64,000 nt of DNA, from assembly GCA_934045905.1 (NCBI GenBank), contig OW203762.1:8742001-8806000 (forward strand), written 5' to 3'. The notes below the pieces were generated by a model. The model had not been told where the DNA came from. It worked only from the letters and a program-made list of their open reading frames with translations, and ran no database searches. A program made the position numbers and the translations under genes. Source of the stretch: Leuctra nigra (Eukaryota > Arthropoda > Insecta > Plecoptera > Leuctridae). This document shows positions 1-64,000 of the stretch, in pieces; position 1 is the stretch's first letter; each line of letters begins with the position of its first letter.

Positions 1-416
1 GTGGCGATCGACTACTAATCATCATATTCATTACCAGAGCAGTGAGCGTCTTTACTTGAAACCTTTTTTTGTTTGTCTGTTCTTTTCGCATAACAGGTCA
101 AACGGAGTCGCGTATAAGACAAAGTTTTTCAAAAAAGATTCTCTACTATCATGTGTGGTTACCTATCCATTCCTTGCAAAAAAATGAACAAAATTAAAAT
201 GAACAAAATTAATTTTGTATTTTAGCTACCTTAAAAACAAGACTTGGAAAAAAAGACTGCCATGCATCTTTCCCACCTCAAAGGATTGAGCAAAATGTTG
301 TTGTAATATATTTGCACTTTAAATTCGTGAAATCATTTCGTTATTCGGTATAATATGCCTCCAAGTTTCAAACGTTTAATGGAAAGTGTAAAGCTCTATT
401 TACACGGTGCAATTTC

Positions 417-525
417 TTGAACAACTTCTGTGTCACAAAAGTTCTGCACATGTGCAGATTCCCTTTATCATCACAAAAGTGATACTGCGCACGAGCAGAA
501 CCTCTGTGGCACAGAAGTTGTTCAA
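417..525. mobile_element. MITE-like inverted repeat
   Basis: TTGAACAACTTCTGTGTCAC at the left pairs with GGCACAGAAGTTGTTCAA at the right. The centre (CTGCACATGTGCAG ... GCGCACGAGCAGAAC) recurs at 62491-62550. Confidence 0.65.
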
Positions 526-2269
526 AACAAATAAAAAATAAAAAAATCGAATTATTTTGTTTTTAAATTATTTCGTTTTTTTCATACGAGAGTCTTGGTA
601 AAAACGACAATAAAACCATATTTCTACCAGCAAGTTTTCAACTAATCTTCTTCATGTTGATAAAAGATTAGTAATGATCAAACTACAACTGTTCTACGTC
701 ATCAAGGCACTGAAACACAATCACGAAGCAGTTGCATTGAAGCACTCATCTTTTAAATAAACTCTGATGAGAAACGTCAAAATGTGCAGTCAAGATAAGG
801 GCCGGTTAATTAAACTGTCTTGCATTTGATTGGATTCTCACTTGAATGTACCTAAGTAGAGTTTGACTTACTGCAGTTATTGCAAGCAATGACGAGATAA
901 GTAATGCACCTTGCGATGCACCTCCTTGATGCACCAACACGCTAGCCAGTGGTCTTATTTCGCACGAATGCTAATTTAAAGGTAAATTGTTGATATAGTA
1001 TTCACTATATTTCGCTATAGCTATTGAATTGTTCAAATAATACAATGTGAAAAATAGGTATGGTGACAAAGCTATGTGTAATTCTAGGACATCAACATAA
1101 CATTTACATACATATGCCATAAACTTGACGCAAAGGAGAAACATTTTACTGATTTGAGAAAAGCTTTGATTGCTTTAAAAGTTCTCGGCTCATGAAAAAT
1201 AAACATTTTTAGCATTTTAAATTATTTGAATTGTGTGAGATCGGATAAAGTAATGGAATACAAATCCCAATTTATGGGATAAATAACTATTTTAAACGTA
1301 TGAAGTCACGGAATCATGTTATAGAATTCATAAACTTATAATTTTCATTGCCTCCTCATATGATATCAGAAATAGTTCTACACACTTTAGCTCAGCAAAA
1401 TCAGTAGAATGATTTTAAATTGCAGAATATTTAACCTATTTTTTTTTTACCGAAGTCAATACGCTGCAAATTTTAATACAGACCATTAAAATAATCATAG
1501 ATGCGTTTACCAAGCATATTGGGCCCTATAGACATACCATTAATACCCTTACCTTATACTAGCCTTATGGCTGAACATTATAATTAAACTATTATTGTTC
1601 CAAGAGAACAGTCAGTTTCTTCGTTTTGTAGTCTGACCTATTCACACTACCTATATTTCCCTCATGCCGTTCATAAAGTCACTAAATCCACTAGACAATT
1701 AATGTGGCAGATAAGTTACTTAACCCTTATACTTAGTCACCTAATTTCTATTTATGAATATTATCCCAAGGTGCACAGATTTAGTTTTGTTGCTTACAGT
1801 TTAATGATAGTTAAGTCCAGTCCAAGCAATCTTCCTACTTCCAAAGTCACATTAATTTATGGAAATCAAGATCTTATAGTTTGGTTGTTGTAGAAACTGT
1901 GGACGGAGTTAGGTTAGGGTGGCGGAGTTTAAGATAGCCCTAAAAGCTTGCGAGAAGTCACCCCAACCCCTTCTCCATGGTATGGAAGTTAGGAGGGTGA
2001 CCTATATGACGTAATAGTCTAGAAGAGAGGATAGTAACTTAATTTAACTTGTCAACTGTATTGTTGGAGCAAGTAGGTACTAGATGTTGATCTTTGAAAT
2101 GATGACCTCAAAGTTAAGACGAATGGTATTACTTAAGAAATGTGTAGAGAGACCTGTATTTAAATGCCTTGTGTGTGAGCAGTCATAACCATCGTTTTAT
2201 AAAATTAATTAACCGCATTTAGTAAATCAATAAAACGCATGAAATGTTCTACACACTATTGTGTGTATA

Positions 2270-2532
2270 ACTGGGGCATAACGTCGCACTGTTCTGCAGC
2301 GAGGCTAATGGCGACGGATGAATGATTATGATGATGATTAGGTAAGGATGGAAGGTGGGAAGGAGGCGGTCGTGGCCTTGGCCTATTAGTAGGGTCCTTC
2401 CCAGCATTTGCCTGTCGATTGAGGGAAAACCACGAAAAAACCCCAGTCAGGAAGGACGGCCGCGGGAATCGAACCCGGGCCTCCGGAAAACAAGTTCAGA
2501 GCGTTACCACTCACCCAACCTGTTCCGTAACA
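2270..2532 (-). mobile_element. tRNA-derived SINE
   Basis: Read on the minus strand: a tRNA-like B box (GGTTCGATTCC context at 2463-2479), a body with CAGTCGACAGGCAAATGCTG-type phrases, a (CAT)n stretch and a 3' end GCAGAACAGTGCGACGTTA. Nearly the same sequence occurs at 33774-34048. Confidence 0.7.
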
Positions 2533-2597
2533 CACACTATTGCATCTTTTTAACTAAGTAATTTTTAATAATTTTTAGTATTTTTTAGTGTTGGTTA

Positions 2598-2835
2598 ACG
2601 TTGCACTGAACTGCAACTAGCGACGGATGCATGATTATGATAAGGAGATCATTCTTATGAAGTATTTAGGTAAGGATGAGCGGTGGGAAGGAGACGGTCG
2701 TGGACGACTAGTAGGGAACCATCCCAGCATTTGCCTCTCGCTGAGAGAGACCAACGAAAAATACTGACGTGAAAGACACACGGGAATGGAACCTGGTTCT
2801 CCTGAGTTCAAATCCAGATTGGTATTCCATTCTCA
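2598..2835 (-). mobile_element. Diverged tRNA-derived SINE
   Basis: Same order of segments as the copy just upstream (ACGTTGCACTGAACTGCAAC, GACGGATGCATGATTATGAT, TTTGCCTCTCGCTGAGAG) but with many changes; B box decayed. Confidence 0.55.
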
Positions 2836-3589
2836 GTTACATTTTCGTCTTTCCACCTTGCCATCACCAGCCAGACTGAATATTTTTAACAAGCTTATTT
2901 TGCGGTAAGAAATATGTTCACAAAGTAATTAAAAAGAAGACGTTAAAATAAACACGAAACAGATGTTCGCAGTTATAAGTTTTTTAACAAATCTTTTATC
3001 TTCCTGAGCGTCGCAATTACTGAAAGTCTTGAGTATCGAGCGAACAACTATAGCTCTAGTTTTAAGAGGATTGAGTAAGACGTTTGCCTCTGCGGTAGAA
3101 GCTAAGTCCTTCTCGAGAAAGAGACGATATTTTTAATTACAAAAGAGGATCAATTAGTTGTAGAAAAGTTGTCAGAAACTCCGTTCTCTTCTTCTTTTTG
3201 ACTCGTTTATTCTTTGATAAATGCACTAAGTTAATTGGCTAATTACAAGGAGCTTATTAACTTTAAAGTATTTATTTATTTCGTTTCGGGACAAGAATCA
3301 AAGTATTCTTATTTTATAAAGTTAAACAGTTTTATTATAAGGGATTCGGAACAAGCTTGAAGCTCCATGTAAAATTTAAGAGACATTACACAAGTATTGT
3401 CTAAACGAAGTAAAGCCATTGGCTGTTGAGGAAGTTACTTCTTGTTGTTTAGAAGTTTGTGGCTTCGAATCGCAAGCAGTATCTAGTCAGCTGCTACGAT
3501 TTCGTTATCATGATTTCTTAGGCTTCACTCAGAGCATTGAAAAGCGTATATCAATCTACTTCGCCAAGCTACTTTGTATCAATTGTGCC

Positions 3590-4965
3590 AAGCTAAAAAT
3601 GCAAATTTATTGCGCCAAAGTAACGCGTGTGTCAATACAATATATTGCGCCAAGGTTCACTTGTGTCAATTTATTATATTGCGCCAAGATTCACGTGTGT
3701 CAATATAATATAATCAGTATATATACTGATCAGTATATATATTGCGTCAAGCTATTATATTGCGCCAAGCTACGCGTGTATCAATAAATATATTGCGCCA
3801 AGCTACGCGTGTGTCAATATATTGCGCCAAGCTTCGTGTGTTAATATATTGCGCCAAGCTACACGTGTGTCAATACATTGAGCCAAACAAAGCGTGTGTC
3901 AATGTATTACGTCAAGCTACGCATGTGTCAATATATTGCGCCAAGCTACACGTGTGTCAATACATTACGCGTGTATCAGTATATATGCGTCAAGCTATGT
4001 GTGTCAATACATTGCGCCAAGCTACGTGTGTGTCAATATATTGCTCCAAGCTACGCGTGTGTCAGTATATATTGCGCGTGTGTCAGGATATATTGCGCCA
4101 AGCTACACGTGTGTCAGTATTGCGCCAAGCTACACGTGTGTCAATATATTACGCCAAGCTACGTGTGTCAGTATTGCGCCAAGCTACACGTGTGTCAGTA
4201 TTACGCCAAGCTACACGTGTGTCAGTATTGCGCCAAGCTACACGTGTGTCAGTATTGCGCCAAGCTACACGTGTGTCAATATATTGCGCCAAGCTACACG
4301 TGTGTCAGTATTGCGCCAAGCTACACGTGTGTCAGTATATATTGCGCGTGTGTCAGGATATATTGCGCCAAGCTACACGTGTGTCAGTATTGCGCCAAGC
4401 TACACGTGTGTCAATATATTACGCCAAGCTACACGTGTGTCAGTATTGCGCCAAGCTACACGTGTGTCAATATATTGCGCCAAGCTACACGTGTGTCAAT
4501 ATATTGCGCCAAGCTACACGTGTGTCAGTATTGCGCCAATCTACACGTGTGTCAATATATTGCGCCAAGCTACACGTGTGTCAGTATTGCGCCAAGCTAC
4601 ACGTGTGTCAGTATTGCGCCAAGCTACACGTGTGTCAGTATTGCGCCAAGCTACACGTGTGTCAATATATTACGCCAAGCTACACGTGTGTCAGTATTGC
4701 GCCAAGCTACACGTGTGTCAGTATTACGCCAAGCTACACGTGTGTCAGTATTGCGCCAAGCTACACGTGTGTCAGTATTGCGCCAAGCTACACGTGTGTC
4801 AGTATTGCGCCAAGCTACACGTGTGTCAATATATTACGCCAAGCTACACGTGTGTCAGTATTGCGCCAAGCTACACGTGTGTCAATATATTACGCCAAGC
4901 TACACGTGTGTCAGTATTGCGCCAAGCTACACGTGTGTCAGTATATATTGCGCGTGTGTCAGAGA
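3590..4965. repeat. Minisatellite of 27/29-bp units with CACGTG
   Basis: Roughly 45 units of the type GCGCCAAGCTACACGTGTGT plus CAGTATT or CAATATATT. The first 300 bp are more diverged, the rest nearly uniform. The unit has no stop in several frames, so long repetitive frames on the plus strand here are not genes. Confidence 0.95.
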
Positions 4966-5067
4966 TGTGTCGAGCACGCCACGAACATTTCCGCTCTTCT
5001 AATTGAGTTCACTAACAATCGTGTGCACGCCATCTTAACGCCAGCCTTCACCTGGGCTCTGCAATAA

Positions 5068-5588
5068 CAAGCTCATAAGAGCATAAGAGGGTTGCACACG
5101 GCTCTTTCCCTATCCAGTTACATGCAGAACAATGGCGGCTGATGGACATTATGTAAAACCCTAACATTTAGAGGAGAGACGTTGACAGAATAGGCCATTT
5201 CAAAGATAATTCTTTCGCCGTGAGCGTGATAATCTATTTGTGGCCAATTTTGTTTTGAAGTCTCTTGGAAGATCTCAGCATTCTATGATGTATCACATAT
5301 CACCTATTTTTTAATTTAATTCATTAAATTAATCCTGAGAGATCCAATTTATTGATTCTAACTGTATGTATTTTTCTAAGAAAACATAAGAATCATTATG
5401 AATCTAACACAAAGTTTAATGAAGAGTTTAAAATCTTAGCGACAACCTAATTGGCTCCCATTGTTCCTATAATGAAAAAAGTGTTCTGATGACCATCTAA
5501 ATTGTGTTTTTTTTAAACTGGAAGAATAACCACCGTAGTGAGTACAAAAGTAATTTCAACATAAAATATTTAGTAAATTACAGCTAAT
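5068..5588. other. No gene recognised
   Basis: Unique-looking AT-rich DNA between the minisatellite and helentron-like copy 1; nothing supported. Confidence 0.6.
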
Positions 5589-6732
5589 TGAGCGAGCGAA
5601 GCGAGCGACTCCATTTGGCTCTTTTAGCACGGACCTCTGTTTTTTTTTTGTTTTTTTTTTTGTTTTTGTTTTTGTATGCTAAAGGAAGCAATAGAAGTCG
5701 CACCGTTTCACCGATCGACCTGAAATTTTGCACACATGTAAAGACAACCTTCTCTGTTTGCAGACCCAATTTTTTTTTGAAATCCATCCATTGGTTCATT
5801 GTTAAAATAAGTATCTCCTGATAGCCTAAAAAATGAAAATGGTCTTCGAGAAATGTGATCAAACTCATATTTAGCATGGTCAGTAAGACCAACAATGTCA
5901 CTTATTTTACCAATTTTCAGCCGAATCTGTCAAGAAAGTATGCACTTATTGACATTTTTAATAGCTGTCAGAAATGAAACATTGAAAATGAATGTCTTTC
6001 CAATGCAACTGAATCTGATTTGCTTTAGGTACAAGAGTGTTTTGATGGTATGTACACTTTTTTAGTGAAAAGCAGATATTTTTATGTGTATTGAGTTGAT
6101 CAAATTTGAATAATTCAATTTGGATCATAGTTTCCAACAAATCATTTCGAGTTTTTAAGGACCTTGATTGTCTTTTCGTCAATTCGTAGTTCTGATGGCC
6201 GTGCCTCCCGTGTTTCTACTTGGCTGATTTTGCATCCAGGAGGGATTAGAAACATAAGCTCACATTTCAATAATATCATTGAGTGGCGTTTGTTCTCTTC
6301 TAGCGTTCACACGTCATTCCAAATCTCTCCTGCATTGTGCTTCTTTTCGTTGATAATTTTGGCAATTTGGTGTACTTTGTGAAGGTATTAGTAAAATTGA
6401 ATCGCTTTTAAAGCATAGATATTAGGTATCTACAGTTTTTGTCCAGGGGATTGATTATTTCAAATTATTTTCTTCTTGGAAACGTTGGATTTATTCCGTT
6501 TCTGAGCTTCTGTCTAGCCTGACATTTCCTTGAAGGTTAGGTATATCTCGGATTACACATTAATGGTGGTCATACAATGACACATTGTTTTATATTGATT
6601 CAGTGGATCGTAGTTTGCTTTCAGTTTGACTTAAAATAATGTTTTCTGTGTGTTAACGAACGCATATTCGGTTCATGTTTGCGCACGTGTCGTGCTCGCT
6701 CATTCAACGCGTTACACAGAGCGTTTTCCTAG
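5589..6732 (+). mobile_element. Helentron-like non-autonomous element, copy 1
   Basis: Starts TGAGCGAGCGAAGCGAGCG after a T and ends AACGCGTTACACAGAGCG...CCTAG followed by a T. The 5' GAGCGAGC is the reverse complement of GCTCGCTC near the 3' end, and AACGC/GCGTT can form a small hairpin just before the CTAG end. Inside are a T-rich run and many phrases of the type GAAATTTTGCACACATG. No open frame is long enough to be a Rep/helicase. The features fit helentron-type (HINE) elements inserting between two Ts; class assignment is inference. Confidence 0.7.
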
Positions 6733-7639
6733 TAAGAAGAATCGACAAGAGAAAGTTAAAGAGAAGATATTATTTTTTGATTAATTTTTTTACAATCGAA
6801 TGGACAATTTTAAAGGCTTACAACTGCTAATTCGAATAAATTTAAGCAAGGAATAGGAACTATAGCTAAAATTGCTATTATATATTTGCAATCAATGTAA
6901 TTATGATATTTATTTTACCCAATAAATGTTAGATTATGCCTCATCCACATAATAATTCATGATGTACATCATGAATGAACATTTTGGAAAAGTTGTGACC
7001 ACCTTCTTCCATCACTGTAATTTTAACCCGGACACTCGCGTACAATCAGTGTCTACCTACAAAACTATACGATCTAAAGTATAGTTCCGAAACAAAAAGC
7101 TCTCTGCTATCCCTGGCTGTATCGAGTAGTTTCCGTCTAGGCCGCCAGGTGGCGTCTCAGATCACTATCTTGTGCAGCACGACACATAACCTCCAGGGGA
7201 CATACCAAGAGTAATTAGTCTACCTAAATTAGAACGAAAAAAATTACACCCGTCGTAAAAATTGTGTAAATAATTAATTATATTTGCGCAAAGTCCACAC
7301 ACCCCATCGTGTTTCTAAGAGAGTGGATGATTATTTAGATAATATCTCGGAAATAATACACTTGTGCGTGTGGCTTTTCTATTGAACATTCGTCAAAATA
7401 GTTCACGAGAAGTATGAATATTTTAGAGAGTAATCAGGTGGTTTTTCAAGAGTTTTCAAGTAGATTAATACCGAAGTAACAGTTCATTTTCACGAGGTGC
7501 GGTTGATTTTTTCATCAAGTCAAAGAAGACAATCTCATTTTAAATAGGTTGATAATTAGGAAAACGCTCTGTGAATTGCCTTGATCACAAAGGAATTTTC
7601 TGTGCCTTGATTATAATTATTGGTGTAATTTTCCTTCCC

Positions 7640-7791
7640 TTAGGGCCGGTCTTTCAATACTCTGCTAAAGTCTCAATTAGCTGTTAACAGTTAGTTAGTA
7701 CAAAACTCTGTCTTTCAATTGGTTGTTGCCATGGCAATGCAGTCCTAATCAACTGTTAAAAGTTAGCAGAGTATTGAAAGACGGCCCTTAA
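7640..7791. mobile_element. MITE, about 28-bp terminal inverted repeats
   Basis: GGTCTTTCAATACTCTGCTAA at the left and TTAGCAGAGTATTGAAAGAC at the right, with GGGCC outer bases and TTA at both edges. Older relatives sit near 8070-8145 and 11060-11170. Confidence 0.75.
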
Positions 7792-10700
7792 AGTACGAGT
7801 TTTTATTTTACCCTTTTGGCGCCATCTTTGTATTTATTTGTTAAAAATAAATGTTTGTGTTAAAAATATAGAAATGCATTTGCGATCATATTATTAAGAT
7901 AATTCAGTGTAAGGTTATCTATCAGACATTTTTCAAGGAGGGCCGGGACAAAACTAAAGAGCAGAACAAATATACAAGAATATTAAAAAAAAACAGGACA
8001 AACTTTTCTACACACAAATTTGTAGGATTTAAAAGTAATATCAAAACAGTTATATACAATTTCAGGCAATCAATATTGGTTGTTTCCGTGGCAATTAATC
8101 AACTGTTACATTTAATAACTGATTAACAATATTCTGAAAGCTGACAATATTTACATTTTGAATTGGGGGGGGGGGGGGGGGAGTGATTGTTTCTCCCCCT
8201 TCCCCTTCTTAAACATACCTGGAATAAACAATAAAGTAATAAATCTATTTGTTATAATATTCTGTAGATAAACTGTGAGAAGTTCAATGAAACAATGATT
8301 ATTATCGTGCAAAAGCACAATTATATTTTCATTACAAGTAAAATATATATAATTTCATTGCAACTAGTACATTTCTTTTGAGATCACAAAGAAATTGATA
8401 ACAGACGAACACAAACCTATCCATTCTGTGCGCAATACCGTTCTGTAGAGAATTGATTTAATAATTATATATGCTCTAGTCTAGCACTCGCGCTATCGCA
8501 TTTCATGTGAATAGCCCCAGAGTTATAATATAAGGACAATAATAGCCCCATAATTATTATTTCCAAAGGAGGACGACAGGAAAAGGATAGGATATCAGTA
8601 AAGTACTCTTGCCATGCAAGTCTATCATAACATAGGCTGTTCCAAATGCACTACAACACTTCTAAGCTCAATATAACATAAAGGGATCTTCTGACAAAGT
8701 TGTACCAAAGGTCGTACCAAATCTCAAATTCTTCTCAAAATTTGATTTCTAATAAAGAGTTTTCTGATGCATTTCTTACCTTAAAAGCATAATGATTGAA
8801 GTCCAATTCTCGATTTTTAGTTCCTAATATTTGGAATCTAATTTCAAATTGACTGAGGTCCATTAATATAGTTACAATGAGGTATTCTTTCAAAATAACT
8901 GGTGTCACCATTAGGTATAAATAGGATTTTATGAAGACAGAATTACTAGTTTTTGAGCTAACTCAATTGAAATGTACAACGGGCCTTTTGCTTCTGAGGT
9001 ACAGAAATGTATCATATGTGACTAATAAGGTTGTAAGGATATATTAATCATACTATTACAAAATGCTATATTGACAATATTGAAATAGCGTTTTGAATGT
9101 AACTCTGATACAATGGATTTAAGAATAAAATTGTCAGAAAAAATCAGAAATGGTTATGAAATTGTGTTGTGTAATGTAGGCTTTATGCATGTTGGTTCTG
9201 ACATTGGTTACTTTAAGCCTTATGCCGTTTCTAAAGTTGTATGTTTTATGTCACTTTATTGGACACAATTTCATGTACGACAGAGATTATATTATATTTT
9301 TTACAACTAAATTCACAACTGAACTTAGATCTACCACCCGTCAAATAAATATATCAACACAAAAAATAATTAGCCTGATTAATTTTTATAATAATTAATA
9401 GTTAATCTTGGTTATTAAATGATACGAGATATTTTATAGCCATTATATTGCGATTTAATGGCATATTTACATGCATATTTCCAGTCGAGCATAGATCCCA
9501 TGTTTTCCATCAACAAATGATTTGAGTCTTTGGACGTGAACAGCCTGTAGAGCGACTATCGATGTCACTTATCTCGATCGTCTCGCGATTCTGTGACACG
9601 AGCACGCTGCTTGCTTCACACTGCACGGCATTAGAGCGAGATCCAGAGCTAAGATAGCGCACACGAACCAGGAATATGGCATATGTGATGCTGATAGTTG
9701 GCTCGGTAGAAACAGGGACTTCTTTCCGCTCACAAATACAGATAATCGGTATGTTTTGGGTAAAATCTTTCAACCCTATAAAGCTTTCAGCATGAGCTTT
9801 TTTCTTATGTCCACTTTTTCAAGTTGTTTTTTCCTGCATCGAACATTTGATAATTTGTTTAATTTTCAGCCAAATAAACATTTCAAGTTATTGAGATTTT
9901 AATCTTATTTTACTGTCTCAATTCATATATCGACAAGTAAATGCGCCCCACACTCTTAGATTTTAAATGAATGTTATTCACTCCAGAGCTAATATCTGTG
10001 ACACAAAGTAACTAAGTTGCAATGGGAGCAGCGAGCCCCATACGTTTCTCAGTTATAGGTACATTTTCTTACTTATACAAACAATTTTATAAAAAATTAT
10101 CATTGTATCAATTTTTTTTTGTCCTTATGTCTCTTCAAAATCGTGTAGATCTTATGCCTTAGTTATTTTTATTTAAGATAGATTGAATCGTGTTATGCAT
10201 TTATTTGGATGATGTTTTCTGTACGTTATGGAATCTCGAAATAGATAGATTTCGTTGTGAAATATGGAACGATAACTCATAGGACTGACCGTGATTTAGT
10301 TTTTGAATTATAGTTTTGCAACTATTTTCCTCCACATTTTGAGAAGTCAAGAAGTCGAGTTTGAGGCTATGCTTTAATTTCAGTCTCGAGAAAATGTGTC
10401 AATGGCAGTAATTATTTCAAAACACCAGCTGAATACTCAGTGTGACGTCCACGAAAATCAGTCAACTTTGTTCTGAGCTTCATAGTTTATTTGGTTTTGC
10501 TAAAATAAATCGTCCCTCTGGACTCTCATAGTCTATTTAAAAGTGAAACGTCAAAACTTCACGCAATCAATAATTCATTGTATGTCCAAGTGATATAATA
10601 CTGACATTTTGGAAACTACAACCTATTTTCTTGACAATGAAAGTTAATTTCTCTAATTCGGAACTACAGAGCGCTAGTGTCGCTCAAGGCAAGTGCTCAC

Positions 10701-10842
10701 TTTAAAAGAATTTAATGAATAAAACATAAATATCTAATTCGATAGATTGTATATAAATACCTTGAAAAAATTATATTATTTAATATAGTCTTTCATCTAA
10801 TTTTAGAGAATGGTGATATTTTCCAATAACTCACTGCCCTCT
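7792..10842. other. No gene recognised
   Basis: AT-rich DNA with a poly-G run near 8165-8181 and short frames (up to 87 codons, at 9510-9773 on the minus strand) without recognisable motifs or splice partners. Confidence 0.55.
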
Positions 10843-10930
10843 GAAGATAGTTGTTGTATTGACACTGTTGGTGTTCACCCAGGCAAGAAGTCACGTGCCC
10901 GCCACTTGTGTCAATACAACAACTATCTTC
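10843..10930. repeat. Perfect 23-bp inverted repeat, 42-nt loop
   Basis: The arms are 10843-10865 and 10908-10930 (GAAGATAGTTGTTGTATTGA then CAC, and its exact complement). A small hairpin element; no target duplication evident. Confidence 0.8.
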
Positions 10931-12351
10931 TGTGCCATTGCATTTGTGAAATAAATATTCTAAAAATGAACAGATATCATACTTCCATAAGATCAATTTA
11001 TTTACATACGTACAAGGTACTAGCAAGGGCCACTTGGTACCCTATACCATATAGGTACCTACTGTGCTAAATTTTAAACAGTTGACTGGCAACAACCAAT
11101 GACATTCCTTGAATGACCGTTTAACTTTAACTACCGATTTTAGTAGCGTATTGAAAAAATGCCCCTAAATCATGTAGAGATATGATCTATTGCATAATCA
11201 AAAGTGTTTAAATTGTACACTTGCTTTGATCAACAATGGCGTTGTTGTTACAAATGAATATCAATGGGAATACACATTAGATACGTTGCCTATTGATTCT
11301 TGATAGGTATTGTACCTATGTGGTTGGGTTTGACGGAGCTGACTCTACTCTCCAAGTCTGTTTTCCTGTCGCAATGACTTCGACGCAGAGTTCACTTTAT
11401 GGATTAGAGAGGCCAATTATTAGACAATCTACTCGACGACGAAGATAACATCTAGACAATGGTAAGGCTATGGTTTTACCACTTAAATATTAAATATTCG
11501 ATTGTTAATAACAAGAACCGTCCATTAGCATGTAGAATGTATTGAAGTTCTGAAGCTTCACGTGCAATTGATAGCAGTCAGAGGTCTTAAAAATGTTTGC
11601 ATAATCTTGGATGTTTTTTTCTATATCCCTGAATGTCTCTGACATCAATTGTTAGGTAAATATGCGTGAGACTCCCCACCTAGACGGCTTATGGCGTTAC
11701 ATGGTTAATTTTCTTCTCAGCGCTTGCGTAGACTTTTTGAGATGCTCCTTAATTTATATCAAGTTGAGTTATATTTACATTATTCTTTCGGGAATAAGTT
11801 CGTGTTTCTCTTGGACAATCTTTATTAATCCAACGTATTAATCGTATTTATTAATCTCAATCAAAGTTGAGTTACAAAAAACAAAAAGTTACATGTAAAA
11901 ACAATTCTTTTTTATGCAAATTTTCCATGTATAACGCCATAAGCTCTATCACACGGTCCACGGTTCCGTGGGCATCTATCACACACATATGGGATATTTA
12001 CCCAAAAAGTAGACATTTAGATATTTTTTTCTCTGTCAATTTTTGTTAAAAAAAAATTGGGAATAGGTAGTTAAAAACCTTTTTTTTTAAAAATCAAATC
12101 GCAAATTAAGTTGAAAGTTACATCAATTCTTTTCAAATGTAGGCATATTATATCCCGGGTTTGCCCTAATAATTTTTATAGCAAAACACTTTTAAGCTTC
12201 AATCACTATTTTTCTTTGATAAACCTGGCAAGTAGGTGTACATAGAAGCTGGATATATGAGGTTAAAAGGCTATCAATAAATTAATTTTAATAATAATTC
12301 AAGGTTTCACGATATTTTTACGAAACAAGTTGCTTTGGTCAGTAAAGTCTT
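10931..12351. other. No gene recognised
   Basis: A decayed MITE relative (11060-11170) is the only structure seen. Confidence 0.5.
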
Positions 12352-12415
12352 CACTGTAAGCACTGTAAACACTGTAAGCACTGTAAACGCAGTAAGCACT
12401 GTAAGCACTGTAAGT
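12352..12415. repeat. Short tandem repeat, 9-bp unit CACTGTAAG
   Basis: About seven units with CACTGTAAA and CGCAGTAAG variants. Confidence 0.85.
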
Positions 12416-13057
12416 AAGCCCAAAGCTTTCAATTCTTGCGTTGAATGTTCAGAACTCCGCAACAGATGTCGCTGGTAGTCACGTCTTGAAAAAAAGTCAT
12501 CACAGAGTTAGAGTAAAAGGGAAAGTACTGTGAAAGGGTCCTTATAAATGTCGTCACTCAATCACTGGCTCTCCAAATAGTTTCAATAATTTGTTCTCGT
12601 AGTGGTTTTAGCACGCCTTTTTGTTTCGGACCCATTTGTATACAAACCTGAGTATCAGAGCCAATATAATATTTAAAAGTTGAGCAGCTTCGGTGATCTC
12701 ATCAAAACTCAACTGTGACCATATAAACCGATATTTCACTGATGTTTGGTACTTGATCCAAAGTTGTTCTGTAAATATCATTGAGATGAACATGTATACT
12801 CAACGCATTAAGTTGTGATAAAACTTACCAGTCGTACACAGAAGTAGTATAAGCATTGACGTGTATAAGTGCCTAAAATACAGTTATTTGTATACCTATA
12901 CAGAGGGGTGATTTGCAAGACTGGCTTTATCAATGGCTTTTAATCAAGTACCTATAGGTATTTCTCTGAATTCTTAAAAAAGTATGCCAAGAAATTGGGT
13001 ACAAAAAGAAAAATTAGTCTTCAAGTGAAATTTTAAGCTCCCAAGCCTCTAATTTCG

Positions 13058-13208
13058 TAATGCGCGGTATTACCAAAGTTAAATTGTGCTGGATGGATTA
13101 ACTAACTTTTGGATTAAATTCAACTGTATCAATCAATTTTAAGTATCTGATTGGATTTAGTCCAATATTGAGTTAATCCGGCCCAACTTAACTTCATAAT
13201 ACCGGCCT
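13058..13208. mobile_element. MITE, imperfect terminal inverted repeats
   Basis: GCGGTATTACCAAAGTTAA at the left against TTAACTTCATAATACCGGCC at the right, TAA flanks. Confidence 0.6.
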
Positions 13209-14517
13209 TAAGAACCGTGTTCGCGTCATCGACTTGCCCTCTCCGCTCGACATCTTGCACCATTGATCATCATTACTTCCACCGCCTCCCTGACGCTGGT
13301 CACTGGATGACGTCACTCGGCGTCCACCGGAACTAATGGCCGCCACGTGACCGGAACTCACACTAACCTCACTTCCGACTGCAGCGCCACACGCGACGAG
13401 CACACACACCTACACGCGAGATAAGAAACACGTCTCATCACATTCAATTAGACGCTAAAACCAGCGGCGTGTTTGCGGGAAAGCTTAGGAAGATAAAGAC
13501 TGCATTGATTTGCTTTACTAATGTAAATGTGTACTTTACAACCGCGTTAGGCTAGACAAGATCGGAGTAGTGACATATTGTAATCTTAAAGTACATGTTT
13601 GAATGTTCTAATCTCTGACAGTATTCTTACATGTGATTTCATTTCTAAAGTTATCCAGCAGGTGTTAGCTTCGATAGGTACAAGCTATCATAAAGGAATA
13701 TACTCAATAAGGTAAGAATAAGATGTAATTTACTGAAAGTACATTAGAGAGTCACGTACAAGCAACAAAGTTTGAGGGAATAGAAGCGGAGGGCGATTGA
13801 GATCATGTGAACATGTGGGTAACGAGAATAATCTCTGGAGTAACGGTAACGAAGATCGAGTCACGTTTGTGAATGAGTCATGAGTCGGTTACACAGTCTC
13901 GAAGATAAACATTGGAGGGAGATAATATTTCCGAAATCGTCATCTTGTAAATGTGAAAATGTGAAAAATAATTAACCTACTTTTAGTCGACCTTTATAAA
14001 CACCGGGTGACGCAAAAATCCCCCCGATTGAGAGGTCACTATCGAAACTATTATAGATAGGATTCAAAATTTGTACACATATTAGAATTTCAAAATTTAA
14101 TATGTGCAAGTTTCAAAATCATACATATTGTAGGAAAAAAGTAACAGCTGTTCAAATTTGGTTGTCAAAAATTGATTATACGGAGCTCAAATAGCGCGCG
14201 TCCAGAAAACTTCCAATGGCCGGGACGCTGTTTCTTCCAAACTACGTACGATATCAAGCTGAAAATTTCAAATTATATTCAAAATAGATTAAGATCGATT
14301 GTGTGAAAATTTCAATCAATATCAATATATGGAACGAAAGTAATTGAATCATGGTGTTAAGCATAAACAGAATAGTGCAGAAAAAAATTACTTTTATAAC
14401 GTGTGTAATACAAGTTTATAAATAATCTACATTATTCTGATTTTACGCTCACCTTGAATGGTACAAAGTTATGACGAATGACGATATTATAAATATTATC
14501 TCCAATGTTCACCTTCG

Positions 14518-14690
14518 AGTGCAGAGGAAGAAGACGAAGATGTGGAAGGCCTACAGGAAGGTGGAAGGAGCAAATCAAGGATAGTGTCAGGAGCAGAGGA
14601 TGAAGAGAGATGGCGAGATGTAATGATGGTGTAATAGAAGGAGAGCGAGGAGCAGGATATAGTGAAGAGCAGGGAGACGGGGATGCAGGG
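14518..14690 (+). pseudogene. Possible LINE ORF2 C-terminal remnant
   Basis: The plus strand reads RGRRRRCGRPTGRWKEQIKD and SVRSRG before a TGA. The GRPxxRWxEQI pattern is typical of the tail after reverse transcriptase in non-LTR elements. No reverse transcriptase motifs are seen upstream, so this is at most a short fossil. Confidence 0.35.
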
Positions 14691-15881
14691 TGGACCAGCA
14701 TGGGTCCATTTATAGTTTATTTACTCGATTGTAATTGGATTGAAGGAATGAAAACTGAGCTATCACTATGTTGATTGTGTGAAGGCATGTTATGAGCTCA
14801 AATACATACTTTGTTAATAATTGTATACATCACACTCTATCATTAGCCCTCATAGGTACCGGATAAATTCTACCGGATAAGATCAGCCAATTATTATGTA
14901 TAGTATACTTATAAAAGCGTGTCGGAAATAATTTTTATAGGTATGTTAGATGATTCAAACAAATGCATTCTCGCGAAGTTAGCATAGAAGCAGATCTAGT
15001 GTTGACTCTTTTTTTTTACCAAAGGCACATTTTACTTGTTTTACTTTATCTATGCTTCGTAGATAAAAGTGTGTTATCTGAATAAGTTGTGATTGATTTA
15101 CGAATGTAATGTTCAGATTTAACAGTGCGTCAACATCAATGGTCATTTTGCATTGTAATCACTTAAAAAATTTAGAATCAATTCATTGACATCTGCATTG
15201 TTTATCTTCCTTATAAGATTAGGTTTATCATCTATAACCTATCTCTTCTGTTGCGCTGTTTTACTAACCGAAGAAAAAATAAATTAACAAGTTTAGACAC
15301 GAACAATCAAAGTAAATTATCACCGCAAGTGATTATTTTATCACTAACATGGCTAGTTGACATTGTCGCTGGTTGTTGAACCTTACTTGGTTCAGTAAAA
15401 TATTGAACGTCAATGTCAAAACGTCAGCTGTTGAACATAATCTACTCGTACATTATTTGTAGTGCAACATTGAAGGTAAGAACAGAGAACTTTGCCACCA
15501 AAAGAAAACAAAATTCAAATACATTCAATACATTAAATACATTTGTGGTTTGTCTTCAAGAAATACCATAAAAACACAAATTAATGTTTCGTGTACCTAC
15601 TAAGAATATTTCCAATGAATTCATAATAAAATTATGGGATACATTTATAAGGTGATATACCTGGAAAGTAGAAAATAATCTAAGAATAATTGATTACATT
15701 ATTTCAGTCTTTTTAACAGCCAAATAATAAACGTAGTAATAAGACATGAACGTAATGAGCGAAGAATGAGGTATCGTATGTGTAATCATAATAGAGGTTT
15801 GTAAAAGTGATCCAAATAACAAAACGGGGGTAAAGTCATTGTCTAGACTTCTCCTAGGTAGTACAGTAACTAACTCTCAAT

Positions 15882-16377
15882 AGACCTCAATACGTTGTGA
15901 TAAAAGCTAGTGAAACAGTTTTGTAAGTCTCCCTCTCTACACAAATATCCATCTAGTTAGGCAACTTATACTACGTCTGCGTACGACTGGTAGCCGTGTA
16001 CAAGGGGTAATCTCAACATTGAAGCGGCTATTCACCGCATACTGCTCAGAGACCTCAATATGTTGTGATAAAAGCCAGTGTAACAGTCTTGCAAGTCTCC
16101 CTCTCTACACAATATCCATCTAGTTAGGCAACTTATACTACGTCTGCGTACGACTGGTAGCCGTGTACAAGGGGTAATCTCAACATTGAAGCGGCTATTC
16201 ACCGCATACTGCTCAGAGACCTCAATATGTTGTGATAAAAGCCAGTGTAACAGTCTTGCAAGTCTCCCTCTCTACACAATATCCATCTAGTTAGGCAACT
16301 TATACTACGTCTGCGTACGACTGGTAGTCGCTGTACAAGGGGTAATCTCATCATTGAAGCGGCTATTCACCGCATAC
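15882..16377. repeat. Tandem triplication, 167-168-bp unit
   Basis: Units begin with GACCTCAATA(C/T)GTTGTGAT at 15883, 16051 and 16218 and end with GGCTATTCACCGCATAC. Copies 2 and 3 are closest. No coding sense recognised. Confidence 0.92.
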
Positions 16378-16387
16378 CACGCAAGAG

Positions 16388-16425
16388 TTTCATGTTCTGC
16401 GACTGATGGCGACGGATGATTGAAA

Positions 16426-16456
<31 letters not shown>

Positions 16457-16650
16457 GTAAGATGATGATGATGAGGTATAAGGATGGACGTTAGGAAGGA
16501 GGAGATCGTGGCATATTAGTGGAGAGCTTTCCGAACTTTGAGTTTCAATGGGAAGCAACATGACCCTGTCAAGAAGGGTGTCCACCGGAATCGAATCAAG
16601 TACCTCCGGGTTGCAAGTCCAGAGCTTATCTGCCTGAACCCAACTAATTA
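16388..16650 (-). mobile_element. tRNA-derived SINE with (ATG)n
   Basis: GTTCTGCGACTGATGGCGAC, two (GAT)n runs, AAGGATGGACGTTAGGAAGG and a decayed B box (GGAATCGAATCAAG) in the family order. Confidence 0.55.
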
Positions 16651-16835
16651 TTACGAGTTTAAATCAGAGTGTTTTTACAAATATCAAATAGTTTTCGGCC
16701 TGTCGATGAACATTTTGCAATTATTCTAAAAACGGCCGGCTGAGGAAATGTTGACCTCAGCCTTGGCTATCTAAATATGTTTTTATCGTACATTCTTATC
16801 TCCTTGCGCCGACCATGACAACATAAGCTCTGTTG

Positions 16836-17160
<325 letters not shown>

Positions 17161-18450
17161 TAATCATTTTCCAGTTCCATGAGAATTTTTTTTACTTCGT
17201 GTTGTTTTCAAAATTCTATAACTTATTGGAAAAAATCATTGCAGTGAACTGTTTTGTTCTTAAAAATAACTCAAGCTGGAAATCGCTAAAACAGACAAGT
17301 AAATCAATTTTATAATACTTGCTTTCCAAATATTGTGTCGCATATTTTTGTAATTTTAGTTACTTACACAGGGTTGGGCTGGGGTACACACGTTATTTAT
17401 TTTAGCATATGAAAATATTAATTTTAGATGAACTTGAGAATTCAATCAAGAATTAATACAAACTCTATTGAAAAAAGAATTACCTTTGCTCTCACGTTTT
17501 TGCGATAACCATTATATATTTGAACTTCTGTAAAGTATTTGATTCTATTGCTATTTGAATACAGTTATTGATCGACCCCCCTTACCCCCCCCCCCCCCCC
17601 CCCAACACACGCGTCGCTCAATAAGACGATATTTATAATGGTTACTTTCGGCATGAATAGCAAAGCAAAAAGGAATTTACTTTCTTCTACCGTTTGTATC
17701 TACCAATGACAGTATGAATATGATAATTTTTATTTGTCAAAATATATTTTAGTTTTTGAGTCTTGATTAAGACTGCGTTTAGGTAATTGTAAACATTTAT
17801 GGGAACAAAATATGCTGCTAGGGATTTATTATTTTTCCCACATCCTGTCTAATTATAGTTGCAAAAACTGTTGAGGAACAATCTAATAGTTATAGTACCT
17901 GTTCTACAGCTATATTTATGAAAGAAGAGAAATCATTGGTAGCTGATTTCAGTTTGCCAGTGTTAATTTGACATAAAAGGAAATGGCAGTCGTCGTAATC
18001 AGCTTCCCTTCAAACTTTCAAACTGAAAATGTAATGAAAATTGGCATGTTAAAACATTCTCTAGGCCACGATGAGCTACAACCAATGAGTGGCAAAATCA
18101 AATCTACTGTCAGTTGATTGAAGATTTTACATCAGAAAGACGATGAATTATTTTAAAGAATTAATTTAAACATTCATTTCATTTCACTTCATTTATTATG
18201 AAATCATAAATTATCATTTAGTACATTCATTCACTTATTATAATGCTAAGTCAGATCCACAGTCTCAGTTTTTCAAACACAAACGCTATAACCTACTTTG
18301 AATATAAAATGAAATAGGGTAGGACAGTTCAACTTACATAATAATCTTATCTTAGGGAATAATTTCTGATAGCAATTATAAATAAGTAATAATTATAGCA
18401 ATTAGAATAAGGAAAACTGAGCTGACAGTTACTTGGATGATACAAATTGT
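17161..18450. other. No gene recognised
   Basis: AT-rich DNA with a poly-C run at about 17586-17603; no supported feature. Confidence 0.55.
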
Positions 18451-19374
18451 TGAGCGAGCGTAGCGAGCGTCACCACGGTACTCTTATGGCACTTTCTCTG
18501 TGTGTTTTTTTTTTGTTTTTTTTTTGTTTGTTTGTTTGTTCTTTTTTTTGCCTGCACTGCCCAGGTCAAACCGCACAACCAATCAATCTGAAATTTTGTA
18601 CACATACTAACGTAATCTATGCGATCCCTGGGATCTTTTCTGAACGAGATCCTGTGATTGGTTCAAATTTTATAAAAATTATCTTTCGATTGGTTAGTTC
18701 GATCAATTTGAAATTTAGCAAAGTCATTGCAACCAACATTGTACCCAATCAAAAAAAATTTCAGCCAAATCCTCCAATTGGTTCAAATTTGAAACCATTT
18801 TTCCTGTGATTTTTGAAATTTAAACTGGAACCGATTGACCGACCAAATAAAAACTTCGCATGGTCATTGGTACCAACATTTATGGTATTTTTGCCAATTT
18901 TCACTCTAATCTGTCGTTATTTTCAAAAGTTTTTGTCATTTTAGGGACATTTTGCGTGTTGGCTGTCAAATTCACGGCGACTTCGAATCTACAGTTCAAG
19001 GCAAGGTAGTTAGAGCAGAAAGTTTTAAACGATATGAAACTTATAATGACCGTTCAACAGATTGATCTGATATTGTGTACACACACTACATATCATATCA
19101 TATGGGTGGTCCCAGGTATATTTTTTGAACGAGATCCTGTGATTTTCGAAAATTAACAAGGAACCGTTCAATCATAAAGGTTTAATCAATCAACTTAAAA
19201 CTTAGCAAGGATTGGCACCAATATTTTTGGAGATTTTGGTGATTTTTATACAAGTCTGTGACGAAACTAAAGAATTATTGGCTTTTAATGACATTCGATA
19301 GACATAATTTCGGTTCGAGGTGTTGCGTGTATCCGTGCTCGCTCATCAACGCGTTTCACAGAGCGTTTTCCTAG
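18451..19374 (+). mobile_element. Helentron-like element, copy 2
   Basis: Same ends as copy 1: TGAGCGAGCGTAGCGAGCG preceded by T, and GCTCATCAACGCG...TTTTCCTAG followed by T. Belongs with copy 3 to a subtype reading CACCACGGTACTCTTATGG after the 5' end. It lies about 250 bp upstream of paralog 1 and could carry part of its promoter region. Confidence 0.7.
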
Positions 19375-19620
19375 TTAAATAATTAGGGATAAAATATATT
19401 TGCGCGTAAGATGATTCATGAAGTATTGTCCCAATTGCCATGCCATAAAGTAATCCCAACTCTTTGCGCTACATTGGCTGTACTTGTATAGAAGTAGAAC
19501 CGGCTTTAGACTAGGTACTTGTCCTTCTACTGGTCAATCCCCCCTCCCTCTCCTCTTGCAAATTACATCATGGAGCTCGCATTGTGTTTAAGGTCAGTGT
19601 CTTGGCGACGCTCTGCTGAG

Positions 19621-22410
19621 ATGGAAGCCAAATCGCGAGGTGAGGAGACGGCGAAGATGAAGAAGAAGCCTCAAGAGATGGACAGTGTGGCTGTTGCCGG
19701 GATAGTTCTCATAACGGTAGCCATCTTCAGCAACGTCATTTCACGGTGCGTAAACAAGCTGACTGTTGTCATGGCAAGCCATTGGCGACCATTTAGATTC
19801 GCTTTTGAATGTGACTGGGATCACATTCATTCATTGGTCTCCTCTTCTCTTGTTCCTCTGAACAATATAAATTATAATACTAATTGGTTATACCCTGTAT
19901 ACATACCTTGAACTCAGTCTACGAAACTGATTCAAATATTGAACACGTTGTTCAGTGTTTTGAACACTGACACTTCGCTATCACTTTATCATACCTAGAA
20001 GGAAAACGCTTCTTGTAACGCGTTGATAAGCGAGACATCTTCATGAATGTGATACCTATCTATGCTGTGCATGAGTTACTGATCTACTCTCTGGAGGGAA
20101 CACAAAACCAGTACTTTGCAAGGGATGACCAATCTGTGGTTCATTCATACTTGACGAATACTTAGATGCATTTATGACATATCTCCATTGTGCAGAATTT
20201 CAGCTCGATTGGACTAACAGTTAGTTTCCACTTTTCAACCCATCAGATATGTAGCAATTCAAATCTCCATGTGGCCTCTTCTGACGTTAGTGTTTGTTAA
20301 TATTCAGCGTGAACGTTTGAACTGGGCGGTTCAAAGAAAAAAAAATACTGAGATCGTGACATAAGAATAATGCTCGTTACCTCCCATACTTGTGATCACA
20401 TTATTATTTCATTCATAGCGAAGGCTCGTCTCACTTCACATAAACATTTAGTTACCTTCCATGCCTTCCACGAGGGAGCATTTGAGAAAATAATGATTGA
20501 GTTCTGGAGGCCAAGTCTTGAAACTTACGCCTTCAGGACGCAAACGCTCTAGGACGTCATAAAGTCCCATTTACTGTAAGAGTGATCGACATTGAAACAT
20601 AAAGTCAAGCCACTTTTTTGATTGTCATCCAGCAATCTATTGTAAACAATTTATTAACATTATAATTATTATTACAGATGTTATTTAGTCATAAAACCTT
20701 ATTCAAAATTAAGATAAACAGTTAACAGTAGATTTCAAGGTCGTCATTCTTACAGTAAATGGGACTTTATGACGTCCGAGAGCGTTTGCGTCCTGAAAGC
20801 GTAAGTTTCAAGACTTGGCCTCCAGGGTTATTACTTGGCTATTTTCATGGATAATCAGCAGTGTTTTCTCTAATCAAAAGTCTGTTAATCAGTTATCGGC
20901 ACTATTGACACTGACACTACTCGAAGATAACTTGCTAAGGTCAACATAGCACATGACGTCACCAACGGACACTAATCGAAGATGGCAATGACGAGTTCAT
21001 ACACATTTACATTCAAGACACTGGATGAAGCAATGCTTTCTGCAATTCGGCAACTAGAAAACCATCATAATGCACGCGTTGATATGCAGTAGACATTTTC
21101 TTTCAGATATCATCCACAGTAATACATAGCAAATTAATTAATTTTACGGTGATACCATGAGAGACCTAGAAATTTTATAGAAACTGTATGCAGCTTTTGT
21201 GAAAATATTGACATGATGCGTTACTTTGTTAACCCTGTAACGAAAAACATAAAAACAGAGATTCGAGAAGTTATTAATGGAGACGCTTGCATCATAAATG
21301 GGATATGTTTGATGGAAAAAGCAAAATAATTAATGTATGCTCTCTATAGAATCGATGGTGGCCACCAAACGTATAATTATAACGCCCTATAATAACTAGT
21401 GGTTGAAAATGTTAACCATGAGTTCTGAATTCAACAAAGAGTATTTTTGTTATTTTGTTCCAGTTCTGCTCGATAACTGCTCAACATTCACTGCCCAGTT
21501 TGTGTAACCGCAAATTGTTCAATATGAACACAATTGATGGTTTTACAACCCCTGGAAGCAGACGATTCTGCCAGTTATAGAAGTTGTGGAAAACTCAACA
21601 AAGACTAGTCATCGTATGATTAGTCTATGTGCCCGTGCTCGCTTATTAACGCGTCCTGTGTTCTCCAGACCCGTGCTGCTGGCCTGGAAGAGCTCTGGAG
21701 ACTTCTGCGACGCCGCCTGGAACAGTTTCCTGGACTACGTCGGTGACGACGAGTTCAACCTCAACGTCTACGGCCCTGTGATCCTCTCCATGATCGTGTA
21801 TTGGTCTGTCGGAAGCTTCTACATCTTCCTGGACCTCACTGGCCTGCTCAGCAAGTACAAGGTCCAGCCGGGCACCAACGAGCCTCTCGACAAAGTCAGG
21901 CTAATGGAGGTAATATTACACTTCATTTGTAGCAGTTCATTCTCTCAATATTTTAATATTAATAAAACGTATTTAAAAAAATGCGAAATAATTGCATACC
22001 CTAAATACAGTTATGGTGAAGCAAAGGGTGAAGTAAGTATTCTCTTCGAAATAACTGGTGTTAAAAATAAGATTGGACCAAGGCAGACACAGCTTTTGGG
22101 CTCACTGAAGAATCCTTAAAAGGCTACAGGCATTTCTCATCGAAATTACCTACATATATTTACTTGTGTATTTACTTGCATTACAATTATTCTATATTAT
22201 TATTATGTGGTGTATAACATACTCAAGTAGAGAGTTATGTCTGGACTTGCACTCCGGAGGTCCCGGGTTCGATTCCCGCGGTCGTCCTTCCCGACTGAGG
22301 ATGTTTCCTAGTTTCCCTCAGTCGAGAGGCAAATGCTTAAAAGTTCCCTATACTGTAATCCATTGTGCTCCCATTGTAATTCTTACCTATTCTACATAAA
22401 TATCTTGCTC

Positions 22411-22493
<83 letters not shown>

Positions 22494-25400
22494 TTCTCTA
22501 ACAGTTCTCTTGCTCTAGGTGATCGCGTGGGTGCTGGTGAACCAAGTCGTGGTGTCCACTGCTGGGATGTACATCCAGTACCTTGTCATGGATTGGCGGG
22601 GGGCGCAGCCCTCAAGGGAGCTGCCCTCCTTCATCTGGCTGATGGTCTGCTTCGTCGTCTACTTGCTAGTTGAGGAGCTGGGATTCTACTACAGTCATCG
22701 GTAAAATGATACATTATTATCAGAGTTTGTTTTAGAATTATCCTTTATGTCTCATCTTATGTTTTTGGTCTGAAGATAGAAAATTCTCATGTGTTTGCAC
22801 TCATTGATAGGAAGGGTTGTATGATGTGAAAAATATCTGGCTGTTGCGGGGCTCGAACCATTGAATGCAGGCAAGAGGCAAGCCGCAAGTGAGAGGGCTT
22901 GGGGTTTTTCACTTTACAAATTGAAACCATCCTGACACTACTGGAAGTCTCCATACAACCCGGTTTCGTATGCACTATTGTTCATTTCAATACATTGTAT
23001 ATTCAAATTTAATTATTCTTTATTTTCAAAAGTTAAAATTGATAATAAAGATTGCATTCAAATTATGACACAGAATATAAATTTGCAATTTTTTTTATTA
23101 ATTGTGTATTTTTTACAGAACTGACTTTGGGGATACCAACTAGATTTGTCTAGAAGAATTTTGTATACACAATGAGCCATTTTTTCGCTCTTTTCAATTA
23201 GTTATTGTATTCAGCCACCAATTCACATAAGAGTTTTGTTGGCTGGTTGACACAGGTGTTTCCGGCAATGGGTTAAATTCCATTAGTTGTCTTTTCTGCC
23301 GGAGTTTTATTCGTGGTTCCCTCAGTCGAGGGTCAATTGTTGGGAAATAAGTCACGACCACCTCTTTCCCACCGTCCATCCTTATCATAAGTATGGGTTC
23401 CGCGGTGTTGGCCAATTGTTCTTTTGGATGTTGTGCAGACACCAACAAAGAATAAGGGAACAAGGGGCCATCACCGCTTAACTCACTAATAAAGTACAAC
23501 AATGGCTCTCAGAACTTAAAAAGTATGCATTACGAATTCCTTACCATCAAAGCAATGACTGTTGAACACTGCGACGTATCACCGAGATTAAAAGACTAAA
23601 AATTTCTAACCCCTTCTCCTTCAGTCTGCTGCACCACCGCTTCTTCTACAAACACATCCACAAGCGCCACCACGAGTGGACGGCTCCAGTCGGCGTCACC
23701 GCCATCTACTGCCACCCGCTGGAGCAAGTGTTGTCGAACCTGCTGCCCCCGATGATCGCCTCCATGCTGCTGGGCTCGCACTTGATCACCATGTGGATCG
23801 TCACCTGGGCCTACACGCTGAACACGGTGTGCGTCCACTCGGGCTATCATCTGCCGCTCCAGCCGTCGCCGCAGTCGCACGACTTCCACCATCTCAAGTG
23901 AGTCCAGACATGTTAGCCCCGCACTTGATCACCATGTGGATCGTCACCTGGGCCTACACGCTGAACACGGTGTGCGTCCACTCGGGCTATCATCTGCCGC
24001 TCCAGCCGTCGCCGCAGTCGCACGACTTCCACCATCTCAAGTGAGTCCAGACATGTTAGCCCCGCACTTGATCACCATGTGGATCGTCACCTGGGCCTAC
24101 ACGCTGAACACGGTGTGCGTCCACTCGGGCTATCATCTGCCGCTCCAGCCGTCGCCGCAGTCGCACGACTTCCACCATCTCAAGTGAGTCCAGACATGTT
24201 AGCCCCGCACTTGATCACCATGTGGATCGTCACCTGGGCCTACACGCTGAACACGGTGTGCGTCCACTCGGGCTATCATCTGCCGCTCCAGCCGTCGCCG
24301 CAGTCGCACGACTTCCACCATCTCAAGTGAGTCCAGACATGTTAGCCCCGCACTTGATCACCATGTGGATCGTCCTGGGCCTACACGCTGAACACGGTGT
24401 GCGTCCACTCGGGCTATCATCTGCCGCTCCAGCCGTCGCCGCAGTCGCACGACTTCCACCATCTCAAGTGAGTCCAGACATGTTAGCCCCGCACTTGATC
24501 ACCATGTGGATCGTCACCTGGGCCTACACGCTGAACACGGTGTGCGTCCACTCGGGCTATCATCTGCCGCTCCAGCCGTCGCCGCAGTCGCACGACTTCC
24601 ACCATCTCAAGTGAGTCCAGACATGTTAGCCCCGCACTTGATCACCATGTGGATCGTCACCTGGGCCTACACGCTGAACACGGTGTGCGTCCACTCGGGC
24701 TATCATCTGCCGCTCCAGCCGTCGCCGCAGTCGCACGACTTCCACCATCTCAAGTGAGTTGAACCTCGCATTCCTCAGGTATGCCTGGATTTAGCACTGG
24801 TTGCAGCTCTGGGACTAGAGAGGTGTAGCAGGATTTTTGCCACGAGCCCTATTCTATAACGGAAAATAAATCATTGCGGTCTGAAATCATTTCAGATCAA
24901 TGTTATCCTTATTCCCGTGAAATGATTTCGTAGCGAAATGATTTTCTTTTTCGTTATAGAATAGGGGTCCAGGAAGCAAAGGAAACTATTTGTCACGGGT
25001 TGGTGGTTCATTCTTCGCCCAGCAGAGAGAAGTTGGATTTTTTACACTTTGAAATACATTTTTAGACATAAAGAGATGTTGTTAAGAGATCTTAAAACTA
25101 TACCATACGCTCTAATAATAAAACAGTAACGAAGGCGACAAGCAAGCTATGGCAAGCTTTATATACAAACATTAGTGTGGTATAATAGGCTCAATGGATA
25201 TCAATAACGTACAATTTCTAATTTGTTTCACAGTGCGGGAAGGTAGAACTTGCAGGATTCTTTCACCTGTTTAAATAAATACAGGCTCCATCCCTAAATG
25301 CCTCATGCTCAAAAGAATTCCGGATTTATCGACGCAAGTGACCAGAGTCTACTGGATTTGGTCCATAAGATTATTAGCTCACAGTCTTGTGGTGTTGAGG

Positions 25401-26978
25401 ACTGACATCCGCAAATATCTACTTGCGGACGCAACTTCTTTTGAGCATGAGGCTGTAAATGCCTAGAACTTTATTTAAACCCCAAGTAAAATATACAGTA
25501 ATTAATTAATTTAAAATATTTCCATTTAATATATTACTTTAACTACACAGTGATGTACCGAACTATAGTCTTCAGGTTAGAAAAATCGTCCACAGATGTC
25601 GCCACCGAGCTGTAATGAAAGAATCACACTTCAGGTAGTAAATGTCGATATTTAGTAATTGAGCGAGCGTAGCGAGCGTCACCACGGTACTCTTATGGCA
25701 CTTTCTCTGTGTTTTTTTTGCTTGTTTTTTGTTGTTTTTTTGTGTTCACAGCCCAGGTCAAACGGGACAACCAATCGATCTGAAATTTTACACATATACT
25801 AACGTATTCTATGCGGTCCCTGGGATCGTTTTTGAATGGGCTCATGTGATTGGTTCAAATTTAAAAAAAAATATCTTTCGATTGGTTGTTCCGATCAATT
25901 TAAAATTTTGACAAGTCATTACGACCAACATTGTTCCCACTCTTACAAAGTTTCAGCCAAATCCTCCTATTGGTTAAAATTTAAAAAAAATCTTTTATGT
26001 GATTTTTTGAAATTTAAACTAGAACCGTATGACCGATCAACTTAAAACTTTGCATGGTCATTGGGACCAACATTATCTGTAGTTTTGACAATTTTCAGAC
26101 TAATCTGTGTTTAAATCCAAAAGTTGTTGACGTTTTACGGACATTTTGCGTGTTGGCTGTCAAATTTCTCGAAAATGTTGATCACGGCTACTTCGACTCT
26201 TTATAGTTCCAAGGTAGTTAGAGTAGAAACTTTCAAACGTATGAAACTGATATGACCATTCAACAGGGGACCTATTTTCGAGATCGTTCGAGCGCTCGCA
26301 TAATCGAGCGTGACGTCAAAGTGACGTCCGTCCGAAGGAAATAGCATCCAATAAGCCGAATCAGTTAATAGTTTTGTTTTGTCTGACGTCATATCAGCTC
26401 GTACCCGTATGATATTTTACTCGAACGATCTCGAAAATAGCCCCCCAGATCGATCTAATATTGTGTAAGAACCCACACTAATATTATCATGAGTGGTCCC
26501 ATGTCTATTTTTTTAAAGAGATCCTGTAATGTTTTAATATTAACAAGGAACAGTTCAATCAGAAAGGTTTAAAAGGTTCAAGCTTTGCATGGTTATTGGG
26601 ACTAATGTTTTAGGAATATTTTGAGATTGTTATACTTGAGTCTGACGAAATTCAAGAATTATTAGCTTTTAATGATATTTTCTATAGACATAATTTCGGT
26701 TCGAGGTGTTGCGCTTATCAACGCGTTACACAGAGCGTTTTCCTAGTGCAATAATATTTCGAACAAGGGGAAGAACCTCAAACAAATTAATTCATTGCAG
26801 GTTGCGTGTTTTTGCTTCCAGGTTCAACCAGAACTACGGAATCCTGGGAATCCTGGACACTTGGCATGGAACAAACACACTCTTCAAGAGCTCAGGACTA
26901 GTCAAAAGACACAGAGTTCTCAAAAGCTTCTCCACGATAGAAGAACTTTACCCGCTTAAAAAACTGCCCAGTGAATAA
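19621..26978 (+). CDS. FAXDC2-like: FAXDC2-like fatty acid hydroxylase-domain protein, paralog 1 (5 exons, 325 aa)
   Basis: Exons read at 19621-19745, 21669-21909, 22519-22700, 23625-23897 and 26822-26978; stop TAA 26976-26978. All introns are GT-AG and frames join in phases 2, 0, 2, 2. The protein should be an ER-membrane di-iron oxidase of the fatty acid hydroxylase/sterol desaturase superfamily; the substrate (sterol or acyl chain) cannot be told from sequence. Histidine boxes: HRLLH at residues 182-186, HKRHH at 195-199, HDFHH at 268-272. Hydrophobic segments lie near residues 22-40, 70-95, 123-145, 155-178 and 215-250; [19 protein letters not shown] is the family signature in exon 2. I chose the ATG at 19621 because its product (MEAKSRGEE) matches the N-terminus of paralog 5; an in-frame ATG at 19570 would add 17 residues. 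Oddities: exon 4's 3' part is repeated in tandem down to 24754, intron 4 holds a helentron-like element, and the C-terminal motif is LDTWHGTN where paralogs 3-5 have LDRLH(K/N)TD. Family call is firm; enzyme activity is inferred. Confidence 0.88.
19990..20032 (-). mobile_element. 3'-end remnant of helentron-like element
   Basis: ACCTAGAAGGAAAACGCTTC and TAACGCGTTGATAAGCGAG match the complement of the family's 3' end; no body follows. In intron 1 of paralog 1. Confidence 0.45.
20504..20825. mobile_element. Foldback element, about 83-bp arms
   Basis: CTGGAGGCCAAGTCTTGAAA at the left and TTTCAAGACTTGGCCTCCAG at the right open arms that stay complementary to CATTTACTGTAAG, with about three mismatches and a 155-bp centre. 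In intron 1 of paralog 1. Confidence 0.8.
22228..22496 (+). mobile_element. tRNA-derived SINE in intron 2 of paralog 1
   Basis: CTGGACTTGCACTCCGGAGG, B box GGGTTCGATTCCCG, CCCTCAGTCGAGAGGCAAAT and a (TCA)n tail at 22411-22493, which stops 25 bp before the exon 3 acceptor (22518). Confidence 0.7.
22411..22493. repeat. (TCA)n microsatellite next to a 3' splice site
   Basis: About 28 uninterrupted units. Immediately after it come CTCTAACAG (branch-point-like CTAAC) and TTCTCTTGCTCTAG, the acceptor of paralog 1 exon 3. Confidence 0.95.
23238..23412 (+). mobile_element. Decayed SINE in intron 3 of paralog 1
   Basis: TTGGCTGGTTGACACAGGTG, CCCTCAGTCGAGGGTCAATT and CACCGTCCATCCTTATCATA follow the family order; B box decayed (GGGTTAAATTCC). 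Confidence 0.45.
23762..24757 (+). repeat. Exon-4 donor array of paralog 1 (7 donors, 143-bp unit)
   Basis: The last 120 bases of exon 4 with the donor GTGAGT are followed by a short filler (GTGAGTCCAGACATGTTAGC and a few bases) and then copied again. Donor GT positions are 23898, 24041, 24184, 24327, 24468, 24611 and 24754: steps of 143 except one of 141 where two bases are missing. Copies are otherwise practically identical. Only the last donor continues into unique intron (GTGAGTTGAACC). Each copy includes the HDFHH histidine box. Reading past the first donor meets TGA at once, so the first donor must be used for the full protein. Confidence 0.93.
24847..24967. mobile_element. MITE in intron 4 of paralog 1
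   Basis: CCCTATTCTATAACGGAAAA pairs with TTTTTCGTTATAGAATAGGG; AATCATTTC/GAAATGATT inside add further pairing. Confidence 0.7.
25300..25453. mobile_element. MITE in intron 4 of paralog 1
   Basis: GCCTCATGCTCAAAAGAA at the left and TTCTTTTGAGCATGAGGC at the right; inner part also partly complementary. Confidence 0.7.
25660..26746 (+). mobile_element. Helentron-like element, copy 3, in intron 4 of paralog 1
   Basis: Same subtype as copy 2, with a T flanking each end. A separate 181-bp inverted-repeat element (26266-26446) is nested in it. The element's CCTAG end lies about 75 bp upstream of the exon 5 acceptor of paralog 1. Confidence 0.7.
26266..26446. mobile_element. MITE nested in helentron-like copy 3
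   Basis: Terminal inverted repeats of about 24 bp (left CTATTTTCGAGATCGTTCGA, right its complement) end in runs of G and C. Comparison with other copies of the host element (CAACAGATTGATC) shows CAG on both sides, a likely 3-bp target duplication. Inside are several TGACGTCA-like motifs. Confidence 0.7.
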
Positions 26979-27600
26979 GAAAAGTCAGACATTCTACGAC
27001 AAGTCTTACGAAAAATATATGTATTCGTACCGCTATTTATTAACTTTATTTACTTATCTCTTTGATAAGAACCTAAGTTGAGCGATATGAAGTATTTTGG
27101 TTTGTGTATAATAATCGCAACTAAAATATTTAAATATTTAAAAAGAACTTGAAAAAACATGATTTTATGCTACATTTATGTGAACTAATAGTGAATATTG
27201 ATGCACACATATGTAATGAAAGTTGGTAGTAGAAAGTGAATATATCTACATTAAAGGGCTCCATATATTGGGGTGGATTTAATATAAAACAATAATTTAA
27301 AAATATGCAAAATGAGTTGAAAGCCAACTATTTAGAGCATACCTATATAATATAAGTACATTTTAACAACTCAGAAAGTATATTTCAGTCATAAAAATTA
27401 TAAATGTTGTTCTTTGGCCTTGTCAGCTTTACAGTTATGACTCTTTTATATGGAAGTTATATAATATTCTAGATAGAGCTTATACACATTTTTTACGTAT
27501 TTTAAGTACTTACACGATTTTATGAATGATAGTTTGATGGTGGGTTGTATTTATTGTGATTGCTATCATTTAGTGCAACGACACACCTCATAAGTGACGT

Positions 27601-27606
27601 AATAAA
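27601..27606 (+). terminator. Possible polyadenylation signal, paralog 1
   Basis: AATAAA about 620 bp after the stop codon; other AT-rich variants lie nearer, so this is a guess. Confidence 0.3.
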
Positions 27607-27924
27607 AGAACAATTTGTATTCAAGGTATTACTTAGTCATATCTGTGGCATTGCATGTCTCCTTAATCCTGGGAAATCTCTCTGATAAGATTAACACACA
27701 TTATTACTATGTTTCCTGATCAATGACAAAATACAACATTTCATTTGTAACTGCTTGTAAGAAACTGCTTTAGGAAGGAACAACGAATGGCAGGTAAGAT
27801 CATTGGTTTAATTTAAAAAACCAGTTTTTTAGGAGTGGACAAAAATATTATTTTGTGAAATATAAAATCTTTTTGTTTTTCGCTAGAGGAACTTATTCAG
27901 ATTTGAAATTACGGGCATTTCTCT

Positions 27925-28077
27925 AAAGTCCATATTCCTCCAAATTCCACTATACAATTCAAATTGGACAATTTCAATCATAAGCCAATTGGATTTCTGA
28001 GTTTCACTCAAAACAATATTTCATTGGCTAGAATTTCAAATTGTCCAACTTGAATTGTATAGTGGAATTTGGACTTA
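27925..28077. mobile_element. MITE with about 38-bp inverted repeats
   Basis: CCAAATTCCACTATACAATT at the left and its complement at the right (ending 28072), with one mismatch over the next 18 bases; AAGTCC/GGACTT further out. Confidence 0.75.
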
Positions 28078-28187
28078 ACACAGTTTTGCGTTCCGTTTGT
28101 TTAGTGAAATGTTGCTGTAGTATAGAACAATGACTTCTTAGACCAATGCTGGGATAGTACCAATGACTATCTCCTGTTAAGTGTCGA

Positions 28188-28420
28188 AGCAGGTTGGCTC
28201 AGTAACAATCGCTTCAGTCGCTACTAGCGATCTGGACTTGAACTAAAATGTCCTGTGTTCGAATCCCAGTTCAACATTCTCCACTGAAGATCTTTCGATG
28301 TTTTCCTCAGTCAAGTGCAAATTCTGTTTCGTCTTGCCTATCCAACGATTCTCACGATCGTCTCTTAGTTATTCGATGCACAAGAAGTTCGCAGTTGCGG
28401 CGCTACTGGCAAAGACTTCG
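28188..28420 (+). mobile_element. tRNA-derived SINE
   Basis: GTTGGCTCAGTAACAATCGC (A-box region), GTGTTCGAATCCCAG (B box) and CCTCAGTCAAGTGCAAATTC. The 3' part departs from the other copies. Confidence 0.55.
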
Positions 28421-28929
28421 TAAATGAGAGAAAAAATTAATTGATTAAATTAAAGCACTTTTAGAGCGAAATAAATGAAAAAAATAATAACAATAATAAT
28501 AATAGAGTGAAATAAATAGAGCTAGATTATGTTTTCAAATGTTTTTCACCATGCATGAATTGGAATCGTGAAAACACTTTAGAATATTTGATTATTTAAC
28601 TCGAAATCTAGTGGAGCGGTCGCTCCACCCAGCCAAGTCGTACTATACACTCACAGTCACTCAACATACCGTAAATGCTTAATAAACTGAGGAGCAGACC
28701 AAACACTTTTACTGTAAGCAACAACATGGCATTTTCGGCCTACTGGATCTTAAAATTGGAAAATCTCACATTGTTGTGAAATGTCTTAATTTCGAGCTAT
28801 GGCCCACCCCACCCCATATACCAAATTTGGGAACAACAGGTTTTGCCATTTGCGAGCTAGAGGGCCATGAAAACAGTGAAATTATACCCCTTCTTAAAGC
28901 TATCTGATGATGATGATGATTCAGATATC

Positions 28930-29760
28930 AGGAAACATTGTTGACAGGGCCACAGCCTAAACGGCTGAACCGATCGACCTGAAACTTTTACCACATATGC
29001 ACTTTTGGCGTCTGATGATACCTTGCCTCTTGTGATTTTTTGTGCCGCCATTTTTAAACCGGAAGTGACGTCATAACTCAAAAACGTCTGGACCGATTAT
29101 AACGAAATTAGCGCCATTCGATTTAGATGGTCATGTATATGAAGTATCAATCAAAAAAATATTATTTTCTTATTTTCTAAACCGGAAGTGACGTCATAAA
29201 TACGCAATATTTAACTTATTTCAACAAATTATACTTAAAATACATACATAATTAACTTACATTGTAACATAGACAATACAATTTATATATTCAAGGAAGC
29301 AGTGTTCTCGGCCGCCATTCCTGAAACCGGAAGTGACGTCATATATCTAAAACGCCTGTACCGATTGCAACTGAACTAGCTCCTGCGTATTCATTCTGCT
29401 ATTTATTTGAAAAATCAATTGTGAAAAATGAATGAATAAATTAATGGTACCGGAAATGGCGGCAGGAACCACTAAATGAAACCGGAAGTGACGTCATATA
29501 TTACAAACGGCATGACCGATTTTACGGAAATATAGGGATTAGGAATTCAGATGGTCGTTCATGAAGGTATCAACTAGATAAAACTAGATTGTTTTCTTAT
29601 TACCTATACCGGAATTCGGCCGCTATTTCAAAACCGGAAGTGACGTCATGTATCGAAAACGGCTGGATCGATTATAACGAAACTTAAGCTATTCTTCTTG
29701 GATAATCATTTTCATCTTATACCAAACGCAACTTTTCATAGTAACCAAATCGGTTGAGGC
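28930..29760. mobile_element. Unclassified element with five ACCGGAAGTGACGTCAT motifs
   Basis: ACCGGAAGTGACGTCAT occurs exactly at 29058, 29181, 29326, 29481 and 29633, each followed about 20-30 bp later by a phrase like ACGGCTGGACCGAT. The start (GCTGAACCGATCGACCTGAA) shares wording with the helentron-like family. No open frame. Confidence 0.55.
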
Positions 29761-29836
29761 GTATTTTTTTAAAGAAATTAGTTCCTGCTCGGACATGTGC
29801 TACAAGCTGTATGAATAAACTAACAAAAGAAGTGAT

Positions 29837-30897
29837 ATCCCAGAAAAAAACACTCCGTGTAAAAAAGGCAGCCAAGTCTCTTTACTTTAAAAAAATTCAA
29901 CACCGAAAAGGAGTGATATCAAAAAAGGAGCCAAGTCAATGACATTTCCAAATATTTAATCGTATTTTTGAAATAAAAGAATAAACACCGAGAAATACTT
30001 TACAAAAGGACTTGGCGCATCGTTTTTTTAAAGACATTTTTCTATTCATAAGCATAAGTCATTTATATACAACAGTCATTAAGAATTTTTAGAATAATAG
30101 GGAAACATCCTTCAATTACATATTATACATACCTACTGTAAAATATTTTCTATTTGAATATATACGCGATGAAACTTGTTGTCTATGTTTTCTATAAATA
30201 CACAATAGTTATCTTCGTAATATTGTTTCGTGGTCAACATAATTAAGTCTCATGCGTTATACCTTCTCATCATGAAATACATTTCAATTAATCCACATTT
30301 TATAACAATACATTTCACAAAGTACACAGTCACATTGTATTTCTATTAAAAAAAATATCTTTATACTTTAAAAATATATAATAGTGTTCCATAGATAGTA
30401 AGTAATTATTTGACAACGTTTCATGAATTCCTTCAGTTAAGATCAAATTATGAAAAGATACCCTTCTAATATCACCATATTAACAGTACTGCAAGAATAT
30501 GTATGAGCCCACTTCCAATTGTTATTTAATTCTTCCATCCTTATATTACTTATCTATTACAGCATGAAATCTTTCTTCTCGCCATTGACAAAACTATAAA
30601 ATAGCCATTACTAAAAGTAGCTTGATTCATCTAATTCTAATAGAAAGAGGAAAATTTACCTACTTGTAAATTTCTTTCCACTTTTAGGATAGAATCATGT
30701 CTTTAAAAAAACGATGCGCCAAGTCCTTTTGTAAAGTATTTCTCGGTGTTTATTCTTTTATTTCAAAAATACGATTAAATATTTGGAAATGTCATTGACT
30801 TGGCTCCTTTTTTGATATCACTCCTTTTCGGTGTTGAATTTTTTTAAAGTAAAGAGACTTGGCTGCCTTTTTTACACGGAGTGTTTTTTTCTGGGAT
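29837..30897. repeat. 201-bp perfect inverted repeat, 659-bp spacer
   Basis: Arms 29837-30037 and 30697-30897 are reverse complements over their full length as far as I can check by eye. The left arm reads like a transcript 3' end: a lysine-rich frame ending in TGA at 29942, then AATAAA motifs. The spacer is AT-rich without a gene. Confidence 0.88.
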
Positions 30898-32334
30898 TTT
30901 ATTTACTGTCAATATATCCTTCGTCTACTCTCTATGATCTACTCATGTAATATCTGTCAGAACACAACATGGATTCTACACTTCTATATCAGAGTTCTAA
31001 TTGTGTTGTAAGAGTTTTTGTCACCGTCAATTTTTCTCCCATTTAAGAAGTCTTGCCAGAAACATTATCTCCCTCTGGTTGCCCTCCCAGTCAAAATGCA
31101 CCAGCCTAATTGTTACAATAATAACATGTTTTGGCCGCTCAGCTTTTTGCATTTCTAGGGTTCTGCCCCCAAGCATTTATTTCTGGCACCACCACTGGAT
31201 TATATGTGAGGTTACAATCCACATGATGCAACAAAACTCCATCAACGACAAAAACAACTGCAGTTATTGCAACTAAATGTTTACTTAGACGAGCCTAGTG
31301 CATGTGCCCATCCAAGGAAAAGAGCTTCTATTTGTTGTATTCTTGATATTATTGACATTGTGGATTGAAGAAGTCGGAGGTTAGCGACACGTGACACTTC
31401 CGCACAGCGATCGTGTACATCTAGTCGATCGACAACAGATTCCAGCCAATGTTATAATCTGTAGTAAGCATTTGAACTTCCTAAATGTCAATAAACACAA
31501 TGTCGACATAAACACATATAATTTTATAAAAATACTTATCATGTTATTTGATAAGGAGAGGGAACATTCTTGGCTGCTAGTGATTTTACCCGCGTGTTTG
31601 TAATAATTCAAGACACAATCTTATTGCTTGTTTAAATAAATGCATTTTTGTCGAATCCAGCTGAATCGGAAATTTTAAGTTATAGAATAGCACACGGTTC
31701 TTCGAAGTGTTTTTATTTTAGTTTTTCACTCACTTATTGAATACATACCTCTCGTACGACTTCAAACGAACTCATTTTGCAATATGTCTTCTCAATATTT
31801 CCACCATCTTGATGGCAACATTCAGTATAGTAGTGAATAGTGATTCTGTACTTTTTTGCCGATATTTGATAGCTTGAATTGTTACCCGAGTAATAATGTA
31901 GGTTACCGAGAAATCTGTAGGTAATAGGAAGAGGCATCACTCAGATTACAAAAATACATTGATTTACCTCCATTTACAAATTAAATCTGACCCGTCAAAG
32001 TGCCAACATAATCTCCGACCTCGGGGGACAACTAATTTTTCCCAATGCTTATAAGAACAAAAGAAGTTCGTGCATGCTATGAATAAAGACGGTTCTTGGA
32101 GACGTATATACCAAGTCACAATGCACTCTTGTCTGTGACATTATTTAGGTTAGTGAACTTTAATTGGAAAACTTTTTTGATTTTTAAAAATATGATGACA
32201 AAACTAAAAACATTACAGTGAAGAACCATTGGAAGAACCTTGTGCGTTCCGTTATTGTCCACAGGCCCTGAAGTGGCGCATTAGGATTTAAAGACCAGCC
32301 TCAGTCAGTCCTCAGTCAGTCCCAGATCGCAGAG
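30898..32334. other. Intergenic region upstream of paralog 2
   Basis: No gene seen. The last 150 bp include CAGTCAGTCCTCAGTCAGTC just before the proposed exon 1, resembling repeated TCAGT initiator motifs. Confidence 0.45.
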
Positions 32335-35300
32335 ATGCGCATCCACACCAGGAAATAGTAAGTAGCCCACATTTTACACACTTTTTAAACACGCAGAGAT
32401 TGTCGGGCGTTGATCTTATTTGTATGACTATATTTATGAAAATTTTTGAATCAGTTCACACAAAAAATTTACCCATTTGTTTTCATGCGAGCTTCTTATC
32501 AGAAATGGTATAAAAAAATGCGATAAAACATATTTTTGTATTTTGTCTTCTACAATTGTTAAACGAAGTCTTCATTTGTTCAACTTGTTATTGAGTAACA
32601 ACTGCTAATATCCATGCATGCTGCGTCTGCTGTATTTTAATAACACAATTTACTGCATAATTATACACCAGTTTGAAGAAGCAATTATTTCTTAAGGTCG
32701 AAACCGTTGCTTGGAAGAGCAAAGAATGAATTCATTTAGTGAACGAAGCCCGGGCGACCAGATGGATGAGGGAAGAAAAGTAAAGAAGTACTCCGTATCT
32801 CTTGAGAGNNNNNNNNNNNNNNNNNNNNNNNNNNNNNNNNNNNNNNNNNNNNNNNNNNNNNNNNNNNNNNNNNNNNNNNNNNNNNNNNNNNNNNNNNNNN
32901 NNNNNNNNNNNNNNNNNNNNNNNNNNNNNNNNNNNNNNNNNNNNNNNNNNNNNNNNNNNNNNNNNNNNNNNNNNNNNNNNNNNNNNNNNNNNNNNNNNNN
33001 NNNNNNNNGGCTTGGCTTTCCACTATTGCATCTACAGAGCTTTGCAATGGAGAGGTGTTGCTGGAGTGAGAGAGCTGCCTTCACTTCTCTCCATCCCTGT
33101 CACTCTCTCAGTCATCGGGCTGGTGTTTGTGACTTATCTTCCTGGTTGTCTCAGGTGACTGGTGTGGTGATGTTCAACCAGCTGGCCGTGGGCTTGGCTT
33201 TCCACTATTGCATCTACAGAGCTTTGCAATGGAGAGGTGTTGCGGGAGTGAGAGAGCTGCCTTCACTTCTCTCCATCCCTATCACTCTCTCAGTCATCGG
33301 GCTGGTGTTTGTGACTTATCTTCCTGTTTGTCTCAGGTGACTGGTGTGGTGATGTTCAACCAGCTGGCCGTGGGCTTGGCTTTCCACTATTGCATCTACA
33401 GAGCTTTGCAATGGAGAGGTGTTGCTGGAGTGAGAGAGCTGCCTTCACTTCTCTCCATCCCTGTCACTCTCTCAGTCATCGGGCTGGTCTCGGAAGTAGG
33501 ATTCTACTACAGTCACAGGTAAGACGTAGATCTTTAGTCATAACAATCATGCGAGATCTCCGAGAGTGATCACACAACCTCAATCCTGGAAATGAGCTTC
33601 AAACTTTGGTAACAAAATCTCTTACCCAAGGTAGAGGTCACCTCCTCTGCCATCAACAGAGTAGGCTACTGCAGTTTAGATTTGGCATTATTGGCTGACT
33701 ATATGAGAGTGCACAAGATTGTGTGCATATGTAGAAAGCAGAAAGTAATCAAGACATTTTTTTTTCTGGGGCTAACGTCGCACTGTTCTGCAGCGAGGCT
33801 AATGGCGGCGAATGAATGATTATGATTATGATTGGGAGATGATGGCGAAGAGTAAGTTAGGTTGGAAGGTGGGAAGGAGGCGGTCGTAGCCTATTAGTAG
33901 GGTACCCTCCCAGCATTTGCCTGTCGACTGAGGAAATACCACGAAAAAAACCCAGTCACGAAGGACGGCCACGGGAATCGAACTCGGACAACCGGAATAC
34001 AAGTTCAGAGCGCTACCAATTACCACTCGGCCAAACCTGTTCCGTGACAATTTTATGTGTATAGAAACAATTTAATACTGCCATTTTTGATCATTTGATT
34101 TGTTGAAAAGATATTTAAAAAAGAAAATGTGATTATTTTTCCAATCAACGACATTAAGTATTCTATCGAATATTAGAAAATTAAATTAATTACAAAACTG
34201 AAAGCCAAATTTAACACTTGTGCATTTGTAAATGCAATAGTGTTGTTTTAAACAACGTTCACTCCCAATCTGGTAAGCAATTAATAAAAATACAAAATAA
34301 CCTCGGTCGTTATATATAATAATATATTTTGGCTTATGATTCAAGTCCCACGGTTTGAAGATGTTGAACAATGAATGCATCACCTCCAGACTCCTGCACA
34401 CAAGCTACCTGTACAAACACATCCACAAGCGCCACCACGAGTGGACGGCGCCCATCGCCATCGTGGCTGACTACTGCCACCCTCTGGAGCACTTGTTCTC
34501 GAATCTGCTGCCACTGCTGGTCGGTTTGACCATCACTCGTCCTCCACTGATGTTCGTCTACTTGATGTTGGTCTACGCCGCGCTGAGCACCTTGTCACAT
34601 CACTCGGTATATCAACTGCCGTGTCTGCCCTCGCCGGAGTTCCACGACTTTCACCATCTCAAGTGAGTCACGCAGAACAAGTGGAGGAAGGCTTACTTTG
34701 GTAGGATGTATGTGCATCATTTTTTTAAAACAATTTTAGCAATTTAAAAGTGTTTCTGGGACTGCAAATTGCACAAACTGTATCAAACAACCTCCAGTTA
34801 TTGCCCCCATATTGCGTTTTTTAAAAAGATTTAGACAATTTAAAAGTGATTTTAGGACGCTAAACATTTTTTAAAATTAATATGGCGTCAGATTACTTGA
34901 GTAATAGTCCCCCATTCATTTTTGCATTACATACCAAAGTAAAAAACGAATTAATCTTCAATGAACAAAGTTTGAGAATTGGCTTGACTTTGCCCCGCGT
35001 TTTGCTTATCTCAAGAGATCACAGATTCCTGAAGAGATCAGGAAATCAAAGATTAAATTTCGCATCTACCCTATTAACGGGAGAAGATGAAGTATAGGTA
35101 TAATAATACACGTTGGGGAGGAGGCGATCGGGCCTATTAGTAGATAACCATCCCCGCATTTGCTTGTCCTCCGAAATCAGGCTCAGAGCGTTACTGTCTG
35201 AGCCAACTTGCTCCGTTCTGGAATGATAGTCCATAATCCTTCCGTCCATTATGTTCTCTTATAATAAATCCTCTTATTCTCTTACTAGTTGCAGACCATT

Positions 35301-35661
35301 ACCTACAGAAGAATGATTAAAGATCATATACTCTGAATTTTAATCAATTTTATAATATGCAATTGTGAGGTATTTTTTTCATGGGATTATTTTACTTTTA
35401 CTCAGTGTTGGGGTTTATTTCTTGACTTAGTAACCGGTACCTGAACATGGTAACTGATTTCAACTGTCGAGTCCATAGGAAAATCAAATGAGTAACGCTT
35501 TTCATCCCATTCCCACAGATTTTGACACGCGACTTTGATTGTTTTGTTCCAGTTTCAAACAGAACTATGGAGTCACCGGGATGCTGGATCGTTGGCACGA
35601 AACAGACACTTTGTACATGAGCACAAGACTGGCACAAACCAACAAGGACAAGAACATGTGA
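32335..35661 (+). CDS. FAXDC2-like: FAXDC2-like paralog 2 (exon 2 mostly lost in assembly gap)
   Basis: Exon 1 is proposed at 32335-32357 (MRIHTRK plus two bases, donor GTAAGT), the start of exon 2 at 32740 onward (charged, ending [14 protein letters not shown]) running into the N run at 32809. Then come exon 3 (33337-33518), exon 4 (34390-34662) and exon 5 (35553-35661, stop TGA). Exons 3-5 join in the same phases as the other paralogs. The core of exon 2 (the FYIFLDLTG signature) must lie in the gap. Histidine boxes seen: SHRLLH across exons 3/4, HKRHH and HDFHH in exon 4. Differences: HSVYQLP replaces the HSGYHLP of the other four, losing one histidine; the exon 4/5 junction codon is Asn rather than Lys; and exon 5 encodes only 35 residues against 49-52 in the others. 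Exon 3 is preceded by partial tandem copies. Exons 3-5 are certain as a family member; exons 1 and 2 rest on phase and position only (about 0.55). Confidence 0.78.
32809..33008. other. Assembly gap (200 N)
   Basis: The round length suggests an arbitrary gap size. The missing piece should hold the main part of paralog 2 exon 2, intron 2 and further copies of the exon 3 array. Confidence 0.99.
33009..33518 (+). repeat. Exon-3 acceptor array of paralog 2 (182-bp unit, cut by gap)
   Basis: Acceptor AG followed by exon 3 start occurs at 33155 and 33337, and a truncated copy begins right at the gap edge (33009), in register with an acceptor at 32973 inside the gap. The upstream copies carry exon 3 up to the codons for IGLV and then switch to the intron end (TTTGTGACTTATCTTCCTG) and a new acceptor. 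Only the last copy continues to the true end of exon 3 and its donor. Copies differ by a few bases. Confidence 0.9.
33774..34050 (-). mobile_element. tRNA-derived SINE in intron 3 of paralog 2 (young)
   Basis: Very close to the copy at 2270-2532, including CTGTTCTGCAGCGAGGCTAA, GGTGGGAAGGAGGCGGTCGT and GGAATCGAACTCGG, so it moved recently. Confidence 0.7.
35086..35280 (-). mobile_element. Partial SINE in intron 4 of paralog 2
   Basis: GGGGAGGAGGCGATCGGGCC, TTAGTAGATAACCATCCCCG, CATTTGCTTGTCCTCCGA and CAGAGCGTTACTGTCTGAGC match the family; the B-box region is deleted. Confidence 0.5.
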
Positions 35662-35850
35662 CACGTTCAATCATGGAGTGAACACCTGTGTAGTACAGTT
35701 GATGAGTTCTGGATATGAACATTCCTATTTTATACATTTATCAAGTTCATTTTGTGTATCTACTGTACATTTAACTTGTAACTACAAATTAGTTTTAAAG
35801 TTGTAAGATTTGTATCTTTATGCAAATATAACTGTTATTTTGTTTTAGTA

Positions 35851-35856
35851 AATAAA
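35851..35856 (+). terminator. Polyadenylation signal, paralog 2
   Basis: AATAAA 190 bp after the stop codon, followed by a second AATAAA-like run. Confidence 0.6.
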
Positions 35857-36190
35857 AAATAAAAAATGTTATTTTTATCAATGACATCTTATCAATGATT
35901 TATCAATGTTGCTTGTTTCTAATATTTATGCTTCTACATTTCATCTCATAATTTACCTTAAAATTATCATGTCACAAAAGAACAATACTTGTGAATAGTT
36001 GTTTTTAACTTAATTACTTAATGCTGGTATCTAAACATAAATATAACACTTAAACAAACCTGCACAATCTGATTTGTAATCATTCATTACAAGATAGAGG
36101 TTGATATCAGAATGTTGTTGAGAAGTCAAGAGACTGGATATCTACTCAGATGAGAAGCTGATATTCAATCTCGAAGACGCATCGCCAGTT

Positions 36191-36214
36191 AGAGAGAGAG
36201 AGAGAGAGAGAGAG
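36191..36214. repeat. (AG)12 tract upstream of paralog 3 start
   Basis: Pure dinucleotide run about 50 bp upstream of the proposed ATG; GAGA-type tracts are common in insect promoters and 5' leaders. Confidence 0.9.
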
Positions 36215-36264
36215 TAGAAGTACTCACAACAGCTGCAAGTGACCTCCGACATTCGCTTGACAAC

Positions 36265-39200
36265 ATGAGAAAAGCCAAGGAGGTAAAAGATCGGGCTGAT
36301 ATCGAACGAAGAAGGTAAGATAAGAAAACATCTTGGATAAACATGCCATTTCTATTTGCATTGCCGTGTTTGTTTTATGGGTTCGTACGTCATGATTAGG
36401 AATAGTTGTATTAGTACAACGAAAATACATAGGTGTAGTTCGCACATGGTTGATGCTATCCTTAAAATAATTTAAATATTAAATATTTAATATTTTTACA
36501 ATTGATTTCATGACGAATTTCTTGAACATGCCAGCTTTCACGTTGTCACGAAGAAATAATAAAATATTTCAATAAGAATGAAATCAAACTGAAACCTCAC
36601 CAACAACCTGTATATAAATACGTACATAATTTTGATACTTGATCTGGAATAGTAATTCAATCGCAAAAAGGTGCAAGTTGGCTCAGGTTACTCTCTGGAC
36701 ATGCACTAGGGCTCAATTCCCGTCTTTTACTATACCTTTTGTGATTACCCTCATTCGACAGGCAAAATGATGGGAAGGTTTCCCTCTAATTGTCCACATC
36801 CACGTCCTTTCCACCGTCCATTCTTACCAATTCCATCATCAATTCCCTTTCATCGTTAGCTTATTAGTTGCAGAACAGTGCTACGTTAAACACGTCTCCT
36901 TGTTCCAGACTCCAAAAGGATTCGAAACCTAAGAAGAAGCCATTGAATGGATGGTACCCGACAGCCCTGGCTATAGTCATTGCATTCTTCATACATAGAA
37001 GCAAAGTGATAGACGCTGCTTGGGACGGTTTGCTGGACCGCGTGGGCGAGGATGAGTTCACATTGTGGTTCTGGGGCCCGTTCATCGTGTCCGTCACCGC
37101 CTATTGGGTGGTCGGCGCCTTCTACATCTTCCTGGACCTCACGGGCTTGCTCAGCAAGTACAAGGTCCAGCCGGGCAAGAACGAACCGGTGGAGGTGAAG
37201 AGGCTCATCAAGGTGGGAATGTTATGAGAGCAATCAGCATTCAGTAACCTTTCAGAGATTCATTCCAGGCAAAGAAGTGACAACATATATTTAAAACACA
37301 TCCAGAATTCAATTTTGTACATTCATTATTACGTTTATTTACGTCATTTACGATTGACAATTTCTGTAAGTTTACTACAAAATCGTATTGCACAGAGATT
37401 TACGTAAATGTATAGGCATATAAATGTGAACTCCTGTCTACATTATACTTTTTTAAACATATTAGTCAAAACTTTATACGAATATTTTTTTTGTTCGATC
37501 CCCTGATTGAATCGAATACCCTACAATAATTTCAAAATTGTTTAATTTAAGTTTTCAGTGTTCTCAATACCTCCAAGGCAGGAGGTCCGAAGTAAATTTT
37601 CTTAAATTCCCGGTGCACAGTTTTGAAATCATTACAAATATGATTGGATGTAGTATAGTCCCAGGTAGTAGGAAGAATTACTTTTTTTAAGCTTATATCA
37701 AGAATCATTGAAATGAACTTCAGTCAGGTCGTCTGCATCGAAGTCACGTAACTTACTTATTCTGATTTTGCTGTTTCTCTCTGAAGGCAATTGGAGTGGT
37801 GCTGTTCAACCAGATAGGGGCCGGCTTGCTCTTCCAGTACCTCGCCTTCAACTTCATTCCTCGTGACGGTTTCTCTCACGTGCGGGAACTTCCCTCACTG
37901 CCTCACGTCATCTTCACCCTCCTTGTGTTCGGCGCGGCGCATGAGATCGGCTTCTACTACACACATAGGTAATAGTCATGCTCTCAGTCCACGTCACACC
38001 GCCTTCAACTTCATGCCACGTGATGGTTTCTCTCACGTGCGGGAACTTCCCTCACTGCCTCAGGTCATCTTCACCCTCCTTGTGTTCGGCGCGGCGCATG
38101 AGATCGGCTTCTACTACACACATAGGTAATATTCATGCCTTCAGTCCACGTCACACCGCCTTCAACTTCATGCAACGTGATGGTTTCTCTCACGTGCGGG
38201 AACTTCCCTCACTGCCTCACGTCATCTTCACCCTCCTTGTGTTCGGCGACGCGCATGAGAACGGCTTCTACTACACACATAGGTAATAGTCATGCTCTCA
38301 GTCCACGTCACACCGCCTTCAACTTCATGCCACGTGATGGTTTCTCTCACGTGCGGGAACTTCCCTCGCTGCCTCACGTCATCTTCACCCTCCTTGTGTT
38401 CGGCGCGGCGCATGAGATCAGCTTCTACTACACACATAGGTAATAGTCATGCTCTCAGTCCACGTCACACCGCCTTCAACTTCATGCCACGTGATGGTTT
38501 CTCTCACGTGCGGGAACTTCCCTCACTGCCTCACGTCATCTTCACCCTCCTTGTGTTCGGCGCGGCGCATGAGATCGGCTTCTACTACACACATAGGTAA
38601 TAGTCATGCTCTTAGTCCACGTCACACCGCCTTCAACTTCATGCCACGTGATGGTTTCTCTCACGTGCGGGAACTTCCCTCGCTGCCTCACGTCATCTTC
38701 ACCCTCCTTGTGTTCGGCGCGGCGCATGAGATCGGCTTCTACTACACACATAGGTAATAGTCATGCTCTCAGTCCACGTCACACCGCCTTCAACTTCATG
38801 CCACGTGATGGTTTCTCTCACGTGCGGGAACTTCCCTCGCTGCCTCACGTCATCTTCACCCTCCTTGTGTTCGGCGCGGCGCATGAGATCGGCTTCTACT
38901 ACACACATAGGTAATAGTCATGCTCTCAGTCCACGTCACACCGCCTTCAACTTCATGCCACGTGATGGTTTCTCTCACGTGCGGGAACTTCCCTCACTGC
39001 CTCACGTCATCTTCACCCTCCTTGTGTTCGGCGCGGCGCATGAGATCGGCTTCTACTACACACATAGGTAATAGTCATGCTCTCAGTCCACGTCACACCG
39101 CCTTCAACTTCATGCCACGTGATGGTTTCTCTCACGTGCGGGAACTTCCCTCGCTGCCTCACGTCATCTTCACCCTCCTTGTGTTCGGCGCGGCGCATGA

Positions 39201-42200
39201 GATCGGCTTCTACTACACACATAGGTAATAGTCATGCTCTCAGTCCACGTCACACCGCCTTCAACTTCATGCCACGTGATGGTTTCTCTCACGTGCGGGA
39301 ACTTCCCTCACTGCCTCACGTCATCTTCACCCTCCTTGTGTTCGGCGCGGCGCATGAGATCGGCTTCTACTTCACACATAGGTAATAGTCATGCTCTCAG
39401 TCCTCGTCACACCGCCTTCAACTTCATGCCACGTGATGGTTTCTCTCACGTGCGGGAACTTCCCTCACTGCCTCACGTCATCTTCACCCTCCTTGTGTTC
39501 GGCGCGGCGCATGAGATCGGCTTCTACTACACACATAGGTAATAGTCATGCTCTCAGTCCACGTCACACCGCCTTCAACTTCATGCCACGTGATGGTTTC
39601 TCTCACGTGCGGGAACTTCCCTCACTGCCTCACGTCATCTTCACCCTCCTTGTGTTCGGCGCGGCGCATGAGATCGGCTTCTACTTCACACATAGGTAAT
39701 AGCATTGTCCACGTGTGACACCGGAATAGTGTACACTAAAATATTGTTTGCAGAAGATTTAAAAAGTTATGAAAATAATACAAATATTAAATAAAATTGA
39801 CGTTCAAAATATATTTGCAGATCTCTAAGATTTGACTTGATGCATTAGTAAATTATTAATAATGGTGTTAGATCATGCAATAAAAGAATTGTCACATCTA
39901 ATGCTTATTTCCAGCTGTCATTAATATACCTAGAGCAGTTGCTTGAAATATTTGTGTATTATCTGAAGGGCTCACAATTATTTAGCTTGAAGCGTTGTAA
40001 AATAAACAACTATGGCGCCAACCAATCCAAAAATAAGGATTAGTTTGTTTAAAGGATCAGCTAAATTCTTAACAATCGTTGTTTCTAGGGGAAAACAACG
40101 GTGTTTTAAAATACAATACAATACATGAAAATGGATTAGTACTTGACTCATCACATCTGGAATGAGACAAAGTGAAGTTTGTTATTTGTCTTCAGACTTC
40201 TGCACACCAGCCTCCTCTACAAACACATCCACAAGCGCCACCACGAGTGGACGGCGCCAATCGCCATCACCGCCATCTACTGCCACCCGCTGGAGCACAT
40301 CTTCTCGAATCTGCTGCCACTTCTGATCGCCACTGCAGTGTCTAAGCCCAACCTGATCCTGCTCTACTTCCTGCTGCCCATCTTAACGGCCAGCACGATG
40401 TCGGATCACTCGGGATATCATCTTCCCTTCATGCCGTCGCCGGAGTTCCACGACTTCCATCATCTCAAGTGAGTCTTCAGCAACAATATCAGTACCTCAG
40501 AGGTAGAAGGCCGGAGATGTATTTCCATGTCGGATCACTCGGGATATCATCTTCCCTTCATGCCGTCGCCGGAGTTCCACGACTTCCACCATCTCAAGTG
40601 AGTCTTCAGCAACAATATCAGTACCTCAGAGGTAGAAGGCCGGAGATGTATTTCCATGTCGGATCACTCGGGATATCATCTTCCCTTCATGCCGTCTCCG
40701 GAGTTCCACGACTTCCATCATCTCAAGTGAGTCTTCAGCAACAATATCAGTACCTCAGAGGTAGAAGGCCGGAGATGTATTTCCATGTCGGATCACTCGG
40801 GATATCATCTTCCCTTCATGCCGTCGCCGGAGTTCCACGACTTCCACCATCTCAAGTGAGTCTTCAGCAACAATATCAGTACCTCAGAGGTAGAAGGCCG
40901 GAGATGTATTTCCATGTCGGATCACTCGGGATATCATCTTCCCTTCATGCCCTCTCCGGAGTTCCACGACTTCCATCATCTCAAGTGAGTCTTCAGCAAC
41001 AATATCAGTACCTCAGAGGTAGAAGGCCGGAGATGTATTTCCATGTCGGATCACACGGGATATCATCTTCCCTTCATGCCGGCGCCGGAGTTCCACGACT
41101 TCCATCATCTCAAGTGAGTCTTCAGCAACAATATCAGTACCTCAGAGGTAGAAGGTCGGACATGTATTTCCATGTCGGATCACTCGGGATATCATCTTCC
41201 CTTATGCCGTCACCGGAGTTCCACGACTTCCATCATCTCAAGTGAGTCTTCGGCAACAATATCAGTACCTCAGAGGTAGAAGGCCGGAGATGTATTTCCA
41301 TGTCGGATCACTCGGGATATCATCTTCCCTTCATGCCGTCTCCGGAGTTCCACGACTTCCATCATCTCAAGTGAGTCTTCAGCAACAATATCAGTACCTC
41401 AGAGGTAGAAGGCCGGAGATGTATTTCCATGTCGGATCACTCGGGATATCATCTTCCCTTCATGCCGTCTCCGGAGTTCCACGACTTCCATCATCTCAAG
41501 TGAGTCTTCAGCAACAATATCAGTACCTCAGAGGTAGAAGGCCGGAGATGTATTTCCATGTCGGATCACTCGGGATATCATCTTCCCTTCATGCCGTCGC
41601 CGGAGTTCCACGACTTCCACCATCTCAAGTGAGTCTTCAGCAACAATATCAGTACCTCAGAGGTAGAAGGCCGGAGATGTATTTCCATGTCGGATCACTC
41701 GGGATATCATCTTCCCTTCATGCCCTCTCCGGAGTTCCACGACTTCCATCATCAAGTGAGTCTTCAGCAACAATATCAGTACCTCAGAGGTAGAAGGCCG
41801 GAGATGTATTTCCATGTCGGATCACTCGGGATATCATCTTCCCTTCATGCCGGCGCCGGAGTTCCACGACTTCCATCATCTCAAGTGAGTCTTCAGCAAC
41901 AATATCAGTACCTCAGAGGTAGAAGGTCGGACATGTATTTCCATGTCGGATCACTCGGGATATCATCTTCCCTTATGCCGTCACCGGAGTTCCACGACTT
42001 CCATCATCTCAAGTGAGTCTTCGGCAACAATATCAGTACCTCAGAGGTAGAAGGCCGGAGATGTATTTCCATGTCGGATCACTCGGGATATCATCTTCCC
42101 TTCATGCCGTCGCCGGAGTTCCACGACTTCCACCATCTCAAGTGAGTCTTCAGCAACAATATCAGTACCTCAGAGGTAGAAGGCCGGAAATGTTTTTCCA

Positions 42201-42642
42201 TTACTTTGAGGCGAGCTCAAAATCCAATACTCTGTATTCGCAATTATATTTCGAGTAACTGGTAAACTTGATTGAACCCCTTCTTCGACTCTGGTAACTC
42301 AAAAATTAAAAAAATTGTTTGAGTGCATTGTTGGTACGGCAGTATTAATTATATTCACTTTGAAGACGAGTCAAAGCCTATCTGAGGAGAGCACGAAACA
42401 TAATGCTGCAAAAAGTAGAATTGTGGAAGAGGTAGCCCAAAGTCGGACTAAGACAAATGTGAACTTTGTATTCTGTTTTCAGGTTCAACCAGTGCTATGG
42501 CTTCATCGGCTTCTTGGATCGTCTGCACAAAACAGACACGTTGTTCGTGAAGTCAGGACTCGGCGTCAGACACAGAGTGTTGAGAAGTTTCACACCAATT
42601 AGACACATCTTCCCGCTAGAGAGCTCTGCCAGTACCAACTAG
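36265..42642 (+). CDS. FAXDC2-like: FAXDC2-like paralog 3 (5 exons, 322 aa; two exon-edge arrays)
   Basis: Exons at 36265-36314, 36909-37212, 37787-37968, 40196-40468 and 42483-42642; stop TAG 42640-42642. Phases are 2, 0, 2, 2. The N-terminus is basic ([17 protein letters not shown], then [11 protein letters not shown]) and the first hydrophobic segment ([11 protein letters not shown]) sits in exon 2, unlike paralog 1 where it is in exon 1. Histidine boxes: HRLLH at residues 178-182, HKRHH at 191-195, HDFHH at 264-268; [13 protein letters not shown] precedes the last box. Role as for the family: membrane-bound di-iron hydroxylase/desaturase, substrate unknown. The exon 3 donor is repeated 12 times at 157 bp and the exon 4 donor 14 times at 129 bp, so introns 3 and 4 both begin with arrays of copied exon ends. 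The exon coordinates given use the first donor of each array, the one that keeps the frame open. A SINE ends about 20 bp upstream of the exon 2 acceptor. Confidence 0.87.
36668..36887 (+). mobile_element. tRNA-derived SINE in intron 1 of paralog 3
   Basis: AAGTTGGCTCAGGTTACTCT (A-box region), GGGCTCAATTCCCG (decayed B box), CCTCATTCGACAGGCAAAAT, and the family 3' end TTGCAGAACAGTGCTACGTT. Its end lies about 20 bp upstream of the exon 2 acceptor (36908). Confidence 0.65.
37840..39697 (+). repeat. Exon-3 donor array of paralog 3 (12 donors, 157-bp unit)
   Basis: Donor GT positions run from 37969 to 39696 in exact steps of 157. Each unit holds the last 118 or so bases of exon 3 (ending FYYTHR), the donor GTAATA, and a 19-nt spacer that itself ends in CTCTCAG, an acceptor-like motif. 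Units differ at single bases, for example a CTCACTG/CTCGCTG variant and some units with FYFTHR, so they are not one copied consensus. Read-through meets TAA TAG at each donor. Confidence 0.94.
40350..42200 (+). repeat. Exon-4 donor array of paralog 3 (14 donors, 129-bp unit)
   Basis: Donors lie at 40469, 40598, 40727, 40856, 40985, 41114, 41242, 41371, 41500, 41629, 41756, 41885, 42013 and 42142. Each unit holds about 67 bases of exon 4 ([10 protein letters not shown] to HDFHHLK), the donor GTGAGT and about 60 bases of intron start. Variants (third-base changes in the PSPEF codons, a one-base and a two-base deletion) recur in the same order in two blocks, showing a higher-order duplication of six units. 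Confidence 0.94.
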
Positions 42643-42820
42643 AGGGGCGTTACTTGCTCAATCAAGAGTAGTTAATTGTTCCATATGACACAAAATACCA
42701 AATACGATCAGTTAACCATCCTTTAGAGTTTAGAGAATTTCAAATACAATTATGTTTACATTTTAAGTTGTGCTAGTTATTTTTGTCTGTTTTAACTAAT
42801 CACAATTTATACGAATTTCA

Positions 42821-42826
42821 AATAAA
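42821..42826 (+). terminator. Polyadenylation signal, paralog 3
   Basis: AATAAA 179 bp after the stop codon, followed by GT-rich sequence (GTTGTGCTGTTATGTTGTGC). Confidence 0.6.
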
Positions 42827-43969
42827 ATGATTTTAACAATGTAAGTTGTGCTGTTATGTTGTGCTGTTGTGCTGTTAGTTGTGCTGTTTATAGTTTCTAC
42901 CCTATTCTGTTACTTCTCTCGGCGTTTCGTATGGTTTTGTGTCACTGCAATGTTATTCTTATAGAGGAGAAGCGTTTTCACGTGAAATATGTACGAAAAA
43001 ATCTAACATTTTTGATACGTTGCTATACTTTCAGCCATATTTTACTTAATCTTTCATATAAATTATAATTCAAGTTTTGACACGCCTTCTTTTTGACTTG
43101 ACTGCTTTTCAGTGATGATTGACTCTGTTCTTTCCTCTTTCCTTTTATTTGCGGCTGTTTTTACACTGCTCTATTTTTATTTGATGAAGATAAACCTTGA
43201 ACCAACGTCTCTGATGATAATATACTCGGTGCAATGCACTGGCACGACATCCAGTTGCGAATCTGCTCTCTTCCAAAACACAGTTCTTGATCAACGAAGC
43301 TTATTGTTTGAAACGTAAAGTAGGTAAGAGTCGAAGACATTTTTGGAATGTGATGTTTTGATGTCAAGTAAATATTGACTAAAGCATGATTTCCATTGTA
43401 ATTGAGTTTAATATTCATAACATGCTGCCGCTCTTGTAAATGTAGCATGGACTGTCTAATATGAAAATCAAACACTGGAATTATTCAATGATTATTATTT
43501 TAAATATAATATTTCTAACGTTCTTTCTCTTGGCTGACAGCTGATGTTACTTTAGCATGTAACTTTGGTTTTAAGCCTCTGAACTCAAAGAGAAGGTGAT
43601 ACGAGATAACGCTGTTGACAAGCAGCTGACTGCAATGATGAAGAGTGTCAACTGTATAAATAATTTTAGATTACTCAGGGGTAATTTATTGTATTTATAT
43701 TCCCAAATAAATTATATCTTATCAATTCAAATGATTTACAAATAATTTGAAACATCAGACCACCTTAGAAATAAGTTCACTCTTGGATATATTTGTGCGC
43801 AAATCGAGTGTTGTGCTTATTAGGCGGTATTATTCCTAAAAATTACTCATAGTAATTAAAACTTATATGATATAACTCTTTACAAACTTTATATTTATTA
43901 TTATTATAATTTTCACTTGTTTAGTACCTAAGTGAAATAAATCAATAGTAATTAATTACGATTAATTAT
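42827..43969. other. Intergenic region; should hold exon 1 of paralog 4
   Basis: A first exon ending in phase 2 with a membrane segment is expected somewhere from here to 44.9 kb, but no frame and donor fit well enough to be called. Confidence 0.4.
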
Positions 43970-44645
43970 TGAGCGAGCGAATTGCGAACGACTTCTTTTT
44001 TTGGCTCTCTTGGCCCGGACCTCTGATTTTTTGTATGTTTTTATTGTCCATACCGTTAGACAGGTCTCACAATTTCTTCGATCGAGAGGAAATCTTGAAC
44101 ACATGTACGGACTATTTCTGGAATTTATAGGCAATATTTTTTTAAATCGGTTGATTCGTTCAAATTTAAAAAAATTATCTTCCGAATGGTTGGTTTTGTC
44201 AATTTGAAATTTTGTCAAGTCATTGCGACCTACACTGACTCAACTCTTACAATTTTTCAGCAAAATCCTACAATCGGTTCAAGTTTAATTAATACTATCA
44301 TCTGATAGGTCGAAACTCTAAATGTTCCGATTTAGTTCAAATTTTGCAGGGTGGATCAAGACCAACATTACCTAAAATTTTACACATATTTAGCCCAATC
44401 AGTCAATTAATTACAGACTTATTGGCATTTTATAAGTTTCAAATCGGTCTCTGAAGAGTTTGTTCGAAAATTACTAGCTTCATGAATACGTTGATCTCTT
44501 ATTCAATTGTTTCAGAGTTCAAAGATTGGAATATTGCAATGGAAATGTATAATGATGTAGTCAGTCATCTTTTATTGAGTAGATCGTGTTCGGTTTGCGC
44601 TTATCTGTGCTCGCTCATTAACGCGTTACACCGAGGTTTTCCCAG
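43970..44645 (+). mobile_element. Helentron-like element, copy 4 (short, diverged)
   Basis: Starts TGAGCGAGCGAATTGCGAACG and ends ACGCGTTACACCGAGG...CCCAG followed by T. The ends are more diverged than in the other copies and the interior is shorter. It lies 260 bp before exon 2 of paralog 4. Confidence 0.6.
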
Positions 44646-44904
44646 TTTATTTACCTATTTATTGAAAAACAAAATTGAGTTTTTTCTGGTAGTGGGAATG
44701 GAATAAACCCCGAAGCAAACTAACAAAGCCCATAGGATAATGCAATAAGAATAAGTACAGTAAACTCATATTCAAAAACTTCCACTGAAATCTAGGTACT
44801 AATTTCTGATGTCAAAAAAACATGTAGTTATTATGTTCCAGTGCTTTCGGGACGGAATTAAATAATGTCCATCAAGGAATCATACGTGTGTTCCTTCTTT
44901 GCAG

Positions 44905-47900
44905 AACCGCACTGTACTCTGTTTGCAGTCACGCCATGGAACGTGCGTGGCACAGATTACTGGATCAATTAGGGGAAGATGAAATGACAGTGTATTTCTG
45001 GTCACTTTTCATTGGACTAATAGTGGTGTACTGGTCAGTCGGAGGCTTCTACATCTTCCTGGATCTGACAGGTGTACTTAGCAAGTACAAGGTGCAGCCG
45101 GGATGGAACCAACCAGTGGACAAAGACAAACTGATCAATGTAAGATGTCTATACTCTTTTCATTGCTTGCGAGTTCTTTTGTTTGACATCATTAATGCAT
45201 ATAAATTGAATTTTCCCTGAGACCATTAGGTTGGCACGTTAGACAGGTCGGATTTCAATTAGGTAGGATAAAGGAGATTTCGTTGGAAAGTAAAATGAGT
45301 AATTCTCTTGCATATTTTATGATTTCTCTATAGTCAAACTATCAACATATCACCAAAGCACAGATATGACAGCTATTCTAAATTTTGTCTAAAATATAGT
45401 ATACTATGCGTAGTATAAGTGTAATCGAAATTGACGCGAAATCGAGAAAATTGACTTCCGCCCTTCTACCTCTGAGGTACAAATGAGTATTTAATACTAA
45501 AATATAGTATTATAAATAACGAGTCTATATACTAAAATAATATAGTCGATGTGTTAGAAAAAGAAAAAATATGGAAACATATCTATGGAAAAATATGTAT
45601 AATGTGTCTTTGATTTGTATTTTTGATGAATCTTGGCAGGTCCGTGCATCTACATCTACTGCCGAGTCTAATTGATGAATGTTCTTGTCGTTAGGCAATC
45701 AAGGTGGTTCTCTTCAACCAAGTTATCTTGGCAGGTCCGTGCATCTACATCTACTGCCGAGTCTAATTGATGAATGTTTTTGTCGTCACGCAATCAAGGT
45801 GGTTCTCTTCAACCAAGTTATCTTGGCAGGTCCGTGCATCTACATCTACTGTCGAGTCTAATTGATGAATGTTCTTGTCGTCAGGCAATCAATGTGGTTC
45901 TCTTCAACCAAGTTATCTTGGCAGGTCCGTGCATCTACATCTACTGCCGAGTCTAATTGATGAATGTTCTTGTCGTCAGGCAATCAAGGTGGTTCTCTTC
46001 AACCAAGTTATCTTGGCAGGTCCGTGCATCTACATCTACTGCCGAGTCTAATTGATGAATGTTCTTGTCGTCAGACAATCAAGGTAGTTCTCTTCAACCA
46101 AGTTATCTTGGCAGGTCCGTGCATCTACATCTACTACCGAGTCTAATTGATGAATGTTCTTGTCGTCAGGCAATCAAGGTGGTTCTCTTCAACCAAGTTA
46201 TCTTGGCAGGTCCGTGCATCTACATCTACTGTCGAGTCTAATTGATGAATGTTCTTGTCGTCAGGCAATCAAGGTGGTTCTCTTCAACCAAGTTATCTTG
46301 GCAGGTCCGTGCATCTACATCTACTGCCGAGTCTAATTGATGAATGTTCTTGTCGTCAGGCAATCAAGGTGGTTCTCTTCAACCAAGTTATCTTGGCAGG
46401 TCCGTGCATCTACATCTACTGCCGAGTCTAATTGATGAATGTTCTTGTCGTCAGGCAATCAAGGTGGATCTCTTCAACCAAGTTATCTTGGCAGGTCCGT
46501 GCATCTACATCTACTGCCGAGTCTAATTGATGAATGTTCTTGTCGTCAGGCAATCAAGGTAGTTCTCTTCAACCAAGTTATCTTGGCAGGTCCGTGCATC
46601 TACATCTACTGCCGAGTCTAATTGATGAATGTTCTTGTCGTCAGGCAATCAAGGTGGTTCTCTTCAACCAAGTTATCTTGGCAGGTCCGTGCATCTACAT
46701 GTACTGCCGAGTCTAATTGATGAATGTTCTTGTCGTCAGGCAATCAAGGTGGTTCTCTTCAACCAAGTTATCTTGGCAGGTCCGTGCATCTACATCTACT
46801 GCCGAGTCTAATTGATGAATGTTCTTGTCGTCAGGCAATCAATGTGGTTCTCTTCAACCAAGTTATCTTGGCAGGTCCGTGCATCTACATCTACTGCCGA
46901 GTCTAATTGATGAATGTTCTTGTCGTCAGGCAATCAAGGTGGTACTCTTCAACCAAGTTATCTTGGCAGGTCCGTGCATCTACATCTACTGTCGAGTCTA
47001 ATTGATGAATGTTCTTGTCGTCAGGCAATCAATGTGGTTCTCTTCAACCAAGTTATCTTGGCAGGTCCGTGCATCTACATCTACTGTCGAGTCTAATTGA
47101 TGAATGTTCTTGTCGTCAGACAATCAAGGTGGTTCTCTTCAACCAAGTTATCTTGGCAGATCCGTGCATCTACATCTACTGCCGAGTCTAATTGATGAAT
47201 GTTCTTGTCGTCAGGCAATCAAGGTGGTTCTCTTCAACCAAGTTATCTTGGCAGGTCCGTGCATCTACATCTACTGCCGAGTCTAATTGATGAATGTTCT
47301 TGTCGTCAGGCAATCAAGGTGGTTCTCTTCAACCAAGTTATCTTGGCAGGTCCGTGCATCTACATCTACTGTCGAGTCTAATTGATGAATGTTCTTGTCG
47401 TCAGGCAATCAAGGTGGTTCTCTTTAACCAAGTTATCTTGGCAGGTCCGTGCATCTACATCTACTGCCGAGTCTAATTGATGAATGTTCTTGTCGTCACG
47501 CAATCAAGGTGGTTCTCTTCAACCAAGTTATCTTGGCAGGTCCGTGCATCTACATCTACTGCCGAGTCTAATTGATGAATGTTCTTGTCGTCAGGCAATC
47601 AAGGTGGTTCTCTTCAACCAAGTTATCTTGGCAGGTCCGTGCATCTACATCTACTGCCGAGTCTAATTGATGAATGTTCTTGTCGTCAGGCAATCAAGGT
47701 GGTTCTCTTCAACCAAGTTATCTTGGCAGGTCCGTGCATCTACATCTACTGCCGAGTCTAATTGATGAATGTTCTTGTCGTCAGGCAATCAAGGTGGTTC
47801 TCTTCAACCAAGTTATCTTGGCTGGTCCGTGCATCTACATCTACTGCCGAGTCACAATCTGGCTCGGTGCTCCTCCAATCAGAGAGCTGCCCTCCTTGCT

Positions 47901-49152
47901 CGTAGTGTTCGTCACGCTCGCTGGCTGCGTGCTCGTCGAGGAAGTCCTCTTCTATTACATTCATCGGTAGGGACAAATGTAATAATTGAAAGAAATCCAT
48001 TATTTGGGATTATACCTAGTGTTGTAAATTAATTACAGTATGTATTATGTTTTGCATACACAAGCGTAGCGAGTGTTACTACGTAACTCTTATACCTTAC
48101 CTGTTTGTTGTAATACAAGCACTCAAACAATCACAATGAGTGCACATAAGACCATATTCTGTTTCAGTCTGCTGCACCACCGCTTCTTGTACAAGCACAT
48201 CCACAAGCGCCACCACGAGTGGACGGCGCCTATCGCCATCACTGCCATGTATTGTCACCCTCTGGAACAGGTCTTCGGCAACGTCCTGCCGTATCTGACC
48301 GGGCTGTTGTTGACGAGGGCACACGTGGTCTCGGCTTTGGCGGTGGGAGCAGTGTTCCAGTCCGGCATTCTCTGTCATCATTCGGGATATCATCTGCCGT
48401 TTCTTCTCTCTCCGCAGTTTCACGACTTCCATCATCTCAAGTAAGCTTTCACAATGGAAATAAAACATTTACATTTTGAACACATATTTATTGTTATGCT
48501 AATCTCTAGAAAACATTCCTTGTATATTTCCCAATAAGGAAATCAACAAATTCAGCAGTGCTACCAAAAATAAGTCATACTCATAATGACCCATACCTAA
48601 TAAAGCGTAAAACATCAAATGTTTCATTAGTTTGAGTCGGGCACCTATTTATTTCAGTGATTTATAATACAAGTATTGGATTATCCCAATTTTATAATCT
48701 TATACCAATACATTTTGTGGTGATGTTTTCCTATTTAGTTTTAGAAGAAAAAACTTGCCGCCTAACATACGTGGCTCCTATATTTTCAATAACCAAACAC
48801 ATGTAAGATTATGGACTTTGCATACGGGAATCTCAGCAGAGATGGCATTGCAGGTAGCGATTATAGGAACAATAAATGTTAAGACTGCAAAGAAAAATTA
48901 GGTTATTCCTGTAGGTAATTCAGTTGGTATTTACTTGTAGGTATCATGTTAGTGCATGCATGCAATAACATGCATGGTATTGCATGTTGTAATTCTTCCA
49001 GATTCAACTCTTGCTTCGGGCTGCTGGGCATTCTTGATCGTCTTCACAACACAGACGATCTGTTCAGGAAATCAGGACTCAATTCCAGGAACAAGATACT
49101 CACCACTTTGACACCAATCCAGGATTTAGTCCCGCTGGATAAAGTCAAGTAG
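44905..49152 (+). CDS. FAXDC2-like: FAXDC2-like paralog 4 (exons 2-5; exon 1 not found)
   Basis: Exon 2 at 44905-45139, exon 3 at 47785-47966, exon 4 at 48168-48440, exon 5 at 49002-49152 with stop TAG. They give 280 residues plus an unseen first exon ending in phase 2. Exon 2 carries [19 protein letters not shown]; exon 3/4 give IHRLLH, then HKRHH and HDFHH. Because exon 2 has no hydrophobic stretch before the DQLGEDEM region, the first membrane segment should be in the missing exon 1, as in paralogs 1 and 5. The exon 2 donor is GTAAGA and the exon 3 donor GTAGGG. Exon 3 is preceded by 22 tandem copies of its own acceptor and first 65 or so bases. A helentron-like element lies upstream at 43970-44645, in intron 1 or the promoter. 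Exon 2 has fewer G/C third positions than the other paralogs' exon 2, suggesting an older or differently constrained copy. Confidence 0.83.
45635..47850 (+). repeat. Exon-3 acceptor array of paralog 4 (23 acceptors, 95-bp unit)
   Basis: Exon 3 starts are found every 95 bases from 45695 to 47785 with no insertion or deletion in 22 steps. Each unit holds the intron end (TGTTCTTGTCGTCAG), the first codons of exon 3 ([22 protein letters not shown]) and then GTC TAA, a stop. In two units (starts 45790 and 47500) the acceptor AG is changed to AC. Only the last unit, which also differs by GCT for GCA in the Ala codon, continues into full exon 3. Confidence 0.95.
48058..48100 (+). mobile_element. 5'-end remnant of helentron-like element
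   Basis: AAGCGTAGCGAGTGTTACTA and ACTCTTATACC resemble the 5' end of copies 2 and 3. It fills part of the short intron 3 of paralog 4. Confidence 0.4.
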
Positions 49153-49235
49153 ATGTACGTTGTTGTACGTTGTTTAAACATGTGACATTTAAAAATATTC
49201 ATATTTAAATAATATACTATTATGAATACATAGTA

Positions 49236-50094
49236 AGGCGCGTAGGAACTTTATTTTGACAGGGGGGGTCAAAATTATAGGGGATCGATGAATGTCAGGA
49301 AAAGGAAGGACTCACCCCCCAGTTAGGGGGGTAGGGCCTTTTTGAATTTTTGATACAAAATAATCGAATTTTAAGCTATTCTTCTCAAAGAAATGTAAAA
49401 TGTGTGATATGCAATATTCTGTGGGAACTAAGAAAACTTGTTTTTATAGAATTCCCAATGGCCCCGCAGGGCATTTTTTTACATCATGATAAAAAAAAGT
49501 AGAATTCGACGCTTTTTTTGGAATCTTTCTTAAAGAAATTTAAAATGTGTGTCCTGCAATATTCTTGGGGCTATAAGAGACAAAATAAAATTTTGTTATT
49601 TTACAAAATCCTTAATGGCCCCGCAGAGAAATACTTGATTTCTAGTGAAAGAGAATCGATTATGAATTGATTTTGGAATCGACCTTTGAAAAAGGTTGCA
49701 AGAGCAACAGCAATAAGCAATCGATAAGAAAAATCTGTATGTGTTTTGGAATCTATTATTTTAACGTGTAATTATTTAATTTGATTCATGAGGATGCTCA
49801 TGTTGGACAAATGAGTAAATGAGTTGTCTCATTGGATAATACCTCTGTTCAATTAGTTTTGCAAAACTTGAGAAAATTTTGAGAATTCAACCTCATAATG
49901 GAGCAAATCTGTGCATTCTGTGCAACACTTATAATCAACATTTGTGAATATCTGGATGTGTTCAGGATCTCTAGCAGGGGGGGTCAGAGTCTCTAGCAGG
50001 GGGGGTCAGGATCTCTGGCAGGGGGGGTCAGGCTCCAGACAGGGGGGGGGGGGGTCCGTTCCCCCCTTTCCCCCCCTATTCCTACATGGATGTC
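49236..50094. mobile_element. Possible element with G-runs
   Basis: GTAGGAAC near 49240 and TATTCCTAC at the end form short inverted ends. Inside, two similar 130-bp blocks end in AATGGCCCCGCAGGGCATTT / AATGGCCCCGCAGAGAAATA, and CAGGGGGGGTCAG is repeated in tandem at 49970-50050. Confidence 0.45.
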
Positions 50095-50611
50095 TTAGTC
50101 AGTAACTGCTCTAAGATTGTCTAGGATCCGATTACCGACGTCGTCCTTCCTCAATAACAATAGGTATCACTCTAACACATAGGAGACAATAGGAGGTGCT
50201 GACAATGACAATAGGAGGCACATGGTTCTTTAAAGACAATGGCGTGTATATATTGTTGTATTTTTCTTTTTAGCATCTGCCTATATTATTACATAGTGAT
50301 CATATCATTTATTGAATTCCTATTGTTAATTAGTTATTATTTATAAATATAGCACATGTCTTTAAAGTACTTACTATTATTACTTACGATCATACGGTTT
50401 ATTGTGTTACTACCACTGTATGAATGATTATTATTATGTAACTTTCCATAATACCCTAATGGAAGAGGACTTTAGTTCTCAAGTTCTCTGATGCATTTTT
50501 TTAAAATGTGAATGGAAATAAAACTGAACTGAAACTGAACTGAAATATGCTGCGCAGGTTTCCTACTGATTTGCCAAGACCGCCACCTTCCTATACCTAC
50601 CATCGATACCA

Positions 50612-50672
50612 ATTTTCATCATCATTATCCCTAAGGTTAGTTGCAGAACAGTGTGACGTTAATTACCCCTCA
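50612..50672 (+). mobile_element. SINE 3'-end fragment
   Basis: TTTTCATCATCATTATCCC and TTAGTTGCAGAACAGTGTGA match the tail of the family; no head is present. Confidence 0.45.
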
Positions 50673-51143
50673 TTAAGAAATATTCAATAAATATAATGAC
50701 CGCTGGGGGGTCATTCCTGTACGTTTTTAGTCTCGTAAGTCAGGTATCGTATCGTAAATTTGGTTTACAATAATGTTACGTCCATAACAACGGTTGCTAG
50801 AGGAATCACACCACAGTTTATTTCGTAGTTCAAATGCATACATTTCTTGAATTGTTATTACTTAAATTGAAATTTACTGTGCATATTCTTGCTTTCAGTG
50901 TGATAGTGTATTTAAATTACTTTTTTTATTTTTATGTGTTTTGTTTATATGTGTAGATTATTGTTAGTTTTATAATTAGTAGGTATGTAGCCCTGTATAC
51001 AATCCTATTGGTTTAACGGGGCTACAATAACATTTGCTTTGTATTTTTTTTTCAAACAAAAACTTTGAAAAAGTACATTTAGGTTAATTAAGCAAGTAGT
51101 TTGACAATGCCAAGGTCACTTGCTTACCTGAGGCTAATATTAT

Positions 51144-51964
51144 TGAGCGAGCGAAGCGAGCGTCTCCTTTCTGCTCATTTGGCACGGACCTCTGTGTTTT
51201 TTTTCTTTTTTTCTTTTTCTTTTTTGTTTTTACTTTTGTCTGTTGAATAGACGATACACAGGTCACAATGTTTCTTCGATCGATCTGAAATTTTGCACAC
51301 ATGCAGAACCTTTTCTGTTTGCAGACCCAAATTTTTTTTTAAATCCATTCATTGGTTAAAATTGAAATAAACATCTCCTGATAGGTTGAAAAATGAAAAT
51401 GGTCTTCGATAAATCTGATCAAATTCATATTTTGGCTATACAGGTCAGAGTTTTTCTTTGATCGAGCTGAAATTTTGCACACATGTAAAACCAACCTTCT
51501 CTGTTTGCAGACCATAATTTTTTTTGAAATCCATTAATTGGTTAAAATTTAAATAAATATCTCCTGATAGGCTGAAAAATGAAAACGGTCTTCGATAATT
51601 CAGATCAAACTCATATTTTGCATGATCATAAAGACCAACATTGTCTCTTATTTTACAAAATTTTATCCCAATGTTAAGAACGTATGAACTTATTAACATT
51701 TTTAATATCTGTCAGTAATGAAGTATCAAAATGAATGTTTTCCAGTGCCAATTGAATTGCAACTGATTTGCTATCTTTACCAGGATGCTTAGATGTTATT
51801 TTCAAGTTTCAATGAAAAGCATAATATGTTGTGTTGATTGAGTGATCATATTTCAATTCAATATGGATGTATATGTTTTCTGTGCTTGTGTACGCATTTC
51901 CGGTTCGAGAATTTGCACGTCCCCGTGCTCGCTCACCAACGCGTTACACTGAGCGTTTTCCTAG
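51144..51964 (+). mobile_element. Helentron-like element, copy 5
   Basis: Full 5' end (TGAGCGAGCGAAGCGAGCG) and 3' end (CACCAACGCGTTACACTGAGCG then CCTAG, flanked by T). An internal stretch of about 180 bp around 51260-51580 is present twice (the phrase CTGAAATTTTGCACACATG recurs). Confidence 0.7.
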
Positions 51965-52046
51965 TATGAAAAAACATCCAGATAGGTATTTAATCAACAA
52001 CGTACGATTTTTAATTACTTTTCTGAGAGTATGATTCACAATTAAA

Positions 52047-52925
52047 CTAGGAAAACGCTCTGAGTAACGCGTTGATGAGCGAACACGGATACGCGCAACA
52101 CCTCGAACCCGAAATTCTGTCTATCGAAAATGTCCTTAAACGCCAATAATTCTTGAATTTCGTCAAAGACTAATATTGTATTAAAATCTACAACAATTCC
52201 TAAAATGTGTTCCCAATAACCATACAAAGTTTTACGTTGATCGATTGAACCTTTATGATTGAACGATTTCTTGTTAACTTTCAGAAATCACAGGATCTCG
52301 TTCAAAAAATATTCCTGGGACTACTCATATGATATTATAAGTGTGTGAATACAATATTAGATCGATCTGTTGAACGGTCATATCAGTTTCATATACGTTT
52401 GAAAGTTTCTGCTCTTTCTGCTGGAACTGAAGATTCGAAGTTACCGTGAAATATGAAATTCGAGAAATTTGACAGCCAACACGTAAAATGTCCGTAAACT
52501 GTCAATAACTTTAGAATTTAAACACAGATAAGTCTGAAAATAGCCAAAAATACAGATAATGTTGGTCCCAATGACAATGCAAAGTTTTAAGTTGATCGGT
52601 CAAACGGTTCTAGTTTAAATTTCAAAAATCACATGAAATATTTTTTTAAATTTTAACCAATGGGAGGATTTGGCTGAAACTTTGTAAGATTGGGGACATT
52701 GTTGGTCGAAATGACTTGTCAACATTTCAAATTGATCGAACCAACCAATCGAAAGATTTTGTTTTAAAATTTGAACCAATCAGTGGATTTCAAAAAATAT
52801 TAGGGTCTGCAACGCCCATAAATGGTCCGTACATATGTGAAAAATTTCAGCTCGATCGAAGAAAAACTCTGACCTGTATATCGTCAGGTAGCAAAAAAAC
52901 ATAAAAAAGAGGTCCGTGCCAAATG
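52047..52925 (-). mobile_element. Helentron-like element, copy 6 (5' end lost)
   Basis: Reverse orientation: begins CTAGGAAAACGCTCTGAG, the complement of the 3' end, 82 bp from the 3' end of copy 5, so the two face tail to tail. It runs to the phrase complementary to GGCACGGACCTCT but lacks the GAGCGAGCG start. Confidence 0.65.
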
Positions 52926-52980
52926 AGCCAAAAACACTTATTCACTTAAGGGGGAGCAATCGATCGACATATACAAAATA

Positions 52981-54303
52981 CTAGGAAAACGCTCAGTGTA
53001 ACGCGTTGATGAGCGAGCACGGGTACGTGCAAATTCTCGAACCGGAAATGCGTACACAACGCACAGAAAACATATACATCCATATGGAATTGATTATGAT
53101 ATCAACTTAAAAGTGTATGCTTTTCATCGAAACTTTAAAATAGCATCTAAGCACCTGGTTCATAAAGCAAATCAGAATCAATTTTCAATTGGCACTGGAA
53201 AACATTCATTTCGATACTTCATTACTGACAGATATTAAAAATGTAAATAACTTCATACGTTCTTAACTGATTGGGATGAAATTTTGTAAAATAAGAGACA
53301 ATATTGGTCTTAATGATCATGCAAAATATGAGTTTGATCAGAATTATCGAAGACCGTTTTCATTTTTCAGCCTATCAGGAGATATTTATTTAAATTTTAA
53401 CCAATGAATCTGAGTAACGCGTTGATGAGCGAGCACGGATACGCGCAACACCTCGAACCGAAATTCTGTCTATCGAAAATGTCATTAAAAGCCAATAATT
53501 CTAAAATTTCGCCACAGATTTGTATAGAAATCTCAAAACATTCCTAAAATATTGGTCCAAATAACCATGCAAAGCTTTAAGTTGATCAATTGAACCTTTA
53601 TGATTGAACTGTTCCGTGTTAATTTTCAAAAATCACAGGATCTCCTTCAAAAAATATACCTGAGACCACTCATATGATATAAGTGTGTCTACACAATATC
53701 AGATCGACTGTTGAACGGTCATTATCAGTTTCATTTGCGTTTGAAAGTTTCTGCTCTAACTACCTTGCCTTGAACTGAAGAGTCGAAGTCGCCGTGAATT
53801 TGACAGCCAACACGCTAATAGTCCGTAAAATGTCAATAACGTTTGGATTTAAACACAGATTAGTATGAAAATTGTCAAAAATGCAGATAATGTTGGACCC
53901 AACCATCATGCGAAGTTATAAGTTGATCGTTCAATCGGTTATAGTTTAAATTTCTAAAAACACAGGAAAGATGGTTTTAAATTTTAACCAATGGGAGGAT
54001 TTGGCTGAAACTTTGTTTGATTGGGTACAATGTTGGGGGTAATGACTTGTCAAAATTTCAATTTGATCAAAACAACCAATCGAAAGTTAATTTTTTTTAA
54101 ATTTGAACCAATCAATGGATTTCAAAAAAATTAGGGTCTGCAACAATCAGAAATGTTACGTACATGTGTGCAAAATTTCAGCTCGATCGAAGAAAAACTC
54201 TGACCTGTATATCGTCAGTAACAGAAAAAAAAAAAACAAACAAAAAAAAAAACAGAGGTCCGTGCCAAAAGAGCCAAATGGAGACGCTCGCTTCGCTCGC
54301 TCA
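52981..54303 (-). mobile_element. Two merged helentron-like elements, copies 7a and 7b
   Basis: Reverse orientation. A first 3' end (CTAGGAAAACGCTCAGTG) starts at 52981 but its body stops near 53409, where a second 3' end (CTGAGTAACGCGTTGATGAG) begins and runs to a full 5' end (complement of GAGCGAGCGAAGCGAGCG) at 54303. The second copy lacks the terminal CTAG, so 7b was truncated on joining 7a or was copied from an internal site. Confidence 0.6.
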
Positions 54304-55943
54304 AAAAAAATTCTTGAAATTACACGTTCAAAAAACGTTTTCCTACATTTCAACTATATTTAAGTACAACAGACTCATTTAATGTTCTGTAGTTTGCAAC
54401 TCCAGTCCAACAATGAGTTTTCAATTTTATGTTATCAGAGGATGAACAAAACTTTAACATGGGAGGTATAGGAAAATCATTTCGAATTTGGTTTATAACT
54501 TTTAAAATAGCACACGTTGGTATTGTTTTCAATTTTTTTCCTGACAGTATGTCCATATGTCTACCATAAAAAAAGTTTTTTGCTCAAATCTATCGAGACA
54601 AAAAAAATAGATCTTCATTTTAGCCTTAAAATGACACGATTTTCTTTTTCCGCCATAAGATAACATGGGGGAGACAAATCAATTTATCTCAGAAACTGGA
54701 CACGAGAAGTGTTTCATTTTTTCATGGATTGTGTATTGCATGATTATCAATAAGTCACCAAAATTTCAAGTAAATCGGAAACATTGAGGTTATGGTGGTT
54801 CTACCTTAAAACACTTATTCACTTATTTATTGGCGAATAATTTGTGTTTCCTCTCTCCCATCCTCACATTTCGTCAATTAAAAAAATAATATAATAATAC
54901 TAAACCTTTAATGCATCATAATGACCAGCAAATTTTTATCATTGTATTGTTTATCAACAAAGAGATTCCATGTCAATTATATCTGTGCTATCAATCTATA
55001 GTGCGGTCGACAAACAATGTGCCCAAGAACCTTGAACCTACTCTGTGTATATTGCTCAAGGCTATGGATCATGTTCACTGCTATAACGCCAACAGCTGAC
55101 GATCTAGCTGCTTTGCTGTCAGTGTTCGCAACAGCGCAGTGGCAGAAGGAAGAAGAGGATTGGTAAGACATCAACAAACATTGTTCACAGTTACATTGAG
55201 TTATAGAGAAGGTGTGGGTTTGTTATGGTCTTCCTGTAAATATGACGAGTACATATCAGTGTTTTTATATCTTATTTTTATGGTACGTATAACGTTTTTG
55301 TTGTGCTACTTAGTAAGTTTTTGTAGCTATGTGATTAGTTAGATTGCTCTCAGCACATTTTATATTACATACGCAACAACGCGAACTTAATCGGTGTTAA
55401 CTCTCAGTAGTAGTCGTGTGTAGGCAGGTACTTTTAAGAAGTTAAATCTAAGCGGTTACAAATCTTATATTTGGAGTCCCGAAGGTATTTAGGTACTATT
55501 GCCCACATTTGGAAACTCGACTAGGTATGTTTTTTAAAACATTAATTTATTTTTTGTTTTGGTAGACATGACAGAAATATATTTTTCAATTACAAATTAG
55601 GTACACCCAAAAAATCATAAACGGTATATGAACGAAACGGATTGACTGCTGGTCAGGTTCCTTGACAATCAATCCTTGTTATTATCAATGAAATCAGAGC
55701 TCATCTACTAGATGTAGATGACGAGTTAGCATAGACTTCATCGGATGATGCCATCACATTTTTTCAGTCCTATCAATTTCTTTCAGATACCGTGTTATCA
55801 TTTGTTGAGTGTACCTAACTTCTTATCAACAAAAACAAATCGTGTTACTGAAAATAATTTTGTAAGCTACTTTGATACTACACAAATTAATAAGTAAGTA
55901 CTTAGGTACCTAGCTTTGTTTAAGAAGTACCTAGCAAATTTGT
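54304..55943. other. Intergenic region; possible 5' leader exon of paralog 5
   Basis: No coding gene seen. A GC-richer stretch ending GAAGAAGAGGATTG with donor GTAAGA at about 55167 could be a non-coding first exon joined to the acceptor at 57030; speculative. Confidence 0.3.
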
Positions 55944-55993
55944 TGAGCGAGCGAAGCGAGCGTCTCCTTTTGGCTCCTTTGGCACGGACCTCT

Positions 55994-56025
<32 letters not shown>

Positions 56026-56819
56026 TGTTTTTTTCTGTTACTGACGATATACAAGTCACAGTTTTTCTTTGATCAAGCTGAAATTTTGCACACATGTACT
56101 GACCATTTCCGGGCGTTGCAGACCCTAATTTTTTTGAAATCCCCTGATTGGTTCAAATGTTAAAAAAAATATCTTTCGATTGGTTTGTTTGATCAATTTG
56201 AAATTTTGACAAGTCATTGCCACTAACATTTTACTCAATCAAACAAAGTTTCAGCCAAATCCTCCCATTGGTTAAAATTTAAAACAATCTTTACTGTGAT
56301 TTTTGAAATTTAAACTAGAGCCGTTTGACCGATTAACTTAAACTTTGCATGGTCATTGGGACCAACATTATCTGTGTTTTTGACAATTTTCAGACACATC
56401 TGTGTTAAAATCCAAAAGTTATTGACATTTTACGGACATTTTGCTTGTTGCTACGGATCACGGCATCATTGACGCCTCAGTTCCAATGTTCCAAGGTAGT
56501 TAGAAGTTTAGAACAGAAACTTTCAAACGCATAATTATGACACTTATAATCAACAGATTGATCTGATATCGTGTACACAAACTTATATCATATGAGTGGT
56601 CCCAGGTATATTTTATTTTTGGAACAAGATCCTGTGATTTTTGAAAATTAACAAGGAACCATTCAATCATAAAGGTTCAATCGATCGACGTAAAACTTTG
56701 TATGGTTATTGGGACCAATATTTTTGGAATTTTTGAAGATTTTCATACAAGATTTCGGTTCGAGGTGTTGCGCGTATCCGTGCTCGCTCATCAACGCGTT
56801 ACTCAGAGCGTTTTCCTAG
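55944..56819 (+). mobile_element. Helentron-like element, copy 8
   Basis: Complete ends, T on both sides, with a long T run after GGCACGGACCTCTG. It ends 220 bp upstream of the first coding exon of paralog 5. Confidence 0.7.
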
Positions 56820-57039
56820 TATATTTGTTTAACCTTTGGTAGAGGCCCATTTTGGTAATAGAATGTTTAGTTCAACACTGTCAACATGCTATTACATAAT
56901 TTTTGAAGCATAAAATAATATATGATTATGTATCATTTGTTTTTACTTATGAGGCTATTTATACTAATATAATCACATTGGTATCAGTAAAATGTTCAAT
57001 CTTCCTCTGAACTGAGTATTTTCTTACCAGGATTTCACA

Positions 57040-60000
57040 ATGGACACAAAAACCCGCAAGGGTCCCAAGAAACCAGCCGACGATGCGTCGTTGAACTCGT
57101 CGTTGCCCACGTCGTTTGGGAGCCTCGTCGTTGGGGCAATTGCACTCGCAACACTCGCGATTGCGTTCAAAAGCAACTTCATAGCGTGGTAAGTGTGTAG
57201 AGACATCACTTATAAATAAGGACACATTTAATAAATTACTTGAGTGCATGTAGACGGTGATAAATGCAATTATCACGACCATAGTAATAGACATCTAGAG
57301 AACTCGGTGCTCGTCCCAGAGAGTGGCTAATATTGCAATAATCAGAAACCTAGCCACATCAGTCTTGGGTCAAGTTTCTGTCAAACATGAACTTTAGTTC
57401 CAGATACTTGCAGTATGAGCGGGAGTAGATCAGTTCTCTTCTACGAGAAAGTTTATTCCTGGTCCTTTTTGAAAGGAACTTGTCGTGCAATTATAGAAAA
57501 TGTATTATTTGTACGACTGTTTTAAAACCGTTTTTGGATAATTTCAAGTAATGAGACATTTGTATCACAAATTTTTGCTCTACGTATTTTTATATTTTTA
57601 AGAATTATTTTTGATTAGGCCACATCACAATTATTTAGCTAGCTCTGCTTTTTTCATAAATAGATACCTAACTGGAAACTCAAACTGCATTTTACATGAT
57701 TGAAAAGGCAGAGCTATAGATAATGTTAAATATGGTATATTGAATTGTTGGCTCGACTGATTTTTATATAACTAATTACTCTTCACTACTCTAATACACT
57801 ACTTTTTTGAATTCGTTTCGATTTCTTTAGAAATGATGTCCATACACCGAAGGATGTTTTTTTATGGGGAATGGGTATATTGGAGGCCTGGGGACCGCTG
57901 AAGAAACTGACGGTTTCGTCAAATTTTCCCCAAATGCGACCTATCCAAGGCTCATTATTTACTCCACTGTTATGCAACTTTGGGAGGAAGTTTTGTTACC
58001 CATTTACTGCAATCCTACTGAGAAAAATTCAGATATATTTACAGGAAAAATAGTTCTTTTGCATTTTCGTTTTCATGAAATGTGTTTTTTTTCAAGCATT
58101 TCTTCAATTTTATAAATATCATTCCGAGAAAATGGGTATCAATCACAACAACCTCCAAAAGTTGCGAAACAATGGAGTAAATAATGAGCCTTAGATATAC
58201 CGCATTTTGTGAAATTTGACTCAGCCGTCTGATCTCCAGCGGTCCCCAGGCCTTGATGTCTAAAGAATCTTGATGTTCTCTCAGGCCTGGAGATATGATC
58301 GCCTCCGCCTGGAACGGTCTTCTGGACCGCGTGGGAGACGATGAGTTCACACTCTGGGTCTGGGGCACGTTCCTGGTCTCGACTCTGGCATATTGGACCT
58401 TCGGCGCCTTCTACATCTTCCTGGACCTCACGGGCGTGCTCAGCAAGTACAAGGTCCAGCCGGGCAAGAACGAGCCGGTGGAAGTCAAGAAGCTCATCAA
58501 GGTGGGAGAATCAATTACATTCTAGAGAATCTCTTTGGGTAACGTTGTCAATTTGGGTTCTAAGCCCTTTGAATTTCAAAACAAAATTTTCTGTAATTTC
58601 GCTCTAAATAATATTGTATTAATTTGTCTTTTTACAAAGTTTTGTACATTTATCTTTTGTAAATATTTTCTAATTTTGACATGAAATATGGGCCAATAGG
58701 GAAGTATTGTGAAAATAAGGTTTCAGAATAATAGTTCATTTATGAAAGTTGAAATGTTGCTGAACGCGTTTGTGATATAATTTTTCTTCTGAAATAAATT
58801 GTTTTGAAGATATTTTACGTAGTTCGATAGATTTATTATAATTTTAGTGTCACATTGTAATGTCCCATGACTGTGTGTAGTAGTGTCTCGATCTCATAGC
58901 TAGAAATATTCTTGAACAGGGTGTCTTTAAAGTCATTTCGGCAATAAAGTTGTGTAAATCAACAGCTGGCAGTACGGGACGAAAGAGGGTGCCGTAGGCA
59001 GTATGGGACATAGGGTAACAGGTAAGGAAAAGGTTAGTAGGCAGTTAGGCAATACACCTTGTGTTGATAATTATACATTTACTGGAATATAATTTTTATA
59101 AGTAGTACCGCTGCCTCTGGGGTCCTATTGTTGAACTTTTGATTTTTTTCATTTTTTTTAGATTCACTGCTATATACCTAGATGGAATCTAATTCCTGAG
59201 GAATTGGAAATGTAAAAGTTGTAGCAACACTTGTGTTCCAGGCTATCGGGATGGTCGTGTTCAACCAGCTGGCCGTGGGCTTGCCCTACTTGTTCTTCAT
59301 GTACCACGTGGCCATGTGGCGTGATTGTACTGCATGTTGTGTTCCAGGCTATCGGGATGGTCGTGTTCAACCAGCTGGCCGTGGGCTTGCCCTACTTGTT
59401 CTTCATGTACCACGTGGCCATGTGGCGTGATTGTACTGCATGTTGTGTTCCAGGCTATCGGGATGGTCGTGTTCAACCAGCTGGCCGTGGGCTTGCCCTA
59501 CTTGTTCTTCATGTACCACGTGGCCATGTGGCGTGATTGTACTGCATGTTGTGTTCCAGGCTATCGGGATGGTCGTGTTCAACCAGCTGGCCGTGGGCTT
59601 GCCCTACTTGTTCTTCATGTACCACGTGGCCATGTGGCGTGATTGTACTGCATGTTGTGTTCCAGGCTATCGGGATGGTCGTTTTCAACCAGCTGGCCGT
59701 GGGCTTGCCCTACTTGTTCTTCATGTACCACGTGGCCATGTGGCGAGGCGTGCCTCCAGTCAGAGAACTGCCGTCGCTGCTGGAGATTCCAGTCAAGGCG
59801 GTGGTCGCAATGCTGGTCAGAGAGGCGGGCTTCTACTACAGCCATAGGTCGGTTCGAACGTCAGAGAATAGGAACAATTAGAAAACTAAATTCAAAACAT
59901 TTACTTACATTTTCCACATGTTGTTTATTGTGTGTATTTGTTCCTTTACATACTTATTTAGTGTGAAATATATTTAGTTTGTAAACTCAAAACATAACAT

Positions 60001-61060
60001 CAAGAGATGTTTTTCCTTCTGAAAAAGTGGAAAATTGATGTCATGTAAATTACCGGAAAATTTTCGGCTCCTATCCTTAGGATGTATACATATTTTTTTA
60101 CTAATTTGTTGCATCAGAAATGTTATTTATAAATAATTTTAAATGCTAAATCAAATCCAAAATAATTGATCAAATAAAATCCCATATCTGCCACCAATTG
60201 TAAATTTCCAAATTTCAGCTCCAAATTTAAAATACAATCACATACCGCCCTCACCATAATGTACATTGTTGTTGTCTAGACTCTTCCACACCGGTTTCTT
60301 CTACAAGCACATCCACAAGCGCCACCACGAGTGGACGGCGCCCATCGCCATCACCGCCATCTACTGCCACCCTGTGGAGCACCTGGTGTCTAATCTGCTG
60401 CCACTGCTGGCCGGCGTGGTTGTAACTGGACCCAACCTGATCCTCGTGTACTTCAGTTCGCTCTACACGACATTCAGCACGATGTCCCATCACTCGGGAT
60501 ATCATCTTCCCTTCATGCCGTCGCCGGAGTTCCACGACTTCCATCATCTCAAGTGAGTCGAACGAGGAAGACGCTCTGTGTGACGCGTTGATAAGCGAGC
60601 CTTCGTATTGCCTGCGAATTGATATTCGTGTTAAAGTGCTGCTCTGCTGACCTTTGAAAACCCTGGAATGAAATATGTCAAAGGAGCAGCGTTAAATTGT
60701 TTGAAATAACTTTGAATATATTTTACAAATATTTCAGAACAAGTTTAAAATGTAAGTACAATGTCAATTTCTCTTGATGTTCTTCATCAATTTGTCTGAA
60801 CATTTTCCTCTTGCAATCCTCTTGCAATCCTCTTTAATCCTCTTGCAAAATTTTAGTTGGTTGGTCAAGCGGTTCCAGTTTAAATTTTCATCCCGTCACA
60901 TGATCTTCAGATTGATTGGTTAAAAGGTGTGGCCTGGGCAGTGCAGGCAAAAACACAGACAGACAGACAGGCAGACAGGCAGACAGACAGACAGACAGAC
61001 AGGCCGACACACAGACATACATGCAGACAGACAGAATGTCAGGCAGACAGACAGACAGGC

Positions 61061-61093
<33 letters not shown>

Positions 61094-61519
61094 TATAGAA
61101 CGACAGACAGACAGACAGACACATACAGAGTACGAGCCATATGAATACCGTATTGAGCTCGCTTACCAAAACTCGGCAACAATATTTGCTGTATCAAAAT
61201 CTGATCTAGTAATTTTGTAAGAGATATATTACGTAATGCCGAATGTTTCTTAGTTTTAATATGAAACATATGTTGATGTACGTATTCCAATTTGTTATTC
61301 GATACCCTCATACTTAATGATATTTTAAAAACATAATCAGCTTTTCTTTTTATTTACAGATTCAACCAGAACTACGGTTTGACAGGCATCTTGGATCGCC
61401 TGCACAAAACTGACGCCCTGTTCATCCAATCAGGACTGAACTCCAGACACAAGATGCTGACGGGCCTGACGCCGATGCGGAGCATAGTTCCTCTGAGAAA
61501 CACCGCTGGAGTCAAGTAG
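57040..61519 (+). CDS. FAXDC2-like: FAXDC2-like paralog 5 (5 exons, 326 aa)
   Basis: Exons at 57040-57188, 58285-58501, 59666-59847, 60280-60552 and 61360-61519; stop TAG 61517-61519. All junctions are GT-AG in phases 2, 0, 2, 2; the exon 3 donor (GTCGGT) is the weakest. The start [12 protein letters not shown] lies 10 bp after a good 3' splice site (TTTTCTTACCAG at 57019-57030), so an upstream non-coding exon is likely. Histidine boxes: HRLFH at residues 182-186, HKRHH at 195-199, HDFHH at 268-272. Hydrophobic segments: [16 protein letters not shown] in exon 1, then those shared with the family. Expected to be an ER-membrane di-iron oxidase, substrate unknown. The exon 3 acceptor plus first 81 or so bases is repeated five times at 106 bp. 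Intron 1 contains a 370-bp foldback and intron 4 a degraded helentron-like element with an (ACAG)n tract. This is the cleanest gene model of the cluster. Confidence 0.88.
57884..58253. mobile_element. Foldback element in intron 1 of paralog 5
   Basis: AGGCCTGGGGACCGCTG at the left and CAGCGGTCCCCAGGCCT at the right begin arms of about 120 bp that pair with scattered mismatches. Its right edge is 31 bp upstream of exon 2. Confidence 0.75.
59225..59746 (+). repeat. Exon-3 acceptor array of paralog 5 (5 acceptors, 106-bp unit)
   Basis: Exon 3 starts at 59242, 59348, 59454, 59560 and 59666. Each unit has the acceptor (TGTTCCAG), the exon through VAMWR, then a filler GATTGTACTGCATGTTG and the next acceptor. 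Units are nearly identical; the last has GTT for GTG in one Val codon and is the one that continues to RGVPPVREL. Earlier acceptors give a frameshift and a TGA in the following unit. Confidence 0.94.
60562..61130 (-). mobile_element. Degraded helentron-like element in intron 4 of paralog 5
   Basis: The complement of the family 3' end (GACGCTCTGTGTGACGCGTT then GATAAGCGAGC) appears 10 bp after the exon 4 donor, and the complement of the 5' region (GGCCTGGGCAGTGCAGGCAAA) at about 60930. Where other copies have a poly-T run this one has an (ACAG)n tract, 60954-61120. Confidence 0.5.
60954..61120. repeat. (ACAG)n microsatellite in intron 4 of paralog 5
   Basis: Tetranucleotide run with interruptions; sits where the helentron-like family has its poly-T. 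Confidence 0.93.
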
Positions 61520-61628
61520 GAAGCTAACAGGAAGGACTCAAGTGGCCTGGCTAAGCAAACGGGAAACTCGTCAAATAATTTTTTGAAATTTTCTTCTCAG
61601 TAACAGAATATTAAAAAATAAGATAGTA

Positions 61629-61819
61629 ACGGCCCATTACAGCATAATAGACTAAATAATGCCACAAACTGAAGTACTTTATGACATCGGGTACGACCTC
61701 AAAGTGTTAGTTAAATACGATTATTTTACAATACAACTCGTATTTAACCCTTTGGTGTCGTACCAGAGGTCGTAAAATACTCCAGTGTGTGGCATTATTT
61801 AGTATGCTGTAAGGGTCGC
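61629..61819. mobile_element. MITE downstream of paralog 5
   Basis: TTACAGCATAATAGACTAAA and TAATGCCACA at the left pair with TGTGGCATTATTTAGTATGC and TGTAA at the right; pairing continues inward to AAATACGA/TCGTATTT. Confidence 0.75.
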
Positions 61820-64000
61820 TAATATATGATTTTTTAACATTATGTTAGTGTGATGAAATATTTCAAAAAAACGCTTGATGAACCGTGCGATTTGATTTAC
61901 GTTCGTTTTCCCAGGCCTCTTAATAATTTGTCCGCCTCTTTGAAGATGGATTGTATGTTGACGTGATAGAGATGTTGTGAATCAATTGCTCTCTAAGCGT
62001 TAGTAACGCTTGTTTTTAAATTTGGTTGTAGAAGTTGTAAAAGGTTTTGCAATTAAATCAGTTATGCAAAAGTACACCAATTTACGAAATTAATATTATC
62101 GTAAAATTATCATCTATGGTGAATAGACACACATATTCTGAATCAGGAGATAGCCCGAGACCGTCATGGGGTATAATTAAATAAGTTGTTTGCTCAAGAA
62201 AAAGCATGCGCCCTTTTAAAAATATGATTTATTGTCTATTTTGAGTAAATTCTGTTGTGATGAAAAACTAATTGATCTCAAGAATATGATTTATTATTGC
62301 TTTTAACATTTTTATCAATGAGTCTAATTGGGTATAATAATTGTAATTATTTGACCTGTCATTTATCTGTTATGATAATTAAAATCATATTGAGCTTTTT
62401 GAAAAGGTAGATTTGGGAAAATGTTAATTTATTCAAGATAGTGGAGTCCAGAGCAAAATACCTAAATAATAGGGATTCTAAAAAAATAATCTGCACATGT
62501 GCAGAGTCCCTTTAATGACATGAAAGTGACTCTGCGCATGAGCAGAACCAAGTTGTATAACCAGAAGTTGCCAGTGTGGATTGGTCTGTATGTACTTATT
62601 ATTTTATTATAAGAAAACTAATAATAAACTGTATGATGGTGTGATGTAGATAAAAATAAATTGTAAATAAACAGCTTACATTTACTTCTTCAGTCGATAG
62701 AACTACACCTACGAGCACTGGTGCTACAAACTTACCTTTAACATTATTATTGATTAATCATAAACGCATTTTGATTATTTTATGCTAATAACATTTATTG
62801 GAAAGTAATTTTCCATAAGACCTCAGGTTGGGTTATACGAATGCAATATTTTCAATATACATATTCAATATTGTATTATATACAATAATATTTTCAATAT
62901 AGTTGTACGAACACCGTCCTGAGGTTTACACCACGAGCCCACAATACCTTATTTTATGGTGAAATATGATCTCGATAAGATCGAGGTCGAGGAACTATTC
63001 CGTTTTTTAAATGAATTTTAACGACGGTTTCAAATGTAATATTATGACATTTTACAATATTGTTTTGTTAGCTTTGAAGGTTATGTAAGAATGTATCGTA
63101 ATCACCTGTATCAGTTGTAATGAGTAGTTTTAGTTGGCTTTTAAACGAGATGTATCATTTATTTGTTGATGGTTATTCTTTTCTTTGAGCAACATTGTTT
63201 AAATTCGGTTTAAATTGTTTTAACAAATTAAATTAAATTCTTTTTTTATTTATATTTATTACTAAGATGATGTTCTTTAAATCTTTATTAATAAAGGAAA
63301 AGTCATAATTTTTAAAAATTAAGTTACTCCAATGTACAGAATAGAAATATATTATTTTTTTTTATTTTTTTTTATCTTCACATAATATGCTTTGTTGAAA
63401 AATGTTAACAATGGAAAAATATACCCATTTGTTAAAATGAAAACAATGACATGGGTAAAGATACAGTGGTGAAATAATATTTAATTGTTTATAATGATGT
63501 TACTTAGGGTATGAGCCTCTAGAAACAATACTGGTCTATTAGTTGACATACAACAATTATTAACGTCGTGCAATTTTTAATTTGTTTAATTACAAATTAT
63601 TATATAATATTTTTTAAAAAATAATCTAAATGCAAGAGTAGTGATAATGGTTCATGCCCTGTGTCATAAAATTATAATTCTTTAATAAAATAAGAGTTTC
63701 AAAATAGCTCAGCAATTCTTTTTAAATTGCAATTATTTCCGAGATTATTGTTCTGAGAAATGAGCAGTTGAGCTTTGTCCAAGAACCACAAATAGGGTAC
63801 GTCTTCCTCCCTAATTTATTATTTTAAAAATACTAGTATTGTAACAAATTTGTTTATATAAAATATAGTGAACACAATGAGTATGGATTATTTTACTTGA
63901 GTATATTTTTTCAATATTTTTATTTTCATAAAATTTTGTGTATGATAGTACCTTAAGTTCGATGCTAATTTCATTTTCTTTTACAAGACACTAATTAATA
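61820..64000. other. No gene recognised
   Basis: AT-rich DNA with a fragment (62491-62550) of the inverted-repeat family seen at 417-525 and the small inverted repeat listed separately. Confidence 0.55.
62822..62928. mobile_element. Small imperfect inverted repeat
   Basis: CCTCAGGTTGGGTTATACGA against TTGTACGAACACCGTCCTGAGG around an AT-rich core of AATATTTTCAATAT repeats. Confidence 0.5.

Follow-up and report, generated by a model that had tools for sequence, protein, structure and literature searches.

This locus raises the question of why five neighbouring fatty-acid-hydroxylase genes all carry tandem copies of their own splice junctions, which the original prediction put down to decoys that set expression, to a shared process of duplication at exon edges, or to a systematic fault of assembly. 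In the window, the whole stretch of 64,000 nucleotides that was analysed, Tandem Repeats Finder recovered six arrays in the five tandem FAXDC2-type paralogs with the unit lengths that had been predicted (143, 182, 157, 129, 95 and 106 bp), present in 2.6 to 23.4 copies with 97-99% matches, and exon mapping placed every array across an exon-intron junction, at exactly the acceptors and donors that had been named (Table 1). Exactly one intact junction joins the full exon in each of the six arrays, the real exon-3 and exon-4 frames are open, and the rule that donor arrays need their first site and acceptor arrays their last was correct. New relative to the prediction is the make-up of the units, which are mostly exon with a short intronic tail, 22-30 nt long in five of the six arrays.

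Table 1. Genes, arrays and assembly gap in the window
Feature	Position	Strand	Description
Gene 1 (FAXDC2-type fatty acid hydroxylase)	19570..26978	+	five exons: 19570-19745, 21669-21909, 22519-22700, 23625-23897, 26822-26978; tblastn, splice borders, homologs
Array 1	23777..24759	+	gene 1 exon-4 donor; 143 bp x 6.9 (~7 copies); ~121 exonic + 22 intronic; real exon end = first copy
Assembly gap, 200 N	32809..33008		adjoins array 2
Array 2	33009..33488	+	gene 2 exon-3 acceptor; 182 bp x 2.6; ~30 intronic + 152 exonic; left side truncated by gap; real = last copy
Gene 2	33337..35660	+	exons 3-5: 33337-33518, 34390-34662, 35553-~35660; tblastn, splice borders
Gene 3	36909..42641	+	exons 2-5: ~36909-37212, 37787-37968, 40196-40468, 42483-42641; exon 1 not located; tblastn, splice borders
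Array 3	37843..39702	+	gene 3 exon-3 donor; 157 bp x 11.8 (~12 copies); ~127 exonic + 30 intronic; real = first copy
Array 4	40398..42201	+	gene 3 exon-4 donor; 129 bp x 14.0; ~72 exonic + 57 intronic; five-unit block repeated; real = first copy
Gene 4	44905..49151	+	exons 2-5: ~44905-45139, 47785-47966, 48168-48440, 49002-49151; exon 1 not located; tblastn, splice borders
Array 5	45630..47853	+	gene 4 exon-3 acceptor; 95 bp x 23.4; ~27 intronic + 68 exonic; 23 acceptor-bearing copies + leftmost partial copy without acceptor; real = last copy
Gene 5	57040..61516	+	exons 1-5: 57040-57188, 58285-58501, 59666-59847, 60280-60552, 61360-61516; tblastn, splice borders
Array 6	59231..59745	+	gene 5 exon-3 acceptor; 106 bp x 4.9 (~5 copies); ~25 intronic + 81 exonic; real = last copy

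The paralogs were mapped by tblastn with the exons of gene 1 as queries, together with splice borders, and exon 3 (182 nt) and exon 4 (273 nt) have the same length and AG/GT borders in all five. Exons 1 and 2 of gene 2 were not found by this search, and the copy number of array 2 is a lower bound, because the array adjoins the 200-N gap. The FA_hydroxylase profile (PF04116) scored above its gathering score in all three of the five proteins that were scanned, and the paralogs are 53-66% identical in residues to gene 5. Three protein searches gave 1028, 936 and 1654 matches, and among the best 120 listed for each none exceeded 53% identity and none came from a lancelet, which makes a lancelet an unlikely source; of those listed with an organism name, a single gastropod record (P0002, Batillaria) was the one non-arthropod, and its first 165 residues group with flies on the tree. 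An unrooted tree placed the five window proteins on one side of a branch, with the other 42 rows apart.

Six units placed at random would all fall across a junction with a probability, taken as the product of the per-unit probabilities, of 2.3e-4 inside the gene spans and 2.8e-7 over the whole window, and chance placement alone was rejected. A unit that overlaps an exon will usually straddle its edge, as expected at 56-88% of positions per unit, so the surprise lies in the overlap with exons. All six repeats within the gene spans that have units of at least 27 bp straddle an exon edge, and for these the claim that no array is purely intronic stood; it failed for small-unit repeats, since purely intronic ones exist in the genes, such as (TCA)28 at 22411-22493.

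We consider it likely that the arrays arose as separate, recent and mostly neutral minisatellites of the mirage type known from lancelets, seeded at exon edges and tolerated through exon definition. In each gene, a segment of 95-182 bp, mostly exon plus a short piece of intron bearing the splice signal, would have been duplicated in tandem, and slippage or unequal exchange would later have lengthened the array, independently in each paralog and not long ago. The junction beside the exon body would stay intact, making a normal mRNA possible, and the remaining copies would lie as decoys inside the intron. Under exon definition, sites are paired so that the exon is as short as possible, and the choice would fall on the first site of a donor array and the last of an acceptor array; the arrays may be tolerated because the exon-adjacent site should be the one picked. 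Exon definition is expected for introns as long as 432 nt or more, and 15 of the 16 mapped introns are at least 432 nt as assembled; against it, the remaining one, the intron after exon 3 of gene 4, lies beside the exon of the real acceptor and has only 201 nt.

This explanation is supported by the different edges, unit lengths and breakpoints among the genes, by units that are 97-99% alike in paralogs as far apart as those described above, by the exon-edge placement of all six in-gene repeats with units of at least 27 bp, and by lancelet arrays of like architecture that are reported, in the available text of PMC3087553 and PMC3902484, not to disturb splicing. The same six arrays, differing in edge, unit length and breakpoint among long-diverged paralogs, support the suggestion of a shared exon-edge duplication process. 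Inheritance of the arrays from one ancestral gene was rejected, and copying from lariat intermediates was dropped by reasoning, as it could give the acceptor tails and not the donor tails. Outside the arrays and exons we found 18 short matches of 17-32 bp, all from the added 40-nt flanks, with no relic exon copy, and no template for the intronic tails was present elsewhere in the window within three edits (seven strings tried).

The copies themselves, whose sequences, positions and variants are read directly, show turnover inside an array, as a five-unit block recurs at exon 4 of gene 3. An altered edge copy is present in arrays 1, 3, 5 and 6, and in arrays 3, 5 and 6 the true copy is distinct from the decoy consensus, with unit-boundary bases left out, at three sites (gene 3 exon 3), one (gene 4) and one (gene 5); the pattern of homogenised inner copies and different edge copies is weak in array 4, and array 2 is bounded by the gap. 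The donor 9-mers of true and decoy sites are identical in every copy of the gene 1 array and the gene 3 exon-3 array, and therefore position or wider context must decide between them.

The alternative that survives best, which falls a little short of being probable, is that composition suffices: minisatellites would start in GC-rich DNA of an AT-rich genome, exons would be the GC-rich places, and selection would remove purely exonic arrays. The exonic parts of the units are 49-61% GC, where most 2-kb stretches of the window have 33-40%, the usual straddling once an exon is overlapped fits this account, and a 167-bp array outside the genes has 44% GC; composition alone, however, does not give the narrow 22-30 nt tails of five of the arrays, though GC drops just outside exons. 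A more specific and rather doubtful possibility is an arthropod process of exon-edge duplication, as in lancelets, that repeatedly copies an exon end with a 22-30 nt intronic splice module, most copies being complete splice sites equal to the true one. Were such a process at work, its arrays would offer a natural test of exon definition against intron definition, and new introns could continually arise from them.

We regard it as improbable that the arrays function as decoys that sequester splice factors or send a share of transcripts towards stops and decay, thereby tuning how much each paralog yields. In favour of this reading, none of the five genes lacks an array, GT or AG is kept in 55 of the 57 complete decoys, and the claim that the other copies lead to stops held for all 12 translated (12 of the 57), in gene 5 through a frameshift. 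Differences among decoys that change an amino acid, 14 beside 10 silent ones, also fall slightly below expectation (pooled P 0.059; P 0.025 for gene 3 exon 4 alone). This deficit speaks against neutrality, although exchange with the true copy could produce it, and so does the presence of arrays in all five paralogs, an outcome that neutrality does not require. However, the paralogs have no array position in common, apart from three arrays that share the exon-3 acceptor yet differ in breakpoints, and in none of the three arrays compared do the decoys vary significantly less in their exonic part than in their intronic one. The decoys look unmaintained: two of the 22 complete gene-4 decoys no longer have the AG, exonic deletions of 1-2 bp occur in 3 of 13 decoys of the gene 3 exon-4 array and in 1 of 6 of gene 1, and the leftmost gene-4 copy has no acceptor. 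AG loss in 2 of 44 gene-4 cells does not point to conservation (P 0.078 for an excess), and the other 70 cells have no change, a comparison with little power at ~1% divergence. Inspection of the aligned units for real splice sites found one kind in each, so no unit is bounded by an acceptor and a donor of that sort as a poison exon would be, and without a cryptic partner no cassette exon can form; in the comparison between paralogs, edges and breakpoints differ. The suggestion that decoys or poison exons set expression was thus not supported, and the original interpretation as a whole is partly supported.

An assembly fault, in which the assembler multiplied copies or strung together allelic or paralogous ones, is highly improbable: the gap beside array 2, the almost identical units of arrays 1 and 6 and a lancelet mirage misassembled in a draft genome (according to the available text of PMC3087553) speak for it, but arrays 3, 4 and 5 hold many distinct unit variants, some of them recurring as a block, the best match of the decoys is their own gene's exon at 100% with other paralogs lower, and edge copies are altered. 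As a systematic cause it is unlikely for the arrays with structured variants (both of gene 3 and that of gene 4), while the number of copies assembled in genes 1, 2 and 5 is provisional, and errors in copy number are possible.

Judged from their sequence, the arrays have the architecture that is described for the lancelet (amphioxus) mirage minisatellites in the text available of PMC3087553 and PMC3902484, which name Adh3, the globins BflGb6 and BflGb9, TnC and PGBD5 as mirage genes and cite Canestro 2002 as the first report. As here, tandem repeats with units up to ~160 bp cross an exon-intron boundary on its 5' or 3' side, one junction is intact, and inner units are homogenised with edge units left out. 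Unlike those genes, the present host is a probable arthropod, a single cluster of five paralogs holds six arrays with up to 23 copies, the 182-bp unit exceeds the lancelet lengths quoted there, and the arrays are known from sequence alone. The five genes probably extend the mirage kind to an arthropod; among the open-literature matches listed, as titles and abstract starts, no exon-edge array in arthropods was found. In paralogs of human segmental duplications, minisatellites likewise change exon-intron borders in recent copies and may create introns, but, in the part of PMC2812944 available, their units average 30 bp, about half lie within coding exons, and they do not multiply complete splice-site modules many times over. 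Earthworm metallothionein genes also hold long minisatellite arrays, and a duplicated exon 4 there is absent from transcripts, but these arrays lie in the first intron and the text available of PMC12783039 describes no exon-edge placement.

If reads support the arrays, exon-edge minisatellites are no lancelet peculiarity and arise in a distant animal group, several times in one cluster. If real, the arrays would show directly whether a shortest-exon or a shortest-intron rule selects splice sites, and they bear on the proposal, made in the text available of PMC3087553, that such arrays seed intron gain.

Scans of the window gave no Rfam family at gathering scores and no tRNA (bacterial-code scan), and seven stretches of viral contigs fit a pattern, with none confirmed as a relative. 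Outside the genes, the window also holds the 167-bp array of three copies (15882-16377), a pair of 186-bp copies (51258-51620, 87%) and an array with 27-28-bp units (3756-4953).

Tandem Repeats Finder recovered six large arrays in the five tandem FAXDC2-type paralogs (genes 1 to 5), with the positions and unit lengths that the original prediction had read from the sequence. When the units were cut in register, with exonic and intronic sizes accurate to a base or two, the exon proved to be continued by the first copy in donor arrays and by the last copy in acceptor arrays, as had been proposed; we call this unit the true copy and the remaining units decoys. GT or AG is retained in 55 of 57 complete decoys, and the altered cells (2/114) are both in gene 4. 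Every one of the 12 decoys translated (two gene 1 donors, two from each gene 3 array, two from gene 5, one from gene 2, and three gene 4 acceptors, one already without its AG) leads to stops, again as expected, in gene 5 via a frameshift; only the 129-bp unit among the six is divisible by three. At position 47823, the true gene 4 exon reads GGCTGG and the array 5 decoy consensus GGCAGG, a silent difference that gives the decoys an additional CAG/GT.

Exon-edge arrays in the five paralogs, with the composition of their units
Array	Exon edge	Position	Exonic + intronic nt	Intronic fraction	Complete decoys
1	Gene 1 exon-4 donor	23777-24759	121 + 22	0.15	6
2	Gene 2 exon-3 acceptor	33009-33488	152 + 30	0.17	1
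3	Gene 3 exon-3 donor	37843-39702	127 + 30	0.19	11
4	Gene 3 exon-4 donor	40398-42201	72 + 57	0.44	13
5	Gene 4 exon-3 acceptor	45630-47853	68 + 27	0.28	22
6	Gene 5 exon-3 acceptor	59231-59745	81 + 25	0.24	4

For the placement null, each array was reduced to one unit. Depending on its length, 18-34% of random placements within gene spans put such a unit across a junction. The chance of all six straddling is 2.3e-4 in gene spans and 2.8e-7 across the whole window, values that take the arrays as independent, use an exon map that lacks some first exons, and concern a pattern noticed before the test. In the same computation, 56-88% of the positions at which a unit overlaps an exon also put it across an edge (product about 0.13), so the surprise is that the units overlap exons (about 0.002 for all six by chance), not that they straddle edges once overlapping. 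Inside the genes, the claim that no array is purely intronic held for units of at least 27 bp, as no further tandem repeat of that size was found there (score 30). An array confined to an exon would in most cases destroy the protein. The units are also mostly exonic, a bias absent from the original prediction: by tests chosen post hoc on six arrays, the intronic fractions of 0.15-0.44 differ from uniform (KS P 0.028), and a mean this low has P 0.014 under a null without splice-site demand and P 0.0009 to 0.00001 under nulls requiring a minimum intronic part. At 25-30 nt, the acceptor tails have roughly the combined length of a branch point, pyrimidine tract and AG, suggesting that each acceptor copy, with its putative branch point, may be self-sufficient for splicing.

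A systematic assembly fault, the alternative first considered, is opposed by the variant and block-duplicated units of arrays 3, 4 and 5, which argue against assembler invention; exact copy counts in all arrays, and arrays 1, 2 and 6 themselves, are provisional. A break in the assembly at array 2 is suggested by the gap that abuts it.

The host genes all lie on the plus strand (tblastn of the window with gene 1 exons as queries), and in all five exon 3 is 182 nt and exon 4 is 273 nt, bordered by AG and GT. PF04116 matched all three of the five proteins that were scanned. In three protein searches with 120 matches listed each, the top named relatives were FAXDC2-type proteins from arthropods, including insects, with identity of at most 53% among the matches listed, and one gastropod record was also among the high scorers. 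The first 165 residues of this gastropod record (Batillaria attramentaria, protein P0002) cluster with dipteran FAXDC2 proteins on an unrooted tree, for which contamination, transfer or a long-branch effect are possible readings. The complete five-exon set was located for genes 1 and 5; in genes 3 and 4, homology mapping in the window located every exon but the first. Gene 2 (exon 4 at 34390-34662, exon 5 at 35553-35660) may be a decaying copy, since its exons 1 and 2 were not found in the window, a 200-N gap bounds its visible portion on the left, exon 5 is short, and it carries HSVYQ for the HSGYH of the other four paralogs.

Units of an array match one another at 97-99% (Tandem Repeats Finder); gene 5 has 53-66% of residues in common with the other paralogs, and a branch with 100/99 support separates the five paralogs from the other 42 sequences of the unrooted tree. 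Because edges, unit lengths and breakpoints vary among genes, the arrays probably arose separately and recently. With unit-boundary bases excluded, three sites distinguish the true copy from the decoy consensus in array 3, one each in arrays 5 and 6, and none in arrays 1 and 4; the array 2 true copy is unlike its sole complete decoy at three sites. Units 3-7 of array 4 reappear, slightly changed, as units 9-13, the leftmost copy of array 5 has lost its acceptor, and in arrays 1, 3 and 6 the intronic ends of outer copies are altered, all of which points to turnover within arrays that excludes the edge units.

The decoys do not look maintained. There is no sign of AG conservation in gene 4, as AG is lost in 2/44 cells (P 0.078 for excess over background), and exonic deletions of 1-2 bp occur in 3/13 decoys of array 4 and 1/6 of array 1. 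Exonic and intronic substitutions per cell were 0.009 and 0.017 in array 3, 0.022 and 0.009 in array 4 (P 0.043), and 0.013 and 0.005 in array 5. Decoy differences include 14 amino-acid-changing and 10 silent, with about 75% changing expected (P 0.059 pooled; P 0.025 for the shortage in array 4 alone); this low share is a point against strict neutrality, and exchange with the true copy could yield it. The donor 9-mer is identical in 7/7 copies of array 1 and 12/12 of array 3, and GTGAGT is present in 14/14 copies of array 4, so if protein is made, the donor must be selected by its position or by wider context. Exon definition predicts the choice giving the shortest exon. The first donor and last acceptor would be such choices, and choosing the shortest intron in these genes would lead to stops.

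The same architecture is known from the lancelet exon-edge minisatellites called mirages. The lancelet account describes tandemly duplicated exon-intron boundaries on either side of the exon in globin genes, units of 150-160 bp there and 10-72 bp in Adh3, RT-PCR suggesting that splicing is undisturbed, homogenisation of inner units, and a model of mirages as intron seeds (PMC3087553); PGBD5, Adh and TnC are further mirage genes in a second report (PMC3902484). Since the architecture is shared, we class the six arrays, which lie in a probable arthropod, with these mirages, a kind that also has undisturbed splicing and instability among its features. Repeats at exon-intron edges of human paralogs are shorter than the units here (PMC2812944).

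Other repeats in the window include an intergenic array at 3604-4953 (27-28-bp unit, about 42 copies, uneven spacing) and a 167-bp x 3 array at 15882-16377 (44% GC), which lies beyond the five genes and could be linked to no gene found in the window. Interspersed repeats at 51140-56830 occur in both orientations with common GAGCGAGCGAAGCGAGCG-like and ACGCGTTGATGAGCGAGCACGG-like motifs, and short matches to them lie near 19345 and 26730.
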